Below, one piece after another: positions 1 to 64,000 of a stretch of 64,000 bases of DNA. The notes under the pieces are model-generated. The model was not told the DNA's origin. It was given only the letters and a program-made list of their open reading frames with translations, and ran no database searches. How positions within the stretch are numbered: position 1 is the first letter of the stretch; each line of letters opens with the position of its first letter. Source of the DNA: Phytophthora colocasiae (Eukaryota > Oomycota > Peronosporomycetes > Peronosporales > Peronosporaceae). Made by a program: the position numbers and the translations under genes. The DNA lies in assembly GCA_018806915.1 (NCBI GenBank), contig JAGKQI010000093.1, forward strand, positions 930,001 to 994,000, given 5' to 3'.

Positions 1-513
1 CCACCGAACCCGATACTGTTGTACGCATGCAACAGTATCAACGACGACGACGTCGCCGCTGAGGTTGTCCTTGAGTCTCCGACTCAAAGCCGCGACTACT
101 ATATCGGACTCTTCCATGAGCTCCGATATTATGCAGCGAAGAAGACTTCGCGCAAAAGCAAAGTGCCAGAGTGGCAGGCACTTTGTCAGTCGTGGAACGC
201 CTTTGTTGATAACTTCAACAAAGACCCGAAGGCGTATCGCGCGTCTCGACTCGCGATCGCTACTACACTTACACTATACATGGTAAATGTGAACGCCTCC
301 ATGATTAGTCCATGGAAGCGGGGATCCCATGTGCCGTTCCGTTTGGCACATTCTGCCTGTGTTGCCAGCCCTTGGCAACACGTCTCACCGAAAGTGATCT
401 CCTGGGGTACACGATTGTCCGTGTACCCGATCACATCAAGGAGCTCCGTGGTCGTATTGTGCCGCGCGAAGCTCCGAGTGCTGTGGCTAACCGCAGCACT
501 CCTCGTGCAGGGT

Positions 514-3500
514 TTACCCCTGCAAGTTATGATGGGCTTCGTACGCCATCACTATTTCCGGAACGTCCTCCATCAGGACGTTCCCCGGCTCCCATGTATC
601 TTGCTGGGGAGGAAATCCTCTCCAACGAATACGAAAACGAACCCCTTGAGAGTTCGTTCTCTTATGAGCCACGATCCGCTCCACAATCCAGCGGATCGCT
701 CCACGCGCGTCGCGCAACGGCGGCGGAGGGGGTGTGAACACTCCCTCCGCATGATCAACGCTATGACCATGACGATCGTGCCCTGCACGATCGAGTTGCT
801 GCGCTGGAGCAGACACAGAGCGCTGAGATAGCGGCTCTGAAGCAGGAGGTTCGTGTCCTCCGTGCTGAGGTCTGCGAGGCAGCTCAGACTGCCTCGAACC
901 TCTCGTCCGGTCTCGGGACGAGTGAACCAGCTTGTCGACCGTGTCGACGGTCTCGAGAAGGCCTTCCAGGCCTCTCGCACTCCAGTCGGACTACCAACCC
1001 TAGGTAGTCCGTGCTGCACGTACGGCTTCAACCGCCCGACGTAGAAGGTCGGGTGGAGCCTCATGCTGGACGATATGTCCAGCCGGTACGCGTTGCTGTG
1101 CCGTTCAAGTACCTTGAACGGCCTAATGAATCTTGGAGCAAGCTTGCTTGCTCCAAAATCAGACACTGCATGTTTAGGCAGGTTTTGTGTAGCTAACAAA
1201 ACTAATGAACCCACTTTGAATTCATTTATGTTGCCCCTACCAACATTATCAGCGTTCAGCTTCTGTCGATCGACAGAAGCTGCGATAGCATCCTGGGCAT
1301 ACCGTTTGACGGCTTGTCTTCGCTGGACAAAGTCTAGCGCACCCGAGCTGAATCCTTTCAGCTTGTCGCAGCAGGCCCTGCCTGCTCACTATCATCTCTC
1401 ATGTCTGTGCCCGGCACAGACATCGCGCGCTCGTTCCTGCTCGAACGAGGCGTCGCACGCGTCACCGCAGCTGATATCGTGCTTCTATCAGATGCTTTCT
1501 GCGGTTGTTCGGACGCAACCGTAGATCCTCCCCCACTTAAGGAGGAAGCTACCCCACCGAGCATGCTCGGCAATCGTGAATGCCTCATGGCGTTCACGTA
1601 GAACGGTGTATGCCCTGTCGAGGCATGCACCGAGTTGTTGATGGCAAACTCTGCCATCGGCAAGCACTCGCCCCAGTGCGGGAACGAGTGAGCGTAGCTC
1701 TTCAGCGTGTCAACCATGACACGTTCGGTCTGCCCGTCCGTCTGCGGATGATCCGCAGTCGACATTGACAGTTGTGAACCAAAAAGTGTAAACACTTCTT
1801 GCTAGAACCGCGCTGTGAAGCGTGGATCACGATCCGACACAATGTCGAGCGGCATGCCATGGTGTTTGAACACCATGTCAACAAACAGTCGCGCAGTCTG
1901 CGCGGCTGTAACAGTAGCCGGGACGGCAGCATGATGAACCATCTTGCTGAATCTGTCCGCAAAGACAACGATGCCCGTCCTCCCTTGCTGTCAGGCGGAA
2001 GACCGAAGACAAAGTCCATGGACATGGGCTGCCAACACTCCGACGGAGTCGGTAGTGATTGAACAGGAGCCTGCGAGAACTGCGCAGGCTTCACGCGTTG
2101 ACAAACCTCGCAAGCATGTACGTACTTGCGCACCCACTTGTACTGGTGGTGCCAGTAGAAGCCACGCGTGAGAAGAGTGTATGTCTTCTCACGACCAGGA
2201 TGCCCTGCCGTAGGGGCATCGTGATACTCGAACATGATCTTCAATCGGAGGTCATGATCATTCGGAACGACAATGCGATCCGCATTGTCGTCTACTGCAC
2301 TGTGCAACAGTAGGCCTTCGTGTACACGATAGCGGTGTACACGAGCTCGAAGATGAGGGGTTAGCTTCCGACGTGCCACGTCGGAAGGTGCTGCGAGGAA
2401 CTCCAGCAGCCCCTTCGCGTCTGCATCCCTTGCATACGCGTTCTTCACGTCGTCAATCAACGTTGACGACGGCACACTTGTCCTCACGACGCCAACTGCG
2501 TTGGCGTCGACCGTCTCCGCGTAGTCAGGTCGGCGCGATATCGCGTTGGCCACTACATTGAGTCTTCCGGGTTTGTACTCCACCCGGAAGTTGTACTCCG
2601 CGAAGAAGGACAACCATCTCGCCAGATGTGCGGCGACTTAATCGCCTTTCGCAATGATGCGTGGTCTGTATAGACCACGAACGGTCTACTCTCAAGTAGA
2701 TACACTCGGAACTTTGCGAGTGCATACTTCATGGCAAGGAGCTCCTTGTCATGTACGGGGTAGTTGCGCTCAGCTGGCTTCAGCTGACGCGATTGATAGT
2801 AGACCACACGATCACGCCCTTCGTGATCGTGTTGCATCAATGCACATCCGACCGTAAAGTCGGATGCATCGCACACTACGTGGAATGGAAGATCTTGGTC
2901 CGCCACGGCCAAGATCGGCGCTTCAGTCAAGCCCTGCTTGACTGCACCGAATGCATCCTCGCACTCGGACGTCCAAATCCACTCAGCTTCTTTCTTAAGA
3001 AGCTGTGACGACGGGCGAATCTTGCCCGCATAGTTGTCTACGTACTTGCACAAGTACGTGGCAAGCCCAATGAACTGCCTCAGTTCCTTCACATTGGATG
3101 GCGTGGGCCATTCATTGATCACTCTGACCTTCTCTGGGTCAGGGCGCACGCCGTCTTTCCCCACGAGACACCCAGCACGGGTATCTCGCTCGCCTCAAAA
3201 GATACACATCTTCAGGTTTGCATAGAACTTATATTTCCCTCATAAGCTATAGCAGCTTCCGGAGATGCACCTTGTGCATCTCAATGTCCGTCTTCCCGTT
3301 CACGGCCCCGCTGTGGACGAACACGTCGTCGAGTAACTCGGTGCGAAGTCGCGCACCGAGCGCAATAGATGTGTCACGCATCTATTGAACGTTGCAGGGG
3401 CGTTCTTAAGCCCCTGTGGCATGACAAGCCACTCCCAAAGCATACCGCTTGGAGTGCTTACCGCAGTGAGAGGGATACCCCTCTCACGCATGAGGATCTG

Positions 3501-5546
3501 ATAGAATCCATCACGCAGATCTAGAGCACTGAAGACAGTGCTCAAGGTCATCGAATCGATGATACCATCTTTTCGCGGTATCGGCGTCTGCGCCGGTATC
3601 GTCGCATCGTTCAACTTGTTGTACGCATGAACGATGCGCCAGCCGCCCTGTGGTTTCTTAACACAGAACGTTGGGGCACTGTGCGGGGACTTTGATTCCC
3701 GCACTTGACCTGCAAGGCGACGACTTTCAAAGAAGTCGTCGATCGCTTGAACGTGTTCACGCGGCAGTGGCCACTACCGTGTAACACAGTACTTCGTGCC
3801 TGGCACGAGATCAATCTCGTGCTGTACGCCCTTGTCCTTCGGAAGCTCCGAAGGAATCTCGTCCGGGAGTACATCCTTGTACTCCCGCAGAACTTCGTAG
3901 TAGGGACTCGACCTCAACGAGTCCCAACTCTGCTCTTCGAAGCGCTGCTTCTTAGTCTTCGCACTGAGGGAGTCATCACCCTCAGAGATCCCATCGACGA
4001 CGAGCTGCTTCAGCTCTTCGGCTTCGCGATCCACTCTCTCGACATCCGAGAGAATGCAAATTTGTTCGATGCGCCCATCGTACAAGTCCCGCCCTAAGCG
4101 CTTCCAACTCATCGTTGGAAGTGCGGTCAACGCCGACGCACACGTCGGCGGATTCTCCAACCGCATCCTCTGGTACTGTAACCTAGTACCAGTACGTGTC
4201 AAGACGTTCAACGTCTCGACACTCGGTGTCTGCACTGCAGATACACCCGTCTCAGTCCCTGACTGAGACTCGCGCAGCTCCCTGAGCTTGCCGCGAAGGT
4301 CTACCATAGAGCCCGGCTCCAGGTGCTCCACGTCCAAGGCATCTCACCTTGGACAGGACGTTATCGCAATCGTCAGCGGATTTCTTCCGCTGACTCGCAC
4401 TATCAAGCCCGGCTTGAGTGCCACTTATCGCGTGCAGCGCCGCTGCACGGGGTTGTTTGGGTGCTGGGCGTTTGCAACCGCCAGCACCTCTTGCCGCGCA
4501 GTCGGTTCCCTGAACCGCTGCGCCTCCATCCGCTCCCGGAGCGGATGAAGCAACCGTCCCGGAGTCGACGTGCTCTCGCTAGCTTCCAGCGCTAGCGAGT
4601 GTTCGCTTGTACACGTATCGTCAGCTCCCAGAGCTGACGCACGATCGCTAGTTCCCGGAACTTGCAGCGAGTGTTCGCTTGTACACGTATCGTCAGCTCC
4701 CAGAGCTGACGCACGATCGCTAGTTCCCGGAACTTGCAGCGAGTGTTCGCTTGTACACGTATTGTCAGCTCCCAGAGCTGACGCACGATCGCTAGTTCCC
4801 GGAACTTGCAGCGAGTGTTCGCCTGTACACGCATCATCAGCTCCCGGAGCTGATGCACGATCTCTAGTTCCCAGAACTAGCAGCGACGCGCCAGTGGCGT
4901 CAGCTCCCAGAGCTGACGCACGCCTTTCGGTTCCCCGAATTTTATTTTCTTCGTCAACTCCCAGAGTCGACGCGACGTCGTCGGCGCGACCTTTGGAGGC
5001 TTGAAGTACCTCCAAGGATACCGGTAATACCGGTATTTTACCTTCTCTCAGGTGAATCGCATTCACCTGACCATCACTCATGTGACAAACATCATTCAGA
5101 TGTTTATGCGTCAGGTGATTCACATTCACCTGACCATCACTCATGTGACCGCGACCCTTCGGCTCAGATTTCTGAGTCGACACACATTTTCTCCCAACGA
5201 CTTCCTGAGTCGCTGGCGGTCGCCGGCGGCGATCGGAGGCAGCGGCGGCCGCTGCCGCCTCAACTGGGGATCCACATGCACCGGCCGGTGCATGTGCAGC
5301 ACTGACAGGGCCATCGCTCTCTGTCGCGCATGCGTTGTTGAAGCGTACGAGCGTACGCTTCTCCCAGTTGATCACCGGGTCATGCCGTGCAAGCCACGGC
5401 ATGCCTAATACCAAGTCGAACTTATCGTCTAGATAAAAGAGGATAAGGTCTTCTACAAACGTTCTTCGTTTGTAAGAGAAGCGCACACGGACCACGCGCT
5501 TCTCACTCCTTACGGTGGCACCTGTTGCCAACCGCACCTCCAACAC
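514..5546 (-). pseudogene. Gypsy Pol polyprotein (protease, RT, RNase H, integrase, chromodomain), frameshifted
   Basis: Pol of the Gypsy element, read from 5546 down. The protease is near 5640-5380; its active-site LVDS lies in one frame and the following SNNFVRQ in another. A low-complexity linker with 72-bp tandem repeats follows (4595-4882). RT is at 3870-3300: PQGLKNAPATFNRC is clear, but the frame is lost exactly at the catalytic motif, where PSY is followed by the DDVF codons out of frame near 3330. RNase H (VVCDASDFTVGCALMQ, YTDHASLR) is at 3160-2640. Integrase has the HPGREKTYTLLTRGFYWHH zinc-binding region near 2160 and HPQTDGQTERV near 1740. The C-terminal chromodomain (ERIVAHKRTNSQ, FRIRWRGFPPQQDTWEP) is at 700-520; such domains steer integration to chosen chromatin. 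At least four frame changes are visible. Homology is certain; function is lost in this copy unless the breaks are assembly errors. Confidence 0.9.
4595..4882. repeat. 72-bp tandem repeat, about four units, inside Gypsy Pol linker
   Basis: Units begin at 4595, 4667, 4739 and 4811 (GCGAGTGTTCGC at each start). The period of 72 bp equals 24 codons, so the reading frame is kept. The minus-strand translation repeats a unit rich in Ser, Ala, Gly and Asp (for example ASALGADDTCTSEHS). Each unit contains short hairpins, for example arms 4620-4627 and 4631-4638 (GTCAGCTC / GAGCTGAC). The unit count probably varies between copies. Confidence 0.9.
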
Positions 5547-6503
5547 ACCGCGAGGCGTGTCGGTCTCTTCGAAGTCAAGGCTTCGAAGACTTCCCTGTCG
5601 AACAAAGTTGTTCGACGCGAGTCCACTAGGGCACGAAGAGAGTTTGCTCTCTTCAACATCACGTTCAGGATGATAAGGCCTGGCTTGTCATCTTGCACTT
5701 TAGCTTGACGCCGGCTAAACTCCTCTTGCATCGCAAGGCTGATCGCCTCCTCGAGAGTATTCGGATACTCTCGGGAGAGATACGTTTTGACGGGACCATC
5801 TCTTAGTCCCTTCATGAACGTGACGACCCTTCATGAACGTGACGACCTTGGTCGCCTCGTCGACCGGGTTGGCCACTATGTTCGATACCAAGTATCGAGC
5901 ACGCTGGGCAAAGGTGTGAACATCATCCTTGCCCTGCTGCAGATCGAGAAACTCCGCTCTCGATCTGAACTCGTTCTTCGGAGGCTCAAACGCAAGCTTG
6001 AGTTCCTTCTTGAACTCCTCGTACGTGCTGAAGCACGTAGGATCCGAGAGTCGGCGCCCATAGGCCCAACTGCTCACACGTCCGCCAAGACATGACATGG
6101 TGAACGCGACCATAGACATCGGATCGACGATACGTCAAGCCGCAACGGCTGTGTCGAGTTCGGCAAGCCAACGAAGGAGGGTCTCGTCCTCCTTCCCCGT
6201 GTAGGTACTCACGTGGAGTTTCAACGACTCCACGCGTGGCTTCGGAGAAGACACCGAGGCAGAAACATCTCGTTGCTCCTTAACAATGTACCCCAGAGCA
6301 ACACCATGTTGCTCTGTCGGCGATAGCGTACGAAGCATCGTCGCTACCGCCGCCTCTCCAATGACTTGCGAGAGTCTTTGGAGAGCCTCCCACTCTGGGT
6401 CCGACAGGTTGGCACAGTCCGTGCGCGTCACGGACATGTGTGGGGTCCCAGTGGATCCCTGATCCATTGGGGAGTTCTCGACCCCGCATTCGTATGACTC
6501 CAT
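5510..6503 (-). pseudogene. Gypsy Gag, broken
   Basis: Gag of the Gypsy element, starting at the ATG at 6503 (MESYECGVENS). The first frame runs to 6135. It contains the region LHVSTYTGKEDETLLRWLAE, which resembles the start of retrotransposon Gag domains. The next frame, about 6119-5715, continues with VSSWAYGRR, YEEFKKELKLAFEPP and AEFLDLQQGKDDVHTFAQRA, the usual Gag core leading into the protease. The frame changes near 6130. A 19-bp tandem duplication at 5808-5845 changes it again. I see no zinc knuckle; the sequence passes into the protease region near 5640. Gag would form the particle that packages the element RNA. Confidence 0.8.
5808..5845. repeat. 19-bp tandem duplication in Gag
   Basis: The unit CCCTTCATGAACGTGACGA occurs at 5808-5826 and again directly at 5827-5845. 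Nineteen is not a multiple of three, so this shifts the Gag frame. It could be replication slippage or an assembly error. Confidence 0.9.
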
Positions 6504-6540
6504 ACGAACGAACTGCAGTCGGTCGTGGTACGGACTACAA

Positions 6541-6550
6541 AGTGCTACCA
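6541..6550 (-). other. Gypsy primer-binding site
   Basis: The minus strand reads TGGTAGCACT two bases after a possible LTR end (TTACA). TGGTAGCA pairs with a tRNA 3' end of the form TGCTACCA, as in initiator methionine tRNAs. Position and spacing fit a primer site for minus-strand synthesis. The exact LTR boundary could not be confirmed because the second LTR is outside the window. Confidence 0.5.
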
Positions 6551-6552
6551 GG

Positions 6553-6625
6553 TGTAATGGGTCTACTTAGACCCACTAGGTGGCGTACACGTGTATGAGG
6601 AAGCGTGCAAGTATAATACACTTAA
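6553..6625 (-). repeat. Part of Gypsy 5' LTR left of the piggyBac insertion
   Basis: Starts (plus strand) TGTAATGGG directly beyond the primer site and runs to the TTAA at 6622-6625, where the piggyBac element enters. It holds the hairpin TGGGTCTA / TAGACCCA (6558-6565, 6568-6575), in the same style as the Gypsy interior. Confidence 0.45.
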
Positions 6626-6639
6626 CCCCTCCAAACCGG
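6626..6639 (+). repeat. piggyBac 1 left TIR
   Basis: CCCCTCCAAACCGG, a perfect inverted match to 12083-12096, directly after TTAA. Confidence 0.95.
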
Positions 6640-6705
6640 TGTGCTGCATAAGGCAGCATTACGATTCTGCTTATGCTGCATTAATGCAACATAAGCAAAA
6701 ATAGA
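6640..6705. promoter_or_regulatory. Left subterminal repeats of piggyBac 1 (TGCTGCAT motifs)
   Basis: Contains GTGCTGCATAAGGCAGCAT and TTATGCTGCATTAATGCA, so at least three copies of TGCTGCAT or its complement in 60 bp. Similar motifs recur at 11900-12066. Subterminal repeats of this kind are usual transposase binding sites. From 6706 to the transposase start at 6979 I see only presumed promoter DNA. Confidence 0.6.
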
Positions 6706-6978
6706 CTTGGAGTTTGTATGGAGTGTATCGTCCCATGTCAAGAGGCATACAAACTTTAAGAGAAACTAAGACTCGTTTCTGTTCATTGGCGATCCTGTAC
6801 CATCTCTGGAACGGGAGGGGTAGGGCGGAATATTTAGACTTTCAAAAAGGCTGTTCGAGAGGTATCCGCAGATCGCGCTCCCCGATCATGACATTGGTAA
6901 GGTTTTGGATGCCGACATTGCCCACCGCCACTCATTTCAGATTTTTCGCGCGCCAGGACCTCAAGCAGACCAAGAGCG

Positions 6979-9900
6979 ATGTCGCGGCGTAACGTCGTGC
7001 CTGTCCAGGAGGTCACGGCACACGACCTGAACTTCAGGTCCGTATGGCGGGAGCTGAAGGGCGAAGGGTGGTACAGAAAGCCCCCACCAAGGAGAAGCCT
7101 GGACGATCGCTATCGCTACGTGCCGCCGGGCGGAAGCATGGACGGCGTCAAAGGAACGGACTTCTTTCTCGGGGAGCAAGAGGTTTTGGAGTTCTACGCC
7201 AAAGGTAAGATTAGTTGACGTGTGTGTGACTCGTGCTGGCTATCTAACATTACTGATGATGAGTACAGGGCTGCGGGACCGAGCTCAAACCCGCCAGCCA
7301 TCGCTCCAAGAAGCCGCTGACGCCCAACTTGCTGCTGCGGCCGCTCTGGCTGAGAGAACACACGGCCCCATGATCGAGGCCGCTGCTGCCCGTGAGCGAA
7401 ATAGCACTGCAGACGCGCCTGTGGAACCTGCAGAAGCGCCGATGGATCCATCTACACCAGTTCTGCCCCAACGGCAAAGCCGTGTACGACGCTCTCTGTG
7501 TCTACCAGAGTCAACTGCTGCTGAGACCCCGTCTCGGTCGTCCCAGCGCCAAAGGTCCCCACTGATCGCGACTTCTCCTCACGTCGAGAATAGCGCCGAA
7601 ATGGACGATGACGTGGACTCTGTAGAGTCTGTTGACACCGCCAATCAATCCGTGCAGTCTGAGGACGATGACGAAGAGTCAGCGTACGTTGCCACGCCTA
7701 CTCCAAGCGAGACCCCCCTTTATGCTGACGACTCTATGCAAGTGAGAAGTGGTGATGAACGCGGTAGGGAGCATGTTGTGCTGCATATTGTGTTGCATGT
7801 CGTGCTGCATATTGTGTTGCATGTCGTGCTGCATATTTTTTTTTATAAAAAATAATTGTGCTGTATTTTTATCTGACATGGTACCGTGTGATCTGTAGAT
7901 GAGGGCGGTGACCAAGAAAGCTCTACTCTTGGATCACAGCTGATTGCCGACAACGAAGATTCATTGAATGAGGTTGGTAATGAAGAAGACAATGCAGACT
8001 ATGGAGCCATGGAGTCCGGTGATGATGCAGAAAAAGATGACATTGCCGATGAAGATGATCCTGACGGTGCTCAAGAAGGATATTACCTACCGGACGATGA
8101 TGACGACCTAGAAATCACCGAGAGCGAGATTGCTGCTGAAGTATTATTTGCGGAAAAGTTTCTCGACAGCTTTGGGGGTGCGGATGAAGTGCTTGCTGGG
8201 AATTTGAAGAACACTGTCTTGCGAGATATGGCAGTTAATGGTTGGGAGGCCGTTGAGGAACCCGACACACATGACCACATGATGATGCCGTACGAGCCCG
8301 TGGACAACACAAGCAGTTATCCTGGTTTGCGTCAAGGTTACTCCGGTCCTACAGCTGAAGCTCTTCGAAATGCTGACTCCCCAGTAGCGTTGTTTTTCTT
8401 TTTCTTGCCGGTGGTGCTGTGGCAGCACATTGCAGTGTGCTCAAATCAGTATCACCGGGAGATGCTTCCCCTACGTGTCGACGAGACGTATAAGCGCTAC
8501 CGGCGCAAGCAGCGCTTGAACCCAGACCTGCCAAAGAAAACCAAGCGCGATATACGGCATGATCTGGAAGGTATGAAGCCTATACACCCCCACGAGTTGT
8601 GCCGTTTTGTGGGACTCCTTATTGCTCGTACAATCGCCCCAAACCGCGAAAAGTTGGCGAACCATTGGAAGATCACAGATGAGGGTGCCATTTCGAGAGG
8701 CGCTTTCGGCTCTGTACTGCGGCGTGACCGCTTCATGGAGATATCACGGAATCTCCACTTCAACCCAAACGATGACCCGCGGGCTCGCACAGACAGAGCC
8801 TGGAAAATTCGCAAGGTCGTAGAGGTATTGCAGCGGACATTTGCGCGTGGGTATGTGGCACCTGCGCACTTGGCGTTTGACGAAGCGATTCTCCCTGAGC
8901 CGGTCCTCGTTCAACAAGATGAGAGTGTACATGAAAGACAAGCCTCATCGGTGGGGTACCAAGCTCTTCATGTTGTGCAGTGCCGTGACGGCTTACTGCA
9001 TCCGGTACGTTTTTTTTTACGTCGTTGATTTTCTTATGCTGCACAATGCGACTTATACTTACATATATTGTTTCTGTTTATCTGCATACATGCAGCTTTG
9101 AAGTGTACTGTGGGAAGAAAGAGCACTCCAGCGATGCACACAAGACTGACATGCAGTCAGGACCGGCAGCTGTCGTCAGAAACCTTTAGCGGTGTTCGGA
9201 CCCGAGGCACGAAGGCTAGGCATGCGCCTGGTTGTCGTTGACCGGTTTTACACGTCAGTGGCGTTGGCTATCCAGCTACTTCTCATGGGGTTCTATTGCG
9301 TCGGTACCATCATGACGAATCGCTTAGGGTACTGCAAAGCTGTTGTGGAGAAAAAGAAGTCACGTCCAGCCTCGATACCTCGTGGCTCATTCAAAATGGC
9401 TCGTTCTAAGCTAGTGACGAACATGGCAGCTATCAGTTGGTGGGATTCCCGGCCGGTTCACTTCCTGTGCACTGGAGGTAGTCTCGATATCGATCGGGTT
9501 ATTCGTCAAGACGGTGCGACGCAGGTGGAAGTGCCGTGCCCTCGGGTGGTGAAGGATTACCACGCCTTCATGGGAGGCGTGGACGTCCATGACCAGCTGC
9601 GCTTGCAGCGTTACTCGCTGCAAAGAGCTTTGCGCTTCCGCAAGTACTATAAGTCGCTGGTGCTAGGCCTGATTGACCTAGCAATTGTCAATGGATACAT
9701 AGTTCACAAGGCCTACCACAAGCACAAGACATCGCGCCCCCTCAGTCACGTAAAGTACATGAAAAAACTGCATTTGCAGCTCTGCCAACTGCAGTCCAGC
9801 GATATGTACGAAGGCAACACGTTTGGAATCCAGCAACCAGCCACCCCCAGCACACCAGCGCCTCCCGTACCCCCCGCAGCAGAAGAAGTACATGTTCCCC

Positions 9901-10271
9901 AGCAGCTGGAAAAATGGCGCGACCAGACCACCCAGAGGAAACGACGTCAACGCGCTTGCAAGGTGTGCTCCTATCTGCATCCAGATGGTGTGCGCGCCGC
10001 AACAAGCAAGTTTTGCTGTCGCTCTTGCAACAAAACGGGTCCTATCTACCTGTGCATGAAGCCGCGTCGCAAGATTCGCGAGATCTCGATGACGTGCTGG
10101 GATATCTGGCACCGAGAGTGGTTGAATGGTAGTCTTGCTCCTGTCGACACTGGAAGAACGATTCGTGTGCGTCGCGAAGACGATATGGAGATGAGTGAGA
10201 CGCCGACAGCTCCTGCTACACCGGCTACCCCGGCTAGCAAGAGACGCCGCACTACGCACGATGCTGCATAA
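6979..10271 (+). pseudogene. piggyBac transposase 1, four exons, two frameshifts
   Basis: Catalyses excision and insertion at TTAA. Exons fit GT-AG rules: 6979-7204 (start MSRRNVVPV), 7269-7763 (low-complexity, acidic), 7899-9004 and 9096-10271. The RNase H-like core has three aspartates at the expected places: FDEAIL near 8880, VVVDRFYTSVALA near 9235 and MGGVDVHDQL near 9580. The C-terminus is a Cys/His-rich finger (CKVCSYLHPDG, FCCRSCNKTG) typical of piggyBac. The frame is lost twice: near 8895, between FDEAILP and SRSSFNK (about one extra base), and near 9187 (about one missing base). Each side of each break matches the family well. It is therefore either a very young pseudogene or an intact gene with two assembly errors. 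It is only remotely similar to the transposase at 52801-55647. Confidence 0.85.
7778..7837. repeat. 24-bp tandem repeat in transposase intron 2
   Basis: The units at 7778-7801 and 7802-7825 are identical, and a half unit follows. Each contains GTGCTGCATATTG, the same TGCTGCAT core found at the element ends. It lies in the intron 7764-7898. Confidence 0.85.
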
Positions 10272-10495
10272 GTAATAAGCATTTGGTATAGTTTGTTCAA
10301 ATGATTTGCCACTTTTCAACTTAACGGATTCCCTGTTGCTGTTGCCGTGCCAACTGTCCATTTGGTATAGTTTGTTCAAGTGATTTGCCACTATTCAACT
10401 TGAGCTGCTAAAGGAAACTTACAGAAGCATTCAACATTGAGCTGGATCTAAAGGCGAGACCATGCTACACGATACACTTGTTCAAAGATGGTATT

Positions 10496-11563
10496 TCAGT
10501 TAGCATTACGTTTGTATATCCACATGTTCGACGTTGACGTCCAACTGACTGGGACAGCTAACACTTTCCACAGCTTCCATCGTGCACAAAACACTGCTCG
10601 ACAAGATGCCTGATGCCTCGGACATATTTGTTCGCCAAATATAACCACTCGCGCATTCTCATGCAGGCCTAGCTGTTCTTCAATCTGGATCTTGGCACTG
10701 TCTTCAAAAAGGCGATGGTGCGCTAAAATTACGGTTGCTTGACTAAATGGTCCCTCGAAAGCAAGCAGCACGGTGCTAGCGTCTCCAGGAAGTAAATGTA
10801 CCTTCGTGTGATAGTTTTGCATCAGCAAGTCCTTCTCCATTAGCTCTATTCCACGAAAGAGTACTTCGTCTCGCACTTCGATACCGTAGCATTCGGATGC
10901 TGGGGTCTGTAAAGCTACTTGAGCAACCACATTACCAAGACCGCAACCAACGTCGAGGAATACATCGTGCGTTTCAATATCTCCAATAGCTTCAATCACA
11001 GCTGCCACTCCGGCGGAAGTATTTCACCAGCGTTAAGGTGTCGTTTTCCAGATTTTTGGCGAATATCTGCCTTCCTCACTGGTGCAAACAGGCGTTCAAC
11101 GGCTTGCATTGCTGCATCAGGGGTCATTACCCCAGGACCAGCACCACCTACATCTTCCCCATCAGCATATTCATGACCTTCTCCCACCCCAGCACCAGCA
11201 GCGCCGTCGCCGTCGCCGCCTTCTCCCACTCCAGCACCAGCAGCGCCGTCACCGTCGCCGCCTTCTCCCTCCACCACCAGCAGCGCCGTCACCGTCGCCG
11301 CCTTCTTCCACACCAGTAACGCCTGATGCGCCTTGTGTCGTAGCACACTTGAAAAAAAAGCATGGGGGGAAGTCCGCGAGAGAGCTACCGTAGGTATTCT
11401 TCATCAGTGCGTGAAGGCGCCAACGAAGGTCCGCAGCGGAGTGCTTCGCGCACCTCATCCTGCGACGCACATCAGACCACGATATACGCGAACCACGCCG
11501 TTCATACACAGCGGCCAGCTGCACAAGCCTCTTGTCTTGACCGACTGAAAATTTTGATCGCAT
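10496..11563 (-). pseudogene. SANT/Myb domain plus DOT1-like methyltransferase, piggyBac 1 cargo, frameshifted
   Basis: Starts at the ATG at 11563. The first 65 residues form a SANT/Myb-like domain (DKRLVQLAAVYERRG, ISWSDVRRRM, then ADFPPCFF). A Gly/Asp/Ala repeat linker follows, where about two bases are missing in one repeat unit near 11270 and the frame shifts. The second half is a class I methyltransferase of the DOT1 family: LNAGEILPP, VFLDVGCGLGNVVAQVA (SAM-binding motif I) and YGIEVRDEV (acidic residue after strand 2). A further one-base break lies near 11008, just before the SAM motif. Known DOT1 enzymes methylate histone H3 Lys79. The usual NNF-type motif is replaced here by LAHHRLFED, which questions activity. 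The same two-domain architecture occurs in the other piggyBac element (49981-51364). The gene is convergent to the transposase. Confidence 0.75.
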
Positions 11564-11889
11564 AGCAGCTTCACCGATGAGGAGAATTACTTTGTTTCAG
11601 TATGCATTTTGGTAAAGCACTTCGAGTCAGTGACAAATCGTGCCATGAAGTGTATCCACCTCGAGTGCAATCATTGATGCAGTCTACTGATCAGGTCACT
11701 CATTTGCACTTTGTATAGAACAGAAAACGCACGAATAATTAGCCTGCTGATTGCGATACCTGTAGGGGTGACACCCGTTCCTATCTACCTCATTTTTGTA
11801 TGGGAAGTTTTAGTGTCTAGTTTTCTGAAATCGAGAATGTCTACGACTCACAAAAAAGAACGCGGCAGCCCTGGCACTGTTCAGAGCCT

Positions 11890-12066
11890 GGCTATGCTGT
11901 GTCGCATAATGCAGCTTTAGCCTGCTGCAAATGGCTTGTTATGCAGCATTGCGACTGTTTAGGATTGTCTATGGTCAACTGCACTCGTCCTTACCCGAAC
12001 ACCATTCCCTACCCAATCCCTTTATATACAAACGTCAAGTCTAATTATGCTGCATATGCAGCATAA
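11890..12066. promoter_or_regulatory. Right subterminal repeats of piggyBac 1
   Basis: Contains CATAATGCAGC near 11905, TTATGCAGCATT near 11940 and TTATGCTGCATATGCAGCAT near 12047-12066, the same core as the left end. The stretch 11564-11890 between the DOT1-like gene start and these repeats holds no gene I can support; it is presumably that gene's promoter. Confidence 0.6.
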
Positions 12067-12082
12067 AAAATCAAAATCGGCT

Positions 12083-12096
12083 CCGGTTTGGAGGGG
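12083..12096 (-). repeat. piggyBac 1 right TIR
   Basis: CCGGTTTGGAGGGG, a perfect inverted match to 6626-6639, directly before TTAA. Confidence 0.95.
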
Positions 12097-12214
12097 TTAA
12101 GTTAAGTATACTTATTTAAATAAGTATAATTAAATCAAATATAACTAAATTAACTGCAAAATAGCGTAAGATGAGAACTGTTATTGAATCTGGCATAAGC
12201 CAATTATGGACCTC
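12097..12214 (-). repeat. Probable continuation of Gypsy LTR right of the piggyBac
   Basis: Begins with the second TTAA target copy (12097-12100). It is AT-rich and contains a perfect 22-bp palindrome at 12107-12128 centred on TTTAAA, in keeping with the hairpin-rich Gypsy sequence. No clear LTR end is visible; a CA near 12156-12157 is one candidate. The assignment rests on position only. Confidence 0.35.
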
Positions 12215-13665
12215 CTAAAACTCCTCATGACCCAGCGAATTCAGCACAGCATCAAAAATGTATACGACTGTCTTCTCATAGTTCTCAATGACCATCTCGG
12301 TGGTCTGCCCCACAGCTTTAGCCGAATCAGTGAAGTGATCGTTAGTGTCCGTAAGACTAGGTGTCATTCGAGCACAGGCACGGAATATTGTGGCATTGTG
12401 TGGGCTGTCTTCAGCTGGCTCGAACACACACCTGCCATTGTATTCCAGGCATGGAATTGTTAGGACTCTGACAGCCAGGGACGAATTTAATATCAACGTA
12501 CCATCCTGTCTGGTGAACTCGCATGGAGGAATCTTCGTCCGAGCACAGTCCGTCACACTCCCATACGAACGTCAACTTGTTCGCTTCGTAATACCTCCGA
12601 ACCGCAATGTTGCACAACGTCTGTGTGGATCCGCAAGGATGCAATGCCCAAACAATTCATTGCCTTGGGTTTGAAGGGCCTGTTTGGCATTGATGAGCGT
12701 TAATAGCCACATCAGGTCAACAACGACGATCCCATTCGTACCATGTGAAAGTCTTCGTGGCCGTTCGACCCCGACAGAAAGTCCCAAGCGTGGTCTCCAA
12801 TCCGTAGAAGGCTACATGGTATCAGTCTACTCTCTACAAACTGCAGGCACATCCGAGGTCCGCATTCTTCGGTAGTCTCCATCTCCATGTTCATTTTTCT
12901 TTTGCCCACAAGACTTGGAGCTGGCATGCAGGGTTGTTGTAGCAACATATTACCGACACCACTGCTGTAGGACGACGAAATGTTCTGAAATAGTTCTCTG
13001 TAGAGATCTTTTGATGCTGGCGGGCTCTGCGTCAGATTCGCCGCGGAACACTCAGACGCTATCCCCATTTTCTGCAAAGTACCAGTCATCACGCAACATA
13101 TAAGCACCACCACGGAAACAAAACTCTATGACTTACACTCAAATCGGGCGTTTTGTTCAGCGTTCGCTGCATGGCCTTGACCGACTTGACCTGTTCCCGA
13201 ACGAGCTGTCGAAGTCGAGCGTTCTCACCCACTGCTTTTTGACGTTCAGTCATAAGCTGATTGGAGATGTGCTTCCAGAACTGTCCCGTGTCTGGTTGTT
13301 CATCACTCGATGATTTGTTTAGAACCTTGAGCTTCTTCTCGAGCTCCGACGCTACAGCTCGGAGATGGTCTAGCTCATGTTTGCGCCGTTTCCGCTTTGG
13401 TTTTGCAGCAGTCGGCGCCGAAGTCTCTGTGATTGATACAATGTCAACGCTGCGTTTACTTTTGGCTGCTGGAGGAGAAGAAGAAGAGGAGTTATTGCTC
13501 TCAGACTGGTTGCCGTCCGAGGCCATCAAGACACCGGCGTCTTCGTCTGACGTCAGCGACTCCATGAAATCCTCAAACGCTTGCTCCGACGACAGAACAT
13601 CCGCATTGAGCACGACATTCACTGAAGGTCCTGGCACACTGTCCTTTGTGCTGTTTGCATCTATC
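12215..13665 (-). pseudogene. Coiled-coil/bZIP-like regulator, copy 1, main part (interrupted by Copia)
   Basis: Continues from the start exon at 24577-24529 across the Copia insertion. The part nearest the insertion carries a basic stretch (KPKRKRRKHELDHLRAVASE) leading into a Leu-rich coiled coil, as in bZIP-like proteins. Introns fit GT-AG at 13136-13072 and 12501-12432, with another near 12727-12680. The C-terminal half (SKDLYRELFQNI, GPRMCLQFVESRLIP, TGW joined to CVFEPAED) resembles the START-like second half of oomycete M96/bZIP-type proteins. The paralogue at 24880-26433 aligns throughout. Near 12640 this copy is ten bases shorter than the paralogue, which shifts the frame. The stop is at about 12215. 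The role is presumably transcriptional regulation; the ligand is unknown. Confidence 0.7.
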
Positions 13666-13997
13666 TGTTGGAATTCGTATTGATCTGGCCTAAAACAGTA
13701 AGGAGCTGTTGCTAGCGGTAAAAGGACCAGCGACAGCGGAGAGAAGACCAGCAGCAGCGGAACCAGCAGCAGTGTGTCCAGCGGGAGCGGCAACTAGGAC
13801 GTTGGGGAAGCTACGGGTGAGAACGCTGGAGAAGATGAAGCACAGGCCGTACATGTAGCACCTGAAGGAACGAGCTGAGCTCGTTGAGATTGCTAGCAGA
13901 ACAGAGAGGAACAAGGCTAACAATCAATCTATCAGTCTTTCATTTCCTTTGAGGTGCACAAGTCAAACTACTGGCCTAACCGATCCACTTCCCAACA
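13666..13997 (+). repeat. Copia LTR 1
   Basis: 332 bp, ends TGTTGG...CCAACA, preceded by target copy CTATC. Confidence 0.95.
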
Positions 13998-14013
13998 GGG
14001 TTATGAGCCCAAG
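13998..14013 (+). other. Copia primer-binding site, copy 1
   Basis: GGGTTATGAGCCCAAG follows the LTR directly. It is complementary to the anticodon arm of initiator methionine tRNA (GGGCTCATAACCC) rather than to a tRNA 3' end. Priming from an internal tRNA fragment is established for Drosophila copia. The same sequence is at 19257-19272, and a near match is at 60355-60370. Confidence 0.7.
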
Positions 14014-14047
14014 CCCTGGCTTTCCCGCCCAACGGAACGAGTCTAAG

Positions 14048-17000
14048 ATGTCCAAGCCGATGAAGTACACGTCAGAAGGCATCCCAAAGAACTGGGATGG
14101 GAAGGACTGGCAGACGTATAAGTGGGCCATGAGGACAGTGTTCAAGGAACAAGATTTGTTAAAGATCGTAGACCGACAGCTGACGAAGTCAATGCTCTCC
14201 ACCGAAGAGACTGAGGCTGACTTTGACAAGAAGCAGACAAAGATCTTGAGGATGATCGGTACATCAGTGCCACCAGAGATCTTACACCAAATCCGGACGG
14301 CGGAGGTCGGATCGGATATGTGGGACGCTCTGTGTGATTTATTCGAGAACAAAGTGAACAAGACAGTCAAGGTTCATACAATCCGTCGACTAGTGACAGA
14401 GTTGTGGAACACAAAACTTTTACCTGGTGGCGATGCAAATCTACACCTCTGTAAGATGTTCAACTTGCGCACTGAGCTGGTGAATATGCAGTACACTCTC
14501 GAAGATGTCGACATGGTCGAAATGTTGCTCGAGAGTCTGCCTGAGCTAGCGGAGTTCGAGACTTTGAAGTCGTCAGTTCGCTATGGAGCCGATACTAGTG
14601 TATACACACCTACCAAGGTCCGTGAACTCATAACGAGCAGCAGCATCACGTCAGACTGAGTTTCACGGTAAGCGTGGGACTGGAACGGGGCAGAATATGA
14701 GTCAGAAAAGCGCTGGAAACAAAGCTGGTGCTAAAGGAAAGCCCGAAAATCAGCAACAGCAGAAGCTTACCCTTGGGTCCAAAGGATATAAGGAGGGTAG
14801 GAAGTGTTACGCGTGTGGTAGTGGAGACCATATCAGAGCTAACTGCCCACAGAAGTCGAAACAGAACGCCATCAGTGCAGGGGACAATGACCAGAAGCAG
14901 AAACAGCGAGGTCTCTGTACGCTTCGACGCACAAACGCGATCACCAAGATCCCACGTCATGACGAAGTATCAGGACAAGGAGTGGTGACTGGCGTGCTGG
15001 ATGCGGAGCCCAACACGGTTTTTAGTGTTGATTCAAGTGGTCAAGTTCTGGATGTGACAGAAAAAGAGTGCGAAGCTGTCGAGGACAGTACCGTTGGTTG
15101 GTGGTATTTTGATACGGCGTCGAACGCCCATGTGACCGGAAATCGCGCTCAATACGTGAGTTTCACTGAAGATACAACAACCAGCCAAAGTGTGCATGGT
15201 GTCACACCGAACTTAGCATCCAAGATTGCCGGAGTTGGAACTGTTGCTGTGAAAACGTGGGTGGATGGTGTGGAGAAAGTGTTCCACATCGAAGATGTAT
15301 GCTACGTCCCAGACGCGGAGTATGGGTTGTTTTCACCTGGACTTGCACTTAAACAAGGATTTGATTTCAAACAAGAGCATGCGACAATGAACTTTCGAGT
15401 ACTGCTAAGAGGCGAAGAGGTGGCGATCACTACACCGCATGACTCAACGTGGGGCTTCATTGCCGAGTTTACAGCGTCAAAGGAGCAGGCGGAACGTTCA
15501 GGCCCACCAATATGCAATTTCACTGCAGCTGAAGGTGTTGCTCCGTTGAAGACGTGGCATGAGAGACTAGGCCATACATGTCCCTCAGTACCTGAAGACC
15601 ATGGTTGATCAAGGACTCGTCAAAGCGAATGATGCTTAGCCAAAGACAACAGAACCAGGCATGTGATGCCTGGTCACGTTGGCAAGCAGAAGCGAGCCTG
15701 TCGCAGGAAGAAGCTCAACCGCAAAACGCGAGTGCCGAATCAACTTGTATACGCAGACCTACTGATACCAAGTGAGGGTAATGGTACTCGTTACGAGGCG
15801 GTACTGATTATCATGGACGGACACTCAAGGTTCGTCACGATGCATCTGCTAAAGAGCAAGACGGCTGAGGAGGTAAACGCTCGCATCAAGGAGTACGTGG
15901 CCTGGGCGGAACGTCAAGCTCGACGTAGCCAGACTGACGGTGAAGCAGAGATCAAGTACCCTGTTCGACAAATTCTAACGGACAAAGGCGGTGAGTTCGT
16001 AAACTCGATGATAGCGAGCTGGTACGCGAGCAAAGGCATCGAGCACGTAAAAGTGGGGCCGAAAAGCTCTCAGTTGAACTTGTGTGAGCGCGCGCACCAG
16101 TCAATCGTGGAAATGACCAAGTCAATGATGCATCACGCAGGTTTCCCACGTTCATTGTGGCCTGAAGCCCTTCGAAACGCTATCTACGTGAAAAACCGGG
16201 TATACAACAAAGGCACGAACGCTATCCCATTCGAACAAATGTTTGGGAGCAAACCAGACATTCATCATATCAGGACATTTGGGTCGTTGGCGTACGTGCA
16301 CGTCCCCGTAGCACCGGGGAGGCGCAAATATCACGATAACGTCAAACTGGGTTTCGTGCTGGGCTATGCCGAAGATGTTGTTGGATGCAAGGTGTATTTC
16401 CCCGGTGAACACACTGCAAAGTTCGTGCCTGACTTGCGAGTGTCCGAGGACGTCATGTATCGCGATCGTCATACTGTTGATTTGAATGAACCTGATCTGG
16501 AGTCGCTAGTTTTCACAAGAATCTCTGGAAATGTTATCTGTGGTACAAGTGACGATGAAGAAATGGGCACAGCTATAAGTGAGGGTGAACATGAATCTAC
16601 GCGCAGAGAAAGCGTATTCGAGCCTCCAGTTAGTAACGAGACCATGATGTTGGATAACACCTGTGAACTCGAAGAAGGCGCAAGAGTTGAATCAAGTCTC
16701 GGTGAAGTGGACGACCCAAGAGAGTGTATACGGAGACAGGCTGTGAAATGTTGGCTGGTTTAGCTGATACCGGTGGAATTGAAACCGAGTCCGTAGTTGG
16801 AGTACACGGGTCTGTTCTGAGTGAGCAAGAAGATGCAGAGATCTACAGTGAAGCTGCCGAACTTAACAGTGTTCAAGATGACCCATGCTCAGGTAACGAT
16901 CAGGACCAGGACTTCAACACAGAAATAGATGATACATTCACAGTAGCCAGTGTATATGCTCCGGTAAGTGAAAGAAACTGCAGTATCATGGAGGACATGG

Positions 17001-18884
17001 TGGCAGAGTATGACGGTGATCTGGGTGAGTCAAGCACCGGCCAAATGGAGTCGGAAACCGAAACCGGGGGCGAAACTCCAAGACTCACAACTAAACGTAT
17101 TCACCGCGATGAAACGCCCTCTGAAGAAGAGCGAGTAGAGCGCGCAGCAGATAAAACGACACCAAAAAGAACCCGCACTGGACTCAGAGAAGCGCACGAG
17201 CGTCGTCGACCGGGTTACCTGGACGACTACGTTGTGAACGCGTTGCAGAATACAAACCGAGTTCTCGATGTAAATGGCAAACCTATTCGAGCAAGCGATG
17301 TGAAGATCCCACGCAACCATCGTGAAGCCATGCGATCCAAGTTTGCAGATTTCTGGAGACTTGCAGAATTGGAAGAGATGGCAGCACTCAAGGCCAAGGG
17401 AGTCCTCAAAGAAATTCCTGGCTCGGAAATGCCCAAGGATGCTCGTGCCATTAACACAATGTGGGTCTACGCGCTAAAGTCCGACCACCAGGGGTACATT
17501 ATCCGGTTTAAAGGACGGACTGTGGCGCTGGGGAACCACCAGAGGGCCTGGAATTGATTTCCAAGAAACGTTTTCTCCTGTAGCGAGAATGTCTTCGTTT
17601 CGGCTGTTACTGGCACTTGCCGCAGCGTTGAATTTGCTGGTATTCGGTGGAGACATCAACACAGCTTACCTGAACGCGTGGCTCAACATTCCTCAATATG
17701 TGAGATCTATACCAGGTTTTCCGTGTGATATCGATGGCCACGTGTATATGGTGATGCGAGCACTGTATGGACTAAGACAGTCTGGACGCGAATGGAATTC
17801 GGAGCTAAATCAGTGGATGCTGAATCGCGGATTCCAGAGATCGCTGACTGAGCCATGCCTGTATTTCCTACTTGAAGCTGATACAATCGCCTACGTGCTT
17901 ATTTACGTCGATGATATTCTCGTGGCAACAAACCATGAAGACTTCAAGGTGAAGCTCTTCAGCGATCTGAACGAAGTGTATGGAATCAAGGACCAGGGGC
18001 TTCTATCTCAGTACTTGGGAATTGAAGTCAGTCAGACAAGTACGCATATTACTATCCGACAAGAAAAGTATGCACGCGAGATACTACAGAAGTTCGGGTT
18101 CGATGGTGCGCATGCAGTTGGAAATCCCATGGAAACTAACGCGCGACTAGTACCTGTTCAGGATGATGGAGAAAACGATACCAGTTTTCCCTATCGCGAG
18201 GCGATCGGAATGGTGATGTATCTGGCGACTAGCACCAGGCCGGATTTAGCATTTGTCGTGAGCCAGCTGAGCCGCTTCGTGGCAAAACCCTCAACGAAGC
18301 ACGTCGGAACCTTGAAGCGCGTGCTTCGATACCTGGTAGGGACAGTCGACTATGGAATTTCCTACGAAAGAGCGGAACATGTCGACGGTGACGTCGTGCT
18401 TAACGGTTATTGTGACAGCGACTGGGCCAATGATCAAGAATCTCGCAAGAGTACAACGGGATTCGTCTTCACACTTGCCGGTGGCGCAGTTTCCTGGATG
18501 TCAAGAAAGCAAAGCATCGTGGCCTTGTCGACGGCAGAGGCGGAATACATCGCAGCATGTGAAGCAACGATGGAGGCTATCGCAGAAAGCAACATCCTAC
18601 AAGAGATTTTACCGAAGAAAGCTGTGGAATTAAAGCTGGGCATCGACAATCAAGCAGCGCTCATAATGGCTACAAATCCGACTTATAGTCGGCGCACAAG
18701 GCACATCGAGCTGCGTTGGCACTTCGTGCGAGAGCAAGTGGAAAAGGGAGCCATCCATTTGCACAAGATCAAAGGAAATGTTAATCCAGCAGACTTCTTC
18801 ACCAAACCTTTGGACAAAGTTCGGCTAAAGACCCTGTTGCACTTGATCGGGATTGGCAGCCAGAAGGACCTACAGCAACCGTAG
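14048..18884 (+). pseudogene. Copia Gag-Pol, array copy 1, frameshifted
   Basis: Order: Gag (start MSKPMKYTSEGIPKNW; a second ATG lies at 14003 inside the primer site), zinc knuckle CYACGSGDHIRANC near 14810, protease YFDTASNAHVTG near 15105, integrase with WHERLGHTCP near 15560 and QILTDKGGEFVNS near 15970, RT with the intact catalytic YVDD near 17905, and RNase H near 18400-18560 (YCDSDWANDQ, LSTAEAEYIA). Integrase before RT marks Ty1/Copia. Relative to array copy 2 it has one-base changes near 14607, 14633, 14880, 15583, 15627, 15670, 17545 and 17775. It also lacks 16 bp at about 16713. Each change breaks the frame, and at most of these sites copy 2 reads in frame. Confidence 0.92.
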
Positions 18885-18924
18885 TAGTTCTCTTGGTGAT
18901 CGAAGCTATGCTTCGAGAAGGGTG

Positions 18925-19256
18925 TGTTGGAATTCGTATTGATCTGGCCTAAAACAGTAAGGAGTTGTTGCTAGCGGTAAAAGGACCAGCGACAGCGGAG
19001 AGAAGACCAGCAGCAGCGGAACCAGCAGCAGTGTGTCCAGCGGGAGCGGCAACTAGGACGTTGGGGAAGCTACGGGTGAGAACGCTGGAGAAGATGAAGC
19101 ACAGGCCGTACATGTAGCACCTGAAGGAACGAGCTGAGCTCGTTGAGATTGCTAGCAGAACAGAGAGGAACAAGGCTAACAATCAATCTATCAGTCTTTC
19201 ATTTCCTTTGAGGTGCACAAGTCAAACTACTGGCCTAACCGATCCACTTCCCAACA
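18925..19256 (+). repeat. Copia LTR 2 (shared middle LTR)
   Basis: 332 bp. Differs from LTRs 1 and 3 at one position I could find. It is preceded by the polypurine-like GAGAAGGGTG and followed by the primer site. Confidence 0.95.
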
Positions 19257-19272
19257 GGGTTATGAGCCCAAG
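19257..19272 (+). other. Copia primer-binding site, copy 2
   Basis: Identical to the site at 13998-14013, directly after the middle LTR. Confidence 0.7.
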
Positions 19273-19306
19273 CCCTGGCTTTCCCGCCCAACGGAACGAG
19301 TCTAAG

Positions 19307-22300
19307 ATGTCCAAGCCGATGAAGTACACGTCAGAAGGCATCCCAAAGAACTGGGATGGGAAGGACTGGCAGACGTATAAGTGGGCCATGAGGACAGTGT
19401 TCAAGGAACAAGATTTGTTAAAGATCGTAGACCGACAGCTGACGAAGTCAATGCTCTCCACCGAAGAGACTGAGGCTGACTTTGACAAGAAGCAGACAAA
19501 GATCTTGAGGATGATCGGTACATCAGTGCCACCAGAGATCTTACACCAAATCCGGACGGCGGAGGTCGGATCGGATATGTGGGACGCTCTGTGTGATTTA
19601 TTCGAGAACAAAGTGAACAAGACAGTCAAGGTTCATACAATCCGTCGACTAGTGACAGAGTTGTGGAACACAAAACTTTTACCTGGTGGCGATGCAAATC
19701 TACACCTCTGTAAGATGTTCAACTTGCGCACTGAGCTGGTGAATATGCAGTACACTCTCGAAGATGTCGACATGGTCGAAATGTTGCTCGAGAGTCTGCC
19801 TGAGCTAGCGGAGTTCGAGACTTTGAAGTCGTCAGTTCGCTATGGAGCCGATACTAGTGTATACACACTCCACCAAGGTCCGTGAACTCATACGAGCAGC
19901 AGCATCACGTCAGACTGAGTTTCACGGTAAGCGTGGGACTGGAACGGGGCAGAATATGAGTCAGAAAAGCGCTGGAAACAAAGCTGGTGCTAAAGGAAAG
20001 CCCGAAAATCAGCAACAGCAGAAGCTTACCCTTGGGTCCAAAGGATATAAGGAGGGTAGGAAGTGTTACGCGTGTGGTAGTGGAGACCATATCAGAGCTA
20101 ACTGCCCACAGAAGTCGAAACAGAACGCCATCAGTGCAGGGACAATGACCAGAAGCAGAAACAGCGAGGTCTCTGTACGCTTCGACGCACAAACGCGATC
20201 ACCAAGATCCCACGTCATGACGAAGTATCAGGACAAGGAGTGGTGACTGGCGTGCTGGATGCGGAGCCCAACACGGTTTTTAGTGTTGATTCAAGTGGTC
20301 AAGTTCTGGATGTGACAGAAAAAGAGTGCGAAGCTGTCGAGGACAGTACCGTTGGTTGGTGGTATTTTGATACGGCGTCGAACGCCCATGTGACCGGAAA
20401 TCGCGCTCAATACGTGAGTTTCACTGAAGATACAACAACCAGCCAAAGTGTGCATGGTGTCACACCGAACTTAGCATCCAAGATTGCCGGAGTTGGAACT
20501 GTTGCTGTGAAAACGTGGGTGGATGGTGTGGAGAAAGTGTTCCACATCGAAGATGTATGCTACGTCCCAGACGCGGAGTATGGGTTGTTTTCACCTGGAC
20601 TTGCACTTAAACAAGGATTTGATTTCAAACAAGAGCATGCGACAAATGAACTTTCGAGTACTGCTAAGAGGCGAAGAGGTGGCGATCACTACACCGCATG
20701 ACTCAACGTGGGGCTTCATTGCCGAGTTTACAGCGTCAAAGGAGCAGGCGGAACGTTCAGGCCCACCAATATGCAATTTCACTGCAGCTGAAGGTGTTGC
20801 TCCGTTGAAGACGTGGCATGAGAGACTAGGCCATACATGTCCTCAGTACCTGAAGACCATGGTTGATCAAGGACTCGTCAAAGGAATGATGCTTAGCCAA
20901 AGACAACAGAACCAGGCATGTGATGCCTGTCACGTTGGCAAGCAGAAGCGAGCCCGTCGCAGGAAGAAGCTCAACCGCAAAACGCGAGTGCCGAATCAAC
21001 TTGTATACGCAGACCTACTGATACCAAGTGAGGGTAATGGTACTCGTTACGAGGCGGTACTGATTATCATGGACGGACACTCAAGGTTCGTCACGATGCA
21101 TCTGCTAAAGAGCAAGACGGCTGAGGAGGTAAACGCTCGCATCAAGGAGTACGTGGCCTGGGCGGAACGTCAAGCTCGACGTAGCCAGACTGACGGTGAA
21201 GCAGAGATCAAGTACCCTGTTCGACAAATTCTAACGGACAAAGGCGGTGAGTTCGTAAACTCGATGATAGCGAGCTGGTACGCGAGCAAAGGCATCGAGC
21301 ACGTAAAAGTGGGGCCGAAAAGCTCTCAGTTGAACTTGTGTGAGCGCGCGCACCAGTCAATCGTGGAAATGACCAAGTCAATGATGCATCACGCAGGTTT
21401 CCCACGTTCATTGTGGCCTGAAGCCCTTCGAAACGCTATCTACGTGAAAAACCGGGTATACAACAAAGGCACGAACGCTATCCCATTCGAACAAATGTTT
21501 GGGAGCAAACCAGACATTCATCATATCAGGACATTTGGGTCGTTGGCGTACGTGCACGTCCCCGTAGCACCGGGGAGGCGCAAATATCACGATAACGTCA
21601 AACTGGGTTTCGTGCTGGGCTATGCCGAAGATGTTGTTGGATGCAAGGTGTATTTCCCCGGTGAACACACTGCAAAGTTCGTGCCTGACTTGCGAGTGTC
21701 CGAGGACGTCATGTATCGCGATCGTCATACTGTTGATTTGAATGAACCTGATCTGGAGTCGCTAGTTTTCACAAGAATCTCTGGAAATGTTATCTGTGGT
21801 ACAAGTGACGATGAAGAAATGGGCACAGCTATAAGTGAGGGTGAACATGAATCTACGCGCAGAGAAAGCGTATTCGAGCCTCCAGTTAGTAACGAGACCA
21901 TGATGTTGGATAACACCTGTGAACTCGAAGAAGGCGCAAGAGTTGAATCAAGTCTCGGTGAAGTGGACGACAATGCACCCTCTAGCACCAAGAGAGTGTA
22001 TACGGAGACAGGCTGTGAAATGTTGGCTGGTTTAGCTGATACCGGTGGAATTGAAACCGAGTCCGTAGTTGGAGTACACGGGTCTGTTCTGAGTGAGCAA
22101 GAAGATGCAGAGATCTACAGTGAAGCTGCCGAACTTAACAGTGTTCAAGATGACCCATGCTCAGGTAACGATCAGGACCAGGACTTCAACACAGAAATAG
22201 ATGATACATTCACAGTAGCCAGTGTATATGCTCCGGTAAGTGAAAGAAACTGCAGTATCATGGAGGACATGGTGGCAGAGTATGACGGTGATCTGGGTGA

Positions 22301-24156
22301 GTCAAGCACCGGCCAAATGGAGTCGGAAACCGAAACCGGGGGCGAAACTCCAAGACTCACAACTAAACGTATTCACCGCGATGAAACGCCCTCTGAAGAA
22401 GAGCGAGTAGAGCGCGCAGCAGATAAAACGACACCAAAAAGAACCCGCACTGGACTCAGAGAAGCGCACGAGCGTCGTCGACCGGGTTACCTGGACGACT
22501 ACGTTGTGAACGCGTTGCAGAATACAAACCGAGTTCTCGATGTAAATGGCAAACCTATTCGAGCAAGCGATGTGAAGATCCCACGCAACCATCGTGAAGC
22601 CATGCGATCCAAGTTTGCAGATTTCTGGAGACTTGCAGAATTGGAAGAGATGGCAGCACTCAAGGCCAAGGGAGTCCTCAAAGAAATTCCTGGCTCGGAA
22701 ATGCCCAAGGATGCTCGTGCCATTAACACAATGTGGGTCTACGCGCTAAAGTCCGACCACCAGGGGTACATTATCCGGTTTAAAGGACGGACTGTGGCGC
22801 TGGGGAACCACCAGAGGCCTGGAATTGATTTCCAAGAAACGTTTTCTCCTGTAGCGAGAATGTCTTCGTTTCGGCTGTTACTGGCACTTGCCGCAGCGTT
22901 GAATTTGCTGGTATTCGGTGGAGACATCAACACAGCTTACCTGAACGCGTGGCTCAACATTCCTCAATATGTGAGATCTATACCAGGTTTTCCGTGTGAT
23001 ATCGATGGCCACGTGTATATGGTGATGCGAGCACTGTATGGACTAAAGACAGTCTGGACGCGAATGGAATTCGGAGCTAAATCAGTGGATGCTGAATCGC
23101 GGATTCCAGAGATCGCTGACTGAGCCATGCCTGTATTTCCTACTTGAAGCTGATACAATCGCCTACGTGCTTATTTACGTCGATGATATTCTCGTGGCAA
23201 CAAACCATGAAGACTTCAAGGTGAAGCTCTTCAGCGATCTGAACGAAGTGTATGGAATCAAGGACCAGGGGCTTCTATCTCAGTACTTGGGAATTGAAGT
23301 CAGTCAGACAAGTACGCATATTACTATCCGACAAGAAAAGTATGCACGCGAGATACTACAGAAGTTCGGGTTCGATGGTGCGCATGCAGTTGGAAATCCC
23401 ATGGAAACTAACGCGCGACTAGTACCTGTTCAGGATGATGGAGAAAACGATACCAGTTTTCCCTATCGCGAGGCGATCGGAATGGTGATGTATCTGGCGA
23501 CTAGCACCAGGCCGGATTTAGCATTTGTCGTGAGCCAGCTGAGCCGCTTCGTGGCAAAACCCTCAACGAAGCACGTCGGAACCTTGAAGCGCGTGCTTCG
23601 ATACCTGGTAGGGACAGTCGACTATGGAATTTCCTACGAAAGAGCGGAACATGTCGACGGTGACGTCGTGCTTAACGGTTATTGTGACAGCGACTGGGCC
23701 AATGATCAAGAATCTCGCAAGAGTACAACGGGATTCGTCTTCACACTTGCCGGTGGCGCAGTTTCCTGGATGTCAAGAAAGCAAAGCATCGTGGCCTTGT
23801 CGACGGTAGAGGCGGAATACATCGCAGCATGTGAAGCAACGATGGAGGCTATCGCAGAAAGCAACATCCTACAAGAGATTTTACCGAAGAAAGCTGTGGA
23901 ATTAAAGCTGGGCATCGACAATCAAGCAGCGCTCATAATGGCTACAAATCCGACTTATAGTCGGCGCACAAGGCACATCGAGCTGCGGTGGCACTTCTTC
24001 GCGAGAGCAAGTGGAAAAGGAGCCATCCATTTGCACAAGATCAAAGGAAATGTTAATCCAGCAGACTTCTTCACCAAACCTTTGGACAAAGTTCGGCTAA
24101 AGACCCTGTTGCACTTGATCGGGATTGGCAGCCAGAAGGACCTACAGCAACCGTAG
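19307..24156 (+). pseudogene. Copia Gag-Pol, array copy 2, frameshifted
   Basis: The same protein as copy 1 with a long open stretch (20640-23123) covering integrase and the N-terminal half of RT. Its own breaks are an extra base near 19868 in Gag, one base fewer than copy 1 in the GGGG run near 20140, an extra A near 20645, an extra A near 23047 just after RALYGLK in RT, and small changes near 23998 (RNase H end). The catalytic YVDD is at about 23180. Substitutions relative to copy 1 are very few (for example 23806 C to T, giving Val for Ala in the TAEAEY motif). Differences are mostly one-base indels in short runs, the pattern expected from residual long-read error. Confidence 0.92.
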
Positions 24157-24196
24157 TAGTTCTCTTGGTGATCGAAGCTATGCTTCGAGAAGGGTG

Positions 24197-24528
24197 TGTT
24201 GGAATTCGTATTGATCTGGCCTAAAACAGTAAGGAGCTGTTGCTAGCGGTAAAAGGACCAGCGACAGCGGAGAGAAGACCAGCAGCAGCGGAACCAGCAG
24301 CAGTGTGTCCAGCGGGAGCGGCAACTAGGACGTTGGGGAAGCTACGGGTGAGAACGCTGGAGAAGATGAAGCACAGGCCGTACATGTAGCACCTGAAGGA
24401 ACGAGCTGAGCTCGTTGAGATTGCTAGCAGAACAGAGAGGAACAAGGCTAACAATCAATCTATCAGTCTTTCATTTCCTTTGAGGTGCACAAGTCAAACT
24501 ACTGGCCTAACCGATCCACTTCCCAACA
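24197..24528 (+). repeat. Copia LTR 3
   Basis: 332 bp, preceded by the polypurine-like GAGAAGGGTG and followed by target copy CTATC in the interrupted host exon. Confidence 0.95.
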
Positions 24529-24577
24529 CTATCCCCGTGAGGACGTCCAGCAGCTCCGCCTCCGAGAAGAGAGCCAT
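24529..24577 (-). pseudogene. Start exon of the interrupted bZIP-like copy 1
   Basis: ATG at 24577 begins MALFSEAELLDVLTGI, matching the paralogue's LPGFTESELLDLLATLD. The frame resumes across the Copia array at 13665, after the duplicated target CTATC, with DANSTKDSVPGPSVNVV, again like the paralogue (WDPSVNVI). Removing the array and one target copy therefore restores a continuous first exon. The promoter would lie in 24578-24879. Confidence 0.8.
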
Positions 24578-24879
24578 TTTCTGTAGCATTAACGATTGTG
24601 GCGCAGTCTCCCTTTAGTAATCGATACCGAAAATTAAGGGATTATCAAGTTGAAGTGCTTGATTGCCCAACGAATATTGTCAATTCCGGCCAAAAATTTG
24701 CCGAATTAGGTCTAGATACCTGGGTGGAGACTTTCTCATCTCCACGATTCTATCTACCTACGTCCGCACGAAGGGCTCTATCCGTCCAGCAACCTTCAGC
24801 AATTCGGCTCGGTTGCGGGGGAGCACCACTCCTTTGCATTCCTTACCCAAAAACACTGAGAGCTGTGCCCAACCAACTA

Positions 24880-26433
24880 TCAGCACAAAACAGAGTTTGC
24901 TCGATTGCTTGTCGGTTCGATCAAAGAACGGAAATTTTGATACGAATTGTTAAGCGACGCCAACATACCATCGAAAATGTAGACCACCGTGCGCTTGTAG
25001 TTTTCGAGAACAACTTCTGTTGTTGTGCCAATTGATCTGTCCGAGTTGGCGTCGTCCGGGATGATCGGATTCAGAATTGCACACCTCTGGAATATCGTCG
25101 CGTTTGCAGGGTCTCCCTCTGCAGGTTCGAAGACGCACCTGCATTACACCCCCATGTTAGCCCTAAATGAGACAGTGATTGAAACCAAGAGCAAGTATAA
25201 AAACGAACCATCCTTTTGGCTGAATACGTGTCTTGGAGGCGCCTTGGTGCACGTCCCCTTCGCACTCCCAAATGATCGTCAGCTTATCCGCCTCAACGTA
25301 TTGCCGAACGGCAATGTTCCCCAGCAATTGCATGGGACCTATTGCATTGTCCAATTTGCACTGACCAAACATTTCGTCTCCCTGGTTTTGAATCGTCTGA
25401 AACAAGTAAACACAGTTAGCGAGACTCACACACAACACAGGTAAATGAACTTCGTACCAACTGGAAGTCTTCGTTCCCATTTGTTCCAGTTAGGATTTTC
25501 CACGCTTGGTCTCGTATTTTCTCGAAGCTGAAGGGCACAAGCTTGTTTTCCATGACTTGAAGACACATCTGAAGACCGTCATCGCTGTCTTTTTCGATCT
25601 CAATCTTTACGTTCTTGTTTCCCTCTAGGCTCGGGCTTGAACCAGTCGTTTGGGTTAGCATTCTGTCCACCCCAGTGCTGTACAATGCAGACAAGTTGCG
25701 AAACAGGTCTTGATACAGATCCTTGGATTGACTTGGAGCCAATACTCTTTCTTTGATTGTTGGGAATACATCATTTTGCTACATTTTCAACACCAGAGAA
25801 CATGTTAGACAGTAATACAACAACGGATAACACAATGAGTACGTACGCTCAAAAGCGGAGTCTTTACCAGCGATCGCTGCAAGGCTTTGAACGCTGCCAT
25901 TTGTTCACGAACTAGATCTCGAAGCCTAGCATTTTCCATGGCAGATTTCTGTCGTTGCTCCAGCAATTGGGCAGATACGCACTTCCAAAAGGAATTGGGA
26001 TCGCCAGTGTCGTATTGATTGTGTGCTTCGCTGATCTCTTTCAGTTTCTTCTCCAGCTTCACCGCAACTGCTCGAAGGTGTGTTTGCGAGTCTTCCGGCA
26101 GCGTTTTGGCCGATGCGTTGCCTCGTGGGTCAGTGCTCGTTTAGCCCCAACATTGCTCGGACTGCAAGATGGCATTGTGCCGGCGGATTTATCAGGCGAA
26201 ATATCGGGTTTGTTCGGCGTAATTGACTTTGAGAAGCTCTCCAACGTGAACACGCCCCCCAAAATGACATTGACAGAAGGGTCCCACACGCTTGCCCCCT
26301 CAGTACTGTTCACCTCGTCGTCCAGCGTCGCTAACAGGTCTAGCAGTTCGCTTTCTGTAAAACCCGGCAAGGCCATCGTCTGCGGTTCATTCGAGGCTAT
26401 TGTAGAAATGTCAATGTAGTTTGGAAATTCCAT
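24880..26433 (-). pseudogene. Coiled-coil/bZIP-like regulator, copy 2, with a frame break in the basic region
   Basis: Starts at the ATG at 26433 (MEFPNYIDIS) and ends at a TGA near 24880 (LIEPTSNRANSVLC). Exons are about 26433-25850, 25782-25470, 25395-25215 and 25140-24880. The order is an acidic N-terminus, basic stretch RPKRCRKTRKH, coiled coil LRAVAVKLEKKL, ENARLRDLVREQM, then a C-terminal START-like half (SKDLYQDLFRNL, NIAVRQYVEADKL, CVFEPAEGDPANATIF). Compared with copy 1, about ten bases are missing between RKTRKH and LRAVA (near 26090), so the basic region and coiled coil lie in different frames. It is therefore damaged, or an assembly error removes an intact bZIP-like factor. The stretch 24578-24879 upstream of copy 1 shows nothing else. 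Confidence 0.7.
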
Positions 26434-26801
26434 CTTGGAGTGCTTCTCAGGTCGCGTTACTACATGTAGCGTGTGGATTACTCTCGTCTCGTGCGTGACT
26501 TGCGTCGATCACATTTCCATCTCAGAATCTGACACTCGGACATACTCCGTCGTTGCCCCCAGAGGTCGTAGATATAAAAATATTTACCCCACGCAACATC
26601 ACCTGGAAGTTTTTCTTGAACTGCTTGAACATCCAGGTTGTCCTCCAGTCCTGTACCGCTGAACTGGTACATTTTGTATTCCCCCCATTTTTATTCCTGC
26701 TGTTCTCAATACACTTGGACTTTGTATACTGGTCCCTTCGTCGGAGCCTGACACGCGCACAAAATTCACTCACTCACCGACCAACCTCCGAAGCTGCCGC
26801 T

Positions 26802-29672
26802 ATGAGCATGCTGAACCGCTTCTCGAGCGCCGTACAGACAGCCGTGTCCGGTGCAGCATCAGCTGCTGTCTCGGGCGCGCAGAACCTGCAGGGAATGCTG
26901 AGTGAGGAGTACCTGAAGCACTACGAGACGCCCAAGGACTGTACGGCCTCAGGCGGTCACGAACTCTCGTGGAAGATCTTCCCGGCCGTGCACCGCAAGA
27001 CCAACCACGAATACAGCGTGTTTCTCTTCGACAAGGAAGACCTCAAGAGACTCAAGAGCAAAGAGGCTCAGGACCGCGTGCTGGAGATCCTCCGACAGGA
27101 AATGAAGACGTTGCGAGTGCTGCGTCACCCGCACGTACTCAAGGTCGAGGAGGTCTTTGAAGAAAGCCGTCGCTCGCTGTGCTTCGTTACAGAGCGTGTC
27201 ACGTGCTCACTAGCCAATGCATGCAAGAACTTTAATAATATTGCCAACGTCACGCCCGAAGTACTGGAGATCGGTCTTACGGAGTTCGAGCTCGCCTGTG
27301 GACTAATGCACGTGGGAGAGGCGCTCAGTTTCCTGCATCGTGAAGGACGCCGTGTTCACCTCAGTCTGGGTCCGCACAGTATCTTCATTACGCCTAAGGG
27401 CGAATGGAAGCTCGGCGGTATGGGCTTCTGCAGAGTTGTGGAGCCTGGACAGACCTCGCGCAGTGAATACTATAGTTTTGACTCTTCCACGGGCTCTAGG
27501 AATCCGGCCACAGGAGCAATCGAAGGAAGTTGGGAGCCTCCGCTTGAGTACTGCGCCCCTGAATTGGTGACGGAGCCTCGTCAGTTTGATTCAAAAGCCG
27601 ATATGTTCTCGCTCGGTCTGCTAGTGTATGAATTGTTCGTACCACCTCGTGCGGACGGCGGGCGCAACCCTGTGCTGGATGTGCATGATGGCAACAAGAT
27701 GACTCATGGGTACAAGGTACAGTCATTGCACCCGATCTCGTTCCCGACTTCCGTACCGACGGCACTGCAGAACACGATCCGTTCGTTGCTTTCATTGGAA
27801 CCTGTGAAGCGTCCGGAAGCCCGTGCATTCCTTGCGTCGCCGTTCTTCGATTCAGGCCCGATTAAGACGCTGCGTACGCTGCAAAGTCTGGTGGAGCAGG
27901 AACCGGCAGCACAGGCGAAGTTCCTGACGACTCTTCCTGACGCTATTGAAGCTTTCTCACCACGTGTGTTGCGTGATATGGTCCTCCCGGGCCTCCAGTC
28001 CGTTGTGATCAACAAGGCCGTGGCTCCGTTCGTGATCACGCCACTACTGAAGATTGTCGCCAAAGTGGATAAGCAGACATTTTCGTATTCTATCGCGCCC
28101 ATGATGGTCCCACTGCTAGCCATTTCAGAGCCTGTGCAATGCATGCTCATGTTCGTTTCGGAATTGGAGACGCTTATCCCCAAAGCAGAGGAGGGCTACA
28201 TTCGCGACCACATTGTACCCATGTTGTGCCGTGCTCTTGACAGCACAGTTCCCGAAATTCTGGACACAGTGCTCAACAAAATTGTGGACCAAGCCAGCTT
28301 ATTTGAGTACCGCATTCTCAAGCAAGTGATTTTGCCGCGTGTCAACAAGCTCATTTTGACCCCGCCCCAGCCGTCAGTGAGAATAAACGCGTTGCTCTGG
28401 CTGGCGAAGTCGTTCCATGTGTTTGACAAGGATCTTCTGATTGAGAGTGTGTTGCCCACTCTTCAGCAGACCCTTCATGAAGACAAGACCCCTGCCGCAT
28501 GCATGTGCATTCTTGGATGCTACGATAACCTTGGCAAGCATCTGGGCCCAGAGTTCACGGCGAAACTAATTATTCCTGCGGTGGCTCCACTGTTGTGGGA
28601 GCAAACACTAAACAACTCTCAGTTTGACATGGTGTGCGAGAAAATTCAGGACATGCTCAAGGCGGTAATTAGCGACCGCGACAAATCGTTCACATCTCAG
28701 AGCTCCGTCAGCTCGGTGACAACAGGCATTACTGCTGCGTCGGGTATGTCTGATGCTGTCCGCGCTGTGGAAGCTTCGAAGGAGCGAGAATCAGGTGTGG
28801 CTGCTGCTAACAAGCTTCTCTCAGAAGAATACGTTCCGAAGAAGAAACCGGAACCGGAAACTAGCCAAAATCATAGACCTGAGCGATACTCGGACGATCC
28901 GTTCTATCTGGGCAATTCGAGCTCATCGACTAGCAGCAGGACACAAAGTACTAGGACGGAGGAACGGCGTGACTCAGCTGGCCATCGTGAAACCGCAGCT
29001 GAACGAGCTGAATCATTTTCGGCACGCCGCCGAGCAGGGAAAAAGGGGAGTGCGCGATCTAATCGTCGTGCAGGAAAGAAGGACGATGGAAATGCTGATT
29101 TGCTTGGCATGGGTGCGAGTGCTTCCAAGGTGCGTACAGAATTCCTGTTGCCGGCGTTGGCCTACTTACTGATACACTTATTGATTGTTATGTTATTTCA
29201 GTCGCCTACCACTTCTAGCGATCTTCTCGACACTGGTAGTCTTCTTACAGCGTTGCCTGCTGCTCCGGCTCCGGGCTCGAGCGGTGGTGGTAATGCCATG
29301 TTTAATGGAATGAGCATGGGCACGAGTGGTGGCGTTCAGTCTGGCGCTCCGACATACACCAGCCAAAACACAATGGGGATGCAGGCTAACCCAATGGGCC
29401 AGCAGCAAGGTATGGTGCCATACGGTCAGAACATGGGCAACGGAATGATAAACCAGCAGCAGCAGCAGCAGCAGTACAACCCAGGGATGATGCAGATGGC
29501 TCCTTACGGAATGCAGCAGCAAGCGCCTCTCAGCGGTGGAGGCTACGGCCAAAACAACATGGGGCTAGCAGGTCCTGGACAAATGCTGCAGATTCAAGCA
29601 TCCGGTTACGATCCGTACGCAGCACAGCAGCAGCAAGGTGGAGACAAGTTTAGCGCTTTCGACGGGTTGTAG
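26802..29672 (+). CDS. SCYL2: SCY1-like pseudokinase (SCYL2/CVAK104 type)
   Basis: A catalytically weak kinase-like protein; animal and plant relatives act with clathrin at the trans-Golgi and endosomes. Start ATG at 26802 (MSMLNRFSSAVQTAVSG); there is no ATG in frame upstream. The kinase-like domain spans about residues 35-330: ERVTCSLANACKN, HREGRRVHLSLGPHSIFI in place of the catalytic HRD loop, WKLGGMGFCR in place of DFG, and YCAPELV. HEAT-like repeats follow to about 620 (LPRVNKLILTPPQPSVRINA). The tail is charged, then Gly/Gln/Met-rich with a poly-Gln run and SDLLDTG, suited to adaptor or clathrin contacts. The hydrophobic stretch coded at 29130-29201 is best read as an in-frame 72-bp intron (GTGCGT...TTTCAG). 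Splicing gives 932 residues instead of 956. Confidence 0.9.
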   Translation: MSMLNRFSSAVQTAVSGAASAAVSGAQNLQGMLSEEYLKHYETPKDCTASGGHELSWKIFPAVHRKTNHEYSVFLFDKEDLKRLKSKEAQDRVLEILRQEMKTLRVLRHPHVLKVEEVFEESRRSLCFVTERVTCSLANACKNFNNIANVTPEVLEIGLTEFELACGLMHVGEALSFLHREGRRVHLSLGPHSIFITPKGEWKLGGMGFCRVVEPGQTSRSEYYSFDSSTGSRNPATGAIEGSWEPPLEYCAPELVTEPRQFDSKADMFSLGLLVYELFVPPRADGGRNPVLDVHDGNKMTHGYKVQSLHPISFPTSVPTALQNTIRSLLSLEPVKRPEARAFLASPFFDSGPIKTLRTLQSLVEQEPAAQAKFLTTLPDAIEAFSPRVLRDMVLPGLQSVVINKAVAPFVITPLLKIVAKVDKQTFSYSIAPMMVPLLAISEPVQCMLMFVSELETLIPKAEEGYIRDHIVPMLCRALDSTVPEILDTVLNKIVDQASLFEYRILKQVILPRVNKLILTPPQPSVRINALLWLAKSFHVFDKDLLIESVLPTLQQTLHEDKTPAACMCILGCYDNLGKHLGPEFTAKLIIPAVAPLLWEQTLNNSQFDMVCEKIQDMLKAVISDRDKSFTSQSSVSSVTTGITAASGMSDAVRAVEASKERESGVAAANKLLSEEYVPKKKPEPETSQNHRPERYSDDPFYLGNSSSSTSSRTQSTRTEERRDSAGHRETAAERAESFSARRRAGKKGSARSNRRAGKKDDGNADLLGMGASASKVRTEFLLPALAYLLIHLLIVMLFQSPTTSSDLLDTGSLLTALPAAPAPGSSGGGNAMFNGMSMGTSGGVQSGAPTYTSQNTMGMQANPMGQQQGMVPYGQNMGNGMINQQQQQQQYNPGMMQMAPYGMQQQAPLSGGGYGQNNMGLAGPGQMLQIQASGYDPYAAQQQQGGDKFSAFDGL

Positions 29673-29912
29673 GCAGCATTTTGGCTCTCTTTCATGTTCG
29701 TAGACGTTGCAAATGACCAAACTGTTCCTCCAACTCCATCTACATTTTTCCTTCACTTCACCTCTAAAAACGTCACATTATCAAGCACACACTAAAGACC
29801 ATAAAGATGGTGAAATTTCCTCAAACGTTTCCATTGTTAGTTAGAAACAAGTAAGCGTCTGCTATTGTTTTCAAGGGTGCGAACCAAGAATGCAAATGAA
29901 GCAGCCAACAAC

Positions 29913-31193
29913 TTAGAGAGTGGCGCCGAACTTGGCAAGCGTGGGCTTGAGCTCCGAGTTCTCGGCGAACACCTTGGCCTCGGCCTCGGCAAGACGCTTC
30001 TGCTGGGCAACCTTTTTCTTGTAGAAGGCGTCCGACTTGAGCACACGCTTGGCCTCGAGGCGCTTGACCAGCTCGGCGTGACGCCAGCCGACCTCCGAGG
30101 CGAGGTCGCCAAGGACGGTGTAGCGGCGGTTGGCCTTCAGGCGCAGCACACGCAGAGCAGCAGGGATGACCATGCGCTTCTGTTTGTCGTACGGCGACGG
30201 GATACCATCGAACGTCTATAATCAACAAGCATTAGTCTACAATCACAACAGCATTATCAACAAGGCAACAGCTTCGTACCTTAAGACGCTGCAGGGCGGC
30301 GGCACCACGGGCCGTCTTGTGCGGCAGCATGCCACGGATCGTGCGCCACAGCATGCGCGAAGGAGCACGGTAGTGGATGGGGCCCTTCTTGGGGTTGGTG
30401 GCCGTACGCTTGTTCAAGAACTGGAAGTACTTGACTTTGTTGCGCACGTCTGTTGTATTTGTGGAAACAAGAGCAGATCACATCAGTAATCTGTTCTCAA
30501 GACCACACAGCCAGACGGCATGACACACCGCTGGTTCACCACAACGACATCCAGAGATGCCGTGCAGTTCCACAGGGTGTCTGCACGCAGCGACTTTTGC
30601 ATGTTTGGGGGAAGTTTGCTCCGATTGCATCCGATGATTCCTTGTCTGCGGCGACTCTCGCTTGTATCTTTCTGTTGAGTTTCCACTCAACGCTCTAAAC
30701 GAATCCTGACTCGAAACGTTCCACATCTTCACGCTCCACCTTGCAGCAAAATCCAACGTGGAACGCATCGACGCAGTAGTCGAAGATCCAGAAACAAGTC
30801 TCGAACGACACGAGAGTTGCCGCAGACGGCATGCGGAACTTCAAACACTCTCGATATTCAACTCCCTGCCACACTCAAATAATCTCTACGAAGCGAGACA
30901 CTCTGCTTTACCACTCGACACACCAGGGATAGTGAACACGCACACTGGAACCCATAGGCAGAGTACTGCTGGGCAAGTATGCCTAAATTCAATTGTCCAC
31001 TGGTATCTGTCTGTGTCTAGGTAATAATACATTAACATCAGGGGAAATACTTACGCGAGCCGGAGATCTCAAGCTGCTCGCAACGCACAGCAACGACGTG
31101 CTGGCCCTGCAGGAGCTCCTTGGCAATCAGGGAGGCCAGACGGCCCACCAGGTGGCCGCGGCAGTCGACGACGATCGGCTTCTCAAACACCAT
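29913..31193 (-). CDS. RPL13A: 60S ribosomal protein L13a (uL13)
   Basis: Structural protein of the large ribosomal subunit. Three exons on the minus strand: 31193-31055, 30449-30280 and 30215-29913. All are bounded by GT-AG and sum to 612 nt, giving 203 residues, the usual length in animals. The start reads [20 protein letters not shown], the typical uL13 N-terminus. Exon 2 has [14 protein letters not shown] and [15 protein letters not shown]; exon 3 has [17 protein letters not shown] and a Lys/Ala-rich C-terminal helix. Intron 1 is unusually long here (605 bp, 31054-30450); I searched it for box C/D snoRNA motifs and found none convincing. The pyrimidine-rich CTCCATTTCCTCTTTC upstream of the ATG (31235-31220) fits an oomycete initiator-type start region. 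Confidence 0.95.
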
Positions 31194-31390
31194 TTTACTT
31201 CGAGGTTTCACCGGGGAAGAAAGAGGAAATGGAGCCTATGCGCATGAGCAGCTCCGAGCCATTCGCGGCCATCCGCTGTCTCTAGCCAATCAGTGACTCG
31301 CTACGAATTTTAGCAAATCAAACATTGCTTATGTACACCACATATTTGAAATACGTACCGATATTTTGGTACAAAAATTGGACTGCAATA
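31194..31390. promoter_or_regulatory. Divergent promoter between RPL13A and the cyclophilin gene
   Basis: 197 bp separate the two start codons. It holds an initiator-like pyrimidine tract on the RPL13A side (complement of 31220-31235) and a CCAAT box at 31286-31290. Shared control is inferred from the short spacing only. Confidence 0.45.
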
Positions 31391-33122
31391 ATGGAGCTGC
31401 CGAGACATCCGCTGCGGCTATTTGACGTGAGTTCTCGCGCCGTTAATGGAGGGAACTGGGCTGCAATGTATTCTGACCACGTAATTGTTGCTACTGTGCT
31501 TGGTTTTGGTACTTGGTAGTGGGGAAATGCTGAAGTGGTGACGGAGCCTGAGGGCGTGGCCAAAGCGACCGCATTCAAGAAAAAGTCGCTTACGAAGTGG
31601 CAAGAAGCCAAGGAACTGCGGGACGACCCGGTATTGAACGATTTGGAAAGAGCTTCACAGGAGGCGAAGCGGAAGCTCAGCTCATCAGGTGGTTCGAGTC
31701 TGAGCAGCTCCATTGGTCCGGATTTCGAGTCACAGAAGGCGTTTCGACAGCGCTCTCAGCAGTCGTGGCATAAGCAGCACAAGGAACTGGTGGATGAAGC
31801 TGTAATTATTGGTGAGGGGAGAGCTTCACCTGCGAGTGGAAGAGACGGCAACTCTACAGCCAGTCTTAGTGAAAAGCTGCTCCAAAAAGGTTACGGACTG
31901 GGATCGATCCAAACACAACCGGGAGTTGCTGAGTCGAAAGCTCCCACTTGGAGTTTTGGAGGTGTATCGCAGTCAAGCACTCCCGCTTGGAGCTTTGGCA
32001 GCGCAGCGAAGTCTAGTTGGAGTTTTGGGAGTGCTGTGAAAAGTGAGAACGCTTCGCCATCTCCAGGATCTCAGACTGCAGCGCAATCTAGTGCTACAAC
32101 GTGGAGTTTTGGGAGTGCAGCACAGTCGAGTACTTCCATAGCGAGCTCTGGAAGTATAGCGAAGGATGAGGGGTTTTCGCCTCCTCAAGGATCTCAGGAT
32201 GCTTTCAGAGATCGGCTGGTAAAGTTCTACACCAAGTACAATCCTGGCAAACTTGATGCAATTGATCGCACGTTGGCGACCTATAGTGGCCGTGAAGAAG
32301 AGTTGTTTGAGAAACTTCACGATCGATATGTAGCAGATGCTGGACTGAGTCTGCAGGAACGCAAGAAAAGGTTCATCACGAAAGACACCGACCCGACCGT
32401 ATACATGGACATCTCCATCGCTGGGAACCCAGCGGGCAGAATAGTCATGCGACTACTGAAGGATGAAATCCCGCTTGCTTCCGAGAACTTCCGTTGTTTG
32501 TGCACTGGAGAAAAGGTGTGATTTGGGTGTAGTAATTTTTTTTGCTTGGTTGATATCTCACATTTGTATGTTCATAGGGCGGAATCCTCACGTTCAAGGG
32601 CTGCAAATTTCACCGCATTATTAAAAATTTTGTTGTTCAAGGCGGAGGTAAGAAGCTGGTATATATGAAGTGCATGTGGCTGGTGGTGTCAGTGCTGACT
32701 TGTGCTTTGCGAAGATTTCACCACTGGTGACGGTACGGGTGGCCAAAGCATTTACCGCGGCACTCCACACGGGGATCTTTGGGGAAACTTCAAGGACGAG
32801 AAGTTTCTCAATCATGACGATGTTGGGTTGCTCTCGATGGCCAACGCGGGCAAGAACACAAATGGTTCACAGGTACGTTGTTTTCGTGGTCGACCGGCTA
32901 TCCTTGGTGCCGGACTAATGAAAAATATGTTGTTCTGGTTTGTAGTTCTTCATAACGACAAAGGCCGGTCTAAAAAATCTAGACGGAAAGCATGTTGTGT
33001 TCGGTGAAGTCATCGAAGGACTTGACGTCGTAGACGCTATGCAAAATGTGAAGGTGAGTCAGGGTAATAACCGCCCCCTTCCTGAGAATGAAGTCGCTGT
33101 TGTGGCTTGTGGAGAGCTTTAG
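31391..33122 (+). CDS. Cyclophilin-type peptidyl-prolyl isomerase with FG-repeat N-terminus
   Basis: Five exons by GT-AG: 31391-31426, 31520-32515, 32578-32647, 32715-32872 and 32946-33122, giving 478 residues. It starts [12 protein letters not shown]. Residues 13-120 are charged. About residues 155-230 hold at least five WSFG/SFG motifs in a Ser-rich stretch, like nucleoporin FG repeats. A short helical motif follows ([20 protein letters not shown]). From about 304 to the end is a cyclophilin domain ([57 protein letters not shown], ending ACGEL). The catalytic Arg is present. The Met next to it is Val, and the Trp linked to cyclosporin binding is Asn (LKNLDG), so drug binding may be weak. 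FG repeats with a cyclophilin recall RanBP2; a nuclear-pore role is inference. Confidence 0.88.
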
Positions 33123-33195
33123 ACCGAATACTGTACCTCATATGAAGTACTTCAAGTACTTCAGTACACAACTTGTGAATCGAAAGTTCTGCCAG

Positions 33196-34416
33196 CTAGA
33201 AGAAAAGTAAATGTGCTAGGTCCTTCTTCACAACAATTTTGTGCTTCCCACTTCCACCTCCAGGTGGATTGCGGCCTGTATCATTGACAAGTGTACCGCC
33301 TACTCGAACTCGAGCTTTGTGAACACCACTGGAGAGTTCTGCGCGCTTCGCAGAGGATGACCGAACCGATACAGACGATGGTTGGCGGGATTTACAGTGC
33401 AAGCCTCCACCGTATGCTGAAGTTCGTACTGTTTCTTCGTCGACTTCATCATTCGTGGTGCAACCTGAAGTAGTGTTCGAAATACATGTAGTCCTCGAAC
33501 TATTCTTCCTCAAGGTGCGTTCTTTGTGAGATAATTGCTGTCCACCCTCACGCACAACTACTGGTGGAGTGCTGACGTTTGTTAAACGTCGGTCCAGTTT
33601 TTCCAGAGATTCAAGTAGGCGCTGCTCTTCGGATGTCGTTGAGGCAAATTTCTCAGGAGAACCATTGTTGGTTGCTCTAACTGTTGTTGAAGAGGTTGAG
33701 TCTTTAGCCTTCAGTTTGTTTCGGAGAGGGGATCCTGTAGAGCGTGGCTTGAGTGGCTCTGGAATCTTCATACTCTCTTGATATGGCAGTGGAGGTATAT
33801 CCTTCCCCTCGTTTGGTGAAATACGCTGACTTGCTATGGATAATGGGTCCTGTACCGTACAGTGTACGCTCTCTTGGGAGCATTTTCTATCTGCTTGGAT
33901 CTGTCGACGTTGCTGTACTAGCTTCGGTATTCGAGAGGGTCTCTCTGGTTGCGGCTTGTAGAGTTTCTGGTTGTTGCTCCCCAGCGAGCACTTTCGTGTA
34001 CGTTCCTCCCCGGAATAGGGCACTCGTTTCATCTTACGACTGGGGTGCTTAGTGTTTGCTCGAAAAGCAGGCGCCTCCACTGACATGGAAAGATCAAGGC
34101 TGTCTGTAACTCGATGTCTTTGCTTTGTTCTTCTCTCTGACTCACGCTTACGTGTCTGCAACGGAGATCGCGAAGCTGTTGTTTTATCATTGTCACTAGG
34201 CAGCGAGTCGGTACTGTTGGACTCGTATCCACTGTCAATTGACTCCCCACTCGATAGATCAGCCGGCGCCAACTCGAATCCGCTCGCAGTTTCTCGGTCG
34301 GACAGCAGCTGCTGCTCCGATACTTCCTTCCTTCTACCCTGCCACTTCATCCGCCTGGCCTCCATTGCCGCCAGCCTCGCTGTAACACGGTCTAGATCAT
34401 AGTCATCCTGCTGCAT
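33196..34416 (-). CDS. Hypothetical basic, low-complexity protein
   Basis: One exon, ATG at 34416 (MQQDDYDLDRVTARLAAMEA), 406 residues. I do not recognise a domain. The first 30 residues look helical and charged. The rest is rich in Ser, Arg, Lys and Thr (for example GESIDSGYESNSTDSLPSD, RKRESERRTKQRHRV) and probably disordered. The C-terminus is GKHKIVVKKDLAHLLFF. It is divergent to the first dihydroxyacid dehydratase, whose start lies about 220 bp away, and converges on the cyclophilin gene. Codon use and openness over 1.2 kb support a real gene; a phosphoregulated scaffold is one possibility. Confidence 0.7.
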   Translation of the reverse strand: MQQDDYDLDRVTARLAAMEARRMKWQGRRKEVSEQQLLSDRETASGFELAPADLSSGESIDSGYESNSTDSLPSDNDKTTASRSPLQTRKRESERRTKQRHRVTDSLDLSMSVEAPAFRANTKHPSRKMKRVPYSGEERTRKCSLGSNNQKLYKPQPERPSRIPKLVQQRRQIQADRKCSQESVHCTVQDPLSIASQRISPNEGKDIPPLPYQESMKIPEPLKPRSTGSPLRNKLKAKDSTSSTTVRATNNGSPEKFASTTSEEQRLLESLEKLDRRLTNVSTPPVVVREGGQQLSHKERTLRKNSSRTTCISNTTSGCTTNDEVDEETVRTSAYGGGLHCKSRQPSSVSVRSSSAKRAELSSGVHKARVRVGGTLVNDTGRNPPGGGSGKHKIVVKKDLAHLLFF

Positions 34417-34638
34417 TTTCAACAAGTGGTTTCATTTTTGGATCACTTCAACTTGTCAAACGATCGCTTTTGAGAGGTGCAGACTTTTGTTCAGTCAGCG
34501 ATGGAATATTCTTTTGGCCAATCCCAGCCTCAGTCTAAGTTTGCGCAACCAGTTGAAAGTGCACCACCAGTATCAGCTCGCTCTCATGCTGCCCTCACTC
34601 TAAGATCCGACCGCTCGCCACAGCCACACGACCGCAAG

Positions 34639-36501
34639 ATGCTGAGCAAAACTATGCTGCGCTCGGGATCCTCCTCGCCTGTGCGTCAAACGCTGTTGCA
34701 CCGCGCATTCGCTACTGCCGGCGCTGACGTGCCCAAGGCAATCGACGGTGTGCGCATCAACCGATACAGTGCCAACGTGACGCAGCCCAAGGCCCGTGGC
34801 GCCTCGCAAGCCATGCTGTACGCCACCGGCATGACGGAGGAAGACATGGACAAGCCGCAGGTGGGAATCGCCTCTATGTGGTGGGAAGGAAACCCGTGCA
34901 ACATGCACCTGCTGGATCTTGCCGGTGAGGTGAAGAAGGGTGTGAACGCCGCGGGTCTCGTGGGTCTGCGTTTCAACACGATCGGTGTGAGTGACGGCAT
35001 CAGTATGGGAACGGACGGTATGAGCTATAGTCTGCAGTCTCGTGACCTGATCGCCGACTCGATCGAGACGGTGATGGGTGGCCAATGGTACGATGCGAAC
35101 ATTTGCATTCCTGGCTGTGACAAGAACATGCCTGGGTGTGTGATCGCTATGGCCCGTGTGAACCGTCCGTCGTTGATGGTGTATGGTGGCACGATCCGTG
35201 CTGGTTGCAGCTCCAAGGGAGAGACTCTGGACGTCGTGTCGGCTTTCCAGGCGTACGGTGAGTACATTGCCGGACGCATCACGGAAGAGGAGCGCCATGA
35301 TATTATCCGCCACGCCTGCCCTGGTGCTGGAGCGTGTGGTGGTATGTACACTGCCAACACGATGGCTACGGCAATCGAGACGCTCGGTCTGAGTCTGCCG
35401 TTTTCGTCGAGTTTTCCTGCTGACTCCCCAGAGAAGCAGAACGAGTGCCTTCACGCTGGCGAGGCCATCAAGGTTCTTCTGGAGAAGGACATTAAGCCTC
35501 TTGACATCCTTAGCCGTGAAGCCTTCGAGAACGCTATCACGGTCACCATGGCTCTGGGTGGCTCCACAAACGCTGTCCTGCACTTGATCGCTATTGCTCG
35601 TGCTGCGAAAATCCCGCTTACCATCAATGACTTCGAGAGAATCAGTGAGCGTGTGCCGTTCCTGGCTGACCTCAAGCCCAGTGGAAAGTTCGTGATGGAG
35701 GACATCCATCGCGTGGGTGGCACACCGGCTGTGTTGAAGTACCTCATGAATCAGGGCTTCATTAATGGCGATTGCCTCACTGTGACTGGTAAGACGCTTG
35801 CGGAAAACCTCGAAAACGTCCCTGATCTCTCGGACAACCACGAAATCATTCACCCCGTTGACCGCCCACTGAAGTCCAGTGGTCACCTTCGTATCCTGCG
35901 TGGTGATCTTGCTCCTGAAGGCTCAGTTGCCAAGATTACTGGCAAGGAAGGCCTTGTCTTCACTGGCTCGGCTAAGGTGTACGACTGTGAAGAGGACATG
36001 ATGGCTGGACTGGAGAATGGCGAGATCACGAAGGGCAGCGTCGTCATCATCCGTTACGAAGGCCCGAAGGGTGGCCCTGGCATGCCGGAGATGCGTAAGT
36101 TTTCCATTGTTCCCCATGCTTGAGCTGTCTTGATTCTGACCGATGTTCTTCGTGTTGATGTTTCAGTTGCACCTACGTCGGCGATCATGGGAGCTGGACT
36201 GGGCAAGGATGTTGCCATGCTCACTGACGGCCGCTTCTCGGGAGGCTCGCACGGCTTTATCATCGGTCACATCACGCCTGAGGCTCAGGTCGGTGGCCCC
36301 ATTGCTCTGGTGAAGAACGGTGACAAGATCACGGTCGACGCGGAGAACAACCGCATTGACCTGGTGGATGTGACTGCGGCCGAGCTGGCGGAGCGTAAGA
36401 AGGAGTGGGTTGCTCCTCCGCTCAAGGCCACTCGCGGCACGTTATACAAGTTCATCAAGAACGTCAAGTCTGCTTCTGAGGGCTGCGTCACGGACGAGTA
36501 A
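34639..36501 (+). CDS. ILV3: Dihydroxyacid dehydratase, copy 1 (mitochondrial)
   Basis: Converts 2,3-dihydroxy-isovalerate and -methylvalerate to the 2-oxo acids of valine and isoleucine synthesis. Exons 34639-36094 and 36167-36501 are joined by a 72-bp intron, giving 596 residues. I chose the ATG at 34639 ([20 protein letters not shown]) because it is the start shared with copy 2 and gives an Arg/Ser-rich mitochondrial presequence; an upstream in-frame ATG at 34501 would add 46 residues. Family signatures are present: [12 protein letters not shown] and [13 protein letters not shown] (iron-sulphur ligands), [10 protein letters not shown], and [21 protein letters not shown] carrying the catalytic Ser. 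TTCATTTTTG at 34431-34440 resembles an oomycete initiator. A tandem copy follows at 37320; the two are mosaics of identical and divergent blocks. Confidence 0.95.
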
Positions 36502-37319
36502 ATGCTACTGGCTGGCGTTGAGCGAGTATCTATCGCTGTGAAATAGTCGAAAGGAAATAGACGTTAGACGATCATGGTGAACAAACTACCAGTGGAGTTT
36601 GCGCATTTACATATCAAGACGGTGTTGGAAATAAGCATGTTGCCTTCAATGCGACCGTTACAGTTGATCAAACAAATGTCAAATTAAGCTCGGTTAAACT
36701 GAGTTGACAATATCCAGTCTAAATATCTGGTTGGAGACTTTCACATGGGTGAAGAACAATTTTAGTAAATGAAGGTGCCAACCTGAAATCCTCCTCAGTA
36801 TCAATTAAGTACCAAACTTACTCAGTGAGAAGCAAGAGGATCTGGGGTCACCACGCGGTAGCCCTAGATCCAGGCCTGGGCGCATTCATGAGTGGAGGGG
36901 ATCTCTTGGTCGAGATCACCTGGACAGCTTGCGTGATCGGCACAGCGGTTAACGCCTAAGATCACGCGAGAACGAAGCGATTATTTGACTGTGCTACAAG
37001 AACTGTGCGAACGAGCTACACTTTAAGACCTGCGCTTGCCTTAAGAAGCATACGACTCAACCCAGACCCGCGGATATTGTTCCAGACTCCACTTGAGGTT
37101 TGGTGACTGCAATCTCGTGGCTGGATATCAATTGAAATGGTGCCTGTGCGCATTCGTTCGTGTGAACCACATAAAACATGTCAATTTATGCTCAGGTTTT
37201 TCGCCAGTCAAATCCTTACGTCCTGTCCCTCGCAACCTTGAAGTGATTGCTCAAACGCCAAAGCAGCAGACATCAACGCTCTCATTCGTGCAGACGCCTT
37301 GGACCCCTCGAACCTCGAG
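36502..37319. other. Intergenic region between the dehydratase copies
   Basis: About 0.8 kb without a supportable gene. It contains an imperfect hairpin near 36840-36875 (GGATCT ... AGATCC) and presumably the 3' end of copy 1 and the promoter of copy 2. I see no repeat shared with the region upstream of copy 1, so the duplicated unit seems to begin near the start codon. Confidence 0.5.
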
Positions 37320-39182
37320 ATGCTGAGCAAAACTATGCTGCGCTCAGGCTCCTCCTCGCCTGTGCGTCAAACACTACTGCACCGCGCATTTTCTACTGCC
37401 GGTGCTGACGTGCCCAAGGCAATCGACGGTGTGCGCATCAACCGATACAGTGCCAACGTGACGCAGCCCAAGGCCCGTGGCGCCTCGCAAGCCATGCTGT
37501 ACGCCACCGGCATGACGGAGGAAGACATGGACAAGCCGCAGGTGGGAATCGCCTCTATGTGGTGGGAAGGAAACCCGTGCAACATGCACCTGCTGGATCT
37601 TGCCGGTGAGGTGAAGAAGGGTGTGAACGCCGCGGGTCTCGTGGGTCTGCGTTTCAACACGATCGGTGTGAGTGACGGCATCAGTATGGGAACGGACGGT
37701 ATGAGCTATAGTCTGCAGTCTCGTGACCTGATCGCCGACTCGATCGAGACGGTGATGGGTGGCCAATGGTACGATGCGAACATTTGCATTCCTGGCTGTG
37801 ACAAGAACATGCCTGGGTGTGTGATCGCTATGGCCCGTGTGAACCGTCCGTCGTTGATGGTGTATGGTGGCACGATCCGTGCTGGATGCACGTCGAAAGG
37901 ACAGTCAATTGACTATGTTTCTGCGTCGGAAGCGTATGGAGCCTATCTGACCAACAAGATCACTGAGGAAGAGCGTCACGATATTATTCGTCATGCATGC
38001 CCTGGTGCTGGAGCGTGTGGCGGCATGTACACTGCGAATACAATGGCTACGGCTATCGAGACTATGGGTTTAAGTCTTCCATACTCTTCCAGCTCTCCTG
38101 CTACCTCCACGGAAAAGCAGGATGAGTGTCAACGCGCTGGAGAAGCTATCAAACTGCTGCTCGAGAAGAATATCCGACCGCTTGATATTCTATGCCGTGA
38201 ATCATTCGAAAACGCTATTACCATCACAATGGCTCTCGGCGGATCGACCAACTCGGTGCTGCATTTGATTGCTATCGCTCGTGCTGCTGGGATTCCGTTG
38301 ACGATTGATGACTTCGAGAAGGTCAGTGAGCGCGTGCCGTTCCTGGCTGATGTCAAACCCAGCGGCCGCTACGTTATGGAGGACATTCACCGTGTTGGCG
38401 GTACCCCAGCCGTGCTGAAGTATCTGATGAAAAAGGGTTACATTAACGGTGATTGCCTCACTGTGACCGGTAAGACACTAGCGGAAAACCTCGAAAACGT
38501 CCCTGATCTCTCGGACAACCACGAAATCATTCACCCCGTTGACCGCCCGCTCAAGTCTAGCGGCCATTTGCGTATCCTGCGTGGTGACTTGGCTCCTGAA
38601 GGTTCAGTTGCCAAGATTACTGGTAAGGAGGGACTTAAATTCACTGGTACGGCCAAGGTGTACGACTGCGAGGAGGACATGCTTGCTGCTGTGGAGAACA
38701 ATGAAATTACGAAGGGCAGCGTCGTCATCATCCGTTACGAAGGCCCGAAGGGTGGCCCTGGCATGCCGGAGATGCGTAAGTTTTCCATTGTTCCCCATGC
38801 TTGAGCTGTCTTGATTCTGACCGATGTTCTTCGTGTTGATGTTTCAGTTGCACCTACGTCGGCGATCATGGGAGCTGGACTGGGCAAGGATGTTGCCATG
38901 CTCACTGACGGCCGCTTTTCGGGAGGCTCGCACGGCTTTATCATCGGTCACATCACACCTGAGGCCCAGGTTGGTGGCCCCATTGCTCTGGTGAAGAACG
39001 GTGACAAGATCACGGTCGACGCGGAGAACAACCGCATTGACCTGGTGGATGTGACTGCGGCCGAGCTGGCGGAGCGTAAGAAGGAGTGGGTTGCTCCTCC
39101 GCTCAAGGCCACTCGCGGCACGTTATACAAGTTCATCAAGAACGTCAAGTCTGCTTCTGAGGGCTGCGTCACGGACGAGTAA
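37320..39182 (+). CDS. ILV3: Dihydroxyacid dehydratase, copy 2 (mitochondrial)
   Basis: Tandem paralogue of the gene at 34639, same direction and same reaction. Exons 37320-38775 and 38848-39182 with a 72-bp intron at the same codon give 596 residues. It starts [20 protein letters not shown] and keeps all signatures ([31 protein letters not shown]). DNA is essentially identical to copy 1 over about 37406-37885 and from about 38715 to the stop, including the intron. From about 37886 to 38480 and 38630 to 38700 it is clearly diverged, with protein changes such as [20 protein letters not shown] against [20 protein letters not shown]. The sharp block edges indicate gene conversion between the copies. 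Both appear functional. Confidence 0.94.
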
Positions 39183-39776
39183 ACGTCACACTGCCGAACA
39201 GAATCTCATCACATGCTACTCAGGACCAAGCATCCAAGGACTGCAGGGAAAATGTGGAGTTGACTATGAGATTTTTTAATTAATACAAGGATCGATGCAA
39301 CTTGGCTAGAAGTGCTTAGTTTCTTTACGAGATTTCCAAACTTGACAGAGCACGACGAAGTAACTTCCACAACGTGTCGGGTGGCGTAGTTGACGGCGGT
39401 ACCGGTGACACTGAAAGATGTGAACAATTTTTTCTCAAAACTGAAGAATTTGCGGAAAGGTTTCCAAAATGGGAGAACCATTTCTTGAAAACGTCACCCA
39501 AGCAATCATAACGGACATAGGTGACAGAGGCCTACGAGCTTTTTTTTCGGTGACAAGACTCGGATTCATGGTGAATATACCATTGTTATTACGGATATGC
39601 CATCACTCATTTGAACTTCAATAAGGACTGAAGGTTGTCACAATGCGTGACACCTTCACACGATTAAAATGTGAAGATGAGCGGATACATCAACAGGCTT
39701 AACAAGTGAAAACGCTTTCGTAATCTACCAACTAAAACAGAACTGTACGGGTTGTCCCCCCGTACAAGACTGCTTT
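39183..39776. other. Intergenic, convergent 3' ends
   Basis: 594 bp between the dehydratase stop and the FYVE gene stop. It is AT-rich with no supportable gene. It presumably holds both 3' untranslated regions. Confidence 0.5.
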
Positions 39777-42350
39777 CTACTGCGAGCCACCGGTCGCTAG
39801 TTGCTGCTGCGTGTGGTAAGACTTAAGCAGTAGTTTCCGCATGCGCTCTTGGGCCTCGTAGTAACCTGCACTCCGCTCACCAGGTCGTGTAGAATTCGCC
39901 GTCTGATTCAGGTTAACAGTTGAAGGCGTAGCCATCGGAGGCATTTCATCCTCCACAATTTCGTAAACGCGGCCAACCAATGCCTCCGATTGAGCACTAT
40001 TCTCTTTGCCATTGTTGTTCCCTCGAGCCGTGGAGCCGTTGCTATTTGGTCGGTCAAAAAGCATCGCTGGGTGCATTGGGGTTGGTGGTGGAGCTCGTTT
40101 CGTGAAGTCGGCCTCTTCGGTACTGTTGTTGCTACCATTAGCGCTGCTGTTGTTCTTGATAACAATGTTCCGCTCCATCGTGGTGACAGCGAGAGTTGCA
40201 AGGCGCTCCATGGTGAATGCACAACTTGCTCCAAGTGTGTCACGTTTGGCAAAGTCGGCAACACAGACGTAACCGAGCTTTTTCCCCGTGCGCGAGTAGA
40301 TTGGGCACCCGGCGAAGAATCGAATGGCCGGGAGTGATCGCAGCGAGAAGAACTTGAGTGCCTGCTTGTCGACACTGGCGTCCAGGACGATGGTAGGCGT
40401 TGATCCCATGATCTTTTCGATAAAGATGGAGAGTTCACTATCGAGACCCGATTTTTCATCGACGCCAACAGCAGAACGGATAAAGTTGTCCTTGTCGTCG
40501 ATGATCGAGACTGAAGCAATTGGGCAGTTGAGCGTCTGGCACGCCAACTCACACAGGAGGTCGAACATGTTGCTGTTACTTCCTGTCGAGCGCTTCTTCT
40601 GTTCCATAGCACAAAGCTGCGTCTTCAAACAGCGCTCGTCAATGAAGTCGTCGTATTCTTCAGTTGGTGTGCCCAAACAGGTCGTCATAGGGTGCACCAC
40701 TGCCGTAACTTCGTTGATGGGGGAATCGCTTGTTTCTGGGGTGTTCGTGGAGATAGTATACTCATTGAAGGGTTCACCGGACGATGTCACTGGACCATCA
40801 ACATTGTTGTTGTTGTCGTTGCCGCTACCTGTAAATGAGCTCTGTGATGCTCCATACGGAGGAACCAAATCCGAGGTGGTGCTGTGGCTGTAGCTATCTT
40901 CATGGTTTGTTTGATTGTTCTCGGTATATGAAGACCGAGTAAAAGACGAGGAACTGCTCGGTAAACCGACGTTGCTGAGGCTGCGTGCACGCACAAGGTG
41001 GTCGAATACGTTGGTTTTAGCTAGTCGCTTGAGAGGAGTCGTGCGGGCTCGGATCGAGCAAACTTTGCACAGGCGAAGCTTCGAGTAGCCAATTGCAGGC
41101 AAGTCAATCGTCTCAACGGTTGAGCAATCCGAGCACACGACTTCACCGCAGCGTCGGCAATGGTGTTTACGACGCAGGGCGTGGAAATTACGCGTACACA
41201 GGTTGCAGGTGGTGCGCTCATTATTCTTGACCCACGTTGCTCGCTGGATATATAACTGGCTGCTCATACGCAGATCTTCGACAATTCCCTGCAGCTTATT
41301 GAGACAGCTCAGTAGAATGGCACTGACCATTGGCGCATGTTTGGAAGGGAAGCTGCCGCACACAATAACTTCCGTCTCGTCCTCGGAAACCTTGCGCCAG
41401 AATACGCCCAGTTTCGTGAGTGTCGTCCGCTCCACGTGGTGAGTATCCTTTAGTCCCATACAGCCTACTCGCTCCCCATCGGCCGACGTGAAACACCAGA
41501 CATGCACGCGCTCACGTGGTTCAGAATTGGGAACGTACGCCAAAGAAAGGTAGTCCACAAGGCACACGTCACGCTTGCCTGAAAGGCCAGTCTCGAAAGC
41601 TGCCCACTTGACGGTCAACATCTCTTCGGCTTGCTCGCCTAGTCCGTCAGCAGCAGCGGCAGCCTCTTCCTTCAAACGTTCTTCGGTGTTGGAACTGCCG
41701 CATTCCGACGTCAATTTGCCCGAGGGGGTGTCAACAGAGCTGGTTTCCGAGTTACGACGCTGGCATGAGTCATTTTGGTCTGCTCCTTTATCCCAAACGC
41801 TAGCACGCCTCCCTTCACCTTCGCACTGACCGTTTTCGGCATTGTTATCTGCATTCTCTCCACTGCCACTTCCTTCGGGTTGACTGTTCGAGCGAGTAGC
41901 ACGATCTTGCTGGTGCCCTACGTCAACGGAACTGGTGCTAGTGGACATGGAGCTTTCGTTGGCATCCATAGGCTTCATAACATTGTGGAGGATGAGAGTG
42001 TCGACGTAGTATTTGCCGAAGCACTTCCGCATGAACTCGCGCCAGCTCTCCGAATTGGTATTGGCGATGACCTGGTTGACTTCATGTTCCTGACAGCGCA
42101 GTACTGTAGCTGCACGCACAAGTCGGTAAGACACCGACATGTTGCTCGTATCCTTACGGATCTGGGTGCCGTCCTTCTCGGGAGGGACATATCGCCACTG
42201 GTCATTAAAAGACTGGTTCAAACTTGCAAGTGCGTTTGCCTTGGCCAACCGATAGAGCTTATCGTTCTTGAACTTGGCCAGAGGGAGACTCCGAAAGAAA
42301 TCGGTTCGCAATGGGAACCCCGCGTGGTTGTTCGCGTACCCGTGGTTCAT
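39777..42350 (-). CDS. FYVE zinc-finger and GAF domain protein, oomycete type
   Basis: One exon of 857 residues, ATG at 42350 (MNHGYANNHAGFPL). Residues about 50-120 and 245-365 resemble the START-like lipid-binding fold common in oomycete FYVE proteins, split here by a Ser/Asn/Glu-rich insert. The FYVE finger is at about 375-435: CNLCTRNF, RRKHHCRRCGEVVC (the R(R/K)HHCR core that binds phosphatidylinositol 3-phosphate) and LRLCKVC. A low-complexity stretch follows. A GAF-like domain spans about 590-725 (CPIASVSIIDDKDNFIRSAVG, FFAGCPIYSRTGKKLGYVCV). The tail is Asn/Ser-rich. A role at endosomal membranes is inferred from the finger. START-FYVE-GAF proteins are a known expanded oomycete group. 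Confidence 0.9.
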   Translation of the reverse strand: MNHGYANNHAGFPLRTDFFRSLPLAKFKNDKLYRLAKANALASLNQSFNDQWRYVPPEKDGTQIRKDTSNMSVSYRLVRAATVLRCQEHEVNQVIANTNSESWREFMRKCFGKYYVDTLILHNVMKPMDANESSMSTSTSSVDVGHQQDRATRSNSQPEGSGSGENADNNAENGQCEGEGRRASVWDKGADQNDSCQRRNSETSSVDTPSGKLTSECGSSNTEERLKEEAAAAADGLGEQAEEMLTVKWAAFETGLSGKRDVCLVDYLSLAYVPNSEPRERVHVWCFTSADGERVGCMGLKDTHHVERTTLTKLGVFWRKVSEDETEVIVCGSFPSKHAPMVSAILLSCLNKLQGIVEDLRMSSQLYIQRATWVKNNERTTCNLCTRNFHALRRKHHCRRCGEVVCSDCSTVETIDLPAIGYSKLRLCKVCSIRARTTPLKRLAKTNVFDHLVRARSLSNVGLPSSSSSFTRSSYTENNQTNHEDSYSHSTTSDLVPPYGASQSSFTGSGNDNNNNVDGPVTSSGEPFNEYTISTNTPETSDSPINEVTAVVHPMTTCLGTPTEEYDDFIDERCLKTQLCAMEQKKRSTGSNSNMFDLLCELACQTLNCPIASVSIIDDKDNFIRSAVGVDEKSGLDSELSIFIEKIMGSTPTIVLDASVDKQALKFFSLRSLPAIRFFAGCPIYSRTGKKLGYVCVADFAKRDTLGASCAFTMERLATLAVTTMERNIVIKNNSSANGSNNSTEEADFTKRAPPPTPMHPAMLFDRPNSNGSTARGNNNGKENSAQSEALVGRVYEIVEDEMPPMATPSTVNLNQTANSTRPGERSAGYYEAQERMRKLLLKSYHTQQQLATGGSQ

Positions 42351-44484
42351 GTTTCAAAGAGGTCGCTACAAGGCTGGAACTGCTGCTTGGACCTAAAATC
42401 GATAATCAGGTATGTACGTACGTCGAGCTCCGGAGGTGCGAGATGTTCAGAGCAAATGCCGCAATGAGATCGAGGTCGTTTCACGCCAGCCCTCGCAGGG
42501 AGGTGAACACCAGCAAGCGACCGAACACAAGGAGAAAAAGCTTCCTCCATGAGGCGGAGGACTATGCAAACTACCCACACGACTGCTCGGAAACGGCCGC
42601 CGCAGAAACACCATTACAAAACGCCATGCCGTTTTCTACGTGTTCAAGTTGGAAGCAACCGCAGAAAACTCAATGGCGGAATACGGAAGAGAAGAACGAT
42701 GGAGGAATCCTGGAACGGAAAAGCGCGTTAGTGTGGATGGGGCAGCGATTGACTCGGTTGCCGATCAAAACGTATTGACCTACAGCCCAGTTCCGGACGT
42801 CGCTGTGACGTCAAACAGTCAACGTACTGTGGAAATGTCGGCGTTAGCATCGTCGTCCAGTCCGACAAGTTCAAGCTGAGCCCTCCAAGAAGGGTGCTTG
42901 TTGGTCCATCGTTGACTCAGGCAGGTTCCGGATCTCGTCACCAACGAAGATGCGCGTTGGTGTTTGGCTCGAAGGAATTAAATGTTGTTTCGAGAAAGCA
43001 ATGAACAAAGTAGAGAGGAGCACGTCAGACAATTAAAGCGATGCAATGCACCAGTTCATCCAGGGAGCTGCACCCATGCAATGTGTGAAGCTACATTTCA
43101 GAGGCCGTGCTCTCTGAACTTTATGGTTTCACTTTAATAGAGCTCTTTGCGCCGACAGTTCCTGTCTTCGTGCTGGATCGTTCTCTCGTGTGCAATGCCG
43201 ATAATAGCGAGATGTTACCACAGTGCCGATCCTGCGCCGTTGCAGATACATGCAGCTGTGTGCATCTTAGTGGCGCAGTTAATTAAACAAAAGGATCGAC
43301 AATCGGCAGCAACGATGCTAACATGTATTTGCGACTCTCGTTTCGCTTGACTATTGTGCTCGCTACCTACCTCAATTAGAGGACTCAACAGTCGTTTCTG
43401 GCAACTGCACGCACACTGTACAGCTCGTCCGCATCGCAGCGACGAGCACACTTAGCGTTGCTCAGCATTAATCCTTCAGCTTTAAAAGCCCGCAGCCATT
43501 TCGGGGAGGCAAATTGCGTCACATCATCACTTCGACTGGTGCAAAGTTGCACCAGTAGGCTCAGAATTGTCAGATATAACTCCTTCAAGGAGTCCTATGC
43601 ACTTCCCACAGAGCAATGGTGGCATGAGTGCTAGCTACGATTTGAAAACAGGGCGAATGGCATGATCGCTGCCAGGCTGGCAGTGAGGCAGCTTCAACAT
43701 GTACCGTACCAATCTCGGTGCGCAAAAAACGCGAAAGCTGATTGCAATTCCTACGCGAAGATGAAAGCTCCCCCAATGGAGTAATCGCTGAATATCGATC
43801 TCACAGACATTTAGCGAGTGCTCAATACCTGGAAGGCTTCCAGTGGAAGCTTGTTTCCGCATTGCGTCAACCAACATGCGCAAGGACCTGAGCAGCTCAT
43901 CTCTCGTAGACAGAGAGGTGCTTCCCCGTGGCAACTTACCGCTGTACCAGTATCAAGTTGATGATCAATATATGCTTGGTTGCACTGCGGAAGTTGCGAT
44001 ACAGTTGGATCGATCTGCCACCAATACAGTGGAGCTTTCTCATCAAGTTAGCACGCCCCACCGATTCGTTGCGAGCGCAACAACCAAAGCCCTTGTAGTC
44101 TCCAGACTTGGAGCCCAGTAGCCCTCCCCCCACTCCTTGCAACCCCAGCTCGTTCCTTAAGGCGCTTTTTGCCAAGTGGTTCCTCTCCTGCTCGTCCCGG
44201 TGATTTGCAAACAAGCTCTGATTAGCGTCGTTGACACTTCAACTTGTTTAACGAACCGGCTATGTGTAAATATGGCAATTTTATTTACAATCTAGCCTAA
44301 AATACTCCCATCCTATTGGTCCACTCAATGCGACTCGTAAAAGTTCAACTCGGACTGCATCCTGTCGGCGCTCGACGTGCGTCAGCAGATCAAAAACAAA
44401 TTCCTCACTAGCGATTCTGCTCTCCAACGCCCAAGCGACTTCTCTGCTCTTCACGCTATCTTTAAGTTTATCCAGTACTGGCCA
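42351..44484. other. Intergenic region, no well-supported gene
   Basis: 2.1 kb between divergent genes. Short open frames exist on both strands. On the minus strand, pieces in 44210-43390 (GRANLMRKLHCIGGR, DELLRSLRMLVDAMRKQAST, LFLRTEIG-like, SDDVTQFASPKWLRAFKAEG) could be exons of a small gene. However, they lack a clear ATG and I could not join them with confidence. A reversed CCAAT (ATTGG, 44315-44319) lies 165 bp before the ligase start. Confidence 0.4.
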
Positions 44485-46611
44485 ATGCTCGCTCGTCGTC
44501 TGCTTCGTGCTGCGTCTGCTCGCTCCAAAGTCCTGCGTCGTCCTGGACTTTTGTCTGCGTCAACATCCCCACTCAACTTCCGCTCCTTCTCTATGATCGT
44601 GCACGAATCACCGCATCCGGAGGTGACAATCCCTAACAAGACCATCTGGGATATTGTCGGGGACCAATTGAACGTCCACGCGGACAAACCTGCCTTTATC
44701 GACGGCGTCACGCACGAGAAAATCACGTTCAGAGAGCTCCACGAACGTGCCAGGAGGTTCGCCATCGCTCTCTCTAAAGACGGCGTCAAGAAGGGAGATG
44801 TACGTGACTGTAATATAGTTACAGAGACTTCCTTAGTCCTAACAGGTGTGATTTTTTGTAGGCGGTCATTCTGCACTCGTTTAACTGCTTGGACTACCCC
44901 ACGGCGGTGCTTGGTACGTTCGTTTGAATACTAATGTTAAACCGGTGAGATTGCTGACAGTGGATTCTGTTCTGGTGATGTAGCGCTGACTTCGCTAGGC
45001 GCAGTTTGCTCTCCAGCATCGCCTATGTTCCTGCCGGACGAGCTGGCTGTGCAGATTAAGGCGTCGAAGGCCAAGTACATCATCACACACAAGGAGTTGG
45101 AGAAGACGGCGATTGAGGCAGCTAAACTGTGCAATGTCGACAAGAAGTTTATTTACACGATGGGCCACGGTGAGGTGTCTGAGGAAGGTCTCCAAAGCAT
45201 TGAGTAAGTGTCTTTTTACTGTTACAGAAGGAATATCAGCCACGATACTGATCATTTTTGCGCGTGGTGATTTAGCGAGCTTGTCAAGCACGACGACGAC
45301 TTTCACTTCGAGAAAATCGATCCGGAAAGCAATGTTATGTTGCCGTTCTCGAGTGGAACTACTGGAGTTCCAAAGGGAGTTGCATTGAGCGCAAGGAACC
45401 TGCTGTCCAACGCGTTGCAGGTCGACCACGTCGAAGATTTGTGCGGATACTCGCTAGGGCTTTTGCCGTTCTTCCACATCTACGGTATGATGCTGCTTCA
45501 CTTGTCGATGTACCAGGGTGCCGCGAAGGTGATCCTTCCTCGCTTCGAGCCTGAAACGTTCCTGAATGCCTTGTCCACCTATAAGGTAAGTGTATACTTC
45601 AAAAATATTCCAGATTTCGTTGCAGTACCTCACCGTTATCGACCGTGTAGATCCGAGCTGCGCACATTGCTCCACCAGTGGCTCTTTTCCTTGCTCACCA
45701 CCCTCTCGTCGAGAAATATGATATCTCAGCAACGGAGTTCCTTGTGTCCGGTGGTGCTCCCATGGGAAAAGAAGTGGAGAAGCTTGTCAAGGACCGACTG
45801 AAGGTCACCGTGAAGCAAGCTTATGGCATGACTGAAGCTTCACCCGCAGTCAACTACGCAGAGGACGCCTATCGGAAGCCGGTGCGTGGAATCAAAAGAG
45901 ACTGAACGTCGCTCAAGAATGACTAACGAAACTTGTTTTTGAAAATAGGGAAGCGTTGGTCGCTTGTTGCCGAATACCCAGCTTCGTGTGAAGTGCACTG
46001 CCACCGACAAGGACCTCGGCATTGGCGAGCATGGCGAGTTGTTGTACAAGGGACCCCAGGTCATGATCGGCTACTCCAACAACGCCGAAGCGAACAAGAA
46101 CGTATTTACTGAGGACCGCTTCTTGCGCACTGGTGATATCGGCTTCATTGATGATGACGGCTTCGTGTTCATTGTCGATCGCGTTAAGGAGCTGATCAAG
46201 TACAAGGGCCATCAGGTGGCGCCTGCTGAGCTGGAGGACGTGCTGAATAACCACCCGCAGATCTCGGATGCGTGCTGTGTCCGAGGCAAGGACGCGTTCG
46301 GAGAGGAAATCCCGAAGGCGTACGTGGTGCTTAAGGACTCGACAAACGCTGCTGGACTCACCGAAGAGGAAGTGATGGACTTCGTAGCCTCGAAGGTTGC
46401 ACCTTTCAAGAAAGTGCGTCAGGTTGAGTTCATCGACGCCATCCCGAAGAGCGCCACCGGCAAGATCCTGCGACGCGAACTCCAGGTTTTCGAGAACCAG
46501 AACAATCAGAAGGGAATGCAGCGTAGGGAAATCGAGTTAGCATCTATGCAATTAATCATCGTAGTATCAAAGAAAACTATTCATCAACGTGAAACGAAAC
46601 CAGATCCTTAG
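44485..46611 (+). CDS. 4-coumarate-CoA ligase-like / acyl-CoA synthetase
   Basis: An ANL-family enzyme that activates a carboxylic acid with ATP and joins it to CoA. Six exons by GT-AG: 44485-44799, 44862-44913, 44984-45203, 45276-45585, 45651-45881 and 45949-46611; they keep frame and give 596 residues. ATG at 44485 opens an Arg-rich, presequence-like N-terminus (MLARRLLRAASARSK); an earlier ATG at 44377 is possible. Motifs: LPFSSGTTGVPKGVALS (ATP-binding loop), LPFFHIYGM, KQAYGMTEASP, FLRTGDIGFIDDDGF, VDRVKELIKYKG and KSATGKILRREL with the catalytic Lys. About 32 residues follow that motif, longer than usual, and the stop overlaps the stop of the opposite gene by three bases. The substrate cannot be told from sequence. 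Confidence 0.9.
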
Positions 46612-48014
46612 ACAGAGGGTTGGCGCCTGAGGAAGTCTAGAAGTGCGGCGTTTACTTGGTTCGACTGATTCAGCGCTTGTTCAAGCCCGCGAATCACCTG
46701 ATTAGACTGCTCAACTACGCGCTTGATGCCGTCCATGGATCGAGCCATATCGCTTTGCACATTCTGGATGGTCTCCAGCTTTTGTGTAACGTCAGTAGAC
46801 GAGTCTGCTGTGCTAACGCCAGTGTGCTGGTCTTGATGCAAAGTTAAAACCTCCGGAGGATTCACTCTTCTCCTCTTTGGAGCGACATCCAACAGAACAG
46901 GGGAAGAAGGTGGCCTAACCGCAAGAGTTTGGGTCTGAGGTGCTGCTTGCGCTGGAGTTGAATAAACAGGGTTCAAAACTGGTTGCAAGGGGGGAGCCTG
47001 CACAAACGTTGCGCCACTTTGGAGGATGAATGGAGCTGGATGTGCAGGTTGTACATTATCTGGTTGGCTGGTCGCTGTCTGATTGCCATTTTCTTCCGTT
47101 TCGACACCTCCGTCATGATCAACACCCACATTATCTTCGTCACCAAAATACTCGACCAACATATCCCAGCAGCGTGGGTATATCACCGATTTGCTGGCAT
47201 CTCTCTCAGCTTCGTTCTCTTCAGCGCGTACCTTCTGATACTGCTCCTGCAGGTATCTGAACTTTGCGCGCAGCTGCAGTACCGTGACAGCTTCGTTGTG
47301 CATGGCGTTAAAGTCATTCTGGATGGTCTCCCATAACTCTCGATGTTGCGACTGCTCTCCAGCCGCAGTGAACTGCTTCCCATACTTAGCAATCCGCTCA
47401 ATAAGTAGTGATTCAATGAGTACGTCGGTCCATGTCATTCTACCCTGGTTCTTCGGCTTTTTGATTTCAGGAGACGTCTTCTTGCCCTTTGTGTGACGAC
47501 GCACAAATTGCCTCTCTGGAAGTGGCACATCAGGATTGGACAATAGATTTCTACCGGCTACAGCTTTGCCGCTACGTACCAAGTCTCTAGCTCGATACAC
47601 GAGGCGGAGATGCTTGTCCAGCTGCACGCCGTGTCGCTCCAGCACCACCCCCATGAGAGACTCGATGGAGGACCTGGGGTTCGTCTGCACAGCCTCCATG
47701 AAGGCCGGAAGCTCGGCGATCTGACGCGTGGTGACACGACGCACGGAGTCACAGGTCTCAGAATGCACCAAATTCAGCGACGCAATGTACCACTTGCCGT
47801 AAGTCTTTTTGTCTGCCTTGCGCTGGCGGTAAATCTGCACGAAGAAGCCACACGGCGCCTCTGATGAGCACACCATCCTACGGTCCGAGCCACTTGCACG
47901 CTCCACGCGCACAGACTTATGACGGGCTAACTCATAGTCCTGCACGGCGAACACGCCTTCCGGGCCTGTGTCAAAGGCCAGGCCTTCTTGTAACGGAACT
48001 GCAGCGAGACTCAT
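46608..48014 (-). CDS. FAR1-like zinc finger plus SANT/Myb-like protein, probably transposon-derived
   Basis: One exon of 468 residues, ATG at 48014 (MSLAAVPLQEGLAFDTG). Residues about 30-95 resemble the FAR1/MULE DNA-binding finger (VCSSEAPCGFFV ... HSETC). Residues 97-170 include QIAELPAFMEAVQ and SIESLMGVVLERHGV, as found in MULE-derived proteins. About 195-285 is a SANT/trihelix-like domain (TWTDVLIESLLIERIAKYG, LRAKFRYLQEQYQKV). A Pro/Gln-rich linker and a C-terminal coiled coil follow (SNQVIRGLEQALNQSNQV). No transposase catalytic core is present. It is intact, lies 195 bp from a TIR element, and its TAA overlaps the ligase TAG on the other strand. It could be a domesticated regulator or the accessory gene of a DNA transposon. 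The exact function is unknown. Confidence 0.65.
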   Translation of the reverse strand: MSLAAVPLQEGLAFDTGPEGVFAVQDYELARHKSVRVERASGSDRRMVCSSEAPCGFFVQIYRQRKADKKTYGKWYIASLNLVHSETCDSVRRVTTRQIAELPAFMEAVQTNPRSSIESLMGVVLERHGVQLDKHLRLVYRARDLVRSGKAVAGRNLLSNPDVPLPERQFVRRHTKGKKTSPEIKKPKNQGRMTWTDVLIESLLIERIAKYGKQFTAAGEQSQHRELWETIQNDFNAMHNEAVTVLQLRAKFRYLQEQYQKVRAEENEAERDASKSVIYPRCWDMLVEYFGDEDNVGVDHDGGVETEENGNQTATSQPDNVQPAHPAPFILQSGATFVQAPPLQPVLNPVYSTPAQAAPQTQTLAVRPPSSPVLLDVAPKRRRVNPPEVLTLHQDQHTGVSTADSSTDVTQKLETIQNVQSDMARSMDGIKRVVEQSNQVIRGLEQALNQSNQVNAALLDFLRRQPSV

Positions 48015-48209
48015 GAGCGCACGACGGGAGGCGTAGCAAATAGACCTTAAAGTCTCGTCTACCTGCTATAATACATAATGTTTTACAAAGTGAAACGTAT
48101 AATAAATCCCACATTGAGTATGATATCGTCCAAGCTGATAATCCGGCGACAAAACTTGGAAGGTGTTGGTGAAAAAGGAGAGGGGACCAAAACTACGTTG
48201 GCTGGGATT

Positions 48210-48259
48210 AGGGGGTGTCAGAATTACGAAAAGTCGCGCCGAAATCGCATGCGATTTCG
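48210..48259 (+). repeat. Left TIR of the 48210-49518 element
   Basis: 50 bp, exact inverted match to 49469-49518, with internal palindrome GAAATCGCATGCGATTTC. Confidence 0.93.
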
Positions 48260-48472
48260 ACAAAAGAGTCGTCAAAATCGCATAGGGGTCTCAGAATTGA
48301 ACGCTATCCGAGCTGCAGTCTGCACTATCACAATTGGAAAAACACAAAGCGATAATCCAACGCGTCGTCTACTCCCCCTGCGCGTCGATCGCTCATCTCT
48401 GCGTGTCAACGGCATTGCGGAGATACTTGTCGACAAGAAGCAAAGCCATGAGTTGGTAGAACAGTATTTACT

Positions 48473-48798
48473 AGCCGAGTGCCGCCCGCTTTTGCGGGCG
48501 GTTTGTATGTGTTTGGTTGAAACCCGTGGGGCTCACTGTTCCAGTTCGCCCCACTACTCACCATCGGCGCCACACCTTCGGCGCGCGCCAGTTGACCGAG
48601 GTGCTACCTTCGCTTCGCTCGGTAGGATGTATTTTAGCCGAGTGCCGCCCGCTTTTGCGGGCGGTGTGTATGTGTTTGGTTGAAACCCGTGGGGCTCACT
48701 GTTCCAGTTCGCCCCACTACTCACCACCGGCGCCACACCTTCGGCGCGCGCCAGTTGGCCGAGGTGCTACCTTCGCTTCGCTCGGTAGGATGTATTTC
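48473..48798. repeat. 163-bp tandem duplication, two units
   Basis: The units at 48473-48635 and 48636-48798 differ at only a few bases (for example GGTTTG against GGTGTG after the hairpin). Each has a strong hairpin, CCGCCCGC tttt GCGGGCGG. GC content is higher than in the surroundings. No protein is evident. Confidence 0.93.
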
Positions 48799-49468
48799 AG
48801 CCAATCACCGGTTTGTAAAGCGGGGCAGCTCAGCATTTTAATCGTACTTAGCTTGATTTTGTCCAATGAAAGTTTTGTGGCCGGGTGTGCGGACCAATCA
48901 GAGGCCATTGAGAGGGTTATCATTAGTGGGCTATATTTGTAATTTTGGCATTCCTGAGAGCAGTCTAGAAGATAGGGATAGGCTACACCATGGGAAAATA
49001 CAGTATAGAATACGTACATGTACAAAATGGAGAGACAGGTAGCTACGCAGGTTTATGCGCTACGACGTTGAACACACACACAACGGACACACAGACACAC
49101 AGACACGGGACTAGCCTACTGTGTTGAGATTTGTAGTATACCCGTATTTATATGTAGTACATTCCTAATGGTAGAGATGATTTACGTCATGATGTGCACG
49201 AGAGCGCTACTAGACACGGTGCGCGCAAATGCTGTTGCCCAATTCGGTGCTCTGAAGGTTGGTGTTGCAGTGCTACCTAGCTGGCAGTGGTGCTTGAGCC
49301 CTACGAGGCCAAAATGGCGACTGAGCCGAGTTTGTGTTTGTCGGCTTGCAATCTGTGATTTCCTTCACAAAACCCATGTTGCAAATCAACCACCTCCGGA
49401 GGTGGTCGATTTTGTTTTGGCGCGAAATCGCATGCGATTTGAGCGCGAAACCGCGTGCCATTTTGGAG

Positions 49469-49518
49469 CGAAATCGCATGCGATTTCGGCGCGACTTTTC
49501 GTAATTCTGACACCCCCT
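49469..49518 (-). repeat. Right TIR of the 48210-49518 element
   Basis: 50 bp, exact inverted match to 48210-48259. Just inside it lie further partial copies of the GCGCGAAATCGCATGCGATT motif (49420-49460). Confidence 0.93.
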
Positions 49519-49628
49519 ATTATAAGCATATAAAAATATACTAATAGAGAGAGTTTGAGTCTATTTATAGTTGTAACTTTCAGTAACATATCCCTGAAAT
49601 TGTCAGCAGTTTAAGAAAAAAATGTTAA

Positions 49629-49720
49629 CCCTTTCGAGGTCATAGGGTGCATTTTGCCCCCCTTGGTTACAGTTCAAGAAGCACCCATCAAAACGGTCAT
49701 GAAGGGGGGCAATTTGCCCC
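49629..49720. promoter_or_regulatory. Left end of piggyBac 2: TIR and subterminal palindromes
   Basis: The 8-bp TIR CCCTTTCG is followed by GCATTTTGCCCCCC (near 49649) and AAGGGGGGCAATTTGCCCCC (near 49702). The right end has the same motif, so these are probable transposase binding sites. 49721-49980 is presumably the promoter of the DOT1-like gene. Confidence 0.75.
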
Positions 49721-49980
49721 CGTTGACAGAAGTTCAACTGCACATCTCCTTCTGTAATTACGACCAATCATATCATACTATAATTTACGCGATGTGTCAA
49801 ACATCATGGAAATTTATGCACTTAAGTACGAAAACTATCAAGATTGCGTCAGCAAACACTGCTTTAAGTACGTAATTTTGGTGACCATTGAGTGGATCTC
49901 CTGTCTCTGAACTCAGCACTCCTACTAGTATTTCTTTACTGAAACTAAGTCATTTGCCTACCTGTAGTAGCACAGCAATC

Positions 49981-51364
49981 ATGGCCACAACGTTCACTTT
50001 TGAAGATGATAAGGAACTTGTGCAGCAGGCGCGCACCTACGTCGATGCAGGTACAAGGATCGCGTGGGCTAATGTGGCCCATCGTATGCAGCGCACTGGT
50101 CACTGTGTGAAGTCATTGCAGGAGCGACTGCGAACGTTGAAGAAGGCGTGGGGCAATGATATCCGGCGTTTCCCTCCAAGCTTCTACGCAAAAGTGCGCC
50201 GTCCACGTGGTCGGCCACCAGCGGTGACTCGTCAGTTGCGGCTTGGTGCGGCCATTCCGCAAAGACAACGTACAGACACAGGAGATCAAGCACCGCTCCG
50301 AAGCTCTGGCGAATGTGAATCACAATATCTTCCTCCAGCATATCCGCGACATCCTGCTGTAAAAATCCCACCACGACCACCACGTGCACAGCTCCGAGCA
50401 GAAACTCCACGGCAGACCCCCACAACACCACAAGTGGCTCCAGTTCCTCCTCCGACATTGCCTCCATCAAGTAACCTACAACCTACAAGTACGGCACCGT
50501 CGCCACGCCCAGCAGATACTGTTGCTCGTGAAAATTCGCCAGAAGTAACAGACGAATCTCGGCCAACACCTGAAGGCGCCGTCAAACTATTTGCTGTTGC
50601 TGGAGCTTCGCTGGCGTTACGCTCCGCTCGTGATGACGGCGCAGCAGTAACCTCAAGCGACACCAGCAGCAATACGGGATCGACAGACACTTTGGAGGCC
50701 CCAGAAGAAGAACGATCACCCCCAATGGCACCGTCAAGGTGTGAGCAAACTGTAGCAACGATTTTTGCTGACGTTCCTCGTGAAGTGGTTGTCAAGGGCA
50801 CCAACAAGAAGCCCCACCGCAATGCCGGCGAGTTGATGCCATGTGGAATTTCTTCTCTTATCCGTGAGCTGGGTGAACTTGACAATTCGGATATCTTCCT
50901 CGATATCGGTGCCGGGGTCGGGAATGTGGTGGCGCAAGTTGCCCTAGGCACTAACGTGAACAAAGCTATCGGCATTGAAGTTCGCCGCGATTTATACGAG
51001 CTCGGAGTCGCGATGATGTCAAAGTTTACGAGCTCAAGGCGGTTATACGAGAGAGCCCAACTAGTTTGCAAGGACGCCGTCGACCTGCGCATTGCATCTA
51101 CGCCACCATACGCTGACGCATCACGCATCAGTTGTATACTGGAACAATCTCCTCTTCGAACCACAAGCTATCGAACATTTGAAGGATGAGCTTGTTGGTA
51201 TGTTCCTCTTGAGAAAGCTGGTCAGCTCTCTAAATTTCTGCCCGAGACACCGCAACGGCTGTCAAAACCCGTTCTGTCAAGCATTCAAGCTGGTGAAAGT
51301 GTTAGATCTTCCTTGCAGCTGGAAGGCTGATTTCCAACATATATTTTTGTACGAGTCGGACTGA
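49981..51364 (+). pseudogene. SANT/Myb domain plus DOT1-like methyltransferase, piggyBac 2 cargo, one frame break
   Basis: Start ATG at 49981 (MATTFTFEDDKELVQQ). Residues 5-70 are a SANT/Myb-like domain (IAWANVAHRMQRTG, LQERLRTLKKAWG, IRRFPPSFYAKV) followed by an AT-hook-like PRGRPP. A Pro/Ser/Thr linker runs to about 250. The DOT1-like domain follows: HRNAGELMP, IFLDIGAGVGNVVAQVA (SAM motif I), IGIEVRRDLYELG, and VVYWNNLLFEP, matching the catalytic NNF-type loop. Then come IEHLKDELVGM and a Cys-rich tail CPRHRNGCQNPFC. The frame changes at 51116-51129, where ACGCATC is repeated in tandem; one copy would keep the frame from ADAS into VVYWNN. Without that 7-bp duplication the gene is open to 51364. 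The order of domains is that of the gene at 11563-10496. Histone H3 Lys79 is the known DOT1 target; the target here is inferred. Confidence 0.82.
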
Positions 51365-51435
51365 GTTGACGTTCATAAGGAAACAGAACAATATATATTT
51401 TTTGCCTTTCACATTGTATACTTTACTCAAGTGAC

Positions 51436-52439
51436 TTGCCATTTAGTTGCCTGTTCCTCAAGAAGAGAGAGTGTCCAGCTACTTTAGCAGCCAAGGACGT
51501 CTTCCTTGGGGCGAAGGTGCTGATCTACGGTTGTCACTTCGAGCTGCAGGACTATCTGGACCCGTACATGACTGGGAAATTGGGACGCGAGCAACAGAAA
51601 TCCGTTCTGGAGATCTAAGCTTGCATGATATATCGTGTCGACGCAGTACTAAACTTCCTCTTGCACCAGACGTTCGCGTTCTCGGCTGTGAAGATGATGC
51701 AGGTGGGCGAACCACTTGCGGCGAAACTGTACAAGCTGCAACGAGATACTGAGGATTTAGAGGTGCGGATTAACCAGTTGACTAGTTCCCCCATCGTTGC
51801 TATGGAGCTCGTTCAGGAAAACTGTCTTGAGAAACTCAAGCAGGTTGTGGCGAGTTTGAGCGCACGCTTCAATGCTCAACCTGGGAATTCGAGAGCACTT
51901 CGTCGGTCCTGGAAGCACAACAGCTACCCAGCCTTTACTTTGAGACTCTTCACTCTCCGACGACAGTGTTTGAGAATTGTACGTGCTGTGTGGTGCTTTC
52001 TCGTGTGGTCAAGGAAGGCTTAGCTGGAGAGGTGGTATCCGATATCCAGGACGACGGTGGAATACTATAGAGCTGTTCATCCTTGATCGCACCACTGCTC
52101 CTGGAAGTCTACGAAGGCGTCGTACCGCACTTCAACGAACCTGTCATTCATCACTGGCCCATGTCTAGCCATGGAGCTGGTGGGCAACATTCACAAGACG
52201 TTGTCACGCAGTTCCGTGCTAGTGCCGGTCCTTGGGATATCGAAATGGCTAAAGAGCTGAAACCGCAGACCATCCGCGCCAAATTCGGTCATGATCGTGA
52301 ACGTAACGCCGTCCATTGCGCTGATCTCGTTGAGGATGGCGTCCTAATTCTTCGACACCTAGTCAAATGCAGCCTACAAGCTATCGCGTGCTCTGCGGTT
52401 GAAGTAAAGACCAAGATATTGAAGCAAATGGACGAGTAG
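51436..52439 (+). pseudogene. NME7: NME7-like nucleoside diphosphate kinase fragment captured in piggyBac 2
   Basis: Fragments in several frames match the order of NME7, an axonemal protein with a DM10 domain and two NDK domains. 51436-51600 gives KRECPATLAAKDVFLGAKV and GCHFELQDYLDPYMTGKLG, as in DM10 domains. Near 51940-52060 is FENCTCCVVLSRVVKEGLAG, matching the start of the second NDK domain. 52095-52370 gives LEVYEGVVPHFNEPV, FRASAGPWDIEMAKELKPQT, IRAKFGHDRERNAVHCADL and VEDGVL. The first NDK domain seems absent or unrecognisable. Many stops and frame changes make it non-functional. It lies between the two element genes, inside the TIRs. A captured host gene piece is the likely origin. 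52440-52800 shows no gene. Confidence 0.72.
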
Positions 52440-52800
52440 AAGCCACACTTCGCTGATTTCCTCCAGAATTGCGAATGGAACTGGACGACTTCTTCTTGTG
52501 AGTTTAAGCGGGTCATCTCGTTCGTTTGCAGTCCTCGTGGCCTTCTGGAGCCTTCAGTGTCAATATCCAGAGGCTCAGCGGTCTATTTCGCTGGAGATGG
52601 CAATGAAAAAGACGTTGGAGAGAAAGTAGGAGCGTTGGATCATACACGCGCTCAGTACGTCTAGCAGGCTTTGAACTTGTGCTACCAGTTCAGTGATTGA
52701 TGCGTTTTGTTCGGTGCAACAGACTGAATCGCGATCTTCGACACCAAACTATGTATACTGCATTTATTAGCATATTTAGATCAAGATAACTACCCACAAC

Positions 52801-55647
52801 TTACAAAACGATGGATCTTACTACTGAACGGCTAGCTCCGACGGCACCAGTCCTCTCGTCAGGACTTGGCTCTTCTTGATCTTCGCTTGCACGTTGACTG
52901 CTCTTTAGTTTGTATAGTTCAGAACTCGTACGGGTCTTTCCTCTCTGCGAGAAGAGCTTCTTGGGGAGGTAGTAGCGATGATATTTCTCCCAACAAGTCC
53001 AGGTAGTTTGTGGGCATGCGTAGGGCTTGTCGGAGACATGTACATTCTGGCAAAGGCAGACGTTGTGTAACACGCAAACAACCGTGACTTCAGTAGCATA
53101 GCGCTCTTCCCAACGGCAAACGACGCACTTCCTCCGCTTGCGATTCATGTCGGTGAAAAACTGCTTTGAGGAGACAACCGAACACCTATTTTGGGGACTT
53201 CCAGAGCTTGCCATACCATTTGTTGTCTGGGCAATCCATACCGTGCTCGACGGAGATGCCTGTTCCGAAATATCTTCGCTTGGGACGCTGTCAGCGCAGA
53301 ACATAAGGCGCTCACTGGGTGCCTCCTTCCACTTCCCAGACAACAACTCGGAACACAGCTGAACAACGAAGTCTCGGTGTGGATCACGCGCCTTACTCAG
53401 ATCCAGTGCCAGCCTCCGCGTTAAATACGCATTAGCTCTAGCAACATCGATGAGCGCTAATGCAAGCTTCTTGTGCCACTTTTTGAACGAGTGACCGTCC
53501 GACAGCGAAAACCGGGCACGAATTTGATCAAGACGATCCACACCCTGCATACTGGCGTTGTATTCCTTGATGCACGTCGGTGCTGAAAAGCTTCGTTTTT
53601 CTGCTCGCACTTGTCGGGTTACTGTAGTGATAGACGACGGGTCTGCGTTTGATATCACCGTCACGATGGAGCTGTCATACCAAGACGCTGCAACGAGTGA
53701 GTGATCGACGGAAACTCCTTGGCGAGAGTTACCACGGGAACAATCTTTCTTCTCCAAGAGTACATGACGCGGAAAGTGTGAACTTGTCTTCCGCACCGTC
53801 CCGCGAGCGTAGAGTCCCTTGATACGTAGTGCCATCAGCAACTGTACTGAAGTGTAGTAATTATCGGAGTTGATGATCCGACGGGTGGAATACAGCGGGC
53901 GAACCACTTCTAGTACACACTTCCGAATTGAGGACATCTCTCCAACTTCATCACTCAATCTCTGAGCCTCTTCCATCGATAAAACCCCTTCAAGACGCTC
54001 CGTGATATTGCTCGCGCAATGCAATCGAAAATTTAACGAAATCCAACTCGTAGCGCAGCACAACATGTAGATTCGGAAGTGATACTTCCCCGTCGGCTTC
54101 ATCGGATTATATACAATGAGTGGCTTGCCGTACTTTGACCGACAAGCGACGCTGGCTTCGTCAAGTGCAACGTTGCGGCCGATCTCCACATATTTTGCCC
54201 CGGTAGTCTTCAATAGGTTCAGCAATGGACGGATCCTTGCAGCCTGATCACGAGTGCCCGAGTTGGTTTCAACACATTGGAAGCAGAAAACCTTCCGCAG
54301 GATTTTGAACCGACGCAGTGGCATCACGTCGTCGAGCCCAACCGATGATCCACCCAAGATCGAGTTCTCTATTTGTGTACCCCAGTAGTTAGCGTATTCG
54401 CCTTTGTCGATAAGAGCCATGTAGAGTAGGATCCCCAAAAATATCATGACTTCATCTAGGGTAAACGGTGTCCCGACTGCGATGCTGTTTTGACGAGCAT
54501 AGGCATTCGTCTCTCCAACAACCTGCTGCCAGAACGAAACCGGAACGTACGCGAAAAAACTTGACGATGCGGAGTGCTGAAAGATATGTTTGAATTCTGG
54601 TCGCAACCGTGTCTTCGTAGATCCGTCAGCATGTTGATACAGATCTGAGGGAGCGTCACACTTTGCTTCAGGCTCAAATCGGATGCTTTTGATAGCCTCT
54701 ACCTCTGCTAGTGAGATTGGAAGTTCAACCGGTGGCTCGTAGGACTCCATGTACTCCTCCATGAGGTCAGTGTCGTCATCAACATGGACATCCTCGCCAT
54801 CACCAACAGCACACAAGCGGCCCCATCCAACACCAGTAGAGCGCCCGTGTAAAGCACGATAGTTTGTGTTGCCTCGCTGCACGGCGCTAAGAGTCAGGGT
54901 TTCCACGTGGTTTTGGAACTGCGAATCCAACCAGTTTATCTGGAACAACGACTGCTTCAATACTCGGCAAACTCTTCCAACCAGGTACGCACTCCCGACG
55001 CCAACGTATTTCTTCTTCTGCGTAATAAATCCCTCCTTCGAAGGAGAAAATGCAACGAGTGTGTCTACATACATAGCCAACACTGACGGTAACGTTTTTT
55101 TCTGGGTAGCAGAGCCTTTGGTTGTCGGTGCATTACATGTTGCGACTGCAGGGCGTGGCGTAGCTGGTGATGCCTCACCAGGCGCTACCGTTGAATCGGT
55201 TGCCAGTGCGACAGCGGCTGGAATTGATGGCGGTCTCGTAGTGGCAACAGGCCCGCGTTCTTCAACACCTGCTAATGGGATCGTTGGTGAGGCTTCATCA
55301 ACAGTGGCTTCTTCAGCCAAGACTTGATCGAGACTTCTTCTGGAGGGGGCCTTGCGTTTGGAAGTTACGGAGACTGGTTCTGGTTGGCGGCTTCGTTTGA
55401 CGCCTGGTTGTGGAGGCTTTGGCTTGTTCTTCGAGCCTTTTGGGCGGCCTCGCTTCCGCTTAGCAGGCCCACCGGTATTTTCTTCTTCGTTGTTTGTCTC
55501 TAGCCTGGCTGTGCTGGCTGGGTTTCGCTCTTGTGCCGTTTGCATAACTTCGCCTGCCGTTGGTGCTTCAGAGTGAGTATCTGTGAGGGCAATGACAGCG
55601 TTCTCTGCATCGCGACCTGCCTCGGGTCCTTGCCGACACGTTGCCAT
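52801..55647 (-). CDS. piggyBac transposase 2, intact
   Basis: One exon of 948 residues, ATG at 55647 (MATCRQGPEAGRDAENA). The N-terminus has an AT-hook-like KRKRGRPKGSKNKPKPP near residues 63-80 and long low-complexity stretches. About residues 365-470 is the insertion-rich start of the transposase core (FTLDEVMIFLGILLYMALI). The three catalytic aspartates are in NVALDEASVACRS (about 490), RIINSDNYYTSVQLLMAL (about 600) and NASMQGVDRLDQI (about 705). The C-terminal Cys-rich finger (CVVCRWEERYATEV, NVCLCQNV, CPQTTWTCW) is at about 855-905. No break is seen, so this element could be mobile. It is only weakly similar to the transposase of piggyBac 1, which points to an old split. Confidence 0.93.
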   Translation of the reverse strand: MATCRQGPEAGRDAENAVIALTDTHSEAPTAGEVMQTAQERNPASTARLETNNEEENTGGPAKRKRGRPKGSKNKPKPPQPGVKRSRQPEPVSVTSKRKAPSRRSLDQVLAEEATVDEASPTIPLAGVEERGPVATTRPPSIPAAVALATDSTVAPGEASPATPRPAVATCNAPTTKGSATQKKTLPSVLAMYVDTLVAFSPSKEGFITQKKKYVGVGSAYLVGRVCRVLKQSLFQINWLDSQFQNHVETLTLSAVQRGNTNYRALHGRSTGVGWGRLCAVGDGEDVHVDDDTDLMEEYMESYEPPVELPISLAEVEAIKSIRFEPEAKCDAPSDLYQHADGSTKTRLRPEFKHIFQHSASSSFFAYVPVSFWQQVVGETNAYARQNSIAVGTPFTLDEVMIFLGILLYMALIDKGEYANYWGTQIENSILGGSSVGLDDVMPLRRFKILRKVFCFQCVETNSGTRDQAARIRPLLNLLKTTGAKYVEIGRNVALDEASVACRSKYGKPLIVYNPMKPTGKYHFRIYMLCCATSWISLNFRLHCASNITERLEGVLSMEEAQRLSDEVGEMSSIRKCVLEVVRPLYSTRRIINSDNYYTSVQLLMALRIKGLYARGTVRKTSSHFPRHVLLEKKDCSRGNSRQGVSVDHSLVAASWYDSSIVTVISNADPSSITTVTRQVRAEKRSFSAPTCIKEYNASMQGVDRLDQIRARFSLSDGHSFKKWHKKLALALIDVARANAYLTRRLALDLSKARDPHRDFVVQLCSELLSGKWKEAPSERLMFCADSVPSEDISEQASPSSTVWIAQTTNGMASSGSPQNRCSVVSSKQFFTDMNRKRRKCVVCRWEERYATEVTVVCVLHNVCLCQNVHVSDKPYACPQTTWTCWEKYHRYYLPKKLFSQRGKTRTSSELYKLKSSQRASEDQEEPSPDERTGAVGASRSVVRSIVL

Positions 55648-56194
55648 CTCACGTGACTTCTTGCGGGATTGGATTGTGTCAAAAGCATTGCGTCCGTCGG
55701 CTTTCTATAAAGTTGTACAAGATCTAATTCGATAGAATAACAGAGTAAAATATCATCTTATATCATTTCAAAAGTAAGGTGATAGAATTTCAAAATTCCA
55801 TACTGAAATTAAGTCAATTACCACTAAAACGTACTCAAGTGCAAAACTGGCTTCCACGTCCAAACACAGGCCTATTGTTGATACATCTACGCCGTAAATA
55901 TAATGCTCCTAGCTAGTAGCTAAGCTACACCCTACATTACCTAAGACGAAGAAGTGCACTGGCAGCGTACACGGTGTCCGAGGTCCAGCTCAAGCGGTGC
56001 CGTAAGGAATAGAGCGGGACTCGTAATTTATCTTGTATCCACCTCTGTCTGTCTCTGGTTTTTGTGCATTGCGTAAACAAGCTGATTCACAGCTTGACCA
56101 ATGAAAAAACTCGCCGTCAACTTTGCTCATCAATTCAAAAATATCAGCCAATGAAAAAAATGCTAAAAAAATACTGAAGAGAGTACCGTGGCTT

Positions 56195-56369
56195 ATGAAG
56201 GGGGGCAAAATGCCCCCCTTCATCTTCCAATCAACAGCTGTGCAGAAAGGCTCTGATCAGGCAAGTACCGTGCTTTATGAAGGGGGGCAAAATGCCCCAC
56301 TTGATTTATTAACATGCCAACTTTGTATACCATAGTAGCCAAAGAGAATAGGCTGTGTTCGCGAAAGGG
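56195..56369. promoter_or_regulatory. Right end of piggyBac 2: subterminal palindromes and TIR
   Basis: TATGAAGGGGGGCAAAATGC occurs near 56195 and again near 56276. The first copy is completed to a perfect palindrome (AAGGGGGGCAAAATGCCCCC), and the TIR CGAAAGGG lies at 56362-56369. The stretch 55648-56194 between the transposase start and these repeats shows no gene and presumably holds the transposase promoter. Confidence 0.75.
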
Positions 56370-56402
56370 TTAAAGTGAATAAACGGCGTTTATTCACTTT
56401 AA
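56370..56402. repeat. 33-bp palindrome at the right edge of piggyBac 2
   Basis: Sixteen-base arms (starting TTAAAGTGAATAAACG) around a single central G. The outer TTAA is also the piggyBac target copy at 56370-56373. The palindrome ends with another TTAA at 56399-56402. It belongs to the flanking DNA rather than to the element. Confidence 0.9.
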
Positions 56403-56410
56403 CATTTATT

Positions 56411-57527
56411 AGGGGTTCTCAATTGTGCAGCAATTGACTTTATTTTTTCGGACGACGTTTCGCGCAAAACGTTTTTAGCCAATCAAACGCTTCGTAATTG
56501 AGGGCCCCGCTGCAGGTTTTTGTCAGTGCCAGCAGCAAGTAGTTTTTTTTGCGGCGACTCCTACCTCAAGATCTTGGTAGAAGCAGATCCAGCATGCCAA
56601 AGTTATCAGCTAAGCAGCGTAAGCTGCGAGAGCTACGAGAAATTATCACCAAGCGGGAAGCCGCTGCCATCAACAGGGAGATACGCGTTTCTGAACAGTG
56701 TTTCCAGCGAGCTGATCTTGTTTGTGATGTCTTTAACTGTACGTTCAGTAGCTATGCCTGCAGCAGCAATTTTAGCTTTGACCTCCCCAGCTAAAGTGGC
56801 TTTCGTCTCCCCATTCTGGCTGTCTCCACCTCGGTAACGGTTGTAGTTATTGCCATCCGTGAGCCAGTCCATGAGCACGCTGATAGAGCTAACATCGGGC
56901 GTTGGTCCGTCGTTGTGCCAAAGCACGCGCTTGTTCAACTGCATTGTGGGTGCTGAGGTCTGCTTTATAAGTGCATTGTAGCAGCGCTTTCCGCAAGCAG
57001 TCTTTTTAAAAGTGTCGCTTGCTCCAAATAGAGGCAGCATCACGGCAGCGCAAGCCGCGTGAACGGCACGGTCGCAACCTGGTTTACTGCATCCTTTCAT
57101 CTCGTCTCCACCTTCGTCTTTTGAGACCTTCTTGCAGCCTCTCCAACAACACGCTTGTTCTGAGGGTTCGTCACCAGACGCAGCGAAGGCCACTTGAGCT
57201 GGTGTGTCCGCAGATTCACTAGTCACTGTCAGGTTCAACTGGCTTTCGTCCATGGTGATCCCTTCTTGCGCCTGGCTTGCCGATATCGCGGGCTGCTGCT
57301 GAGGAGCAGTCATGCTCACGAGTGCGCGGCGGAGAATGCGGCTTTTCGAATGAGGTGCGATCTTCGGCCGCTGCCAGCAAAAAAATATCCAACTTACTGC
57401 AAGCCGTCCTGCATCGATTTTGATGCAGAACGGGAAAAATGTGCTCGGCCAATCAGATGGACGGAAAAAAATCTCTACTTGCTGCACGAAAAAAAATCAA
57501 CTACTTGCTGCACAATTGAGAACCCCT
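56411..57527. mobile_element. Small TIR transposon coding for a Cys-rich/SANT-like protein
   Basis: The 23-bp inverted ends are 56411-56433 and 57505-57527, starting AGGGGTTCTCAATTGTGCAG. ATT flanks both sides (56408-56410, 57528-57530). The 1117-bp element carries one minus-strand gene (57313-56633) and no DDE core. Harbinger-type elements code for a Myb/SANT-like accessory protein, so a non-autonomous relative is possible. The 3-bp ATT duplication is not the usual TWA, so the family stays open. Confidence 0.85.
56633..57313 (-). CDS. Cys-rich and SANT-like protein of the small TIR element
   Basis: ATG at 57313 (MTAPQQQPAISASQAQEG), 226 residues; the open frame upstream runs into the TIR and was not used. 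Residues 55-110 are Cys-rich (CCWRGCKKV, MKGCSKPGCDRAVHAACAAV, CGKRCYNALI) and look like a zinc-binding module. Residues 135-215 resemble a SANT/trihelix-like fold (VSSISVLMDWLTDGNNYNRY, VKDITNKISSLETLFRNAY). Such pairs are used for DNA binding at transposon ends. On the opposite strand near 56594 a short frame MPKLSAKQRKLRELREIITK overlaps the 3' end; it could be an exon but lacks further support. Confidence 0.6.
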   Translation of the reverse strand: MTAPQQQPAISASQAQEGITMDESQLNLTVTSESADTPAQVAFAASGDEPSEQACCWRGCKKVSKDEGGDEMKGCSKPGCDRAVHAACAAVMLPLFGASDTFKKTACGKRCYNALIKQTSAPTMQLNKRVLWHNDGPTPDVSSISVLMDWLTDGNNYNRYRGGDSQNGETKATLAGEVKAKIAAAGIATERTVKDITNKISSLETLFRNAYLPVDGSGFPLGDNFS

Positions 57528-57825
57528 ATTAAACGCTACGAGAATGTCATAGCCAGATATCTTTATTAAATCTTTACCTCTACTTTATTGTTATCCTTAT
57601 GGACGTGATCAGTCCTACGCAAACACGGTAGGGACAACTGCATCCTCTCGCTCTTGCTTACGTCTAGCGATGGTATTGGAAAGGCCTAGTTTTAAACGTC
57701 CAAAATGTTTTGAACGTTCTGAAGTATCTAAAATATCCAAAAGTGTCTAAAAGCCCGAACATCATGTCGCCTTTACAGTCTGCAAAGGAAGAGGTCTTGA
57801 CGTCAATACCCGTTAATGCTTAGGC

Positions 57826-60178
57826 ATGGCTGACACGCCTGAACCATCACCAGCACCCGCACGTACACCAAATCTGGAAGCAAGTTTGTTCCGGTTGCCG
57901 CCTGGCTCCGCTCTCAGACGATCTCCACGCTACAGCCCCTATCGTTCTGGCGTATCTTACGCTAGCTCACCACAACCCTCGTCGCGCCTGCCAGCGACCA
58001 ATAGGCAAGTGAATTTTTCGCCACAGTCTCGTTCGTCTCCTAGTCAGCGGCCCCCAAGATCTCCTGCCCCGCTCAGGCACCAGGCCTCGCCATTAAGGGC
58101 CGGAAGACCGCGCGATGACATTTGGTAGCACTTTACCATTGTAAGAGGGAACGGAAAGAAGCATGGTCGATGCAATTACTGCGGTTTGCTAAAGAAAAAC
58201 GGAAAACCTAGTGGGGACCTTTTGAATCACCTAACCAAAGCTAAGCAATGCCCCAAGGTACCAAGAGATGTTCGAGCGGCTCTGCAACCGGCACAACCCC
58301 CCGAAGTAACCCCTGTAATTGATACACCAGCCTTTGACGCCTAGCCCGATCATCCAGGATGCCTTTGAAATGGCGCTTGCACGTGTATTTTTTGTATTCG
58401 CCCTCTACCTTATGCTGATTGAAGCTCAAGTGTTTCGAAAATTTATCTCTATGGTGGCGCCGACCATGCAGCTTCCATGAAGGTATAAACTCAGCGAGGT
58501 ATTGCTTAAACGAGTGCGCGAACAGCTGTGGAAGGACCACGTTATCAAGCTGATTAACGAGCAGGTCTTTGTGTCCCTGGTTACAGATGGTTGGAGTGAT
58601 ACCAACGGTTCCAGCATTATTAACTTTATGGTTGTTGCGCCTGGGATGCCCTCCGTCTTTTGGACGTCGTGGTCGACTAGATCTGAGCGCCACACCGCGC
58701 TGTATCTTGCCGGAGAAATCGAGAAAGTTGTTGAGGAGATCAAGCGCGACACTTCTGCCCAAGTAGTTTGTGTCCTAACCGACAACGCCCAGAATATGAG
58801 GAGCGCTTCGAATTCAGCCGGCCAAATGTGATCAGTGGTGGCTGCTCAGCTCACGTGCTCAATCTTCTACTACAAGACGTGTGTCGTTTTCCAGCTATTC
58901 GTGTAGTTCAGTCACGAACAGTTGCAATTACACGATTTGTCAAAGATCATCTCGCATTGCTAGACGAGTTCAAGCAACTGCAACAAAAAACACGAAATCT
59001 CGGTTTGGATACAAGAGGTTTGGTACTTCCGGTACCAACGCGTTGGTACTCAGTTTTTTTCCTGCTTGAGACGTGTGTTGAATAGTCGCGACGTTCTTAA
59101 AAAATATTTTTGAGCTCTGACTATGAACTATTTCGAGATCACTATCGAGAACCGCGCCAAGTCGGAAGAAATTACGGTATATGACCGCGCTGATCCGGGA
59201 CAATAACTTTTGGAATAACTTGAGAACAATTGTGCGGCTCCTGGAACAAATTATCGAGGCATTGAGGCAATTAGAAGCGGACAATGTCTTTATCTCTGGT
59301 GTTTACAAGTGGTTTAGATGGCTACGATACCATGCGGCATACAGCCGGAACAAGAAGCATCACACATGATTGATTTAGAAGACGAGCATGTGAATGATAC
59401 CGTCCCTGACAGCGGTATTACTTTGCTTAGCTTGAGCGTACAACTACTGCGACAACTAACCATCAGGGTCACGATTTACTTAACGGCGAAAATTCTGTAG
59501 CTCCTGGCGAATATGAGAACGTTGCTGCTCTTCCGGCCGACAAACTTCAACGTTTCTTTCGCCAAGAGATAAACACTCGCTGGAATTACGTTTACTCAAA
59601 CGCGATGGGAATCGCTTTCTTGCTGGCCCTACTACAGATCTCGATGACTTCGTTGGGTTTGATAACGACAACGTAGATGTTCAAATTTGTGAAATGGCTG
59701 AACGATGCGGCCACTCAATTTAATCACCGGTCCTGCAAAGTTGACTGCTGAAGTTCTCAAATTTTAGAGTATGAAGCGGCGAGGAGGTGAAACACAGTGA
59801 CAAATGTACTCCGAGTCAAGTTCACGTGGCTACTGGAGCGCTAAGAGTGACAAAGAGTATCCTTTACTGTAGAACATTGTTGCCAGGGTGTTTGCAATGC
59901 CCACGTCCTCAGCAGCAAGCGAAAGAGCTTTTAGCATTCTGGACCATATTCATTCAAAGAGAAGGAACAGGCTCTCAGTTGCGAAGGTGGAGATGCTCGC
60001 CTATATCTACATAAATTACGGCACGATTCAGAAGGAAGGAGTGTTGCAAGAGGAAATTCAAGCATGCATTACTCCTGCGATTTCGAACAGTACCTGCTAC
60101 AAGTTTGCCGACGCAAGAGGATATGCGTGCTACGCATTCTCATTTGAGTCCCGTTGGAAGGACAGGCTAAGAAGGTAG
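57826..60178 (+). pseudogene. hAT-family transposase, decayed
   Basis: Begins with ATG at 57826 (MADTPEPSPAPARTPNL), a Pro/Ser/Arg-rich N-terminus, then an in-frame TAG (58126-58128) where a BED finger starts. The finger follows (KHGRCNYCGLLKKNGKPSGD, LLNHLTKAKQCP). The catalytic-fold region has VFVSLVTDGWSDTNGSSIIN (first Asp region) and VVCVLTDNAQNMRSA (second), then a frame change to VLNLLLQDVCRFP and VPTRWYSVFFLLETCVE. The C-terminal hAT dimerisation block is in another frame near 59890-60000 (PTSSAASERAFSILDHIHS). At least three frame changes and one nonsense codon are present. I could not find TIRs or an 8-bp duplication. 57528-57825 and 60181-60240 show no other gene. Confidence 0.85.
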
Positions 60179-60354
60179 CCAGTTTCATCTACTTTTCATC
60201 AGCAAACGCGTAGGAGGCAAGGCGATAGCCCTTACATGTAGTTCAGAGCCCAAGCTCAGTTTATTTCTCATTCTCACTTTTACCAGCTAATCAACAAGCT
60301 ACTTGAGTCTCCTACATCGCCACACTCTTCAGTCGACTTCCTAGCCTTCCATCA

Positions 60355-60370
60355 GGTTATGAACCCAAGC
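60355..60370 (+). other. Primer-binding site of the second Copia
   Basis: GGTTATGAACCCAAGC directly follows a CA. It differs by one base from the site of the other Copia family (GGTTATGAGCCCAAGC), and both are complementary to the anticodon arm of initiator methionine tRNA. Confidence 0.6.
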
Positions 60371-60539
60371 CTCGACTCGCACTAAAGAGTGAACAAGTGG
60401 CTGTATTGAAGACTATCGACCCCTGAAACCGAATACCCGCGTTTCCTGATCCCCGTAATACCTGACCTCTGGATACATGATACCTGATTCCTGCGACGTG
60501 TGAGAACTTCAACTTGCATCTGTACATCGTCCAGGAACC

Positions 60540-63500
60540 ATGGAAACCGACGATATCGAGATGAAACCTCGTCTACAACGAAACCTAGCAGCAGAGCTGC
60601 AAGCAGCGGCCGGTGATACTTCGGTGAAACCCGAACCGGTCAGCATGAAAACTGATACTAATATGGAAACATTGAAGGCGGAAGTGACGACATTGCGACA
60701 ACAAGCAGCATCTACCGCCAAACTAGCACAAGAATCGGAACGGATGCGCACAGGATTTGCCTAACTAATACAATGGCAAACGACAACAAGGAAGCTCGAA
60801 GCCGAGCTAACCGAGCTTAGAGCTCAGGCCCAGGCAGCACCTCAACTACAATCAGAGGTTTTGCAACTTAGAACCGAGCTACGAGATGGCATAGCCAGGG
60901 CAGTACATCCTCGTTCAACTCAACACCAACGTGGAGACCAACCTCCACCACCTGCTCAAAACTCCCAGCCACCAGCTCCGTCGGCAGCGGCAACTTACAG
61001 GTCGCCTAAGATAAAGGACGGTATCTGCCGAATATTGGATGGTCAAGGAGTATACCCTGGTTTAGGCGCGGGCTTTGAAGACTTTATTCTCGAGTTTGAG
61101 CAAGCAATATCGACTGAGTCGCTTTTGAACCAATCGCGTTGGAGTTCTCAACTTAAAGCTCAAGTACTGGAAGAGCAGCACGCTTTTTTCATTCTAATAC
61201 CACCCGGTGGCGCGTTGAAAACCCCCTCTTCAACTACGAAGATTTTAAAGTAAGGTTGAAAGCTGAGTTCGGCTGTAGATTAAACCAAGTGCAATTATGC
61301 AAACGCCTAACCTCGGGCAAGCGCACTCAAGACTCCTGGTCAGAATATCTCGACTACCTAAAATACGTGGCCCGTCTCATGGGTCTGCTATTACTAGAGA
61401 TCTTTTGCGCGAATGCTTGCCCAGAGCTGTCCAGCACGCTCATCGCCCGCATTGACCGATCAAACCAGAATTACTATCAAGAAGCTGATCGGATGCTCGC
61501 TCTACTGGTGGCTTTACGAGGTGATGGCCACAAGCGCACTCAAGTTAACCGCCCGAATCAACCTCCTACGAACAGTGACAAGACGTCTGGAGGTGGCCCC
61601 CAACAGAAACCCAACCAACGTTCTGGTCAAGGCCAAGCCCACGCCGCATCGGCGAAACCCGTCGGCAAAGTAATTTGTTACGTATGTGATGAGGAAGGTC
61701 ATCGCGGTCCTGCCTGTCCCGATCTGAAGAAAGCGAAAGCCACCATCAAGAAGGAAGGACACGCTAGCAATGCTTCAGTGTCGACCACCGAATCGGTGCC
61801 AACGAATGATGAGAATATCGAGGAAGCACACCTGTGGATTACAGACTCCACGTCATCAATACCTTCACCAGAATGGATCTTAGACTCTGGTGCCACGCAC
61901 CACATGTGCTGTCGACGGATCAAGCGAAGGCGAAGCCGGAGCGGGCTTAGGCTGGCGGTTTAACGCTCCGTGTGCGGAGCACGCGGGCTTAAACCCCAGT
62001 ATTACGGACAATAAATGAGTTAACCCCACCAATTGAGAACTGCCATCCGGTACCGAAGTTTGCCAGTTGACTATTCGAGTAACAAACTCGGACACGATTG
62101 TGTCGACTCTGAGGGAAAACTGCCTGCTGGAGACTACCGTGGATGGGATCAAGCAGAGTGTCTTATTGACGAACGTGTACTACTGCGACAAGCTTGGTCG
62201 CAACCTCCTCTCCCTGACGCAACTACGCAAGCAGGGTATTTGTTTTCTGTTCTCAAAGAAATGCACGTTTCACTCTCGCGATGGAAACATTGTAGGCGAA
62301 GCAATTGAACGCAACGGACTATGGATCGTAAACGCAACTACTGTCGGCCCAACATGCAGTGATGCTCATGCCTTACTCGTAAACGTGAAGAAGGATACAC
62401 TGCAGAAATGGCACGAACGGCTTGGTCACCTTAATTTCCAGGACCTTCTCCGGATGATGAACAACAATCTCGCTACTGATTTTGAGCCTGTGAACAAGAA
62501 AATCACGTTTTGCATGGCATGCGCCGAAGGAAAGCAATCCCGAAATAAGCAACCAACACAAGACACATCTGACTCGGCTCCAACTGACGAGCTCGGCGCG
62601 GTCATATGCATGGACCTGAAAGTCGATCTTAAACCCGACCGGCATGACCATCGGCATATTCTAACCATCGTCGACCATGCCTCCAACTATAACCAAGTTT
62701 TGCTTCTGACGAAAGAGGAAGTCTTCGACAAGTTCTTGCAGTTCTCAAATGAGTTCCAACGTCAGCACGACCGCAAAATTAAGGTCCTCCGCACCGATGG
62801 AGGGGGAGAGTTTTTGAGCGATTCAAAGCCCTCCTTGTTGCGAGGGGATTTACTCAGCGTTATGGTGTTGATTTTGAAGCCACATTTTTCGCCGGTACTA
62901 AAAAATCCCAGTTTGAGGTTTATTGTGATGCTAGCAGCAATCTGGAGAACCAAGCTTCGCCAGGGCGACGTTCCGAATGCCTATCTGAAATCAGACCTGG
63001 ACAAACCGATTTACTTGAAGCCACCATCCGGAACCTCCAACGACAACGACACACGCGTGTGGCTTCTCCTAAAAGGTCTGTATGGTCTGAAGCAGAGTGG
63101 AAAGCTCTGGAACGATCTCATCAATGCTTTTCTACAGGAACTGGGATTTCAGCGCTCACGAATGGACCCTTGTCTTTGTTTTATGCGAGAACACGACAGT
63201 CTCTGCGTCTTGGGACTCAACGTGGACGACATTTTGATCGTAAGCCAAGACCCAGCCTTGTCGGATCGCGTTATGTCTTAACTGACCCAGCGCTTTGACA
63301 TTAAGGACATTGGCGAAGCAGAAGTGCCTCGGCATCTGGATTAAACGAACCTCCGAAGGAATCATAATCCACCAGCACCAAACCATACGTGGCCTATCGG
63401 AGAAATTCGGCATGAGCAATTGCAAGCCAATCGCAACCCCGACGGATGTCAACCATCATTTCTTTTATGAGCAGAGGCACCCTTTTCACGATACCAGTTC

Positions 63501-64000
63501 GTTCCGTGAAGCAATCGGCAGTCTACTATGGCTATCAAATTGCACTCGTCCCGATATTTCTACGGCAGTTAATTGATTCCGATTCGTATCATGCCGAAAT
63601 TACATCACTGGAATGGAATTAAGCGCATTTTGCTTTATCTTCAAGATACGAAGACAAAAGGACTGCTATACCAGAACGGAAATGGCATCAACTCACGTTT
63701 GAGGCCCATCATCTACTCAGACGCAAATTTGGCAGGTGATTCAGCTACAGTCAAATCTACGAATGGAGCTGTCTTGCCGATCAACGGTATGATTATTGCT
63801 TGGTCATCTCGTAAACAAACCACTGTGGCTCTTTCGACTATGGAAGCCGAATATGTTGCTGCATGTTCCGCTGTGCAGGACTGCATTGCGATTTACCAAC
63901 TGCTTCAAGAACTCAAACTGCTTCGTGAGACCGACTCGATTATACTCAGAGTTGACAATCAATCCGCGATCTCTATGCAAAATGCCTCCACGCAGCGAAC
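60540..64000 (+). pseudogene. Copia Gag-Pol of the second family, with deletions and insertion
   Basis: ATG at 60540 (METDDIEMKPRLQRNL) opens a coiled-coil Gag. The frame breaks near 60760, 61240 and later. Zinc knuckle CYVCDEEGHRGPAC is near 61680 and protease WILDSGATHHMC near 61875. About 130 bp of foreign-looking sequence (61908-62045) then separates the active site from the rest of the protease. Integrase parts WHERLGHLNFQDLL (near 62410) and LRTDGGGEFLSD (near 62790) follow. Soon after, the sequence jumps to RT (NAYLKSDLDKPIYL near 62980), so the integrase C-terminus and RT start are deleted. RT YGLKQSGKLWNDL and LNVDDILIVS (near 63225) lead into a region with further stops. RNase H (SRKQTTVALSTMEAEYVAAC) is near 63810-63870. 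Confidence 0.88.

What the first reader, a model, noticed from the sequence alone, without database searches (positions are those of the whole stretch)
6626..56369. Two unrelated-looking piggyBac elements both carry a SANT-DOT1-like methyltransferase gene, convergent to the transposase
Seen: element 1 (6626-12096) and element 2 (49629-56369) each have TTAA flanks, their own TIRs and subterminal repeats, and strongly divergent transposases. Inside each is a second gene with the same two-part design: an N-terminal SANT/Myb-like domain ending in a FPPxF motif, a low-complexity linker, and a DOT1-like SAM domain (FLDxGxGxGNVVAQVA, GIEVR). Orientation relative to the transposase is the same. Known: DOT1 methylates histone H3 Lys79, a mark tied to transcription and resistance to silencing. 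Inference: this is a conserved accessory gene of an oomycete piggyBac lineage, perhaps directed to element DNA by the SANT domain to keep chromatin open or to choose targets. I know of no description of such a system, though I could not search the literature.
Basis: partly seen in the sequence, partly recalled or inferred. Interest (0 to 1): 0.93.

Follow-up and report, generated by a model that had tools for sequence, protein, structure and literature searches.

The report
Jumping genes carrying a histone methyltransferase
In this water mould genome (most likely a Phytophthora), cut-and-paste jumping genes of the piggyBac type repeatedly carry a second gene for a DOT1-type enzyme joined to a predicted Myb/SANT-like DNA-binding domain; the protein is predicted to methylate histones on the element's own DNA and would likely shield it from silencing.

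Summary
Both window elements are TTAA-flanked piggyBac units (6622-12100, 49625-56373) with a transposase holding all four catalytic Asp and, convergent to it, a SANT-DOT1 gene. Near-identical copies elsewhere share these ends but not the flanks, so the gene moves with the element. Of 134 DOT1 loci in the 92.5-Mb genome, 90 lie within 8 kb of a known transposase (random placement: mean 9.1, maximum 21), 82 on its 3' side. Of 23 further stretches read, 21 hold transposase sequence. A host DOT1 without SANT is 97% identical to Phytophthora citrophthora's. Cargo DOT1s form one clade apart from host DOT1s and largely, not wholly, follow the transposase tree. Few dN/dS estimates are unsaturated; they suggest purifying selection. 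The predicted structure matches DOT1L/Dot1. Corrections: both window copies of the gene are frame-broken; convergence is common, not universal; element 1's nearest diverged transposase relatives lack the gene. Precedents exist (SET enzymes in Phytophthora Harbinger/MuDR elements, fungal TET/JBP elements, VANC); ten searches found no DOT1-bearing piggyBac. Whether the mark opens or silences chromatin is open: in Ectocarpus H3K79me2 marks silenced transposons.

The parts
6622..12100 (.). Element 1: piggyBac unit, TTAA to TTAA inclusive, 5479 bp
   Evidence: TTAA plus perfect 14-bp TIR; copy L025 is 97.0% identical over exactly 6622-12100 with unrelated flanks
6626..6639 (+). Element 1 left TIR CCCCTCCAAACCGG
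12083..12096 (-). Element 1 right TIR
7964..10268 (+). Element 1 transposase, catalytic part in two open pieces (7964-9025, 9192-10268); an N-terminal piece starts at about 6982 (exons not tested)
   Evidence: Pfam PF13843 2e-15 and 2.9e-17; all four Asp present
11351..11554 (-). Element 1 SANT/Myb-like domain of the accessory gene
   Evidence: profile match E 7e-22, element coordinates 4730-4933; translation
10502..11127 (-). Element 1 DOT1 domain (in two overlapping frames, so frame-broken)
   Evidence: profile matches 4e-71 and 2e-9; Pfam DOT1 1.5e-10
11177..11316 (.). 42-bp tandem repeat coding the low-complexity linker between SANT and DOT1 of element 1
   Evidence: translations
6641..6700 (.). 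Element 1 left subterminal TGCTGCAT palindromes
11899..12064 (.). Element 1 right subterminal TGCTGCAT/ATGCAGCA repeats
49625..56373 (.). Element 2: piggyBac unit, TTAA to TTAA inclusive, 6749 bp
   Evidence: TTAA plus TIR; copy L029 97.9% identical, alignment 49609-56379, with other flanks
49981..50193 (+). Element 2 SANT/Myb-like domain
   Evidence: profile match 3e-33; AlphaFold model of 49981-50235, pLDDT 82, three main helices
50725..51358 (+). Element 2 DOT1 domain, frame break at about 51101-51123
   Evidence: profile matches 4e-48 and 8e-36 in two frames; Pfam DOT1 3.4e-11
52804..55647 (-). Element 2 transposase, one open frame of 948 aa
   Evidence: Pfam PF13843 3.1e-48, residues 368-741; four Asp
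49645..49727 (.). Element 2 left subterminal palindromic repeats (AAGGGGGGCA type)
56182..56305 (.). Element 2 right subterminal palindromic repeats

Best explanation
Both elements are piggyBac transposons that carry, besides the transposase, an accessory gene for a SANT/Myb-like-DOT1 fusion protein, which is predicted to bind the element's own ends and methylate nucleosomal histone H3 (likely lysine 79) there, and would thereby likely keep element copies open to transcription and transposition. Shown here: the gene lies inside the TTAA/TIR unit and moves with it; the architecture recurs beside many transposases of several diverged clades in one genome; the sampled cargo DOT1s are one clade separate from host DOT1; and the methyltransferase domain has the predicted DOT1 fold with conserved SAM-binding residues. 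Indicated by few data: purifying selection. Inferred: that the SANT/Myb-like domain recognises family-specific subterminal repeats, that the product is H3K79 methylation, and that the outcome is anti-silencing. A likely history is one capture of an oomycete DOT1 domain fused to a Myb/SANT-like domain, then diversification with the transposases, with loss or transfer in some lineages.
Confidence: 0.5

Rival explanations
1. Self-restraint: the element-encoded DOT1 writes a repressive H3K79me2 domain over its own copies, limiting copy number, or silences competing elements, as H3K79me2 appears to do on transposons in brown algae.
For: In Ectocarpus intact transposons are enriched for H3K79me2, coverage of most of an element goes with low expression, and large H3K79me2 domains cover a silent viral insert (passages). 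Oomycetes and brown algae are both stramenopiles.
Against: A gene that only restrains its carrier is hard to keep under purifying selection, which the few unsaturated pairs suggest. H3K9me2 and H3K27me3 are said to be absent in Ectocarpus, so its use of H3K79me2 may be special. Nothing was measured in an oomycete.
Confidence: 0.25
2. Other substrate or step: the fusion methylates the transposase, another protein or a different histone residue, or acts at the transposition step (end recognition, target choice) rather than on element transcription.
For: The residue aligned with DOT1L N241 and its neighbour vary between cargo families. A Myb/SANT partner of the transposase is a known layout in PIF/Harbinger elements (recalled).
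Against: The predicted fold and most motifs are those of DOT1; 42 of 55 rows keep the N241-like Asn.
Confidence: 0.15
3. Passenger: a host DOT1 was captured once and is carried along without benefit to the element.
For: Most transposase loci have no DOT1 match nearby (179 of 272). Many copies, including both in the window, are broken.
Against: dN/dS 0.13-0.25 in the four least diverged pairs at synonymous sites, the SANT fusion kept in most cargo copies sampled and absent in 32 host-type proteins, and partly matching transposase and DOT1 trees.
Confidence: 0.07
4. Independent captures: different piggyBac families took DOT1 from the host several times.
For: The transposases of elements 1 and 2 are strongly diverged, and a host DOT1 sits about 2 kb from an element-1-like transposase (C28), so nearness of host gene and element does occur.
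Against: 51 cargo rows are one side of a branch with SH-aLRT 100 against 11 host rows that reach to Albugo, and most share the SANT fusion.
Confidence: 0.03

Closest known systems
[quoted passage not shown] passages of the citing paper seen, originals not seen)
   Same: Oomycete DNA transposons that carry a histone lysine methyltransferase gene
   Different: Harbinger and MuDR, not piggyBac; SET fold, not the unrelated DOT1 (SAM-dependent Rossmann-like) fold; so a different target residue is expected
TET/JBP dioxygenase-bearing DNA transposons of fungi (Kojima 2025, PMC12730594; passages seen)
   Same: DNA transposons with an accessory chromatin/DNA-modifying enzyme, proposed to escape silencing, and transferred between element lineages
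   Different: Acts on 5-methylcytosine in DNA, not on histones; the paper holds no mention of piggyBac or DOT1
VANC anti-silencing proteins of Arabidopsis VANDAL elements (PMC5735166, PMC10398659; search listing and starts of abstracts seen)
   Same: Element-encoded, sequence-specific proteins that counter silencing
   Different: VANC is not a DOT1 methyltransferase (recalled); here anti-silencing is only inferred
Host DOT1/KMT4 (yeast Dot1, human DOT1L, and the host-type DOT1 of oomycetes)
   Same: Catalytic fold and motifs; the oomycete host gene also shares the C-x-R-H...C...C cluster with the cargo genes
   Different: Host-type DOT1 has no SANT match (0 of 32 proteins) and forms its own clade
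Myb-like protein of PIF/Harbinger elements (recalled)
   Same: Second gene with a Myb/SANT DNA-binding domain beside the transposase
   Different: No methyltransferase domain there (recalled)

Membership tests
piggyBac superfamily | DDE_Tnp_1_7 transposase domain | tested here: met
   Both elements, E 2e-15 to 3.1e-48, over cut-off
piggyBac superfamily | Catalytic Asp triad plus the fourth conserved Asp (positions recalled) | tested here: met
   All four D in 22 of 22 transposases with letters at those columns, elements 1 and 2 included; 3 further rows have no letters there
piggyBac superfamily | TTAA target duplication and TIRs starting CCC | tested here: met
   Both window elements and 5 of 18 fetched stretches tested
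piggyBac superfamily | Precise TTAA excision | not tested
   No empty-site comparison was run
DOT1 (KMT4) methyltransferases | Pfam DOT1 domain over cut-off | tested here: met
   41.4 and 43.5 bits against 23; 9 of 9 and 24 of 24 relatives match at the E-value limits used
DOT1 (KMT4) methyltransferases | DOT1 fold | tested here: met
   Relative P0001, not a window protein: DOT1L/Dot1 are the best PDB matches; 9ne1 TM 0.83 by target, rmsd 3.1
DOT1 (KMT4) methyltransferases | SAM-binding motif I and acidic residue | tested here: met
   D 58/58, G 57/58, G 57/58, G 58/58, E 57/57 cargo rows
DOT1 (KMT4) methyltransferases | Asn of the NN motif (DOT1L N241-like, numbering recalled) | tested here: inconclusive
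   N in 42 of 55 cargo rows; element 1's family has H, element 2's family N
DOT1 (KMT4) methyltransferases | H3K79 methylation activity | not testable with these tools
   Needs an enzyme assay
SANT/Myb-like DNA-binding domain | Family profile match | tested here: inconclusive
   Over cut-off in one relative, P0061 (26.5 against 22.9 bits); weak matches in some others; none in the element 2 protein; element 1's SANT part was not scanned with Pfam
SANT/Myb-like DNA-binding domain | Three-helix Myb fold | tested here: inconclusive
Transposon-encoded anti-silencing systems (VANC-like) | Counteracts silencing of its own element | not testable with these tools
   Needs expression and chromatin data; a published stramenopile case points the other way
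Transposon-encoded anti-silencing systems (VANC-like) | Binds element-specific noncoding repeats | not testable with these tools
   Subterminal repeats exist and differ between the two elements; binding untested

The most novel reading that the evidence does not exclude
In Phytophthora the writing of H3K79 methylation has been taken over by transposons: one captured DOT1, fused to a DNA-reading Myb/SANT-like domain, spread on piggyBac elements to around a hundred loci against one host DOT1 ortholog, giving each element family its own sequence-addressed histone writer that sets the chromatin state of its copies and of nearby genes. It would be the first transposon-borne, non-SET histone methyltransferase system that I know of.
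Probability: 0.35. Interest if true: 0.92.

Novelty: new variant of a known kind. Interest (0 to 1): 0.8.

Why it matters
DOT1 is the histone lysine methyltransferase class without a SET domain (PMC9224773, passage), and elsewhere a genome usually has one or a few genes for it (recalled). Here 134 loci match DOT1 and at least 94 of them, the host gene left out, have a piggyBac transposase close by (89 by coordinates, plus 5 by reading), so mobile elements may decide where this mark goes. In a related stramenopile, Ectocarpus, the mark is tied to transposon control, so these elements make it directly testable whether transposons write their own chromatin state to escape silencing or to limit themselves. 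It also bears on annotation: some Phytophthora entries named as histone-lysine methyltransferases are SANT-DOT1 proteins of this kind (for example P0004) and are probably transposon cargo, so counts of chromatin enzymes in oomycetes may be inflated.

Tried and rejected
Chance co-occurrence: rejected by the random-placement control (90 observed, mean 9.1, maximum 21 of 500). The control uses only the contig spans that hold hits, 66.3 Mb. The 272 transposase loci are. I did not enter all rows: one search lists 150 of 154; only the upper half was entered;-69 rows that repeated loci already held, and some short pieces, were left out. The tools also score only the best candidates.

Separate captures from host DOT1: not supported by the tree. 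For that tree I left out cargo rows with under 140 filled columns and four near-copies (L004, L005, L006, L012), and kept 11 of 33 host-type rows. DOT1s of other stramenopiles were not included.

Strict congruence of the trees: not met. Main clades agree, but L024 conflicts, L018 and L023 stand apart from L034/L035/L022/L017/L031 in the transposase tree and join them in the DOT1 tree, and the Mantel result weakens when near-copies are removed (19 of 5000 for 11 loci, 12 of 5000 for 9 loci without the element 1 branch, 24 of 5000 for another 9).

Strict convergence as a rule: rejected; 55 convergent, 27 same strand 3', 5 and 3 on the 5' side, of 90.

That every relative carries the gene: rejected.

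Weak pairs: in L034 (counted among the 90 and the 19) the transposase is 7.7 kb away with ABC-transporter-like and kinesin-like frames between (labels recalled), so it may not be one unit. L021 has DOT1 and an element-2-type end but no transposase. L041 has a DOT1 domain without SANT in a host-like setting.

TIR search with 10-mers found none in 13 of 18 stretches; several are cut by the 10-kb limit.

Same units in other collections: viral contigs gave 3 distant DOT1 loci and prokaryote contigs 1; not studied further. Neighbourhoods in other Phytophthora genomes could not be tested.

Gene-in-between search in same-strand elements (L017 family): no clear third gene, but 1.6-kb direct repeats.

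Literature: 10 searches, seen as listings. 'piggyBac + DOT1 + oomycete' gave 0 papers; 'piggyBac + Phytophthora + transposon + histone methyltransferase' 0; 'DOT1 + transposase + Phytophthora' 1, on Legionella; 'DOT1 + oomycete + transposable element' 1, on Fusarium; 'three of piggyBac, DOT1, accessory gene, transposon' 46, of which 10 were listed. The Repbase Reports issue 'DNA transposons from oomycetes' (2014) is not held and could contain such elements. PMC7341134 (passages) ties expanded gene families in P. megakarya to PiggyBac elements; the words DOT1 and methyltransferase do not occur in its main text.
Full report
What was checked. Both elements exist at the stated places. Element 1 is 6622-12100 and element 2 is 49625-56373, TTAA included, with TIRs CCCCTCCAAACCGG (perfect) and CCCTTTCGAGGTCA/CCCTTTCGCGAACA (3 mismatches of 14). 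Each holds a DDE_Tnp_1_7 transposase and a DOT1 domain over the Pfam cut-off, in convergent orientation. A profile of the N-terminal part, built from relatives, finds the SANT-like domain in both.

The gene moves with the element. Element 1 and locus L025 align at 97.0%, starting and ending exactly at the TTAAs, with unrelated flanks. Element 2 and L029 align at 97.9% over 49609-56379, overrunning the TTAAs by 16 and 6 bp; the printed flanks differ. L033 and L027 are further units of the element 2 family, and L036 one of another family. Complete TTAA/TIR units spanning both genes were found in 5 of 18 stretches tested plus the two in the window.

Genome-wide association. The window's genome has 92.5 Mb in 105 contigs. 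Pfam DOT1 gives 135 matches, 134 after merging. Transposase loci from seven searches (lower bounds, as only the best candidates are scored and I did not enter every row) merge to 272. 90 of 134 DOT1 loci have one within 8 kb (median gap 1.5 kb). Random placement over the contig spans with hits gives a mean of 9.1 and a maximum of 21 in 500 draws. Of the 90, 55 are convergent, 27 are same-strand on the 3' side, and 8 are on the 5' side. One of the 90 is the host gene, so 89 are cargo-type or unread. Five more (L024, L028, L032, L042, L043) were found only by reading the stretch.

Reading stretches. Transposase sequence is present in 19 of the 20 and 2 of the 3. The exceptions are L021, which keeps an element-2-type end, and L041, a DOT1-domain protein without SANT in a host-like neighbourhood. 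In L034 the transposase is 7.7 kb off and may be separate.

The host gene. The best DOT1 match (L001, C28) is a 511-aa frame without SANT, beside a PEX3-like frame (label recalled; frame seen). In the listing of its relatives each named species (Phytophthora, downy mildews, Nothophytophthora, Lagenidium, Albugo) appears once; the nearest is 97% identical, in P. citrophthora. So the genome is most likely P. citrophthora or a close relative. None of 32 host-type proteins matches the SANT profile at E < 0.01; 24 of 27 cargo-type proteins do at E < 1e-5, though these were brought in by a full-length profile that includes SANT. L041 shows that at least one other non-SANT DOT1-domain gene exists.

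Phylogeny. 51 cargo rows and 11 host rows split into two sides with SH-aLRT 100. Cargo and host share a cluster C-x-R-H...C...C (51-53 of 54 cargo rows, 32-33 of 33 host rows), whose first part is not in the aligned human DOT1L sequence. This suggests that the cargo comes from an oomycete-type DOT1. For 18 loci with both genes, both trees hold {element 1, L025}, {element 2, L029, L033, L027} and {L036, L026, L020, L030}, the last with weaker support in the DOT1 tree. A DOT1 clade of L017, L022, L031, L035, L034, L018 and L023 corresponds to two transposase groups, {L018, L023} and {L034, L035, L022, L017, L031}, whose joining is unresolved. L024 conflicts: its transposase joins element 1's (100/100), its DOT1 does not. 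Mantel r is 0.41, 0 of 5000 permutations as high; with one locus per near-copy group (11 loci) r is 0.31, 19 of 5000. Against strict co-inheritance, 17 of 17 transposase loci 64-73% identical to element 1's, among the first 22 rows, have no DOT1 match within 8 kb, leaving out one whose neighbour is the host gene. So the gene was gained, lost or transferred within that branch.

Selection. Of 55 pairs of DOT1 domains, 45 have saturated dS. The four with the lowest dS give dN/dS 0.25 (L021-L029, dS 0.30), 0.14 (L027-L029, 1.69), 0.13 (L021-L027, 1.82) and 0.13 (L003-L007, 2.11); the other six finite ones, with dS of 2.2 or more, give 0.16-0.36. Only the first is well below saturation.

Catalytic residues. 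Motif I and the acidic residue are kept in nearly all cargo rows. The Asn aligned with DOT1L N241 (numbering worked out and recalled) is kept in 42 of 55, and replaced by His in 9, including element 1's family.

How it most likely works. The layout is a likely DNA-binding domain joined to a chromatin-modifying enzyme, carried by a transposon with family-specific subterminal repeats. That suggests a protein that returns to its own element and sets its chromatin. In yeast, H3K79 methylation keeps SIR proteins off (passage of PMC9224773), so anti-silencing is the favoured outcome (0.5). The contrary case is real: in Ectocarpus H3K79me2 marks silent transposons and a silent viral insert (passages), so self-restraint is the main rival (0.25).

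Comparison and novelty. SET methyltransferases in HarbingerS and MuDR elements of Phytophthora and TET/JBP enzymes in fungal elements are known (passages of PMC12730594), and so is VANC anti-silencing (listing). A DOT1-bearing piggyBac was not found in ten searches, but Repbase Reports could not be read. I rate it a new variant of a known kind: a transposon with a chromatin-modifying accessory gene, but with a different enzyme class, element superfamily and DNA-binding fusion.

Limits. Nothing here shows enzymatic activity, DNA binding, expression or chromatin effect. Both window copies of the methyltransferase gene are broken; copies with open frames exist elsewhere. Adjacency to piggyBac was tested in one genome only; in other species only the protein architecture was seen.

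Noticed in passing
L024:5791-7293, L042:2843-4326, L043:5790-7292: An element family with a third gene between transposase and SANT-DOT1, coding a long coiled-coil-like protein (recalled label) on the transposase strand; no Pfam match to the 235-aa piece tried.
   Followed up: partly
L017:2835-4421 and 7337-8925: L017, L022, L031 and L035 share 7.5-10 kb at 97-99% identity, with 1.6-kb direct repeats on either side of the SANT-DOT1 gene: a larger, apparently recent composite unit.
   Followed up: partly
L001 (C28:744355-747894): The host DOT1 gene lies about 2 kb from an element-1-like transposase (69% identical, C28:747835), perhaps a chance neighbour.
   Followed up: no
L029:1915-1985: The element 2 copy in L029 sits next to an element-1-type end (GGTTGGAGGGGTTAA): adjacent or nested piggyBac insertions.
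   Followed up: no
13714-24293: The same 49-bp tandem stretch recurs at 13714, 18973 and 24245, about 5.26 kb apart, with a copia-like gag frame at 13949: perhaps tandem LTR elements sharing LTRs.
   Followed up: no
4594-4886: Four 72-bp tandem repeats inside a retroelement-like frame (4425-5546).
   Followed up: no
L041:4379-5308: A second, non-cargo type of DOT1-domain protein without SANT in a host-like neighbourhood.
   Followed up: partly
L037, L038, L039: DOT1-like matches on viral contigs (25-28% identical), without study of their context.
   Followed up: no
6982-7216 and L018:5097-6098: The transposases of element 1 and L018 share an N-terminal YRYVPPGG...GTDFFLGE motif although their catalytic parts are strongly diverged.
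   Followed up: no
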